DNA of 32,422 nucleotides from a virus: positions 1 through 32,422 of IMG/VR virus record IMGVR_UViG_3300022858_000100. One strand, given 5' to 3'. Of this stretch, positions 1 through 32,422 are shown in pieces (position 1 is the stretch's first letter; the number at the start of each line of letters is the position of its first letter). Both the position numbers and the translations under genes were made by a program. Below the pieces are notes generated by a model. The model was given only the letters and a program-made list of their open reading frames with translations. It was not told the DNA's origin and ran no database searches.

Positions 1-2
1 AG

Positions 3-113
3 GCTAGTCAAGCGGCGACAGTCTCGGCGTGGGATGCAACTAATTTTACTTTAAGCTGGACTAAGGCGGGAGCGGGAGCGCAAGCAGTTTATACCTGGAT
101 AGCATTATACTAA
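3..113 (+). CDS. Tail-fibre protein, C-terminal fragment (5' truncated)
   Basis: The reading frame enters from the left edge (first full codon at position 3) and encodes 36 residues ending in a Trp/Tyr-rich beta pattern (AWDATNFTLSW, then VYTWIALY). This pattern is typical of the last strands of small trimeric phage fibre tip domains. Its TAA stop overlaps the next ATG (TAATG), so it is probably translationally coupled to the peptidase that follows. The N-terminal part of a fibre gene runs off the right edge of the window (31851 onward) and ends in a matching GLSGIPKQILFFAV strand. The two are probably one gene split by linearisation. Joined directly they are out of frame, so at least a few bases are missing. 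Confidence 0.6.
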   Translation, partial: ASQAATVSAWDATNFTLSWTKAGAGAQAVYTWIALY

Positions 114-697
114 TGGAAGAACCGAATATAAAATATTCAATCATCAGGTATCGCCACCAACAGCCTTGCGAGTGTTTGGCGAATAGCCTTTGTGCTTTGT
201 GCGAAAAGCAATTTGAACTTGATTACAACCTTGATGTGGAATTCAGCGCGGAACGGCTTGATAATATGTTTCGGGCTTTTATGGGAAAAACAGAAGAAAG
301 ACCTCTTAGAAAAAAGGACATGATGAGGTTTATATCGAGGGATGGGTTGATTGATGAGAAAAGCGGGAAGGTCTTTGAAAATATGACATTTTATCGCGCT
401 CCATCCGTAGACCAGGAGGATATAAAAAAACACTTGATCGAAAAAGGATGCTTGCAACTCTCTATTAGAACATGGACTAGGAAATGGAAAGAGCGAAAGT
501 TTAGGAGTTTTCACGGGGAGAAACAATTGAGAGTCCCGGACAAATTTAAGATAAAGGGCGGTCACTCTATCTTGATAGTAGGCTTCGATGCAATCCGGGG
601 ATGGGAAATATTAGATTCTCATTATGATTTTACTTATTTCTTAGCTGTAAAAGACCTCCCAAAGATTAAAAAATCACTTTATTATTTAAAAATATAA
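113..697 (+). CDS. Papain-like cysteine peptidase (putative)
   Basis: A 194-residue protein. The N-terminal QQPCECLANSLC resembles the Gln...Cys active-site segment of papain-fold peptidases, with Cys21 followed by x-Ala as the likely nucleophile. The C-terminal GGHSILIVGFD gives the catalytic His151, and WEILDSHY gives Asp168 where papain has Asn-Ser-Trp. The Cys-His-Asp order and spacing fit a C1- or C39-like fold. There is no signal peptide or membrane segment. It lies between the fibre gene and an M23 peptidase, so a role in lysis or in local cell-wall cleavage during entry is plausible but inferred. The start is fixed by the TAATG overlap with the fibre stop. A bacteriocin-type C39 domain is an alternative. 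Confidence 0.55.
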   Translation: MEEPNIKYSIIRYRHQQPCECLANSLCALCEKQFELDYNLDVEFSAERLDNMFRAFMGKTEERPLRKKDMMRFISRDGLIDEKSGKVFENMTFYRAPSVDQEDIKKHLIEKGCLQLSIRTWTRKWKERKFRSFHGEKQLRVPDKFKIKGGHSILIVGFDAIRGWEILDSHYDFTYFLAVKDLPKIKKSLYYLKI

Positions 698-700
698 ACT

Positions 701-1405
701 ATGTTTCCAACAGAATTCACGCTACCTTTACTCGGATGGGATTGGCTTCAATATGCCCCTCCACAAAAAGCCTTCCACCCTGGGCTTGATCTAGGCTTGA
801 AGGGGACGGACGATAGTGGTCAAGAAATTTACGCAACAAAGCCAGGTTTCATTGAATTTATCAATGACAAGCCTTCATATTATCACAGCCGAGGGTTTGG
901 GAACTTTGTTATTGTTCACCATGACGACGGTAAATATACTCGCCATGCTCACCTTTTGGGCTTCCCGGCTGGGCTAACAGTAGGGCAACAAGTAAAAGCG
1001 GCTGATGTTGTAGGTTATCTAGGGTCAACTGGCTCATCATACAGCCCTCACGACCATTTTGAGGTCTTTGGCGAGGAACTAGCCGAAATACAGCGCAAGC
1101 ACCGTGTGGGGGTATTGAAACGCCCTTTTTGCTTCTATCCAAAAGGCTATTCTAAAAAGTGGGTAATGGAGCATTATTGCGACCCCTGGGCGTGGCTCGA
1201 GGAAGTAGACCAAATCCCCTTCTGGGCGACTAGCGACTGGCAGAAAGCTAAGGATATAGGGATCGCCCCGGAGAATCCTTTTGAAGTAATAGACCTTGAT
1301 AAATTCCAGGAATATCTAGTTAAACTCAAGAAAATTTCGACAATAGATGAAATGCCGGCTTACCGCGCGATGGTTATACTTGGCAAACTCGGACTGTTGA
1401 AGTAA
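701..1405 (+). CDS. M23-family zinc metallopeptidase, probable endolysin
   Basis: A 234-residue LytM/lysostaphin-type peptidase that should cut peptide cross-bridges of peptidoglycan. The complete metal and catalytic set is visible: H26xxxD30 (HPGLD), H84 (RHAHL) and H117-x-H119 followed by Phe-Glu (HDHFEV). By family knowledge H26, D30 and H119 bind zinc, and H84 and H117 act in catalysis. Residues about 140-234 form a separate C-terminal region ending AYRAMVILGKLGLL, possibly wall-binding. No signal peptide is present, so release needs a holin or entry as a virion protein. It starts 3 nt after the preceding stop and is the last gene before a strong terminator, so it closes the late operon. 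Confidence 0.85.
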   Translation: MFPTEFTLPLLGWDWLQYAPPQKAFHPGLDLGLKGTDDSGQEIYATKPGFIEFINDKPSYYHSRGFGNFVIVHHDDGKYTRHAHLLGFPAGLTVGQQVKAADVVGYLGSTGSSYSPHDHFEVFGEELAEIQRKHRVGVLKRPFCFYPKGYSKKWVMEHYCDPWAWLEEVDQIPFWATSDWQKAKDIGIAPENPFEVIDLDKFQEYLVKLKKISTIDEMPAYRAMVILGKLGLLK

Positions 1406-1450
1406 AATGTAACTGTTGTTTTGCTTTTAAGGCATAACACGAGGGGTTAG

Positions 1451-1480
1451 AGGGCGTTGATAAAACAGCGCCCTTTTTCT
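1451..1480 (+). terminator. Rho-independent terminator
   Basis: A perfect 6-bp stem, AGGGCG (1451-1456) with CGCCCT (1469-1474), a 12-nt loop, and a run of five T from 1474. It lies about 45 nt after the M23 peptidase stop and separates the late genes from the following region. The rest of 1406-1554 has no gene that I can support. Confidence 0.75.
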
Positions 1481-1554
1481 TAAAGAAACTATTGCTTTCT
1501 AGTAGATAGTAGCGTATAGTAGGAAGTACTGGCGAATAAATAACCCCTCATTTT

Positions 1555-1722
1555 ATGCACCAGACAACCTACATTCCGAGCCGCCTACAGAGGCGACACT
1601 CTCAATTCGAGCAATTGAATAAGGTCTTTATGACCGCGATTGCTATGTTCTTAGTAATGTCTATTTTGATTTTGATTTTGCCAAAAGTCCCGGAAGTAAT
1701 TTACTTTTATAAAAACTGTTAA
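1555..1722 (+). CDS. Small single-pass membrane protein
   Basis: A 55-residue protein with a basic N-terminus (RLQRRH at residues 10-15) and one strongly hydrophobic helix at about residues 24-42 (VFMTAIAMFLVMSILILIL), followed by a short polar tail. The start is supported by TAAC 10 nt upstream and by a leader (TAACCCCTC) like those of the genes at 2412 and 6618. Function unknown. A topology of N-in with one helix could fit a small regulatory peptide or a holin-like protein, but there is no specific evidence. It ends one base before the next ATG. Confidence 0.6.
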   Translation: MHQTTYIPSRLQRRHSQFEQLNKVFMTAIAMFLVMSILILILPKVPEVIYFYKNC

Positions 1723-1723
1723 T

Positions 1724-1870
1724 ATGGAAAAATACTTTTGTCCTAAGTGTGGCGGAGAAGCACACCCGGAGGAAATGCTTGTCGGTCGGACAACTCATGC
1801 AAACGAGGACGATGAGTTTGAAACCTTCCTTATCTGTAGCGAATGCGGACATGAGGAAAATGTTAGTTGA
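1724..1870 (+). CDS. Zinc-ribbon small protein
   Basis: A 48-residue acidic protein with two knuckles, CPKC (residues 6-9) and CSEC (about residues 38-41), separated by about 28 residues. This is a rubredoxin/zinc-ribbon arrangement likely to bind one zinc ion. It starts one base after the preceding stop and ends with TGA. Small zinc ribbons of this kind are common in phage early regions and often bind nucleic acid or host transcription proteins. The exact role here is unknown. Confidence 0.65.
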   Translation: MEKYFCPKCGGEAHPEEMLVGRTTHANEDDEFETFLICSECGHEENVS

Positions 1871-1988
1871 TGGTAGAATTCCCTTACAGAATGGGGACAA
1901 AATTAGCTTCCCTCCGCTTAACCCTTGCGACACGATGCAAGCCAAAAGACTTTCTTTTAAAAAAATAGCATCAAAAGGCAACGGTTAA
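1851..1988 (+). CDS. Small hypothetical protein overlapping the zinc ribbon
   Basis: A 45-residue frame (42 if it starts at ATG 1860) overlapping the end of the zinc-ribbon gene. It reads MLVDGRIPLQNGDKISFPP and ends with a basic KKIASKGNG tail and a TAA. Its composition looks more protein-like than the alternative frame at 1870-1968. No TAAC signal precedes it, as is usual here for overlapping, coupled genes. Function unknown. Confidence 0.4.
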   Translation: MRKMLVDGRIPLQNGDKISFPPLNPCDTMQAKRLSFKKIASKGNG

Positions 1989-2050
1989 GTATGGGATTCT
2001 GCTCTCAACAAGTGCCTCGCGCATATCCGCCTTTTATTATCACAACACAA

Positions 2051-2079
2051 TTGCCGGGGTCGGAGAATTGGGATATAAT
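2051..2079 (+). promoter_or_regulatory. Sigma-70-type promoter, early operon
   Basis: TTGCCG (2051-2056), a 17-nt spacer and a perfect TATAAT (2074-2079). Transcription would begin near 2086 and run through the palindrome into the recombination and replication genes. Confidence 0.6.
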
Positions 2080-2137
2080 GATATTGCTTTTCGTAGAAGT
2101 ACCACAACTCCCGGCGATGAGGCGCTGGGTTTTTGTG

Positions 2138-2179
2138 GGTGTATAACATTCTATACGATCGTATAAGATTCTATACACC
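2138..2179 (+). promoter_or_regulatory. 42-bp interrupted palindrome (operator or RNA hairpin)
   Basis: The outer arms GGTGTATA / TATACACC and the perfect inner 14-mer TATACGATCGTATA are symmetric about position 2158.5. Only the 6-nt joints differ, so 17 of 21 positions are symmetric. The half-sites also read as direct repeats of ATTCTATAC. It lies about 60 nt downstream of the promoter, where a repressor could block elongation. As RNA it would form a long hairpin, and no T-tract follows it. Confidence 0.6.
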
Positions 2180-2411
2180 TAAAAAGCCCGCGTCATGCTT
2201 TGGCAAATTTTAGCTTTCGCTGGGCTTTGCAAGCAATGTCTCGAGCTTTCAGGGGGCTTGTGCCGACAGACAAAATGAGGTTTTAAAGGCAATCTTACTA
2301 TATTACATAAAAACATTTTGGAGTCAAACGCAACCCGAAAGGATTATTAAGGCTTGGCGAATAGTAGTAAATAGGATAACGTAGGAGTACGTATTTATAA
2401 CCCCTTGTATT

Positions 2412-3452
2412 ATGGCAAAGGAAACAAAGTCGAAGGCATTGTCGACTAAAAAGCAAGATGCTAGTTTTGCAATGACTTTCGGAGAGTCGGAGCTTAACTT
2501 GATTAAGGAAACTATTACTCCGGGTGCAACTCAAACAGAATTCAATCTGTTTGTTTACGATGCACAAAGCAGAGGTTTAAATCCTCTTAGAAAGGAGATC
2601 TATTGGGTGCAAAGAGAAAACAGCTTCAAGAAACCTGACGGTAGCTGGGGAAAGAAGAAGGTTTCTTCTCATCAAGTCGGAATTGATGGCTTTCGAAAGG
2701 TTGCTCAATCAACGGGTGAGTATGAGGGACAGGCTGAAATTCGCTATGGGGAAGATATTGAACTTTTTGGAATACACGTCCCTGAATATGCGGAGGTTGG
2801 CGTACGCCGAAAGGGATTCACAGAGCCTCTTTTTGCTCGAGCTTACTTTGTAGAACACGCTCAAGCCTACGAGGATAAATACAAAAAAGGTGTAAAAAAA
2901 CTAGGTTCTATGTGGGCAAAAATGCCTCGCCTAATGATCGCAAAGTGCGCGGAGGCTCTTGCTTTGAGAAAATCATTTCCAGATTCGTTATCAGGTCTTT
3001 ATACAACCGACGAAATGTCGTCTGCTGACAACGATGTTGAGGTCAAAGAGGTGACACCCAAAACGGCAGCCACCCCAAAGCTCAAAGAGGTTGACCCGAA
3101 AACAGGAGAGATTAAACAAGAAGATTTTGATCTTGAAACACCTATCACAGACTCAAAGCCTCAATGCGCTACCAGGACTCAAGAAAAGCAGTACGCGGAG
3201 CTTATGGATAAACTAGGGCTTCTTATGAGTTGGACTCCAACGGCGACTCAGCAAATGATGGTAAAGGGTCTTGAAAGCCTGAAGGCGAAAGCCTTTGAGG
3301 ATTTATCTGAAGTGATGGCGGGCAAACTTATCGCGAAAATCGAGCAGAAAATCAAAGAAAAAGAGGTTGATGCAGAAACAAAGGTCAAAGAGGAAGTGAG
3401 TCCAGAAGATGTCGCAGCCGTGTTTGATTCTACTGTTGAGGATGTAAAATAA
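2412..3452 (+). CDS. bet: Bet/RecT-family single-strand annealing protein
   Basis: A 346-residue annealase. The lambda-Bet family signatures are clear: GIDGFRKVA at residues 90-98, the WAKMP...AKCAEALALRK block at about 168-188, and LSGLYTTDEM at 193-202. These proteins anneal complementary single strands during recombination-dependent replication and repair. The C-terminal third (about 205-346) is charged and low in conservation, as is usual. The start has TAAC 10 nt upstream. No alkaline exonuclease partner or single-strand binding protein is recognisable next to it, which is unusual for a Bet operon. The adjacent Gp157-like gene fits a recombination/replication cluster. Confidence 0.85.
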   Translation: MAKETKSKALSTKKQDASFAMTFGESELNLIKETITPGATQTEFNLFVYDAQSRGLNPLRKEIYWVQRENSFKKPDGSWGKKKVSSHQVGIDGFRKVAQSTGEYEGQAEIRYGEDIELFGIHVPEYAEVGVRRKGFTEPLFARAYFVEHAQAYEDKYKKGVKKLGSMWAKMPRLMIAKCAEALALRKSFPDSLSGLYTTDEMSSADNDVEVKEVTPKTAATPKLKEVDPKTGEIKQEDFDLETPITDSKPQCATRTQEKQYAELMDKLGLLMSWTPTATQQMMVKGLESLKAKAFEDLSEVMAGKLIAKIEQKIKEKEVDAETKVKEEVSPEDVAAVFDSTVEDVK

Positions 3453-3477
3453 TAACTAGCATTAACTAAAATTAACT

Positions 3478-3972
3478 ATGACTGATTCACTTATCGTAAA
3501 CAACAATTATAAAGACCTACTTGTGAATGTTGTTGACGCATCAACCGGGGAGCTTGCCGAGACTGATCTAATGAAGCTCGACGAAATAGACTGCAAGCCC
3601 GCCGAGAAAACTAACGCAATCGCCCAGGTGTTCAAACTGTTTGAAGTCGACGAGAAACAGGTTGAGGATAAAATCAAGGCGATGCAAATGGAGCTAATGG
3701 ATTTTAGGCGTAAGAAAGAAGCCGTGCGGAATCTTATGGCTGAGTCTATGGCTGAGAATGGCTTGAAGAAAATGGAAACTATTTACTTTGCCGCAACATT
3801 CAAGAAGAACCCGCCTCGGCTTGTAATCGAGGAAGGTGCGAATGTTGATCAATATACCCGGATCGAAACTGTCGAATCTGTAGACAAAATCGCAATCAAG
3901 CAAGACTTGAAAGCCGGGAAGCCGGTTGAAGGTTGCAGACTCGAACAGACTGAAAGATTAGAAATTAAATAA
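3478..3972 (+). CDS. Gp157-like siphovirus protein
   Basis: A 164-residue protein with the pattern of the siphovirus Gp157 family. It has an N-terminal helical part with a coiled segment (IAQVFKLFEVDEKQVEDKIKAM, broken here, about residues 46-70), a basic stretch (DFRRKKEAVRNLM), and a C-terminal part ending DLKAGKPVEGCRLE, close to the family's lysine-glycine-x-x-x-glycine-cysteine/alanine ending. Members sit beside recombinases in phage genomes and have been linked to resistance to host defence, but the biochemistry is unclear. TAAC is 11 nt before the ATG. Confidence 0.7.
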   Translation: MTDSLIVNNNYKDLLVNVVDASTGELAETDLMKLDEIDCKPAEKTNAIAQVFKLFEVDEKQVEDKIKAMQMELMDFRRKKEAVRNLMAESMAENGLKKMETIYFAATFKKNPPRLVIEEGANVDQYTRIETVESVDKIAIKQDLKAGKPVEGCRLEQTERLEIK

Positions 3973-3984
3973 CAATAAAACGCT

Positions 3985-4359
3985 ATGAAGAAACCACAAA
4001 CAATTAGAACAAATCCGGATATTCAATGGGTGTTTAACGAAGGAGTGGAGAAAAATAAAAGAATAAAAACTATTTTAAATGAGATTGGTTGCATTGCTGA
4101 TAAGCAAAAAGACTTACACAAAACAATAACCTTGGATATGTTTTTTACAATGTTTGGAGGGGCAAACGGTTCTAAAACAAAACTCGCTGCATTTAGTAAT
4201 TCGTATTTTTTAAGTAACTTCAAGGACTTAAAGAATTTTAAAATCACGAAATTGCGTGATCGAGTAGCAAAGGATCATAGATATATAAGGTCTTTACAGG
4301 CTAGAATAAAAGAGTTGGAGAGGTACGAGCCACACCCATACGACGAAGAATATTTATAA
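3985..4359 (+). CDS. Hypothetical protein, early operon
   Basis: A 124-residue basic protein that I do not recognise. The C-terminal half (about residues 85-115, ITKLRDRVAKDHRYIRSLQ) is strongly helical and charged and may form a coiled coil. The middle has an FFTMFGGANGSKTKLAAF stretch. No cysteines form a metal site. It is 12 nt downstream of the Gp157-like gene with TAAC 11 nt before the ATG, so it is probably co-transcribed with the recombination genes. Confidence 0.65.
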   Translation: MKKPQTIRTNPDIQWVFNEGVEKNKRIKTILNEIGCIADKQKDLHKTITLDMFFTMFGGANGSKTKLAAFSNSYFLSNFKDLKNFKITKLRDRVAKDHRYIRSLQARIKELERYEPHPYDEEYL

Positions 4360-4392
4360 CACACCCTTTTAGCCACATATCCCTACTAAACA

Positions 4393-4647
4393 ATGTTAAA
4401 ACTAACGAAAAAACAGGAGAAGGAAGTTCGATTGATGATAAAATGTTTTGAGTCTCTGAATATAGACAAGCCCAGGATTGAGTTTGAAATCGTAGCACCC
4501 GACCCGGATATTCCGAGAAAGTATTGGGGATATTTACGCTTTTGCATTGTTGGTTTTATTGATGGCGAAGAAAGGGCTGTCGACGGAATGTTTAAGGATA
4601 TGAACGAGCTTTGCAAAAGATGGGAAAATTTTTTTTCCCCGAATTAG
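4393..4647 (+). CDS. Hypothetical protein
   Basis: An 84-residue protein, unrecognised. It has an N-terminal basic helix (LTKKQEKEVRLMIKCFESL), a central beta-like segment (YWGYLRFCIVGFIDG) and an acidic helical end. It lacks the TAAC signal. A minus-strand frame over the same bases is a shadow. It lies within the early operon between other small unknown genes. Confidence 0.55.
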   Translation: MLKLTKKQEKEVRLMIKCFESLNIDKPRIEFEIVAPDPDIPRKYWGYLRFCIVGFIDGEERAVDGMFKDMNELCKRWENFFSPN

Positions 4648-4663
4648 ATTTTAACAAAACACC

Positions 4664-4981
4664 ATGGCAGCTAAACTTACAGACCTCGGGAGGCTTAGAA
4701 AAGCCTTGAGGCAACAGCAGGGGGCAACAGAGGATGGAATTCTGCACTTTCATAATGATTACAAAGGTAATTTTTATTATTTTGACGCTTTTCTTTTTAG
4801 AAATCATTTCAGAAAGGAAGATATTTTGTTTTCAAATATTTACGAGGAGTTGTTTCACAATGCCCACAATTGGAAGTTTATCAGGCGTTGCGCAATTGAG
4901 GAGTTTTTTGATAATAGTTTTGATGCCGCGATTAAATACCTGGTAGATGAATACGAAAAACGGAATGGGAAAATAATTTAA
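4664..4981 (+). CDS. Hypothetical protein
   Basis: A 105-residue protein, unrecognised. It is rich in Phe, Tyr, His and Asn (FHNDYKGNFYYFDAFLF), with a helical acidic C-terminus (AIKYLVDEYEKRNGKII). TAAC lies 8 nt before the ATG, supporting this start. An alternative +1-frame ORF at 4734-4946 is a shadow. Confidence 0.6.
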   Translation: MAAKLTDLGRLRKALRQQQGATEDGILHFHNDYKGNFYYFDAFLFRNHFRKEDILFSNIYEELFHNAHNWKFIRRCAIEEFFDNSFDAAIKYLVDEYEKRNGKII

Positions 4982-4997
4982 TTTTTAACAACACACT

Positions 4998-5138
4998 ATG
5001 ATGGAAAAATCAATGTTTCAAAAGCACGTCCTGGACATAATGCTCGCCGTAAAGGAAACCGCGTTGAAAGTCGGCGCGGCGATAATGTCGGAACACGAAA
5101 CTTATATGCAGGAATTACAAAATAACCCTACAAAGTAA
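4998..5138 (+). CDS. Small hypothetical helical protein
   Basis: A 46-residue protein (MMEKSMFQKHVLDIMLAV...) that looks like one or two amphipathic helices. TAAC is 8 nt before the first ATG. Its TAA overlaps the next ATG (TAATG), so it is probably coupled to the helix-turn-helix gene that follows. Function unknown. Confidence 0.6.
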   Translation: MMEKSMFQKHVLDIMLAVKETALKVGAAIMSEHETYMQELQNNPTK

Positions 5139-5341
5139 TGGAAAAACTGTACACAATCCAGGAGCTTCACGAGGCGGACTTCTTTCCTTTTAAGCAATGT
5201 ACGATCCGCAAGCTTGTAAAAAGAGGGGTACTTAAAGCGATCAATGTTGCCGTCACGGGGACACTCCCGAGGTGGAGGATAACTCAGACAGAAGTCAACA
5301 AGTTTCTATCAAAAAAAGGTGTAAAAGCCCTTGCAAATTAG
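5138..5341 (+). CDS. Excisionase/MerR-like helix-turn-helix protein
   Basis: A 67-residue winged-helix DNA-binding protein. LYTIQELHE...CTIRKLVKRGVLKAI gives the first helix, turn and recognition helix, and PRWRITQTEVNKFL is the beta-wing and last helix seen in excisionase-type (helix-turn-helix 17) proteins. It may act as a regulator or architectural protein. There is no integrase in the window, so a true excisionase role has no support. It immediately precedes an intergenic stretch with a promoter-like site and a long inverted repeat, which could be its target. Confidence 0.7.
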   Translation: MEKLYTIQELHEADFFPFKQCTIRKLVKRGVLKAINVAVTGTLPRWRITQTEVNKFLSKKGVKALAN

Positions 5342-5358
5342 CAGGGGTTTGGTATGCT
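5331..5358 (+). promoter_or_regulatory. Possible promoter before the replication gene
   Basis: TTGCAA (5331-5336), a 16-nt spacer and an extended -10, TGG-TATGCT (hexamer 5353-5358). Each hexamer matches the consensus at four of six bases. It overlaps the end of the helix-turn-helix gene and would drive the replication protein. Confidence 0.35.
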
Positions 5359-5369
5359 CAAATTACTAA

Positions 5370-5440
5370 TAGCACACTACAAATGCCCAAAGACCAAACA
5401 ATATTCGACAACTTCCCGCTTCTGTCTTTGTGGTGTGCTA
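5370..5440 (+). repeat. Long inverted repeat in the leader of the replication gene
   Basis: TAGCACACTACAAA (5370-5383) and TTTGTGGTGTGCTA (5427-5440) are complementary at 13 of 14 positions, with a G-T pair at the exception and a 43-nt loop between them. This could be an RNA leader hairpin, a protein-binding dyad or part of an origin. The 5342-5489 interval has no convincing gene. Confidence 0.6.
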
Positions 5441-5489
5441 ACTCCAAAGGGCGCAGAGGCGGGGATTTGTTTAATATTAAAAAAATCGC

Positions 5490-6275
5490 ATGAAAGAATC
5501 TTTTTACTTTCCACATGACAGCAACGCGTCGCAAGACCCGAAAATGATGATACTCTTGTCGGAGTGTGGTCTTGCTGGGGTTGGGATGTATTGGGTTCTT
5601 GTTGAAATTTTACATCAGCAAGAGGATGGGCGAATCAAAAAGGAAGCCTATAAACAATACATCAAGTTTTATTGTGGAGAAAAAGGCGGCACAGGTTTTT
5701 TGGACAAAATTGAACAAGTGTTGAACACCTGCGGGCTTTTGTTAAACAAAGACGGATTTATTTATTCAGAGAGGGTTTTACAGAATAAGAAATACAGGGA
5801 AAATATATCAAAACAGCGATCCTTGGCGGGGAAGAAAAGCGCAGAGGCTAGGGCTAAGCCAACAAGTGTTGAACAAAATTTAACAAGTGTTGAACAAGGA
5901 AAGGAAAGGAAAGGAAAGGAAAGGAAAACAAAGGAAATAAAGGAAAGTATATATATGTCGGATTCTGACGAATACCGACTAGCAATATTATTAGCAAACA
6001 AAATTTTAGAAAATAATCCAAGCCACAAGTTTTCCATTATGGAAGATGATGAGTTTGATTCAAAAATGCAGGGTTGGGCAAAACACATGGATTTGCTTAT
6101 GAGAAAAGATAGGAGAACTTTTGAACAAGTTGAAATTATGATTAAGTGGTGTCAAAACGATTCATTCTGGCAAGCCAATATTTTATCGCCCTCGAAGTTG
6201 AGGGATCAGTTTGATACACTAATCGCCCAATGCAAACGCGGAGGGAATAAAAATAAAGTTATAAAAATTTCTTAA
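5490..6275 (+). CDS. DUF4373-type phage replication initiator protein
   Basis: A 261-residue protein. The N-terminus (YFPHDSNASQDPKMMILL, then GVGMYWVLVEIL) is the signature of the DUF4373/Lin1244 domain found in phage replication proteins. A lysine/arginine/glutamate-rich linker (about residues 130-155) is followed by a C-terminal domain with DDEFDSKMQGWAKH and WQANILSPSKLRDQFDTL, which resembles DnaD-like helicase-loading domains. It probably recognises the origin and recruits the host helicase. The gene itself carries iteron-like repeats and a purine tract. The start is preceded by AAAAAAATCGC rather than TAAC. Confidence 0.75.
   Translation: MKESFYFPHDSNASQDPKMMILLSECGLAGVGMYWVLVEILHQQEDGRIKKEAYKQYIKFYCGEKGGTGFLDKIEQVLNTCGLLLNKDGFIYSERVLQNKKYRENISKQRSLAGKKSAEARAKPTSVEQNLTSVEQGKERKGKERKTKEIKESIYMSDSDEYRLAILLANKILENNPSHKFSIMEDDEFDSKMQGWAKHMDLLMRKDRRTFEQVEIMIKWCQNDSFWQANILSPSKLRDQFDTLIAQCKRGGNKNKVIKIS
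5714..5960 (+). other. Putative replication origin inside the initiator gene
   Basis: The 14-mer ACAAGTGTTGAACA occurs at 5714-5727, 5862-5875 and 5883-5896. The last two are 21 nt apart (two helical turns). The first copy is read in a different codon frame from the other two, so the DNA rather than the protein appears to be conserved. They are followed by a run of AAGGA units (about 5897-5930) and an AT-rich TATATATAT stretch (about 5948-5956) that could unwind. This resembles lambda-type origins placed in the initiator gene. Confidence 0.55.
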
Positions 6276-6285
6276 AAAAATTGCA

Positions 6286-6600
6286 ATGAAAATTTTAATC
6301 ACAAAAGACGCAAAGATCGTTATTACTGAGGCGGAAGCTGAAAAAGTGTTTAACAACATGCCCGGCAGTAAATTTATTGTACTGAATGGGCAAATGATCC
6401 AGGTTGCTTTTATTTCAGGATTATTCGACCTCGATTTCTACATCAAGCAAGAAGCCGACACGTTGAAGTTGAAATATTTAAGAAGGTGTAAGAAGTGCGG
6501 AGAGATTCTTGATCGAAAGGGTGTTTGCCCTTGCAAAGATAATCCGGAGTTGAGAGAAAACCACCTTTTCAAGATAGACGATCAAAAACTTTTAAAATAA
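6286..6600 (+). CDS. Hypothetical protein with C-terminal zinc ribbon
   Basis: A 104-residue protein. CKKC and CPC lie about 14 residues apart near residues 68-85 and form a likely zinc ribbon. The N-terminal 60 residues are a beta/alpha region without a recognised fold (MKILITKDAKIVITEAEAE). The start is preceded by AAAAAAATTGCA, a variant of the leader motif seen at the replication gene. It follows that gene after 10 nt, so it is probably part of the early operon. Confidence 0.6.
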   Translation: MKILITKDAKIVITEAEAEKVFNNMPGSKFIVLNGQMIQVAFISGLFDLDFYIKQEADTLKLKYLRRCKKCGEILDRKGVCPCKDNPELRENHLFKIDDQKLLK

Positions 6601-6617
6601 AATTAACCCCTTGTCTT

Positions 6618-7004
6618 ATGCAAATTCACGCAAAAACGCCAAAAGGTAGGCGCTATCACGGAAGACTTGATTTTGGAGGAGTGTTTTCCCGGAATCTCGA
6701 CGGGCGCTATGTGCGCTGGTTTGATAGATCGTTTTGTATAAACACCAGCGTTATCCCGAAGCTAAAAGAAAAGGATTGCAAGGTTTTGCAATTTATCTAT
6801 CTCGGGAAGACTGGAAAATTTATCTACCGGATCGGTTTTGAACAAGCCTTAGAAGTTGGGAAGGTAAAAACAAACGAACACGGAGAAGAAAACTTGAGAA
6901 TCCCGATTGATGAGTGCCGGATGGTGAAGAAGATCACTTTGGAAGGCGAAGCCGTGAAGCCAGCAGAGGACGAGAAGAAGATTAAACAATTAAAACTTTT
7001 ATAA
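6618..7004 (+). CDS. Hypothetical protein
   Basis: A 128-residue protein, unrecognised. A basic, aromatic N-terminus (KGRRYHGRLDFGGVF) precedes a beta-rich centre (LQFIYLGKTGKFIYRIGF) and a charged tail rich in lysine. TAAC is 10 nt upstream, within the leader TAACCCCTTGT shared with the recT-like gene at 2412. This suggests the two genes share a control element or that the leader was duplicated. Confidence 0.6.
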   Translation: MQIHAKTPKGRRYHGRLDFGGVFSRNLDGRYVRWFDRSFCINTSVIPKLKEKDCKVLQFIYLGKTGKFIYRIGFEQALEVGKVKTNEHGEENLRIPIDECRMVKKITLEGEAVKPAEDEKKIKQLKLL

Positions 7005-7014
7005 TACCAAAACA

Positions 7015-7233
7015 ATGACAAAACTCACTAAAAAGGAAAAACAATTGAACCGGATCGAGGAAAAGCTCGACTTTATGATTGACGGGCTTTCCCGGACGAT
7101 CGTGAGGAAAAACGCCCTGGGCGCGGCTGTCCAAGAAAAGATCACGGGGCGGCAACTGTTTGAGATGTGGAAGAATAAAAAGAAGGTTGATTCTCGCAAA
7201 AAGATCCCCATTGAAAAAGTGCAAACCCTTTAA
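7015..7233 (+). CDS. Small basic hypothetical protein
   Basis: A 72-residue lysine-rich protein with a helical N-terminal half (LTKKEKQLNRIEEKLDFMID) that may form a coiled coil, and a basic C-terminus. It may bind nucleic acid but no family is recognised. It starts 10 nt after the preceding stop without a clear TAAC (TAATACC is in that position). A minus-strand frame over the region is a shadow. Confidence 0.55.
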   Translation: MTKLTKKEKQLNRIEEKLDFMIDGLSRTIVRKNALGAAVQEKITGRQLFEMWKNKKKVDSRKKIPIEKVQTL

Positions 7234-7276
7234 CCCAAACCCCATGACAGACTCAAAAACAGTAGAGAAGATAATA
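7230..7276 (+). repeat. 47-bp direct repeat, copy 1 (leader plus 5' coding)
   Basis: Identical over 47 nt to 7882-7928. It contains the TAACCC leader, the ATG and the first eleven codons (MTDSKTVEKII) of two otherwise different genes. Confidence 0.9.
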
Positions 7277-7396
7277 AAAAGAATAATTTGCTTTATTATA
7301 GGGCATAAATGGAATTACTTGATGGGTCATTCCAGAATAAAGATTCCATCAAACATGAAAGCAACCTGTCGCTTTTGCGGGAAGGAAAACAAGTAG
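7244..7396 (+). CDS. DUF1660-like zinc-binding small protein
   Basis: A 50-residue protein. The pattern ICFIIGHKWNY ... CRFCGKENK resembles the short prophage family DUF1660, in which a Cys, a GHKW motif and a terminal CxxC bind zinc. The start is the ATG in the repeated leader (TAAC 9 nt upstream), not the longer in-frame extension that overlaps the previous gene. Its first eleven residues are identical to those of the unrelated protein at 7896, showing recent duplication of the leader. Confidence 0.65.
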   Translation: MTDSKTVEKIIKRIICFIIGHKWNYLMGHSRIKIPSNMKATCRFCGKENK

Positions 7397-7406
7397 CCCC
7401 TTATTT

Positions 7407-7441
7407 CCCTCTTGGGCAGAGGATTAACAAGTAAGATTATG
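7407..7441 (+). repeat. 35-bp repeated hairpin leader, copy 1
   Basis: Identical to 9015-9049. It contains a small hairpin, CCTCT-TGGGC-AGAGG, then GATTAACAAG and the ATG of the following gene. In both copies the segment is also open in frame from an upstream TTG. Confidence 0.9.
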
Positions 7442-7597
7442 AGATTCCTTTCAAACATTTTATCAGCAACAGTAAAAACGATAGCCTTGCCTATTGCGGC
7501 TGTTGTAGACGTTGCAACTCTTGGAAAAGCAGAAGCCACTAAAACACTAGCCGAAGACGCTCTTGAGGATTTGGACGATGCACTTTCAGGAAAGTAG
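7439..7597 (+). CDS. Small conserved-type phage protein
   Basis: A 52-residue protein. MRFLSNILSATVKTIALPIAAVVDVATLGKAE (broken here) begins with an amphipathic or weakly membrane-associated helix, then a VDVATLG turn and an acidic helical tail. Short proteins with an LP...DVvTLG core are common in siphovirus accessory regions, with no known function. The ATG within the repeated leader is preferred (TAAC 10 nt upstream) to the TTG nine codons earlier. Confidence 0.6.
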   Translation: MRFLSNILSATVKTIALPIAAVVDVATLGKAEATKTLAEDALEDLDDALSGK

Positions 7598-7604
7598 CCT
7601 ACCT

Positions 7605-7622
7605 CCTCCCGTGGCTGGGAGA
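7605..7622 (+). repeat. 18-bp repeated hairpin, copy 1
   Basis: Identical to 9312-9329. CTCCC and GGGAG form a stem around GTGGCT. This copy lies just after the stop at 7597 and is not directly before a start codon. Confidence 0.8.
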
Positions 7623-7635
7623 ACTACTAAAAAGC

Positions 7636-7668
7636 TACTAATTTTTAGAAAATCGCTAGTAATTAGTA
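7636..7668 (+). promoter_or_regulatory. AT-rich inverted repeat, possible operator
   Basis: TACTAATT (7636-7643) and AATTAGTA (7661-7668) form a dyad in the AT-rich gap 7598-7708. A second AGTAATTA unit overlaps the right arm. It is followed by two TTAACAA elements before the next start. It could be a regulator site or part of a promoter. Confidence 0.4.
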
Positions 7669-7708
7669 ATTATAAACCTATTAACAAGACATTATTAACA
7701 ACAATACT

Positions 7709-7885
7709 ATGGGAGAAATAGCAGACATGATGTTGAGCGGAGTGTTATGCGCACAATGTGGAGTAACTTTACAATGTGCAGCCGACCACGGATTTCCTAT
7801 CCTATGTGACGACTGTTACAGCGATTTATCGAAAGGCGATAGAGAGTGCAACGTCAAGGAATCAGATTACCCAACCACTCATTAA
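7709..7885 (+). CDS. Zinc-binding small phage protein
   Basis: A 58-residue protein. It starts GEIADMMLSGVLCAQCG, a start commonly seen in small phage zinc proteins, and carries paired cysteines CAQC and CDDC with an intervening Cys and His (CAADHG), enough for one zinc site. TAAC is 9 nt upstream. The stop lies inside the 47-bp repeat that leads the next gene. An overlapping longer frame that reads through into the next gene is the wrong phase here and is rejected. The molecular role is unknown. Confidence 0.75.
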   Translation: MGEIADMMLSGVLCAQCGVTLQCAADHGFPILCDDCYSDLSKGDRECNVKESDYPTTH

Positions 7886-7928
7886 CCCAAACCCCATGAC
7901 AGACTCAAAAACAGTAGAGAAGATAATA
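7882..7928 (+). repeat. 47-bp direct repeat, copy 2 (leader plus 5' coding)
   Basis: An exact second copy of 7230-7276. It carries the previous gene's stop codon, the TAACCC leader and the first eleven codons of the gene at 7896. Confidence 0.9.
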
Positions 7929-8366
7929 GACAAACTCTCAAACAAAGAATCCACAGCGATAAGAAGGCTGTTTAATTCTCATCATGGAGGAGACAAGTCA
8001 TGTTCGGCTTGTGAGTCTTTTTACGAGGAGCTTGCAAAGATATTCCCACCTCCCCCTGTCCTAATAGGTGATGTGTTGGAGAAGATGTGGAAGTTTGGAG
8101 ATGCTTCTTTGAGAAGTAACGAGATGTTTAAAATATGGGCTAAGTGTGGGCTTGATAAATCCTTGAATCAGATAGCCGAGTGTGGGTTTGAGGAAATATA
8201 TATCACAAATTGTTGCAAACTTAGTGGATACCACAAAAACAAAGACGGGTCGTATAGTTGTGCCCATTGCAACAAGCCCGCAGACCTCAATATGCATGAA
8301 GAACAACTCAAAGACCCAGCAGCCAGAGAACTGTTTGAATTCCTAGCAGATATATTTTTAACTTAA
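7896..8366 (+). CDS. Hypothetical cysteine-rich protein
   Basis: A 156-residue protein with several potential metal ligands: CSAC near residue 36, CC near 106 and CAHC near 122 with nearby His. It may hold one or two zinc sites. The first eleven residues (MTDSKTVEKII) are a duplicate of the DUF1660-like protein's N-terminus. After that the sequences differ completely, so this start (TAAC 9 nt upstream) is well supported over a longer upstream extension. Function unknown. Confidence 0.65.
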   Translation: MTDSKTVEKIIDKLSNKESTAIRRLFNSHHGGDKSCSACESFYEELAKIFPPPPVLIGDVLEKMWKFGDASLRSNEMFKIWAKCGLDKSLNQIAECGFEEIYITNCCKLSGYHKNKDGSYSCAHCNKPADLNMHEEQLKDPAARELFEFLADIFLT

Positions 8367-8371
8367 ATTGT

Positions 8372-9004
8372 ATGATTCTAAAAGATGACAATGGGAAAGC
8401 ACTCCCAAAGAAAGTGCAAAAACGAGTGAATGATTTTATAAATCACTTACCGAAAGTACCTTGGTTTAATCCTTCTCCTGATTTAAAAAAGGAGGATGTT
8501 GAAAAACAGGTAAAATTCACGCTCGATTGTTTTGGCGTAAAGGCAAAAGTTAAGTACGGAAAGCTACAAAAACAAGAGGACTGGGATTCCGCTAGGGATT
8601 CCGCTTGGGCTTCCGCTTGGGATTCCGCTTGGGATTCCGCTTGGGATTCCGCTAGGGCTTCCGCTTGGGATTCCGCTTGGGCTTCCGCTTGGGCTTCCGC
8701 TAGGGCTTCCGCTTGGGATTCCGCTTGGGCTTCCGCTTGGGATTCCGCTAGGGATTCCGCTAGGGATTCCGCTTGGGATTCCGCTAGGGATTCCGCTTGG
8801 GATTCCGCTTGGGATTCCGCTTGGGCTTCCGTAGAGGTCTTATTAAAAGATAATGCAGACTTCAAAAAGAAATACCCAAATGGAGCGTTTAAACAATTGT
8901 TTAAACTTTGGGAAATGGGATTATATCCTGTCGGAGTATTAAAGAATAAGAAATTTGTAATATATGTTCCACCTTGTAAAACAGATTTCCCTTTTGAGAT
9001 TTAG
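8372..9004 (+). CDS. Tetrapeptide-repeat protein (W/R-D/A-S-A array)
   Basis: A 210-residue protein in three parts. Residues 1-70 are a basic N-terminal region with no recognised fold. Residues 71-154 are 21 tandem copies of a four-residue unit, Trp/Arg-Asp/Ala-Ser-Ala. Residues 155-210 are a C-terminal segment containing LLKDNADFKKKYPNG and LWEMGLYPVGVL. The repeat is likely helical, with the bulky residue every fourth position forming a stripe. Similar WDSA-type arrays occur in other phage and bacterial hypothetical proteins, without known function. It starts 5 nt after the preceding stop. Confidence 0.7.
   Translation: MILKDDNGKALPKKVQKRVNDFINHLPKVPWFNPSPDLKKEDVEKQVKFTLDCFGVKAKVKYGKLQKQEDWDSARDSAWASAWDSAWDSAWDSARASAWDSAWASAWASARASAWDSAWASAWDSARDSARDSAWDSARDSAWDSAWDSAWASVEVLLKDNADFKKKYPNGAFKQLFKLWEMGLYPVGVLKNKKFVIYVPPCKTDFPFEI
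8582..8833 (+). repeat. 12-nt minisatellite, 21 units, two binary positions
   Basis: All units read [T/A]GGG[A/C]TTCCGCT. Position 1 switches TGG (Trp, 15 units) to AGG (Arg, 6 units). Position 5 switches GAT (Asp, 14 units) to GCT (Ala, 7 units). No other base varies, apart from the final codon of the last unit (GTA). All four combinations occur in irregular order. Confidence 0.95.
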
Positions 9005-9014
9005 CCCTATATCA

Positions 9015-9049
9015 CCCTCTTGGGCAGAGGATTAACAAGTAAGATTATG
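9015..9049 (+). repeat. 35-bp repeated hairpin leader, copy 2
   Basis: An exact copy of 7407-7441, immediately before and including the ATG of the next gene. Confidence 0.9.
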
Positions 9050-9301
9050 GAAGCCAAAGATATTATTAACTTAAATCGTATGAATGTTATTACAAAAGTA
9101 TCGGAGAAAATTGCCGAATCAGAGGCAAAACATATAGAGGAATTTGCTTGTGCTTTCCTTAAAAAAACAGATGCAGACCCCAGGAAAATTGTAATGATAA
9201 CCCATAGAATGACAACCAAGACTGGAGTAAAAACAGTCTATTGGTTTGAGAAGAAAAGAGGCAGAAGCAGAAAGGGGATTCTAGACAATTTAAAACCCTA
9301 A
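9047..9301 (+). CDS. Hypothetical protein
   Basis: An 84-residue protein. An N-terminal helical region (VITKVSEKIAESEAKHIEEF) is followed by a beta-type segment (KIVMITHRMTTKTGVKTVYWF) and a basic tail (KKRGRSRKG). The ATG in the repeated leader is chosen (TAAC 10 nt upstream) over the TTG nine codons earlier. Unrecognised; the basic C-terminus could contact nucleic acid. Confidence 0.6.
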   Translation: MEAKDIINLNRMNVITKVSEKIAESEAKHIEEFACAFLKKTDADPRKIVMITHRMTTKTGVKTVYWFEKKRGRSRKGILDNLKP

Positions 9302-9311
9302 GCCCTTACCC

Positions 9312-9329
9312 CCTCCCGTGGCTGGGAGA
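9312..9329 (+). repeat. 18-bp repeated hairpin, copy 2
   Basis: An exact copy of 7605-7622. Here it directly precedes TTAACAAG and the start of the next gene, in the same position as the 35-bp leader hairpin does for its genes. Confidence 0.8.
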
Positions 9330-9344
9330 TTAACAAGAACCACT

Positions 9345-9548
9345 ATGGATGAAAACTTCAAACAACTAATAGAAGAACTCCGAGCAGAGGTTATGGAGAA
9401 GATAACTGACACGACTGATAGATGTAGATGTATGTGTCTAGGAGCTTTGGAGGCGAGTGAAGAAACTTTAGATATACAATCATGTCATCCTGCTATTAAA
9501 AGCATTGTGAGGACTGTTAAAACACTTATTCGTAACCAGTTGAAGTAA
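9345..9548 (+). CDS. Small hypothetical protein
   Basis: A 67-residue mostly helical protein, acidic at the N-terminus, with CRCMC near residues 26-30 and a later Cys-His (SCHP) that might bind metal. It ends in a basic helix (IVRTVKTLIRNQLK). The start has TAAC 10 nt upstream, within a hairpin leader. Function unknown. Confidence 0.55.
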   Translation: MDENFKQLIEELRAEVMEKITDTTDRCRCMCLGALEASEETLDIQSCHPAIKSIVRTVKTLIRNQLK

Positions 9549-9574
9549 TTTATATATTTTTAACCCATATAAAT

Positions 9575-9814
9575 ATGGCAAAAGACAAGAAGTCCATTGT
9601 AGTAGATGGCATAACGTACGTCCCTGAATCGGAAAGCACCCCTGCAAAGAGTTTAAAAGGGATGGAATACAAAATTGTAGATTTAGAAAAACTAGAACAC
9701 GAACTTGCAAGCAATTCCTATATAGCCAGCCACCATGAAGAAAACGAAATGGTAATAAAAACATCAAGAGTCATAGAGATAATCGCAGAACACCGCCCTA
9801 GAAGAAGTAAATGA
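9575..9814 (+). CDS. Small hypothetical protein
   Basis: A 79-residue protein with a short beta motif (KSIVVDGITYVPE) and a helical C-terminal half ending in the basic HRPRRSK. It ends in TGA, which shows that TGA is read as stop in this phage. TAAC is 10 nt before the ATG. Unrecognised. Confidence 0.55.
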   Translation: MAKDKKSIVVDGITYVPESESTPAKSLKGMEYKIVDLEKLEHELASNSYIASHHEENEMVIKTSRVIEIIAEHRPRRSK

Positions 9815-9843
9815 AATTTTAAATAATCTAACCAAATAAGAAA

Positions 9844-10032
9844 ATGGAAATGCTATTTTTTATCTTGATCGGCACAGCCTTGCCGATGATGATTGCCTAC
9901 AAGATGGCGAAAGACAAGAACAGATCAACTACCAAAGCCCTGTTTGTTTCGTTTTTCTTTGGCTGGTGCGCTGTTGTAATAATCTGGCTATTCTTGAAAA
10001 CGCGCGACAAAAAGACGGGGATGTTGAAATAA
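9844..10032 (+). CDS. Small two-helix membrane protein
   Basis: A 62-residue protein with two predicted membrane helices (about residues 3-18, MLFFILIGTALPMMIA, and about 33-51, LFVSFFFGWCAVVIIWLFL) separated by a basic loop (KMAKDKNRSTTK). The size and topology are compatible with a holin or a superinfection-exclusion protein, but the sequence is not diagnostic. It is the last gene before the promoter of the packaging operon. TAAC lies 11 nt before the ATG. Confidence 0.6.
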   Translation: MEMLFFILIGTALPMMIAYKMAKDKNRSTTKALFVSFFFGWCAVVIIWLFLKTRDKKTGMLK

Positions 10033-10035
10033 TGG

Positions 10036-10041
10036 TATAAT
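10036..10041 (+). promoter_or_regulatory. Extended -10 promoter of the packaging/late operon
   Basis: A perfect TATAAT preceded by TGG (extended -10). No good -35 hexamer is visible, which is acceptable for extended -10 sites. It lies just after the accessory region and before the terminase genes, where a late promoter is expected. Confidence 0.5.
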
Positions 10042-10076
10042 AGGATTGAGGTTTTAACATCTAAAAAAATCGCAAA

Positions 10077-10332
10077 ATGAAAGAACTTAGAACAATCTCA
10101 AAAAAAACATCATCTTTCAGGGTGTGCGATGATCTCGCAAATTCTCTTTGAAATGCTGGATGATGAGAAGGTGAGCTTTTCGGATGTTTGCCGGGTCACT
10201 CTCGCACCCGACCCGACCGTGAAGGACAGGTGGTTTATTACAATTACTTATTTATACCAAGAATATGACGAAGAAAAAAACAAAGGCGATGGGCAGACCG
10301 GTCAAGATACACCCATTCATCAAGGCGACTAG
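10077..10332 (+). CDS. Small protein, possible +1 frameshift at CTT TGA
   Basis: From ATG 10077, preceded by the AAAAAAATCGCA leader, the frame encodes MKELRTISKKTSSFRVCDD... and meets TGA at 10149-10151 after CTT. In the +1 frame the sequence continues as EMLDDEKVSFSDVCRVTLAP to the TAG at 10332, giving 84 residues if joined. CTT TGA is the shift site used by bacterial release factor 2. No Shine-Dalgarno-like stimulator lies upstream. Alternatives are independent initiation at ATG 10129 (67 residues) or a one-base error in the assembly. It overlaps the small terminase by 68 nt. Function unknown. Confidence 0.5.
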
Positions 10333-10714
10333 AAAGCTTTTGAAAGAAATTGAGCATGATGTCTTTATTTTTACTGATGAAGAATTGTTGAGACAGATCA
10401 ACGAAATGCTTGAGCCAAAAGACCGGATTTGTAGATCGACTTTCCAAAAATGGAAGGAAAAAGCACTAGAAAAGAATGGGGAAAAAGCTATGCCTGTTCA
10501 CTTCAGGGACTTTTTACACCTTATAAAAAGAGCTTTGGAGCAAGAAAAAAGAGAATTGTTTATGCTTTTGAGGACTGATAAAAGAGCCTGGCAACGATGG
10601 GCTTGGATTATTGAGAGAAAATTTAGTGAATGGAATTTGAAACAAATGAGCGAGGTCGATCTAAAAGGGAAGGTCGATACAGTAACCACGATCAAAATTG
10701 TAAAACCGAAATAA
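10265..10714 (+). CDS. terS: Terminase small subunit (putative)
   Basis: A 149-residue basic protein directly before the large terminase, with a TAATG stop-start overlap. The N-terminus (MGRPVKIHPFIKATRKLL) and the segment LLRQINEMLEPKDRICRSTFQKW, read in parts, form a probable helix-turn-helix that would recognise the packaging site. The C-terminal half is helical with RAWQRWAWIIERKFSEW, a pattern often seen at the end of small terminases before the large-subunit contact. Position and architecture support the call. Sequence identity to a named family was not verified. Confidence 0.7.
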   Translation: MTKKKTKAMGRPVKIHPFIKATRKLLKEIEHDVFIFTDEELLRQINEMLEPKDRICRSTFQKWKEKALEKNGEKAMPVHFRDFLHLIKRALEQEKRELFMLLRTDKRAWQRWAWIIERKFSEWNLKQMSEVDLKGKVDTVTTIKIVKPK

Positions 10715-12054
10715 TGGAACTTGAATTTGAACCCACCAAGAAGCAGTTCAAGGCTTGGGAGTATTTAAACGACGGTGAAACAACCGAGCTTGGTTATGGG
10801 GGCGGTGCGGGAGGTGGTAAGTCTTGGCTGGGATGTTTTTGGCAAGCATCAATGAGAGAGGCGCACAAGGGGACTAGAGGATTACTTGGGAGGCGTGAAT
10901 TAAAGAATTTGAAGCGGACAACCATCACGACCTTTTTCAAAATGGCTGACTACTATGGCTGGGTAGCAGAAAAACATTTCACCTACAAAGAACGGTCCGG
11001 GATTATCGAATGGCACAATGGAGGGGAAATTTTATTGATGGATTTGGGATGGATGCCGAGCGATCCACTTTACTTGAGGCTAGGAGGGCTTGAGCTTACA
11101 GATGGATTCGTTGACGAGAGCAATGAGGTCAAACCGATGGCTATAGAGATTTTGAAAACAAGAATCGGGCGGCAACTCAATGAGGAATATGGATTGATCC
11201 CAAAACTACTCGAAACATTCAATCCGGATAAAGGGCATGTCTATACGAGATATTACAAACCTTTCAAGGATAAGAATTCACCAAGACACAGGAGGTTTAT
11301 ACCAGCTTTGTCGAAGGACAATCCTCACTTGCCGAAATCTTATATCAAGCAGTTAGAAAATGCTGACGAGATAACTAAACAAAGGCTTTTATTCGGAAAC
11401 TTTGATTATGACGATGATCCGGCTGTCCTACTTGACCACGATGTTATTCTTGATCTCTTTACTAATACAGCAGAGGAAAGCGAGGAAAAATTTATCAGTT
11501 GCGATGTCGCGCGAATGGGACAAGACAAGACTGTTATTGCGTATTGGGAAGGGTTGCAATGCAAGAAAATAGACACCTACGCGAAAACAAAAGTGAACGA
11601 AACGATTGATTTCCTCAATGCTTGCTGTAGAAAGTATGGGGTACGAAGATCAAATGTTGTGGTCGATGAGGATGGTGTGGGCGGCGGGGTTGTCGATGGT
11701 TTAGAAGGTTGCAGGGGGTTTGTGAATGGATCAAAAGCGATCAAGCCAATGGGCTTAACGAACGTCCCAAATTACTCTAATTTAAAGACCCAATGTTATT
11801 TTGAATTTGCGCGGCTTGCAAAAAATGGTAAAATGGGCATAGAACAGATTGAAATTTCAGACAAGGAACTCTTAATTGAGGAGCTAGGACAAATTAAACA
11901 AAAAGACCCCGACAAAGATGGCAAAATATCACTTATCGGCAAAGACGTTATCAAAGAAAATATTGGAAGATCACCCGACCTTTCAGACGCTTTGATGATG
12001 AGGATGTATTTTGAAGTGAGAGGCACACCAATATTAACACCTATATTTGTATGA
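10714..12054 (+). CDS. terL: Terminase large subunit
   Basis: A 446-residue packaging motor. The Walker A motif is GGGAGGGKS at residues 29-37, and the Walker B motif is GFVDE at 131-135 with catalytic Glu135. The C-terminal RNase H-fold nuclease has its acidic residues: D264 (ISCDVARMGQD), D318 (VVVDEDGVGGG) and D422/D425 (SPDLSDAL). ATPase and nuclease are therefore both intact. The ATG at 10714 overlaps the previous stop. A longer frame from 10630 would run inside the small terminase and is not needed. The stop overlaps the portal start (ATGA). Confidence 0.93.
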   Translation: MELEFEPTKKQFKAWEYLNDGETTELGYGGGAGGGKSWLGCFWQASMREAHKGTRGLLGRRELKNLKRTTITTFFKMADYYGWVAEKHFTYKERSGIIEWHNGGEILLMDLGWMPSDPLYLRLGGLELTDGFVDESNEVKPMAIEILKTRIGRQLNEEYGLIPKLLETFNPDKGHVYTRYYKPFKDKNSPRHRRFIPALSKDNPHLPKSYIKQLENADEITKQRLLFGNFDYDDDPAVLLDHDVILDLFTNTAEESEEKFISCDVARMGQDKTVIAYWEGLQCKKIDTYAKTKVNETIDFLNACCRKYGVRRSNVVVDEDGVGGGVVDGLEGCRGFVNGSKAIKPMGLTNVPNYSNLKTQCYFEFARLAKNGKMGIEQIEISDKELLIEELGQIKQKDPDKDGKISLIGKDVIKENIGRSPDLSDALMMRMYFEVRGTPILTPIFV

Positions 12055-13370
12055 AAATTCCAAACCCTTTCACCGGGAAGACTTTATATCTAGGTAAAAA
12101 AGATGTCGGCGCAGCAAAGCAAAGGCTTCTTTACGGATTCTATCAAAATGCAATTGCCGGGCTTACCGGGACGAGGGTAAACTTTGACACCCTTTATCAG
12201 CTTTACAACAAGCTAGTCGATGTGAACCAGGCGGTAAAGAAAATCAGGAACGCAACGGCGAAAGATGGATTTAAAATTGTCGATAAGAACGACCCAAACA
12301 AAGAGGGAGACAGCCAGCAAACAGAAATTGCGATGAGGGTGTTAGATCATCCTTTATCCGGGTTTAACGATTGGAAAAATACCTGGGTTAGAGACAGACA
12401 CGTTGCAGGGAATTATTACATGTTGATTGAAAAATCCGCAACTGGTGAGCCGATAAAATTAACCCCGATCGACCCGAGGACGATGGTTGTGATTGCGGAT
12501 AAATACGGCGTTGTGTTGAAGTACATACAGCGAATCATGGGGCAGGATGTGGTTGAGTTTAATCCGGATGAGATAATACATTCCGCGATGGATCAATCTA
12601 CAAAAAACCCATTGCTAGGAGCTTCACCAATTGAAACGATAGTTATGGAAGGGCAAACAGAGCTATCCTCTCAAACTTCAAACCTTGCTTTCTATGAGAA
12701 TCATGGAGTACCTTCACACCTTTTGATTGTTGATGGTGAACTGACAAAAGATCAGCACAAGGAATTGAAGACACAAATGGAGGAAAAGTTTAAGGGATCG
12801 GAAAACAGGTTTAAATCAGGAATAATCCCGTTTATTAAAGATATTAAAACAATCACACCATCTCAAAAGGATATGCAATATCTCGAAACTAGATGGTTTA
12901 CTACAAAGAAAATTGTTGTTGCCTTCGGAGTCGATGCTTTCATTCTTGGATATACGGAAAAGGTGCAGCGTGGAAATGCTGATGTCATTTACCGGATGTT
13001 TTATGAGAATACGATCCGACCACAAGAGGTTGAGTTTGAGGAAATGGTAAACCGGGACTTGTTTCCGAAACTTGGACTAGATAAAATTAAGCTAAAAATA
13101 AAACTTTCTGACTACGACAACAAAAAGGAAGCAGCCGAAATTAGTCGGGCTGATGTTATTGCCGGGATCACAACTATCAATGAAGCGAGAGCGATGAGGG
13201 GACTGGACGAAGACGAAAACGAGCTTGCCGACGAGCTTTTGTTTCAGGGCATGATTATCGACGATGTAGGAGAAGAAATGAAAGAGGTTGTTCAAGGGGT
13301 GCAGAAAAAATTAGCTAAAAGAAACGAAAAATTGTATAATTTACTTGACGATGATTTGCCCGTGCTATGA
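12051..13370 (+). CDS. Portal protein (HK97-type)
   Basis: A 439-residue portal that forms the dodecameric DNA channel at the capsid vertex. Characteristic segments are TWVRDRHVAGNYYMLIE (residues 111-127), the loop PLLGASPIE (187-195), LAFYENHGVPS, and the long stem/clip helices after residue 230. It follows the terminase with a 4-nt ATGA overlap and precedes the MuF-like gene, the standard order. TAAC is 12 nt before the ATG. The C-terminal part is acidic. Confidence 0.88.
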   Translation: MKIPNPFTGKTLYLGKKDVGAAKQRLLYGFYQNAIAGLTGTRVNFDTLYQLYNKLVDVNQAVKKIRNATAKDGFKIVDKNDPNKEGDSQQTEIAMRVLDHPLSGFNDWKNTWVRDRHVAGNYYMLIEKSATGEPIKLTPIDPRTMVVIADKYGVVLKYIQRIMGQDVVEFNPDEIIHSAMDQSTKNPLLGASPIETIVMEGQTELSSQTSNLAFYENHGVPSHLLIVDGELTKDQHKELKTQMEEKFKGSENRFKSGIIPFIKDIKTITPSQKDMQYLETRWFTTKKIVVAFGVDAFILGYTEKVQRGNADVIYRMFYENTIRPQEVEFEEMVNRDLFPKLGLDKIKLKIKLSDYDNKKEAAEISRADVIAGITTINEARAMRGLDEDENELADELLFQGMIIDDVGEEMKEVVQGVQKKLAKRNEKLYNLLDDDLPVL

Positions 13371-14121
13371 AAAACTCTTACTCGACACAATCGTTAAAGC
13401 CAATGTGCGACCGCAAGGTCGAAGGTTGCGAAGACGAGAAAAAGCCCTACAAAGACAGATTAACGCGGAATTCTCGAAGCAAGCGAAAGCCGTTATCTCT
13501 AAGACAAACAGGCTACTCGGTAAAAAAGCTCTCGACGACGACATAGACAACATATTCGACAACTTGGACGATGCTGCGATGATTGACGACATAACGGTTG
13601 CGAGTGCTGGAGCGATGAAGATGGGAGCAGATTACAGAATCAAAAAATCGAAACTCGGACAGATAGGTATAGACTTTTCACTTGATCATCCACTAGCGAA
13701 TCAGTATTTAGAGACAGACCGACCCCTTGTGCTTGCCAAAATGACGCAGACGACCAAAGACCATATTAAGCCTTTAATTCAAGAGGCTGCGCGGTCTGGT
13801 CAATCGCCTCAAGAATTGGCAAAACTCATAAGGGAAAATTTTGCGTTTTCTGAGAGTAGATCACTAATGATAGCGACAAATGAGATTGGGACAGCGTATG
13901 AGTACGGGAATTATGTACCAATGACGGACGCGAAAGAAGCCGGGTATGACGTGAAGAAACAATGGCTTACGACTGGAGATGCGCAAGTTACAGACGAATG
14001 TGCAGCGAATGGGGATATGGGATGGATAGAGATTGACGAGCCGTTTGAGTCCGGGGATGATTCAGCGCCAAGAGGCGATCACCCGCGATGCAGATGCACG
14101 ACCTTGTATGAATATCAATAA
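13351..14121 (+). CDS. Phage Mu protein F-like head morphogenesis protein
   Basis: A 256-residue minor head protein. The MuF signature is in the C-terminal half: TTGDAQVTDECAAN (207-220), GWIEIDEPFESG, and the closing HPRCRC (244-249). The N-terminal half is basic and helical and would sit near the portal. The ATG at 13351 is preferred to an upstream TTG at 13345. It overlaps the portal end by 20 nt, consistent with coupled translation and the absence of a TAAC signal. Confidence 0.85.
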   Translation: MICPCYEKLLLDTIVKANVRPQGRRLRRREKALQRQINAEFSKQAKAVISKTNRLLGKKALDDDIDNIFDNLDDAAMIDDITVASAGAMKMGADYRIKKSKLGQIGIDFSLDHPLANQYLETDRPLVLAKMTQTTKDHIKPLIQEAARSGQSPQELAKLIRENFAFSESRSLMIATNEIGTAYEYGNYVPMTDAKEAGYDVKKQWLTTGDAQVTDECAANGDMGWIEIDEPFESGDDSAPRGDHPRCRCTTLYEYQ

Positions 14122-14131
14122 CATAATCATA

Positions 14132-15355
14132 ATGAAGGACATTCAATATTTCCAAATTGGATTTAAAACCATCCCGCGCGAAAAGAAAGCGGAAGGCGGA
14201 GAATCCCTTGAAGGTTTAAAAATATCAGGCTACGCATCTACTCCAACAAAGGACAGATACAGCGATATTGTTGAACCGGAGGCTTTTAGGGAGTCGATAG
14301 TTACGAATTACAAGAACAACCCTATTATTCTATTCCAGCATGACGCGAATAGACCGATCGGGAAGGCAGTTTTTATGAATGTAGATAACAATGGGTTATT
14401 TATAAAAGCGATCATATACGACAAAGAAGTCGCCCAAAGGATTGAGCAGGGAGTATTGAGAACTTTCTCTATAGGCTTTATCCCTAAAAAAATCCGCTTT
14501 GAGGATGAGAACGGAAAGATTCTTGATCCGGCGAAGGATAATATCTGGGACGAAAGCGTCAAAAGAATCATTGAAAAGGTTGATCTTGTTGAAAATTCTA
14601 TTGTTAGCACCCCGGCGAATCCTGACGCCCTGTTTACTATGGAAAAATCAGTAAAAAGCTTTTTCTCTAAAATGGAAAAGGCTGAACTTAAAAATATCAA
14701 TAATCCTATAACTTCAAACGATATGAAGAAAAAAGAAAACTTACTAGAAGCAAAAGACGAGGGAGCTGTTGAAGAAACAACCCCAGAATCTACTGAAAAC
14801 GCTGAAACTCCAGGTGAAACCCCTGAAAGCGTTGAGGAGGCAACTCCCGCAACTCCTGCTGATGAAACAAGCGGCAAGGAGGAAGGTGCTGAAACAAACA
14901 CCGATGAGGAAGCTAAACCAACCGAAGGCGAAGAAGTGGAAGAAGAAAAAGAGGAAGAAAAACCCGAGGAAGCAAAGGAAGAAGTAGAAACCCCGGAGAA
15001 AGAAACGGAAGAAGCTCCGGCAGAAGAAAAGGTGGAGGAGGAAGCCCCTACTAAGGAGGAGGAAACTCCCGAAGAAGCAGAGGAGAAATCCCTTATCTCG
15101 AAGATAATGACCAAAGAGGGCGCGGCTGTTGCTCTAAATGCTGTTATGGCATTACAAGTAAAGGTCGCTGAATTGGAGGCTATTATCAAGGAAACGCCGA
15201 CAAAGAGGGCGCAAGCTTACTTCGAAAGCTCTGTCACAGCGCCGGAAGGTAAGAAAGTTGGCGTGGATTCTTCTATCAAAGACGAGAAAGAAGAAGAAAA
15301 ACCAAAGGAAGACAAGAAAGGGTTTATCGAAGCCCTCCAAAAAGCTGCTGTTTAA
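14132..15355 (+). CDS. HK97-family prohead protease with C-terminal scaffold region
   Basis: A 407-residue protein. Residues 1-170 are the serine protease domain that matures the procapsid: catalytic His70 in LFQHDANRPIGKA, Ser113 in LRTFSIGF, and the acidic member near Glu154 (DLVENSIVSTPAN). Residues about 205-335 are a glutamate-rich low-complexity stretch, and about 336-407 are a helical end (AVMALQVKVAELEAII) like scaffold or delta domains. The start is the ATG with TAAC 9 nt upstream. Longer frames from 14033 lie in the MuF gene. The fused layout resembles the lambda C protease with its nested scaffold. Confidence 0.85.
   Translation: MKDIQYFQIGFKTIPREKKAEGGESLEGLKISGYASTPTKDRYSDIVEPEAFRESIVTNYKNNPIILFQHDANRPIGKAVFMNVDNNGLFIKAIIYDKEVAQRIEQGVLRTFSIGFIPKKIRFEDENGKILDPAKDNIWDESVKRIIEKVDLVENSIVSTPANPDALFTMEKSVKSFFSKMEKAELKNINNPITSNDMKKKENLLEAKDEGAVEETTPESTENAETPGETPESVEEATPATPADETSGKEEGAETNTDEEAKPTEGEEVEEEKEEEKPEEAKEEVETPEKETEEAPAEEKVEEEAPTKEEETPEEAEEKSLISKIMTKEGAAVALNAVMALQVKVAELEAIIKETPTKRAQAYFESSVTAPEGKKVGVDSSIKDEKEEEKPKEDKKGFIEALQKAAV
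14723..15355 (+). CDS. Nested scaffold protein from an internal start (putative)
   Basis: An in-frame ATG (residue 198 of the protease protein, MKKKENLLEAKDE) has TAAC with a 10-nt spacer (14709-14712), exactly the start signal used by most genes in this phage. Initiation here would make a 210-residue, very acidic, helical protein lacking the protease domain. By comparison with lambda C/Nu3 and similar phages this would be the free scaffold. The extent and composition support it, and expression is inferred from the start signal. Confidence 0.6.
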   Translation: MKKKENLLEAKDEGAVEETTPESTENAETPGETPESVEEATPATPADETSGKEEGAETNTDEEAKPTEGEEVEEEKEEEKPEEAKEEVETPEKETEEAPAEEKVEEEAPTKEEETPEEAEEKSLISKIMTKEGAAVALNAVMALQVKVAELEAIIKETPTKRAQAYFESSVTAPEGKKVGVDSSIKDEKEEEKPKEDKKGFIEALQKAAV

Positions 15356-15387
15356 CAGCAAAATATTATTACTAACAAAAAAAACAA

Positions 15388-16524
15388 ATGGCTAAAATTT
15401 CATTTGAAGATCTGATCGGACTCGCCGGGCTAGGCAAGGTTGACGCAAAGTCAATTTCAGAAGATCAGAAAAAGAAAGATATTGTGAGAGCAATAGGAAT
15501 GGAGACAAAAGCTGACGAAGTGTTGGGAACAGTAAACAACACTAATTGGTACGATGCTTATGGTATGATAAACGATATTAAGGACTTGACTCCAAAAGTC
15601 GGTAAAGTGCTTTCAGCGCTTTCTGGAGGATATGAAGGTAACAATCTCCCTGTTAGTTACCCAATCCCTTACGATATTACTGATTACTATATGCAGGGGA
15701 AGACAGAGTGGGAAGATGAGACACGACCAACAATCAACGCTAGAACACAGACAGATAGCAAGGGAACTCTAGCGCAAGAGAAATTGATCCTTGAATTTGC
15801 TGTTTCTGACGCTGTGATTAAACACAGCACAGATAAAGGACTTTATGAGAAACTATTGCAGAAATTGACAAAGACCTTCACGAGAACAATAGAGGGAATG
15901 ATTATCAACGGAGATTCAGAAGCGGGAGCGACTGGAAATGTAAACTCTGACGATCAAGCCCCTGCGACAACCTTCGCAAGTGATGGTGGAACCGCTTACC
16001 ATGCGACATTGCTCGATCATGGTATTAGAGAATCGGCAATCGGTGGAAGTGGCACAAAAGATGTCGGTGCGTTTGATTCTGATGACATGCTTTCAGTTTT
16101 GAGATTACTAGCTGAAAGATACCAAGAGGAATTCGACGACTTGCTATGGCTTTGTAACCCATCAACTTACTCTGCACTAGCAGCAGATGATGGATTCAAA
16201 CTTGCTAGCTCGCTACTCGGAGCTGGAGCAATCGAAACCGGAGTAATTGCTAAGCCTTGGGGAATAGACATGATTTCGACTCCTCTAGTCCCTAAAACAG
16301 AGGCAGATGGTAAAGTATCTGCAACACCAGGAAACAACACTCTCGGACAGTTCGCGCTTGTTTACAAGCCAGCTGTACGATGGGGTTACGGGCAAGACTT
16401 CTTATTAGAAGTTGAGCGTGTGCCTGGTTATGGATTCCATATGGTTGCAACAGTTGAGGCAGGATTTATCCTACTTGATCAAGCGAACGTATCAGCAGCA
16501 GGAATCAATGTGACAATCACTTAG
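15388..16524 (+). CDS. Major capsid protein (HK97 fold)
   Basis: A 378-residue major head protein. It sits directly after the protease/scaffold gene, and its segments match HK97-fold capsids: an E-loop-like strand (WEDETRPTINARTQTDSK), the spine helix region (LYEKLLQKLTKTFTRTIEGMIINGD), and the P-domain/A-domain ending (AVRWGYGQDFLLEVER). There is no long N-terminal delta domain beyond about 55 residues, consistent with a separate or fused scaffold. TAAC is 11 nt upstream. Two TAG stops occur in tandem, followed by a strong hairpin. Confidence 0.88.
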   Translation: MAKISFEDLIGLAGLGKVDAKSISEDQKKKDIVRAIGMETKADEVLGTVNNTNWYDAYGMINDIKDLTPKVGKVLSALSGGYEGNNLPVSYPIPYDITDYYMQGKTEWEDETRPTINARTQTDSKGTLAQEKLILEFAVSDAVIKHSTDKGLYEKLLQKLTKTFTRTIEGMIINGDSEAGATGNVNSDDQAPATTFASDGGTAYHATLLDHGIRESAIGGSGTKDVGAFDSDDMLSVLRLLAERYQEEFDDLLWLCNPSTYSALAADDGFKLASSLLGAGAIETGVIAKPWGIDMISTPLVPKTEADGKVSATPGNNTLGQFALVYKPAVRWGYGQDFLLEVERVPGYGFHMVATVEAGFILLDQANVSAAGINVTIT

Positions 16525-16538
16525 TAGAAATTTGACTT

Positions 16539-16574
16539 TTAGATGGTGGGTCGGGGAAGCCGACCTACCTCTAA
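16539..16574 (+). other. Strong hairpin after the capsid gene
   Basis: TTAGA (16539-16543), a bulged T, and GGTGGGTCGG pair with CCGACCTACC and TCTAA (to 16574) around a GGAAG loop. That is about 15 pairs with one G-T. No T-tract follows, so it is more likely an mRNA stability or processing element that raises capsid expression than a full terminator. Confidence 0.7.
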
Positions 16575-16600
16575 GAATCCAATTTATAACCATAAATAAT

Positions 16601-17182
16601 ATGAAAAACTCGCAATCGTATGTATTGATTCAATACACAGGTGAGAAATCGGAGCGCGCTAGGCTAGAATCTGGTGGGGACAAGGTAGTTTTCGAAAAAG
16701 GCGATGTACAATTTGCATCAGCGCAACGCGTGAAGCAGCTTTGCGGGGTCTATAATTTTGTTCAAATATTCCCGCTAGACATTACTCCGGCAATTCTAAA
16801 ATCAGCTCAAGGAAGGTTTGAGAAAATGAGGGTTGCGATGGAGAAGTTGAAAAAAGAAAAAGACGAAATGGACAAAAAAGAAGCTAAAACAAGAGAGAAC
16901 GAAAGAGAAATGAAAGACGAATTAAGGGCTGCAAAAGACAAGTATAATAGTAGACAACTCGACAACGACCAGTATCAAGCAGAGAAAGAGAAGATCAACG
17001 CAAAATGGGCGAAAATCTTTGCTGGGAAAGCAATCAGATTAAAAGAGCCTTTTGTTAAACCTGACACAGAGGAAAAGGAAGTCGAAGTTGAAAAAGGGGA
17101 AGTTGAGATTGAACAAGACGAGGACGATGGTGAGCAGGACATTACAGAAGAAGAAGCGAAAGAGAAAGAAGCAACGAAATAA
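16601..17182 (+). CDS. Virion-associated or head accessory protein (unknown)
   Basis: A 193-residue protein. The first 60 residues form a beta-type domain (YVLIQYTG, GDKVVFEKGDVQF). Residues about 75-150 are a highly charged coiled coil (KLKKEKDEMDKKEAK). The C-terminus is strongly acidic. The location after the capsid suggests a head accessory or head-completion role, which is inferred. The ATG with TAAC 10 nt upstream is chosen over an in-frame extension that would run through the hairpin. Confidence 0.6.
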   Translation: MKNSQSYVLIQYTGEKSERARLESGGDKVVFEKGDVQFASAQRVKQLCGVYNFVQIFPLDITPAILKSAQGRFEKMRVAMEKLKKEKDEMDKKEAKTRENEREMKDELRAAKDKYNSRQLDNDQYQAEKEKINAKWAKIFAGKAIRLKEPFVKPDTEEKEVEVEKGEVEIEQDEDDGEQDITEEEAKEKEATK

Positions 17183-17211
17183 TAAAAAATATCCTTTAAA
17201 ACAATTAAATC

Positions 17212-17529
17212 ATGGGTAAATTAGGTGGAGCGAAACAAGGTCGCGCAATTGTGTCGGCTTTGGTGGCTATTACTACAGCCGGAACAGCCGAGGCATTATC
17301 AGCAAGTCACAAATACGTTGAATGGGTTGTAATTCAAGCATTGCAGGGCAATACTTCGACGCTATTGGCTGTTGGGGAATCTGCGGTTGTTTTAGCAACT
17401 GGACGTGGGACTGTTTTGGGGAAACTCAATACTGTTACTCTTGAAGGAGTTTATCTTGATGAGGTTTATGTGGATGTAGGAACGAATGGTGATGGTGTGG
17501 CGATTGTTTACAAACAAGCTCAAGTTTAA
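17212..17529 (+). CDS. Small beta-rich structural protein (putative)
   Basis: A 105-residue protein, mostly alternating hydrophobic/polar strands (VEWVVIQALQGN, VYVDVGTNGDGVAIVY), with a glycine-rich N-terminus (MGKLGGAKQG). Size, composition and place after the capsid gene fit a capsid decoration or head-fibre-type protein. No named family is recognised. The leader is A-rich without TAAC. Confidence 0.55.
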   Translation: MGKLGGAKQGRAIVSALVAITTAGTAEALSASHKYVEWVVIQALQGNTSTLLAVGESAVVLATGRGTVLGKLNTVTLEGVYLDEVYVDVGTNGDGVAIVYKQAQV

Positions 17530-17547
17530 ACTTAACCTAGATATAAG

Positions 17548-20500
17548 ATGGAGAAATTTATCAAAAAATTTGCTCTTGGAGCAATAGCGTTGTTATTATT
17601 TAGCAACACAGCCTTTGCCGTTGGATTAAACACAAGTGTCGGCGTGCAAAGCTACACAACCCTCGAGGGGAGTGTAAACGTAGTGCCGATCGATACGACA
17701 TACGAGCAGGGATCGACCTCTACAAGATGGGCGAAAATGTGGACTGTTGACCTCGATGTTTTCGGAGTATTTACTTTTGGAGGCACGATGGGATCGAACC
17801 TGGACATGGACGGTTACAATATAATCATGGACACAGACGGTGATTCAAGTTTTGTAAACGATCGAGGTGGAGTTGTCAATGACGATGAAATTGGCATAAT
17901 TCTTAATGGTGGACTCGATTTCTTGCTCGATGAAAATATATTTCATGTATTGCCAGGAAGCGAATTTTCTGTTGAAGGTGGCACGTTTTACATGGGAACT
18001 GCTACTTATGATACAGGAGATTTTATAATGCAAGACGGGAATCAGACGGGCGATGATACTATGACGGCTTCGCTGTCGCACGATGGAGCTGGTGATGCTT
18101 CGTTTACTACAAGTGATGGACACATCACCCTTGCTTCAAATGATGATATAATTTTCAAAACAGTTGGTGGAGAAGTAGGTATACTGCCTGTCTCTACGGC
18201 TACGGCTGGTAATACTATCGTTGATCCCGGTATTTTTAAAATGATTTCTTCTGATTGGGATACTGATGATAATGTTGCAAAGGATACAGGTTGGTCTATT
18301 GAGGTTGAAGGGGAATCAGATGCAGACCCAAGAGCAATTTTGACTTTTGACTTTTGGAGAGATGGCGTAGAGTATCTTTCTGATGTTGTGAGACTTGATA
18401 GCGGCAGAATGAGTTTAAACGCTTCTCTTAGATTTATTACTTCCCCTACTATCGAAACTTTTTCTGATGTTCCAATTACTATTGCAGGTGACCCACAAGA
18501 TGGAAGTGGGCTTGAATCTTTAAAGGTAGATACGCAAGTTACTTTGGCAACAGCAGGGGATAAGTTGGCAACATTTAACAATAACAGTGTAGAAAAAGCG
18601 TATATAGATTATTTAGGGCTTGGATCTTTTAACGGAGGACTTTTAAGCGGAAGCGCAACGGTTGACGGTGGAGCTATAACGATAATCAAAGGCGCGCAGA
18701 CTAGCGACCCACAGGTTATATTGGCTTTGAGCGCTGATGATCAAGGAGATTTTTCTATCACTCCCGACACTGGCGACATTGATTTAGTGCCTACGGACGA
18801 TGTGGACATTACGCTCCCGGCCACTGGCAGATTATATCTTGACGGGACAACAACTAGGACAGGCGCAAACGAATTATTCAACATGACTGGAACTTTGGAC
18901 ACTACGACCGCAACGGACGACGTCAATGGTGAAATAATGGCGCTGACCCGCGCGGCGGCTGATACAGGAGGAACGAGGGGCTTTGAAACTACAATCACGA
19001 CTGGCAATATGGCAAACGGGGAATGGAGTTATAATTACGGCGGAACTTATGTTACTGCGGCCGCTACAACAGCGACTTCAAATTCAGCAGTATTCTACGC
19101 CGGAAGTTCGACCGTTGATGCGCAAGTAAATGACTACGGGGTTTACATAACGAGTGGATATGATACGGCTGGATATTTTGACGGGACTGTAACTATCACT
19201 GGAGCAATTGGCACAGGAGATATTATTATGTCGTCTGCTCAACCAACCTTGAATTATGATGATACAGGTGCGGCAGACCATACCAACAATGCAACTATTT
19301 ATGGGAATTGTACAGATACGGGTTCGGGCGCAGAGGATTGTGATGTAGTAATGAGTCAATATGTAGCAGGTGCTTTGACAGAATTTATAAATGCTGATGC
19401 AGACGGCAACCTTACAATCGGACAAGCTGGGCAACAAGTAGATACGACTGGAGCTTTCCACCTTTTGACTCCTAGTGATGCTACAGTTGGAACTACGGTA
19501 GTTAATTCTTCAGAGTTTTCTGTTGAAGGTTCAGGATGGGATACGGATGGTGCGGCTAGCACTATTGGTGTTAGACAATATATGATACCTACGAGTGGTG
19601 CGACCGTTCGTGGAGCATATCATTTTAAATTTTTCAGGGATGGAGCTAATATCAATACTGGATTCTCGATGAATACAGCAGGTACAATGATAGCAACTGG
19701 ATCTGTTTATTCGGCTACTGGTTTAGTTGGTTCATCAGGTACAACAACTACATCAACACTTATATCTTATAAAGCTGATGCTGCTGATGCGGTTGCCGCT
19801 GCGGTAAATGCAGGGACTGTCCTTACTACTCCTGGTGCAAAAATATTCTCTATCCAAAATAACGAGGTAGAAAAAGCATACTTTGATTATTTAGGTGGCG
19901 AAACAATTTTACAAGGAATTTCAACAACTGGTGTTGCGGTAGCTGGCTTGACTGTAACGGGTGGCGCACATACAGGATTAACAGCCGCAACAGAAGCAAT
20001 TGGAGTTAATTTTAACTTGGCGGCAAGTAAGACTTGGGCGGCAGGTGCTGGCCCTTTAGCAGCACAAAGAGAAGTTGTTATACAAGCCCCAACTTATGTC
20101 GGCGACGCAGGAGGAGCATTAACAATGACAAAGGCAAGTACATTCGTAATAGACAATGCGCCAACGGCAGGAGCGAATATGACAATCACAAACCCTTATG
20201 CTCTTGAGGTTACGGCAGGCAATGTTTTGTTCGGTGGTGATCTTAATGTAACAGGTGCTGTGGGTGGTATTACGACTTTAGGTTTGACTGGCCCAATTAC
20301 ACAAGCCCCAACCGCTCCAGGGACTTTATACGAAATGGCACTTGAAACTGAATGGACAACTGGATTACTTGTAGGTGCTGGATTTAATAGTGCGACTACC
20401 TTATCAGGTGAAATAGGAGGTGTTTTATTAGATTTTAATAAGAATCTTACTGCAACTAATCAAAGTGCCTATGGGTTCGGAGTTGAGCTGCCAGCAGTTA

Positions 20501-21792
20501 CTAATACTGGAGGTGATACTTACGAATATATCGGATACGGAGCTTATGGTGATGAGATTATTCAAACTACTGCGGCAGGAACAAACATGTTTATCGGATT
20601 TGACGTGGAATTACCTGATATTACTCAAACAACAGGAGTAATAGACTCTTATGGTCTTAAAGTAACTGGAGGAATCATAACAGGTGGAAAACAATATGGA
20701 TTGTATGTTACGAATGCTGACAGTCACCTAAACGGGCGACTGACAGGATTGACTACTACCATTGAAGGAACTCAAAATGTTGCTCTTACTTTATCCGTAC
20801 CAGATCAACAAATAGCTGACGCAGATGGTGTAGGACTTACAATAAGAGCTGACGATGGTGGGTCAGGAGGTGCGGGGAATCACAATGGAGGCGACATAAC
20901 CTTTGATCTTGGAGCAAAGCAAGGTACAGGATTAGATGGTTCTATTGAGTTGCAAGTTGGAGGGGTTTCTTTTGCACAGATACAAGGGGTCGGGTCTGCA
21001 TTGACTGTTCCTGCTATTATTGGTCTTGATGCTGATGGTGCTGATGCAGGTGGCGTAGTTGTTGGATCATTCAATGACTTTACTACTAGCGGATCAAAAC
21101 TTTTAGCTGTTTTAAACAATACTTCTGCTGGACCTGGTTCAGAAAGTATATTCCATATAGAATCTGATGGTACTGGTTGGGATACAGTTTTCTACGATGC
21201 TACAAATGACTCAAATCTTGAGTATAGAATGGGATCTACTGATGCGGACGAAGTTCACATGCAAACTGTATTTGATGCTGGTGCGCAGACTTTAAACTAC
21301 TTTGATATTTCAACCGATTCAGCAGGAGAGGGAGATATAGCTTTAAATCCTGCAAGTACATTCGTTGGAATAAATAATACAGCTCCAACCGTAGCTTTGG
21401 ACGTTATGGGAGCGATTAAAGCAAGTACCGACATCACAATCGCAGGGAATGTTGTAATAACACCAATAGCAGACGCAACTTTCCTAGCTGCGGCGACAGT
21501 ACCTTCAACTGGTGCGATTCAACGTGTGGCTGGTGACGGAGCTGCGCGCTCATTAACTTCAACGCCAAGTATCGCAGATGCGGCGGCTGATGGCGTTTGT
21601 ATAAAATTCTTTGGAACAAGTGCAGCTAATACCCTCACATTCCAAGACGAGGACAATCTTGCAGCTACAGGTCTAGCTTTGAATGGCGATGTAGATATAA
21701 CGATTGGTCTGGGTGATAATTTTGAAGTTTGCTACGATTCAGGAGATGATCTCTGGAGAGAAACCTATAGAGCATTAACAATAGATGATTAA
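17548..21792 (+). CDS. Giant secreted repetitive beta-rich protein
   Basis: A 1414-residue protein. The N-terminus is a textbook Sec signal peptide: KFIKK, a hydrophobic core (FALGAIALLLF) and an AFA cleavage site before residue 26. The mature part is acidic and rich in Gly, Thr, Asp and Ala, without Lys/Arg clusters. A block of about 427 residues is duplicated: WDTD occurs at residues 237 and 664, and VEKAY-x-DYLG at 348 and 774. Such modules (nnsVEKAYiDYLG) resemble linkers of phage fibres and surface adhesins. The final 60 residues (LTFQDEDNLAATG...LWRETYRAL) look like a beta tip domain. It may be a virion fibre or an exported surface protein. The export signal within a head gene cluster is unusual. 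Confidence 0.6.
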   Translation: MEKFIKKFALGAIALLLFSNTAFAVGLNTSVGVQSYTTLEGSVNVVPIDTTYEQGSTSTRWAKMWTVDLDVFGVFTFGGTMGSNLDMDGYNIIMDTDGDSSFVNDRGGVVNDDEIGIILNGGLDFLLDENIFHVLPGSEFSVEGGTFYMGTATYDTGDFIMQDGNQTGDDTMTASLSHDGAGDASFTTSDGHITLASNDDIIFKTVGGEVGILPVSTATAGNTIVDPGIFKMISSDWDTDDNVAKDTGWSIEVEGESDADPRAILTFDFWRDGVEYLSDVVRLDSGRMSLNASLRFITSPTIETFSDVPITIAGDPQDGSGLESLKVDTQVTLATAGDKLATFNNNSVEKAYIDYLGLGSFNGGLLSGSATVDGGAITIIKGAQTSDPQVILALSADDQGDFSITPDTGDIDLVPTDDVDITLPATGRLYLDGTTTRTGANELFNMTGTLDTTTATDDVNGEIMALTRAAADTGGTRGFETTITTGNMANGEWSYNYGGTYVTAAATTATSNSAVFYAGSSTVDAQVNDYGVYITSGYDTAGYFDGTVTITGAIGTGDIIMSSAQPTLNYDDTGAADHTNNATIYGNCTDTGSGAEDCDVVMSQYVAGALTEFINADADGNLTIGQAGQQVDTTGAFHLLTPSDATVGTTVVNSSEFSVEGSGWDTDGAASTIGVRQYMIPTSGATVRGAYHFKFFRDGANINTGFSMNTAGTMIATGSVYSATGLVGSSGTTTTSTLISYKADAADAVAAAVNAGTVLTTPGAKIFSIQNNEVEKAYFDYLGGETILQGISTTGVAVAGLTVTGGAHTGLTAATEAIGVNFNLAASKTWAAGAGPLAAQREVVIQAPTYVGDAGGALTMTKASTFVIDNAPTAGANMTITNPYALEVTAGNVLFGGDLNVTGAVGGITTLGLTGPITQAPTAPGTLYEMALETEWTTGLLVGAGFNSATTLSGEIGGVLLDFNKNLTATNQSAYGFGVELPAVTNTGGDTYEYIGYGAYGDEIIQTTAAGTNMFIGFDVELPDITQTTGVIDSYGLKVTGGIITGGKQYGLYVTNADSHLNGRLTGLTTTIEGTQNVALTLSVPDQQIADADGVGLTIRADDGGSGGAGNHNGGDITFDLGAKQGTGLDGSIELQVGGVSFAQIQGVGSALTVPAIIGLDADGADAGGVVVGSFNDFTTSGSKLLAVLNNTSAGPGSESIFHIESDGTGWDTVFYDATNDSNLEYRMGSTDADEVHMQTVFDAGAQTLNYFDISTDSAGEGDIALNPASTFVGINNTAPTVALDVMGAIKASTDITIAGNVVITPIADATFLAAATVPSTGAIQRVAGDGAARSLTSTPSIADAAADGVCIKFFGTSAANTLTFQDEDNLAATGLALNGDVDITIGLGDNFEVCYDSGDDLWRETYRALTIDD

Positions 21793-21802
21793 CCCATAAA
21801 AT

Positions 21803-21862
21803 ATGTATAAAATAGTTACAAAATTAGGCATTTCGATTATGATTCTGAGTTTCTTTAATTAA
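21803..21862 (+). CDS. Putative 19-residue hydrophobic peptide
   Basis: A short frame (MYKIVTKLGISIMILSFFN) with TAAC 9 nt before its ATG, the normal start signal here. It begins MYK, like the next gene, and is hydrophobic enough to insert in the membrane. It might be a leader peptide, or a decayed copy of the 21953 gene's N-terminus. It ends immediately before the hairpin/pseudoknot. Confidence 0.35.
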   Translation: MYKIVTKLGISIMILSFFN

Positions 21863-21866
21863 GTCC

Positions 21867-21917
21867 GGGGCTGTTTTCTTGCGATTTCAGCCCCTACTTG
21901 GAAACAAAAAATCGCAA
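21867..21917 (+). ncRNA. Putative H-type RNA pseudoknot
   Basis: Stem 1 is GGGGCTG (21867-21873) with CAGCCCC (21888-21894), 7 perfect pairs. The 14-nt loop contains TTGCGATTT (21879-21887), perfectly complementary over 9 nt to AAATCGCAA (21909-21917). The two stems abut with no gap (21887/21888), loop 1 is 5 nt and the last loop is 14 nt. This is standard H-type geometry. An alternative outer pairing AAGT (21861-21864) / ACTT (21896-21899) would extend stem 1 instead. It lies 36 nt before the next start. Confidence 0.5.
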
Positions 21918-21952
21918 TCACTTACAACATCTACAATTTAACCAAAATCAAG

Positions 21953-22192
21953 ATGTACAAAAAAATCGCACAGGTAGCAGTAAGCGCGCTCGCAGCCCTC
22001 GCAGTAATATTCGCAGGGTACGGACTCTATCAGTCAACAAGTGTCGCAAGGGTCTTGAACCAACAAGCCGGATACCAACAATGCGTTACGGACGTAAACG
22101 CTGAAATGGCGCAACAAGCTGCTCAACAGCAAGCTCAAGCTCAAGCACAAGAACAAGAACAACCTAACCCTGAAACAACAAATGAAAAATAA
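21953..22192 (+). CDS. Small membrane-anchored Gln/Ala-rich protein
   Basis: A 79-residue protein with one N-terminal membrane helix (about residues 8-25, VAVSALAALAVIFAGYGL), then a tail with QQAAQQQAQAQAQEQEQ and a single Cys. The arrangement (membrane helix plus polar tail) resembles Rz-type inner spanins only superficially, and no function can be assigned. TAAC is 10 nt upstream, and a pseudoknot-like element precedes the gene. Its stop overlaps the next gene. Confidence 0.6.
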   Translation: MYKKIAQVAVSALAALAVIFAGYGLYQSTSVARVLNQQAGYQQCVTDVNAEMAQQAAQQQAQAQAQEQEQPNPETTNEK

Positions 22193-22580
22193 ACTCCTTC
22201 TTATTATAGGAATTCCCCTCATTATTGCATCAACATTGCTTTCCCTATCTATAGCGGCGGCAAATATAGACCTTGATAAATATGACGCATTGCCAACCTG
22301 TAAAAATGACGAGGTTCAATTAGATATGAAGATCAGCTCTATTACAGACCTTCCAACTGACAGGAAATGTTTGGCTGCTGCTGATTATTTAAAGGTCAAA
22401 ACAAAATTAAAGACCGACAGGGCTACGAATCTAAAAAACAAAGGATATGAATTTGATATAAACGATAGGGATCTTTTGATGGGGATATTAGACTATGAGA
22501 TCAAGAAGAAAGGCGGGATGAGTATACAGGGAGCAACAAAAGAAAAAATAAAAATAGAACTTCTAAAATTACTTGAATAA
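22182..22580 (+). CDS. Secreted small protein (signal peptide)
   Basis: A 132-residue protein with a KNK start, a hydrophobic core (LLLIIGIPLIIASTLLSLSI) and a probable AAA cleavage site around residue 27. The mature part is about 105 residues, charged and helical, with two cysteines (near residues 40 and 63) that could form a disulfide outside the cytoplasm. It overlaps the previous stop by 11 nt. Unrecognised. It belongs to a run of exported or membrane proteins in this region. Confidence 0.6.
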   Translation: MKNKLLLIIGIPLIIASTLLSLSIAAANIDLDKYDALPTCKNDEVQLDMKISSITDLPTDRKCLAAADYLKVKTKLKTDRATNLKNKGYEFDINDRDLLMGILDYEIKKKGGMSIQGATKEKIKIELLKLLE

Positions 22581-22591
22581 CAATTTTCACC

Positions 22592-22771
22592 ATGACTTTT
22601 TTAAAACTGCTGAAAAGCAAAACCTTATGGGCTGGTCTAGCGACTGTCTGTACCGGGTTGGGAATGTATTTTACAGGGGAGCAAGGACTACAGGAATTGG
22701 CTGTATCTGTAATGGGTGTAGTATTTATGATATTAAGATTTATTACCGACAAGCCTTTAAACGAAAAATAA
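22592..22771 (+). CDS. Holin-like small membrane protein
   Basis: A 59-residue protein too short for many gene finders. The pattern LLKSKTLWAGLATVCTG, then GEQGLQELAVSVMGVVFMILRFITDKPL gives two short membrane helices. The KSKTxWAGL start and the RFIT-x-KPL end are typical of small phage membrane proteins annotated as holins. It would permeabilise the membrane to release the peptidases at 113-1405, which is inferred. TAAC lies 10 nt before the ATG. Confidence 0.65.
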   Translation: MTFLKLLKSKTLWAGLATVCTGLGMYFTGEQGLQELAVSVMGVVFMILRFITDKPLNEK

Positions 22772-22774
22772 TAT

Positions 22775-22969
22775 ATGGATAATTTTGTTGAATTTGCAAA
22801 GTACGGGTTGGCTGGGGTTTGTGTCCTTTTGATAGGAGTCATAGTTTACATTTTCAAACTATGGTACAAGACTGTTGCCAACCATATACACCACAACACC
22901 GAGGCTTTCCACGACATGAAAGATGTTATGCTAAGTCTGCGAGAAATTATAAAAGAACGATTAAAATAA
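22775..22969 (+). CDS. Small membrane protein, possible holin partner
   Basis: A 64-residue protein with one membrane helix (about residues 10-30, YGLAGVCVLLIGVIVYIFKLW) and an amphipathic helical C-terminus (VMLSLREIIKERLK) with an HIHHNTEAFHDM stretch. It starts 3 nt after the holin-like gene, so the two are coupled, and it could modulate it (antiholin). It lies just before the head-tail connector genes. Function inferred only from size, topology and neighbour. Confidence 0.55.
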   Translation: MDNFVEFAKYGLAGVCVLLIGVIVYIFKLWYKTVANHIHHNTEAFHDMKDVMLSLREIIKERLK

Positions 22970-22975
22970 ATTATT

Positions 22976-23542
22976 ATGCCATTCACAACTAGCGCAAAAG
23001 TAAAAATTCACATGGTTATTTCTGGGTCGACCTTCGATACATTGATTGCTCAACTTATTACTCAAGTTGACGATCTTATCTCAAAGCGGACGAATGTGCC
23101 AACCGGCGCGACTGCTCCGGCGATTACAGACGAGATAGTCGACAGCGATGGAAATACAAGAATCAAAGTCAAGAACCACCCGATCGCGTCTATAGTAAAA
23201 ATTGAGAGAAGAAGTGGGATAAACAATGAATGGGAAGAATATCCGGACGAAACCCATGCCGACGTTGAATTTGAGGATGATGTTATTTTCCCTCTATACG
23301 TTGTCTCTGGAAAAGGCGAAAGAAAAATCCAACTGGAATACACCGCCGGATATGCAACAGCCGCAGTCCCGGACGACTTATGCCTTGCCGCGACTTTACT
23401 TGTTTGCCACCTGTTCAACAACAGGAACACAATCGGAAACGATAGTGTCAACGTGCTGGGGTTATCGCAAACAATGGCAAAAGACGAATACCATTATGTT
23501 AAAAGCATTTTAGATAAATATAAACTAGTTTATGCACTTTAA
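22976..23542 (+). CDS. Head-tail connector (gp6-like adaptor)
   Basis: A 188-residue connector. The C-terminal YTAGYATAAVPDDLCLAATLL, read in parts, is the typical ending of HK97 gp6/SPP1 gp15-type adaptors (YtaGya...vPddL..A) that bind below the portal. The N-terminal helical part (STFDTLIAQLITQVDDLISKRT) also fits that family. Its stop region overlaps the next gene by 11 nt. Confidence 0.8.
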   Translation: MPFTTSAKVKIHMVISGSTFDTLIAQLITQVDDLISKRTNVPTGATAPAITDEIVDSDGNTRIKVKNHPIASIVKIERRSGINNEWEEYPDETHADVEFEDDVIFPLYVVSGKGERKIQLEYTAGYATAAVPDDLCLAATLLVCHLFNNRNTIGNDSVNVLGLSQTMAKDEYHYVKSILDKYKLVYAL

Positions 23543-23837
23543 TTGCTCATTCGATACATACAAGAGAGAAACAAGCGGCTCAAAGCGGCAACATTCGACT
23601 ACAAAGACAATCACGGGAGGATCGGGCTACTACGAACCAACAGGCGGCGATTTAAGGGCTGTTCTAGGGCTTTCGCTGGCTGTTAAGGCTTATACCCTGC
23701 TCACATACGAAACTGGCATTGATATAGGCGACAAGGTGGTCATAAGCAGCGCGACATATTACGTCGAGTCAATTGAACAGCAAAATGCAGCTCCGACAAT
23801 GTTGAATAGGGCTGTTCTAATAATCAAGGAGTTATGA
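23532..23837 (+). CDS. Head closure/stopper protein (putative)
   Basis: A 101-residue small beta protein. The ending GIDIGDKVVISSATYYVESIEQQ matches the gDkV-x-Y-x-V pattern of head-closure proteins (SPP1 gp16-like). Position between the adaptor and the tail-completion protein supports the role, in which it would seal the DNA channel before tail joining. It overlaps the preceding gene by 11 nt and the next by 4 nt. Confidence 0.7.
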   Translation: MHFNCSFDTYKRETSGSKRQHSTTKTITGGSGYYEPTGGDLRAVLGLSLAVKAYTLLTYETGIDIGDKVVISSATYYVESIEQQNAAPTMLNRAVLIIKEL

Positions 23838-24187
23838 GTATGGGGTCGATTACAATTAGCTCGCCTGGACTTGATAAGTTGGTGAAAAGATTCCCGGTTA
23901 AGATTAAAAAGGTTATGAGGGATTCACTAGATCAGTCTGCGCTTGTAGTCCAAAATAAGGCGAAACAATTAGCGCCGGTACTTACCGGACACTTGAGAAG
24001 GAGTATCACGAGAAGAATTACATCAACAGAAGCGGTAGTCGGGACAGACGTTATCTATGCGGGGGTAAGAGAATTTAAAACGAGAAGCATCCCCGGTGGA
24101 TATTTACGCCCGGCGCTCAGCACTAATAAAAAGAAAATAAAAAAAGTTTTTGAAAAGAACATCCAAAAATTATTAAAATATAAATAA
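23834..24187 (+). CDS. Tail completion protein (HK97 gp10-like)
   Basis: A 117-residue protein. The signature AKQLAPVLTGHLRRSI with the later PGGYLRPAL segment is characteristic of the HK97 gp10 family (aPvdTG-x-Lr-x-Si ... flrPAl). It acts at the head-tail joint. It overlaps both neighbours by 1-4 nt, so it is translationally coupled. Confidence 0.85.
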   Translation: MSMGSITISSPGLDKLVKRFPVKIKKVMRDSLDQSALVVQNKAKQLAPVLTGHLRRSITRRITSTEAVVGTDVIYAGVREFKTRSIPGGYLRPALSTNKKKIKKVFEKNIQKLLKYK

Positions 24188-24624
24188 TGTCATTGGTCAA
24201 TATTAGATCGGCAATAAAAACAATTCTTGATAGCATAAAAGCTGCCAACAATGTCACTACTGTCTACGATTACCCTGTCACGAACGTCGCGGAAACCCCG
24301 ACAATAGTGCTTTTGGATACGGAAGGCGAAGAAGACTACGCCAATACAGCGCAAAATCAATCGACACTCCATTGGACTGTAAGAATAATTGTTGAGAAAA
24401 GGGAAACTCAAGCGCAAGATTCAACACAGGTTTCGACTCTTTTGGCTATTACTGACGCGGTGATGGTTGAATTGAGGAAAAAAACAAATCATTCCCTAGG
24501 TTGTACGGCTCACTCTTTTATAATAGAAGAAATCACCCCAACAGAAGCGTCGATGCAGGGAGATGTCCCCGTTTTCTTCAAGGAAATCAGACTAATTACG
24601 CAATCATTTAAAACAATCGTGTAA
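24187..24624 (+). CDS. Tail terminator protein
   Basis: A 145-residue protein. Its alpha/beta pattern (IRSAIKTILDSI, TPTIVLLDTEGEEDY, LHWTVRIIVEKRE, then DAVMVELRKK) matches phage tail-terminator folds (lambda gpU-type) that cap the tail tube. It starts on the last base of the previous stop, within the connector cluster. Sequence similarity is weak, so the call relies on position and secondary structure. Confidence 0.65.
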   Translation: MSLVNIRSAIKTILDSIKAANNVTTVYDYPVTNVAETPTIVLLDTEGEEDYANTAQNQSTLHWTVRIIVEKRETQAQDSTQVSTLLAITDAVMVELRKKTNHSLGCTAHSFIIEEITPTEASMQGDVPVFFKEIRLITQSFKTIV

Positions 24625-24636
24625 AACTGTTATAAT
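24608..24636 (+). promoter_or_regulatory. Promoter-like site before the tail genes
   Basis: A perfect TATAAT (24631-24636) with a weak TTAAAA -35 (24608-24613) at 17-nt spacing. The -10 ends 24 nt before the next ATG, giving a short leader. Confidence 0.45.
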
Positions 24637-24660
24637 GTAGGCGCAAATAACCACAAAACA

Positions 24661-24876
24661 ATGCAATGTATTATCATCAAAAAGACCGTAGAAGTGCCGA
24701 ATTGTCCGCTTTTCAAGGAGGGGCAAAAGGTAAGAATTAAAGACGACCTAGCTGATGTTTTAGTTAGTAGGGGGCTTGCGGTCTATGATCGCGCAGAAAA
24801 ACAAGTCACCGAGAAAGCAAAGAAAGCAATCAAGGTAAGAAAGGAAGAAGCGGTTGCAAAATCATCAAGAAAATAA
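24661..24876 (+). CDS. Small hypothetical tail-region protein
   Basis: A 71-residue protein. The first half is a small beta motif (FKEGQKVRIKDDLADVLVSRGLAVY), a pattern found in many short phage proteins near head-tail genes. The second half is basic and lysine-rich. It starts with TAAC 9 nt upstream and a promoter-like site before it. Function unknown. Confidence 0.6.
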   Translation: MQCIIIKKTVEVPNCPLFKEGQKVRIKDDLADVLVSRGLAVYDRAEKQVTEKAKKAIKVRKEEAVAKSSRK

Positions 24877-24893
24877 TCATAACCATATAAAAA

Positions 24894-26309
24894 ATGAGTG
24901 AATTATACACCCGCAGGGGGTCGCTATCTTTAATCAAAGAAGCGGCAATCAATACGCCTCTAACTCCGACAACTTTTATTCCTTTTAACGACGAGAACAT
25001 TGTCACCGAATTTCCCTATATTCCGGTTGTCCCGGTTTCAGGGAATAGAGCGATGAATTTGAGGACTGTCGCGGGGGCTATCCCTGCGCCGATCGGCACG
25101 ATAAATTTAAATATTGAACCTAAAACCTTCCCGCACTTTTTACTCGGGATTCTTGGTGGACTTACTTCTGGTCAATATATGCCTATTACTGGCGAATCCG
25201 GGGCTTTCACAGTAGGGTCGACTGTTTCAGGAGTATCATCAAGTAAATCGGCAACAGTTGTCGCGGATATAAACGGAGAATTCCTGCTTGTTTCTGGTGC
25301 TACTGGGGATTTCACAGATGGGGAAGCTTTGCAGGAATCGGCAGGAGGAACACAAACGGCAACTTTGACAGAATTTGACGCGACTGTATTTGCTCATATT
25401 GGAAGTCTACCCGCAGAGATAGGAACGGGAGAAACATTCTCACTACAAGTCAACTATGCGGAATCTGCAATTAGATATTTTGGTGTTCGGTTTACAGGAC
25501 TCGATGCAATAGGACAGGCTGACAATGTTCTAACAGCCGGGGTCGGAGTTATGGCTCAAGGCATGTTTAGGCAAGCGAAAGTCACGGCTATTACTGCGGG
25601 CGGCGCGGGAGCAAAAACCATCTCCCTAGATCAATCGCTTGGACTTGTAGCGGCTGACTCAATCAAACTTTACAGACCAGGGACGGGATTCTTAGACTTT
25701 AGCGCATCAAGTACAAAGACACATACTGTTGCGACTGTAGCCTCTGCAAAATCTATCACAGTTACAAATCTTGAAACCGCAACTGCTGTCGGAGACTTGA
25801 TACTTCTCGCCCCACAAACAGCAAGCTACACGCTCGCGAATGAATTTGCATGGATAGGTGGATCGGAAGTAACGATCGGCGCTGATATAGACAACCTAGC
25901 TTCTGAAAAAGTCGAAGACTTTACTATCTCGATTCTTAATGAGTACGAATCAAGACATTCTGCACAAGGCGCGGACTTTCAGGATCGCTTCCCATCTGCA
26001 ATTTTACAAAAAGGTTGCACCGGGGCAGGGTCTTTCAAGATGCACTACACGGACGAGGATTTTGTAAAAATTCTTAGACTCAATACGGCGCAAGGGCTTG
26101 AGTTGAGAGTAATTGGTTGCCAGATAGGATCAACAGGGATTGAATACGAGGTGAGAGTCTACTTGCCAGAAGTGCAGCTCGACAACTTCGACACAAGCCT
26201 TTCTGTTGATGCACTTGTAGATCAAGACATTCCTTTTACTCACTTTTACAATAGCTCTCAAGGGTATCAGTCGAGGGTTGTTGTGATAAATGATATTGCT
26301 TCTTACTAA
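24894..26309 (+). CDS. Major tail (tube) protein
   Basis: A 471-residue structural protein, larger than typical tube proteins. The N-terminal and C-terminal parts (FPYIPVVPVSGNRAMNLR, SLQVNYAESAIRYFGVRFTG, and the final third) form the likely tube domain. Residues about 95-160 (TVSGVSSSKSATVV...GDFTDGEALQES) look like an inserted surface beta domain. The position between tail terminator and tail chaperone is diagnostic. TAAC is 10 nt upstream. Confidence 0.75.
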   Translation: MSELYTRRGSLSLIKEAAINTPLTPTTFIPFNDENIVTEFPYIPVVPVSGNRAMNLRTVAGAIPAPIGTINLNIEPKTFPHFLLGILGGLTSGQYMPITGESGAFTVGSTVSGVSSSKSATVVADINGEFLLVSGATGDFTDGEALQESAGGTQTATLTEFDATVFAHIGSLPAEIGTGETFSLQVNYAESAIRYFGVRFTGLDAIGQADNVLTAGVGVMAQGMFRQAKVTAITAGGAGAKTISLDQSLGLVAADSIKLYRPGTGFLDFSASSTKTHTVATVASAKSITVTNLETATAVGDLILLAPQTASYTLANEFAWIGGSEVTIGADIDNLASEKVEDFTISILNEYESRHSAQGADFQDRFPSAILQKGCTGAGSFKMHYTDEDFVKILRLNTAQGLELRVIGCQIGSTGIEYEVRVYLPEVQLDNFDTSLSVDALVDQDIPFTHFYNSSQGYQSRVVVINDIASY

Positions 26310-26329
26310 TAAATTAACAAAAAAATCGC

Positions 26330-26713
26330 ATGGCTAAAAACAGATTCATAAATAACGAGGTTAAAAAAATAGATATAGGGGATGGAGATTGGATCAAGGT
26401 TAAGAATGGATTGAGTTTCGACGACTATCAAAAGGTGATGAAAAACGCTGATATGTCGCAAATGAAGAAGTTGAAGGAGGACGCAGAGGGAGCGGAGGGC
26501 GCAATGAATTTTAGTAACTTCGACATTGCAATTCCACTATTGAAGGCTGCTTTAACAGATTGGAGCTTTACGGATAAAGACGGGAAAAAGATAGATTGTA
26601 CTCACGAGAATATTGATAAATTGACACCGAGGAATGTACTTGAGTTGCTGGAATTTGTTTCTGATCTTATCCACCTTGACGACATAGTTGAAAAAAAAAG
26701 CTCGCAATCCTAG
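26330..26713 (+). CDS. Tail assembly chaperone (gpG-like)
   Basis: A 127-residue protein before the tape measure, equivalent to lambda gpG. It starts with the AAAAAAATCGCATG leader plus TAAC 11 nt upstream. Near its 3' end it carries nine A (26691-26699), giving the slippery heptamer A AAA AAA in frame. Most ribosomes would stop at the TAG at 26711-26713, and some would shift -1 to make the longer GT form. The product helps tail tube assembly around the tape measure and is not in the virion. Confidence 0.8.
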   Translation: MAKNRFINNEVKKIDIGDGDWIKVKNGLSFDDYQKVMKNADMSQMKKLKEDAEGAEGAMNFSNFDIAIPLLKAALTDWSFTDKDGKKIDCTHENIDKLTPRNVLELLEFVSDLIHLDDIVEKKSSQS

Positions 26714-26883
26714 AAGCCAACCTATCAAAAGGACATAAGAGAAAAGGAGCGGAGGATGAATTGATGGATTATGCGATGTCGATAGACTTTGGTCTTGATT
26801 GGAAAAGGAACGACTGGCGAAGGATGCGAACTTTTATCAATATAAAATCACTAATAAATAGCAATGACAATCGAAAAGGTTAA
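26698..26883 (+). CDS. Tail chaperone frameshift extension (gpT-like part of gpGT)
   Basis: After a -1 shift at the A9 run, the frame continues KLAILEANLSKGHKRKG... DYAMSIDFGLDW... to a TAA at 26881-26883. It adds about 61 residues and makes a 184-residue GT fusion. It has no start codon of its own in a sensible place and overlaps the tape-measure start by 20 nt, as in other siphoviruses. No strong stimulatory hairpin is visible downstream. Confidence 0.8.
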   Translation, partial: KLAILEANLSKGHKRKGAEDELMDYAMSIDFGLDWKRNDWRRMRTFINIKSLINSNDNRKG

Positions 26884-28171
26884 TATAAAGATAAGTGCTA
26901 AGGATGATGCGAGTTCTAAAATTAAAAAGGTCGGCGGTTCTTTGGGAGGACTTAAAACAGCTTTAAAGGGGGTTGCTATTGGGTTTGCAGCAATAAAGAT
27001 CAAGCAGTTTATCACGGAATCAATTGAACTTTACAAGGTACAGGAAAAAGCAGAGGCGAGATTGAAAGCGTCTATAAATAACCTTAAAGACTTAGGGAGT
27101 GGATACGAAAAAACTGATGAGAATATTAAAATTGTCACAGAGGATTTAAAGAAATACGCGGCTGGATTGCAGAAAGTGACGACTTTCGGTGATGAGGCGA
27201 TCATTTCAGCAAGCGCATTGCTTGGGTCTTTTCAGTTGGGCGGGGACGAAATCAAATTGCTCACCCCGGCTTTGTTAGATATGGCGGCGGCTACGGAAAA
27301 AACTACTGGAGCGCAAGCCGATCTTAACGATCTCGCAAATGCTATGGGTAAGGCTATGGCTACGGGGGCAGGAGCATTATCAAGATACGGGGTTGTTTTA
27401 ACTGATACTCAAGCGGAATTATTCAATACAGCCGAGGGAATGGAAAAGACTGCTTTGTTAGCTCAAATTCTTGCTGATAACTTTGGGGGTGCAGCCGAGG
27501 AGCTTGCAAGTACAACGGCAGGGCAACTTGAACAAGCAGCGAATCAATGGGGTGACTTTAAAGAGAAGGTGGGGGCTATTTTAGCACCATTACTTTTAAA
27601 GGTTGCAACTGGTTTATTGTGGATGGTTACTGAATTTCAAAAGGGCGTGAAAATAATAATGGATGCTTGGGACGCGATGTGGGTCTGGGTATTTACGACT
27701 TACTATAGCTGGAAAGAATCAATTATAAATAGTTGGAATGGATTCTGGACTGCGCTTGGAGATTGGGCGAAAGTGGTTATTGATTTGATAAGGGGTTGGA
27801 TTGATTCAATCATAGAGGCTTTTAATAGATTGATCGCGAAAGCACACGAAGCCGTTGACGCTTTACCGGGTGCAAGCATAGCTCAATCTATAGGCAAATT
27901 CTTCGATTTGGGGCAATATCTTGCAGAAGGTGGTATTGTAAAGCCTTTGTACGCAGCAAATGGGGCTTTTGTGCCTAGAGGAACGGATACAGTCCCAGCG
28001 ATGCTTACTCCTGGCGAGGTTGTTTTGAATGCAGGGCAGCAAAAGGGGCTTATGGGTAAGATGGGTGGCGTGACTATAAATATTACAGGTACATTTTTAA
28101 GTGAAGGCGTGGCAGAGGAGGTGGGAGATATGATTGTTCGCAAATTACAATTATCAACTAAGGTCGTTTAA
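26864..28171 (+). CDS. Tape measure protein (short)
   Basis: A 435-residue tape measure. The N-terminus is helical (KVNIKISAKDDASSKIKKVGG), then come Ala/Gly-rich helices, hydrophobic segments near residues 236-256 and a Trp-rich region (WDAMWVWVFTTYYSW). It ends with FVPRGTDTVPAMLTPGEVV, the common C-terminal motif of these proteins. At the usual 0.15 nm per residue the tail would be about 65 nm, which is short. It overlaps the chaperone GT end and is followed by the distal tail gene after 1 nt. Confidence 0.85.
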   Translation: MTIEKVNIKISAKDDASSKIKKVGGSLGGLKTALKGVAIGFAAIKIKQFITESIELYKVQEKAEARLKASINNLKDLGSGYEKTDENIKIVTEDLKKYAAGLQKVTTFGDEAIISASALLGSFQLGGDEIKLLTPALLDMAAATEKTTGAQADLNDLANAMGKAMATGAGALSRYGVVLTDTQAELFNTAEGMEKTALLAQILADNFGGAAEELASTTAGQLEQAANQWGDFKEKVGAILAPLLLKVATGLLWMVTEFQKGVKIIMDAWDAMWVWVFTTYYSWKESIINSWNGFWTALGDWAKVVIDLIRGWIDSIIEAFNRLIAKAHEAVDALPGASIAQSIGKFFDLGQYLAEGGIVKPLYAANGAFVPRGTDTVPAMLTPGEVVLNAGQQKGLMGKMGGVTINITGTFLSEGVAEEVGDMIVRKLQLSTKVV

Positions 28172-28172
28172 A

Positions 28173-30590
28173 ATGCTTTGGCTATATATAAATGATTCAG
28201 ACCGCACAGGTGATCTGATAAGGGATAAACTAAAAATACAGAATCAGATACAACAACGTGCTGATTCATGCGATTTTACATTGTTTCAAGGGGCGAAGCC
28301 TTCGGAGAATCAAGATGTGCAGCTTTTTGTTGGGGATACTATTGCAAGCGCAGTCGGGGCGACCATGACTTTGAACGGAAATTTTCAATCGAGCATAGGT
28401 CAATTCTATGCTGGGCAAAGATTGTTTATAAGGATAGGCGACGCTGATGAGGAAGTTGTCACCATTTTGTCTTACGATGAAGTTACTTTGACTCTTGTTT
28501 TGACCGCCGCGCCTTCTGGGGCTGTAGCTGCTGACGACAAGATCGGATTCTTATTATTCGGTGGAGTAGTTAGTCGGGTTGCAGATAAAAACATCCATGT
28601 TCTCACGAACATTGAATACAATATTGAATGCGTTGATTATACGAAAATATTCGATCGCAAACTAATTTCTGATACCTGGGAGGATAGAACCGCACGATAT
28701 ATTATAAATGATTTTTGCAATTCGGATATAAACCACAACAAGACTATTGACTCGATGAACTATGACGACAACGCGGCGATTCAAGCTGAATGGGTAGAGG
28801 GTGGCGATGGTGATAATCCAACGATAGATTCAACTAATTATTGGGAAGGGACTACTAGCGGGGATTTTGGCTGGACTTTCGGGGGAGGCTCGGCAACCTT
28901 CACAGCAAGCCCTACCTCGAGCGATGTATCTTTCTGGACTGGTGCAGCTTCCGGATCACCAACAAAGGGACTTTTCGGGTTTTGGTATAAATGTACTGAC
29001 TATACAAAGGTGACAAATTTCAAGGTTCGGATCGGGTCTGGAGCGGGCGATTATGCAGAGGCGACTATAACCCCGACTTCAAACGATGCTACTTTTTACG
29101 AAATGGATTTAAACGACGCTACTATTGCCGGTACTCCTGTTTGGACTGCTTGCGATTACCTGTCAATCATAATAACGGAAACAGCCGACAGCGCGATATT
29201 GTTCGATGGATTTAGAATATTACAAGATGATTACCTTAAGCATTACCCCCATGTTTCGGAAACCCCGGAGCTTGACGACTTCAGAAGTCCGGCGTTAAAA
29301 CCGACAAAGTTGATGCAATTGCTAGCAAAAACTTTTTCGTATGTTTGGTATATTGATTATGAGAGGTATATACATTTTGTACCTATTGAAACAGACGATT
29401 CACCTTTTGCACTTACAGATTCATCAAACAACTTCTTTGATCTGCGAATAGAGGTTGATCAAAGCCAGCTCGGGAATAGGATTATAGTGCGCGGTGGGGA
29501 GAAAACATCAGACAGCACCTATTCACAAGCAGAGCCAGGGGATGGTGCGCGTAAGGAGTGGCTACTCAAGAATAAATTCAAAAACCTTGTTGTAAAGATT
29601 GATGATCAATCTGATACTCACGCGGCGGCGGTTGCTACTACAACGACAAATATAAAAATAGTAGGACATAATCTCTCGACTGGCGACTATATCCAAAATC
29701 AAACGAGAAACAATGAGATTAGAGTAATTACTAGGATTGATGCCGACAATTTTACAGTTGAAACAATAGCGGCTCAAACGAACGGGGACACGATAACTTT
29801 CTTCACAGTTGCGAAGGGGGTGGGTATAGAGGGGCTTGTCGACGAAACGGCAGTTGGTATTGATTATGTCTATAATTCAAACGAAAAGTCTGTGCGCGCA
29901 ACTGCAAGCGAAGGGATGTTGAACCCTGGGGACGGAATTCTTTTTACTTATAGTGAGAGAGTCCCTATACAAATCAGGTATTCGAATAGTGCGAGCATAG
30001 CGGCGTTAAAAGCCCTCGGTATTGGTGATGGGATATTCGATCTTGACCCATATACAGACAGAAACATCCAGGATATAGGGACGGCTTTGGCAATAGCCGA
30101 GGCGAAGGTTAAGGAATACAGCAATGCAATTATATCCGGGAGCTTCACTACAGACCATTTTGGATTAAGGGCGGGGCAGCTTCTTACAATTACAGATTCA
30201 AATAGAGGTATTGATGAAACTTATGTAATACAGAAAGTTAAGCTAAGGCAAAAATCCGGGGAGTTTGCATCTTATTTCGTATATGATGTTTGGTTTGGGA
30301 CAACCCTGTTTGGAATCATTGAATTTTATCAAAAGCTTTTATCAACACAGGATTTGATCGAGCAGAATACCGACGACATAGTCGAAACCTATGTCGATGC
30401 GCAGGAAACAGTTGAAAGCGCTGACGTAAATATTGTGCAAAAGGAGGGCGATGAGAACGCGAAGAATACAGAGACAGTCGAATCGAGTGACGTAAACCAG
30501 GCGGTTGATTGGGCGGCGGGTGATTGGAAATTTGAAGCTTCTGTCGGTCAAACCTTAGAAAGTCGTTTTGACTTAGCGGGTTTCGCTTAA
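28173..30590 (+). CDS. Distal tail/baseplate hub protein with inserted jelly-roll domain
   Basis: An 805-residue tail-tip protein. The start is the ATG right after the tape-measure stop (an in-frame extension from 28134 lies inside that gene). The first 180 residues and residues about 350-600 resemble the beta-rich tail-hub proteins found after the tape measure. Residues about 190-350 (Trp- and Thr/Ser-rich, FGWTFGGGSATFTAS) look like an inserted carbohydrate-binding-type jelly roll, which could contact the host surface. The C-terminal part (DLIEQNTDDIVETYVDAQ) is helical, then beta. Confidence 0.65.
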   Translation: MLWLYINDSDRTGDLIRDKLKIQNQIQQRADSCDFTLFQGAKPSENQDVQLFVGDTIASAVGATMTLNGNFQSSIGQFYAGQRLFIRIGDADEEVVTILSYDEVTLTLVLTAAPSGAVAADDKIGFLLFGGVVSRVADKNIHVLTNIEYNIECVDYTKIFDRKLISDTWEDRTARYIINDFCNSDINHNKTIDSMNYDDNAAIQAEWVEGGDGDNPTIDSTNYWEGTTSGDFGWTFGGGSATFTASPTSSDVSFWTGAASGSPTKGLFGFWYKCTDYTKVTNFKVRIGSGAGDYAEATITPTSNDATFYEMDLNDATIAGTPVWTACDYLSIIITETADSAILFDGFRILQDDYLKHYPHVSETPELDDFRSPALKPTKLMQLLAKTFSYVWYIDYERYIHFVPIETDDSPFALTDSSNNFFDLRIEVDQSQLGNRIIVRGGEKTSDSTYSQAEPGDGARKEWLLKNKFKNLVVKIDDQSDTHAAAVATTTTNIKIVGHNLSTGDYIQNQTRNNEIRVITRIDADNFTVETIAAQTNGDTITFFTVAKGVGIEGLVDETAVGIDYVYNSNEKSVRATASEGMLNPGDGILFTYSERVPIQIRYSNSASIAALKALGIGDGIFDLDPYTDRNIQDIGTALAIAEAKVKEYSNAIISGSFTTDHFGLRAGQLLTITDSNRGIDETYVIQKVKLRQKSGEFASYFVYDVWFGTTLFGIIEFYQKLLSTQDLIEQNTDDIVETYVDAQETVESADVNIVQKEGDENAKNTETVESSDVNQAVDWAAGDWKFEASVGQTLESRFDLAGFA

Positions 30591-30595
30591 AATGA

Positions 30596-30601
30596 TATAA
30601 T
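30596..30601 (+). promoter_or_regulatory. Extended -10 promoter-like site before the fibre genes
   Basis: A perfect TATAAT preceded by TGA (TGATATAAT). The -10 ends 20 nt before the next ATG. A TTGACT exists at 30568-30573 but at a 22-nt spacing, too far for a normal -35. It may drive the fibre and lysis genes. Confidence 0.4.
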
Positions 30602-30620
30602 ACATTCGTAACAAAACAAT

Positions 30621-31229
30621 ATGGAAATAAAAGACACAGCAGAGATAAAAGGAATTCATACTTTGACCTTATGCAAAGCGACAAGTGAGGTAGCTCAAAA
30701 AACCCAGGAAATGATTGAGGATGTGAGAATAAGAAGGGAGCTTTTGATGAAAATAGGAGGCAATATCAAAGAGGAATTACGCACTCTCTGGGAGGAATAC
30801 CGGTATTTGGTTGGTATATTGCATAAGTATTTTAAAACACAAGAATTTGTTGTTGAGAATATAACCACAACAGTCGGGAGAAGCGTTTTAGCTCAAAGAT
30901 TGGGCGGAGATGTCACTTACACCGGAACAGTCGACTACACAGCCCTCGGTGATGATAATACTGGCGAGGTGGTCGGTGATGCAACGCTTGGAAATGAAGT
31001 TTATAGGAAGGCTTTGAGTAGCGGAACAGATGCGAGCAATATTGCTTATCTCGAAACTTTCTTCACAGCCGCAGAGGACGCGGACACTTACGAGGAATAT
31101 GGAATGTATATTGATGGTGCTGCCGGCGCAGATACCGGGCAATTATTTAATAGATTTACTCAAACAATCACAAAATCGAATGTTGAAACTTTGAATGTTC
31201 AAAGCGTGGTGACCTTCCAGAACAGCTAA
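30621..31229 (+). CDS. Tail fibre/appendage protein
   Basis: A 202-residue protein. The N-terminal 80 residues are helical and charged, likely a coiled coil. The rest has the pattern of short fibre proteins: YTALGDDNTGEVVGDATLGNEVYRKAL in parts, EEYGMYIDG, QLFNRFTQTITKS, then NVQSVVTFQN. These occur next to fibre genes in many siphoviruses. TAAC is 8 nt before the ATG. It probably links the tail tip to the fibre encoded at 31851. Confidence 0.65.
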   Translation: MEIKDTAEIKGIHTLTLCKATSEVAQKTQEMIEDVRIRRELLMKIGGNIKEELRTLWEEYRYLVGILHKYFKTQEFVVENITTTVGRSVLAQRLGGDVTYTGTVDYTALGDDNTGEVVGDATLGNEVYRKALSSGTDASNIAYLETFFTAAEDADTYEEYGMYIDGAAGADTGQLFNRFTQTITKSNVETLNVQSVVTFQNS

Positions 31230-31245
31230 AACATAACAATATGTA

Positions 31246-31839
31246 ATGTCAAGAAGTATAAACGAATTAGGCAATGTCTATGGGAAGCTAGTGGTGACGG
31301 CTGATGGGGATGTTAATAACAGACGACAGCATTTTTGGATATGTGAGTGTGAATGTGGAAGTATGACAAAAGTTTATGGTGGACACTTGAGAGCTGGCAA
31401 TACAAAATCTTGTGGTTGCCAAAAAGGAAATAAAAAACATGGAATGCGTAAAAAAAGAATATATACGATTTTTAAAGGTGTTGAGCAAAGATGTAATAAC
31501 CCCAAACAACCTGCTTATAAAGATTATGGTGGTCGTGGAATAAAATGCGAATGGAATACTTTTCAAGAGTTTTACAATGATATGAAGGAGGGTTATAGCG
31601 ACAAACTGTCGATTGACCGGACAGATAATGATGGAAATTATTGCAAAGAAAATTGTCGATGGGCGACTCCCGAGCAACAGGCTAACAACAGTCGTCATTG
31701 CAGATACTTGACTCACAAAGGAAAAACCCAGAGTGTATCAGATTGGGCGAGAGAATTGGGGGTAAATTATTGGACTTTGATTAGGAGAATCCACAGGGGG
31801 TGGTCTACGGAAAGAGCTTTACAATTTAAAGACGCATAA
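31246..31839 (+). CDS. HNH/AP2-type homing endonuclease-like protein
   Basis: A 197-residue free-standing endonuclease-like protein, not a tail component. It has a CECECG...SCGC cysteine cluster (residues 33-58), YGGRGI near 94-99, DRTDNDGNY (124-132), NCRWAT (136-141) with Q144 and N147, and a C-terminal helix-turn-helix (VSDWARELGVNYWTLIRRI, about 163-185). This set is typical of phage HNH proteins with a DNA-binding module. It is inserted between two tail fibre genes, suggesting a mobile gene. TAAC is 8 nt upstream of the chosen ATG. An ATG 5 nt earlier is followed at once by a stop. Confidence 0.8.
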   Translation: MSRSINELGNVYGKLVVTADGDVNNRRQHFWICECECGSMTKVYGGHLRAGNTKSCGCQKGNKKHGMRKKRIYTIFKGVEQRCNNPKQPAYKDYGGRGIKCEWNTFQEFYNDMKEGYSDKLSIDRTDNDGNYCKENCRWATPEQQANNSRHCRYLTHKGKTQSVSDWARELGVNYWTLIRRIHRGWSTERALQFKDA

Positions 31840-31850
31840 CAAAATAAAAT

Positions 31851-32422
31851 ATGGCTGACTTATTAGCAAATTCAACAGTAGTCGCGGCGAATCAAACTAT
31901 CACCGCCGCAGAAAGAAACGCTTTAAGACTCGACATGCTCGAGCAAGCTGGCGAATACCGTGATTCAACGGGGGCGGCAGACGCTTATGTTGTGGCTGAC
32001 GCTGCGCAAATAGTTTCACTACAAGAGGGGCAGATTGTGATTTTCAATGCAAACTTTGAAAATGGTGGCGCATCAACTTTGAACTTTGGGGCTTTCGGGG
32101 CTAAATCAATCAAGAAAAATAATAATATAGATGTCGAGGCTGGGGATATAGAGGCGGGGCAAATCGTAATTTGTAGATATGATGGCACTAATATGCAGAT
32201 GTTGACTCCTACCGCTTCTCAAATGTCTACCGCTAACTCGGACACCCTCGTGGGGGCTGGCGATGCGGATGCTTTACACACGCACGACACGCTCAAGACG
32301 CTGACTAATTGCGGACAGGGGGTGAGAGCGTCAGCAACCGCAACAGGGACAGAGAATATTGCACATGGTTTAAGTGGAATTCCTAAACAAATCTTGTTTT
32401 TTGCGGTCAATGGTACGAACGG
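31851..32422 (+). CDS. Tail fibre/receptor-binding protein, N-terminal part (3' truncated)
   Basis: 190 complete codons are present before the window ends. It starts MADLLANSTVVAANQTITAAERN, an attachment-type helix, followed by beta segments (GQIVIFNANFENGGASTLNFG), the short linker motif ANSDTLVGAGDADALHTHDTLK found in phage fibres, and the opening strand of a tip domain (AHGLSGIPKQILFFAVNG). The tip's remaining strands match the fragment at 3-113. TAAC is 10 nt upstream. It probably binds the host receptor (inferred). Confidence 0.7.
   Translation, partial: MADLLANSTVVAANQTITAAERNALRLDMLEQAGEYRDSTGAADAYVVADAAQIVSLQEGQIVIFNANFENGGASTLNFGAFGAKSIKKNNNIDVEAGDIEAGQIVICRYDGTNMQMLTPTASQMSTANSDTLVGAGDADALHTHDTLKTLTNCGQGVRASATATGTENIAHGLSGIPKQILFFAVNGTN

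Follow-up and report, generated by a model that had tools for sequence, protein, structure and literature searches.

TAAC upstream of start codons in a phage and an order of Patescibacteria as a probable substitute for the Shine-Dalgarno sequence

Results

TAAC precedes phage start codons

The window, the whole 32,422-nucleotide stretch of viral DNA analyzed here, is a packed phage genome with its genes in one direction. TAAC sites precede ATG codons throughout (Table 1). The first-pass annotation had listed 31 starts with TAAC 8 to 12 nt upstream, and all 31 are ATG codons with the motif at that spacing (mode 10); the start at 8372 had been overlooked. Two listed positions do not stand as independent gene starts: the ATG at 14723 is internal and in frame, and the frame beginning at 21803 is only 19 codons long. 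Three internal ATGs have TAAC in front of them, which is about the chance number, and 14723 was left uncounted for that reason. It is possibly a nested scaffold start, but it does not rise above chance on its own.

Table 1. Positions of TAAC and the ATG codons that follow them in the window
Motif	Position	Strand	Spacer (nt)	ATG	Remark
TAAC	1541..1544	+	10	1555	
TAAC	2398..2401	+	10	2412	RecT-like
TAAC	3463..3466	+	11	3478	Siphovirus Gp157
TAAC	3970..3973	+	11	3985	TAA is also upstream stop
TAAC	4652..4655	+	8	4664	
TAAC	4986..4989	+	8	4998	
TAAC	5123..5126	+	11	5138	
TAAC	6604..6607	+	10	6618	
TAAC	7231..7234	+	9	7244	TAA is also upstream stop
TAAC	7425..7428	+	10	7439	
TAAC	7696..7699	+	9	7709	
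TAAC	7883..7886	+	9	7896	TAA is also upstream stop
TAAC	8359..8362	+	9	8372	Absent from first-pass list
TAAC	9033..9036	+	10	9047	
TAAC	9331..9334	+	10	9345	
TAAC	9561..9564	+	10	9575	
TAAC	9829..9832	+	11	9844	
TAAC	12035..12038	+	12	12051	Portal; site within TerL gene
TAAC	14119..14122	+	9	14132	S78 prohead protease; TAA is also upstream stop
TAAC	14709..14712	+	10	14723	Internal in-frame ATG, right after S78 protease domain
TAAC	15373..15376	+	11	15388	Major head protein
TAAC	16587..16590	+	10	16601	
TAAC	17533..17536	+	11	17548	1414 aa
TAAC	21939..21942	+	10	21953	
TAAC	22165..22168	+	13	22182	Slightly beyond 8-12 range
TAAC	22578..22581	+	10	22592	TAA is also upstream stop
TAAC	24648..24651	+	9	24661	
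TAAC	24880..24883	+	10	24894	
TAAC	26315..26318	+	11	26330	
TAAC	30609..30612	+	8	30621	
TAAC	31234..31237	+	8	31246	HNH endonuclease
TAAC	31837..31840	+	10	31851	TAA is also upstream stop

A mechanical test used the first ATG of every plus-strand open reading frame of at least 45 aa, with no hand-picked starts. TAAC occurred at a spacer of 8 to 12 nt before 29 of 65 first ATGs, compared to 0.9 expected from other ATGs. The motif preceded 12/21 frames of at least 150 aa and 11/25 frames of 60 to 149 aa, compared to 1 to 2.5% of internal ATGs. Dinucleotide shuffling of the sequence upstream of a fixed list of 48 genes gave a mean of 2.3 and a maximum of 9 starts with TAAC in 2000 shuffles, against 30 of 48 in the real sequence, and windows of the same width farther upstream of these genes held 1, 1, 2, and 3 sites. 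The first-ATG and shuffling tests reject chance or base composition as the source of the motif. An unsupervised EM motif search of the phage starts returned [T/A]TAAC[A/C] at −15. Adenine is enriched at four positions, being found at −13, −12, and −6 in 21 of 32 phage sites each and at −3 in 20 of 32.

Shine-Dalgarno (SD)-like words are absent from all 36 phage starts scored but are present at 14% of internal ATGs, in agreement with the earlier claim that the SD is replaced across the genome; a complement to CACCUCC 5 to 10 nt upstream of most genes, as in SD-led initiation, is not seen. The proposal that translationally coupled genes lack TAAC holds as a trend, with the motif at 3/11 overlapping or abutting genes and 28/36 others (Fisher p = 0.004), although two of the genes cited for it (10265 and 26864) adjoin no listed gene. 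None of the eight starts described as lacking the motif has TAAC at the 8 to 12 spacing (10714 has one at a spacer of 27), but most have TAAA or TAAT instead. Because several of these genes have TAAA or TAAT, the motif is better described as TAA[C>T>A, not G] than as a fixed TAAC. TAAC or TAAT also precedes most genes of a relative identified by its TerL (L005/L006, 64% identity).

An order of Patescibacteria carries the same element

The first-pass annotation regarded the motif as a clue to the host, and the starts of one order of Patescibacteria (CPR) carry the same element. Patescibacteria were sampled at random by counts of TTAAC...ATG. A first survey of 20 kb per genome was apparently negative because the samples were too small; larger samples led to one genome (G223) and then to its order. 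In the open-access literature, no account of Patescibacteria start signals was found.

The element was characterized in a member of the order (G554) that represents an upper case, because it was chosen for its high TTAAC...ATG count. TAAC precedes 114 of its 560 starts (8.0 expected), TAAT 111 (16.8 expected), TAAA 101 (30.8 expected), and TAAG 6 (8.0 expected). The fourth base thus follows the order C > T > A with G excluded (C 14-fold, G 0.7-fold), and any substitution within the first three bases lowers the enrichment from 14-fold to 2-fold or less. SD-like sites number 15 compared to 56 expected. The EM search of bacterial starts returned TTAA[CAT] with a peak at −16 to −13. TAAC was found at 22%, 14%, and 12% of starts in three other genomes (G566, G183, and G223) compared to about 1% of internal ATGs, and at 7% in a further member of the order (G571). 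The phage share is 44 to 62%, and no examined bacterial genome reaches it.

The element occurs before isolated genes and within same-strand clusters. In G554, TAAC is present at 20% of genes with an opposite-strand upstream neighbor (26/130), at 22% of genes following same-strand gaps of 21 to 60, and at 10 to 11% of genes with overlaps or gaps of 0 to 6. These classes bear on whether TAA simply terminates the preceding gene in a position that favors termination-reinitiation. An upstream stop overlaps the motif at 7/32 phage sites and 8/52 same-strand G554 sites, but most TAAC sites overlap no stop, the fourth base is selected, overlapping genes have TAAC less often rather than more, and the equal frequency in the opposite-strand class already contradicts this explanation, which is exceedingly improbable.

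The almost fixed distance between TAAC and ATG would also suit a −10 promoter box, with genes transcribed singly as leaderless or nearly leaderless mRNAs; TATAAT-type boxes end 6 nt before the ATG in another Patescibacteria genome (G376). A −35 signal is not enriched in G554 (23% compared to 24% in shuffled sequence), whereas the same test is positive in G376 as the leaderless control (55% compared to 21%). The arrangement of leaderless initiation, in which a −35 signal accompanies a −10 box located about 6 nt upstream of the ATG, is not found. The word is TAAC and not TANNNT, its spacing is broad (8 to 12) and would place +1 about 3 nt before the ATG, and thirty promoters would be odd in a packed phage genome with its genes in one direction. 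A promoter origin of the motif is improbable.

The order has a normal anti-SD and a strong SD at rpsU

The 16S rRNA 3′ ends of the candidate host order carry the canonical CACCTCC and are normal or nearly so, and SD words are depleted despite the CCUCC in the 16S. The first-pass annotation had raised pairing of TAAC with an unusual 16S region. TAACC could pair with GGUUG in a helix 45 of the E. coli type. In the candidate order, however, helix 45 has the sequence CGGAUGG, and neither GUUA nor GUUG occurs as a complement to UAAC within the final 54 nt, which speaks against the suggestion there; the phage's own host may differ, and base pairing with an altered 16S 3′ end is very improbable. A ribosomal protein, also raised in the first-pass annotation, may recognize TAAC.

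Of 30 genomes examined from the order, 25 have an SD of at least 8 bp in front of rpsU, the gene for bS21, with a median of 11. In G554, an SD of at least 8 bp is found at 3 of 638 genes, and the rpsU SD is 12 bp. The order's only strong SD is that of rpsU, as in Flavobacterium, and its bS21 is divergent and falls below the Pfam cut-off. A normal anti-SD combined with a single strong SD at rpsU suggests that the ribosome keeps its anti-SD masked and recognizes TTAAC through the platform/bS1 region.

Host of the phage

The Patescibacteria order is the likely, though not proven, host lineage. Among bacterial genomes, two members of the order come closest to the window in tetranucleotide composition, with correlations of 0.57 (G554) and 0.56 (G223), compared to 0.35 to 0.40 for Bacteroidota prophage loci. 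No relative of the phage TerL was found in members of the order by TerL search, a DNA-level search of phage records returned no match, and protein searches with the portal and RecT did not point to any host.

In the TerL tree, the neighbors of the window are prophages mostly from Bacteroidota. Its host could therefore be an unsampled Bacteroidota lineage and TAAC a GC-shifted form of that phylum's A-rich element at −14 to −11. The named phages and most prophages among the TerL relatives are from Bacteroidota, TAAA occurs in Bacteroidota prophage loci with the spacing that TAAC has here (91/434 compared to 21.4), and a Spirosoma prophage (L122) has TAAC at 21% of its 19 genes. Bacteroidota loci nevertheless use TAAA or AAAA rather than TAAC, and 20 Bacteroidota genomes, mostly picked for high TTAAC...ATG counts, have at most 3 TAAC per approximately 17 starts. 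Patescibacteria genomes also hold TerL relatives (L083, 51%; G376, 40%), and the tetranucleotide correlation is lower for the Bacteroidota loci. A Bacteroidota host is possible but rather unlikely.

Discussion

TAAC is probably a cis-acting, sequence-specific initiation element that substitutes for the SD and that the phage shares with its likely Patescibacteria host lineage. The element has the form [T/A]TAA[C>T>A, never G] at −14 to −11, with the C 8 to 12 nt before the ATG. Judged from sequence, its existence, position, and base specificity, and the accompanying SD depletion, hold for phage and bacteria alike; it is used less at genes open to translational coupling and is independent of promoter signals and stop codons.

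A fuller reading, which we regard as an even call, is that in this Patescibacteria lineage and its phages TTAA[C/T/A] is read by the 30S platform (e.g., bS1), and the masked anti-SD comes into play only when bS21-free ribosomes translate rpsU. On either reading, the 30S subunit would contact the element in the mRNA exit channel at the platform/bS1 region, where in Flavobacterium initiation is stimulated by A-12/A-13. The intact anti-SD would be masked by the bS21-containing platform, and ribosomes free of bS21 would rely on an SD solely at rpsU, which alone has a strong one. The phage would infect members of the order.

If correct, these proposals describe a code for initiation that needs no SD, together with bS21 autoregulation in organisms other than Bacteroidota; both would be either common to the Flavobacterium system or convergent with it. 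Anti-SD masking, and the regulation of rpsU through it, would be suggested beyond Bacteroidota, and the element hints at a mode of translation initiation about which little is known. It provides a rule for predicting start sites in a large uncultured group and in the phages of that group, for which gene callers presuppose an SD, and a phage start signal can indicate host lineage. How ribosomes locate starts in the absence of an SD becomes a testable question, since the word has four defined letters and one forbidden base, G, and can be altered by mutation.

Three known systems resemble the element. Leaderless initiation from a −10 box shares a conserved word near the ATG and the absence of an SD but differs in its −35 signal, its word, and its spacing, which here is broad. 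In marine Beggiatoaceae, TAACTGA direct repeats lie upstream of starts and S1 is the proposed reader (PMC4679880). Both cases have a TAAC-containing word before starts, apparently in place of the SD, but the Beggiatoaceae heptamers are tandem and precede some genes, whereas the phage has a single TAAC at fixed spacing before most genes and none of its 32 sites continues as TGA. The closest parallels are to the SD-less start region of Bacteroidota (PMC6847099, PMC9976891). A-12/A-13 and A-3/A-6 act in initiation in Flavobacterium johnsoniae (PMC6847099), and an extended SD on rpsU marks the one strong-SD gene of Flavobacterium (PMC9976891). Common to both are depleted SD words with a retained anti-SD (here in the candidate order), adenines at −13/−12 and −3/−6 with an element at −14 to −11, and the extended SD on rpsU, found in the Patescibacteria order. 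In the Bacteroidota system (Flavobacterium), the 16S 3′ tail occupies a pocket of bS21/bS18/bS6 and the anti-SD is masked; in the Patescibacteria order the anti-SD may be masked. The Bacteroidota region is a run of adenines, whereas Patescibacteria and the phage have the sharp word TAA[C>T>A, not G], and in G554 AAAC is enriched 1.4-fold compared to 14-fold for TAAC.

Start sites of the phage

The window is an IMG/VR record of a tailed phage (32,422 bases) with its main genes all on the plus strand; no tRNA genes were found in it. Three near-identical fragments of it are known and are not independent evidence.

Main genes of the phage and the positions of their starts
Product	Start	Strand
RecT-like annealing protein	2412	+
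Gp157	3478	+
DnaD-like loader	5490	+
Terminase large subunit (TerL)	10714	+
Portal	12051	+
MuF-like head protein	13351	+
S78 prohead protease	14132	+
Major head protein	15388	+
Tape-measure-like	26864	+
HNH endonuclease	31246	+

The first-pass annotation placed TAAC 8-12 nt before ATG in lieu of Shine-Dalgarno (SD) sites. All listed TAAC sites were present on reading back, and the start at 8372 was added. A mechanical test took every plus-strand ORF of 45 aa or more from its first ATG and found TAAC at this spacing before 29 of 65, with 0.9 expected from other ATGs; the frequency at internal ATGs of the window is 1-2.5%. TAAC precedes 30 of 48 fixed-list starts compared to a mean of 2.3 (maximum 9) in 2000 dinucleotide shuffles, and windows of equal width farther upstream contain 1-3. 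An unsupervised motif search (EM, -25 to -1), unseeded by the finding, returned [T/A]TAAC[A/C] from about -15 with a log-likelihood of 45 versus 10-17 in shuffled regions. The reported near-absence of SD-type sites was also borne out, with 0 SD-like words at 36 automatically called starts. Knowledge of the motif had some influence on which starts entered the hand list; the first-ATG test and the automatic calls were unguided and agree with it. TAAC-preceded starts are depleted of G at -15 to -5 and enriched in A at -13, -12 and -6 (21/32 each) and -3 (20/32).

The absence of TAAC from overlapping or abutting genes holds as a trend (3/11 versus 28/36 others, spacer 8-13; Fisher p = 0.004), not for all of them. 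Most remaining starts have TAAA or TAAT in the same position; TAAC alone is therefore too narrow a definition of the element.

Two leaders are duplicated almost exactly: CTCTTGGGCAGAGGATTAACAAGTAAGATTATG at 7404-7439 and 9012-9047, and TTAACCCAAACCCCATGACAGACTCAAAAACAGTAGAGAAGATAATA, first codons included, at 7231-7275 and 7883-7927. The 8372-9004 product has many tandem short repeats, with units encoded by GATTCCGCTTGG/GCTTCCGCTAGG. At 14709-14723, TAAC lies ahead of an internal in-frame ATG immediately past the S78 protease domain; ATG 14723 may start a nested scaffold product, or the TAAC may be a chance match. A single start (23819-23834) has AAGGAG 3 nt ahead of ATG, a spacing shorter than that of a normal SD.

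The same element in Patescibacteria

A Patescibacteria survey led to genome G223 and its order, the candidate host order, where TTAAC...ATG exceeds the reversed control in many genomes. G554 (672 kb read) was picked for its high count and is an upper case within the order: TAAC precedes 114 of 560 starts (8.0 expected), TAAT 111 (16.8), TAAA 101 (30.8) and TAAG 6 (8.0), and SD-like words occur at 15 starts versus 56 expected. Fourth-base enrichment falls from C (14.2x) through T (6.6x) and A (3.3x) to G (0.7x), and single-base changes in the first three letters leave only 0.1-1.9x. EM over all G554 starts returned TTAA[CAT], peaking at -16 to -13. TAAC precedes 22%, 14% and 12% of starts in G566, G183 and G223, and is weak (7%) in G571. 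A search of open-access literature found no paper on Patescibacteria start signals.

Translation signal or promoter

TAAC frequency in G554 is 20% with an opposite-strand upstream neighbor, 22% and 29% at same-strand gaps of 21-60 and 7-20, and lower (10-11%) at overlaps or gaps of 0-6. TAA followed by C, T or A precedes 23/66 starts at overlaps or gaps of 0-6 versus 194/313 others (p = 6e-5). The upstream stop coincides with TAAC in only 8 of 52 same-strand sites. Neighbor classes alone are compatible with a private promoter for each gene, and a -35 test was therefore added. No -35 enrichment was detected (23% versus 24% shuffled), compared to 55% versus 21% in the control, Patescibacteria genome G376. 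In G376 (L361-L367), TATAAT-type -10 boxes end 6 nt upstream of ATG and are accompanied by -35-like words; leaderless initiation is likely in its lineage. The exclusion of G and the near-absolute need for T-A-A exceed a mere preference for unstructured or A-rich leaders. The neighbor classes, few stop overlaps, missing -35 and base specificity argue that the TAAC element acts in translation.

Host lineage

A TerL search returned 76 viral and 79 genome loci. The TerL tree places the window among mostly Bacteroidota prophages, and the well-covered cultured relatives are phages of Bacteroidota. The closest independent relatives (L005/L006, TerL 64%) also have TAAC/TAAT at their starts; distant relatives use TAAA (Bacteroidota-type), SD, or TAAT, the last in L083, within a Candidatus Paceibacterota genome (TerL 51%). 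The start signal thus tracks the lineage of the host more closely than it does the TerL tree. The TAAC-bearing genomes share a phylum with L083 (Minisyncoccota/Patescibacteria), but their order differs from that of its genome, G001. Tetranucleotide profiles of G554 and G223 correlate with the window at 0.57 and 0.56, versus 0.35-0.40 for Bacteroidota prophage loci, and TerL relatives lie inside Patescibacteria genomes (L083, G376). The motif, profile and TerL relatives make a Patescibacteria host somewhat more probable than a Bacteroidota one; the preference is kept modest because no TerL relative turned up in 89 genomes of the candidate host order and Bacteroidota were thinly sampled.

Recognition of the element

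The first-pass annotation suggested pairing with an unusual 16S region or binding by a ribosomal protein. In the candidate host order the 16S 3' tail is the normal CACCTCC (one variant, CATCTCC, in G204), and the final 54 nt of the 16S hold no sequence complementary to UAAC; pairing with the rRNA tail is therefore improbable. Adenines at -13/-12 are active at this position in F. johnsoniae, where bS1 is suspected of reading them (PMC6847099); there, bS21/bS18/bS6 bind the anti-SD, and a very strong SD on rpsU alone is used by bS21-free ribosomes (PMC9976891). S1-domain proteins in the order have 373-423 aa and up to four S1 matches. Its rpsU (bS21) genes (L300-L329) carry an extended SD of the AAAGGAGGTG type, with at least 8 consecutive pairs with the tail in 25/30 (median 11). 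The extended SD is missing from 5/30 rpsU loci, and SD is otherwise depleted in the group. G554 rpsU has 12 pairs, and only 3/638 G554 genes reach at least 8. Other parts of the phylum also have strong rpsU SDs, and SD use is general in some of their lineages. The anti-SD may be masked on ribosomes of the order, and TTAAC would be read by bS1 or the platform. The exceptional strong rpsU SD of F. johnsoniae is also present in the candidate host order. SD-less initiation with a -14 to -11 element is already known; its sharper form and the new lineage are new.
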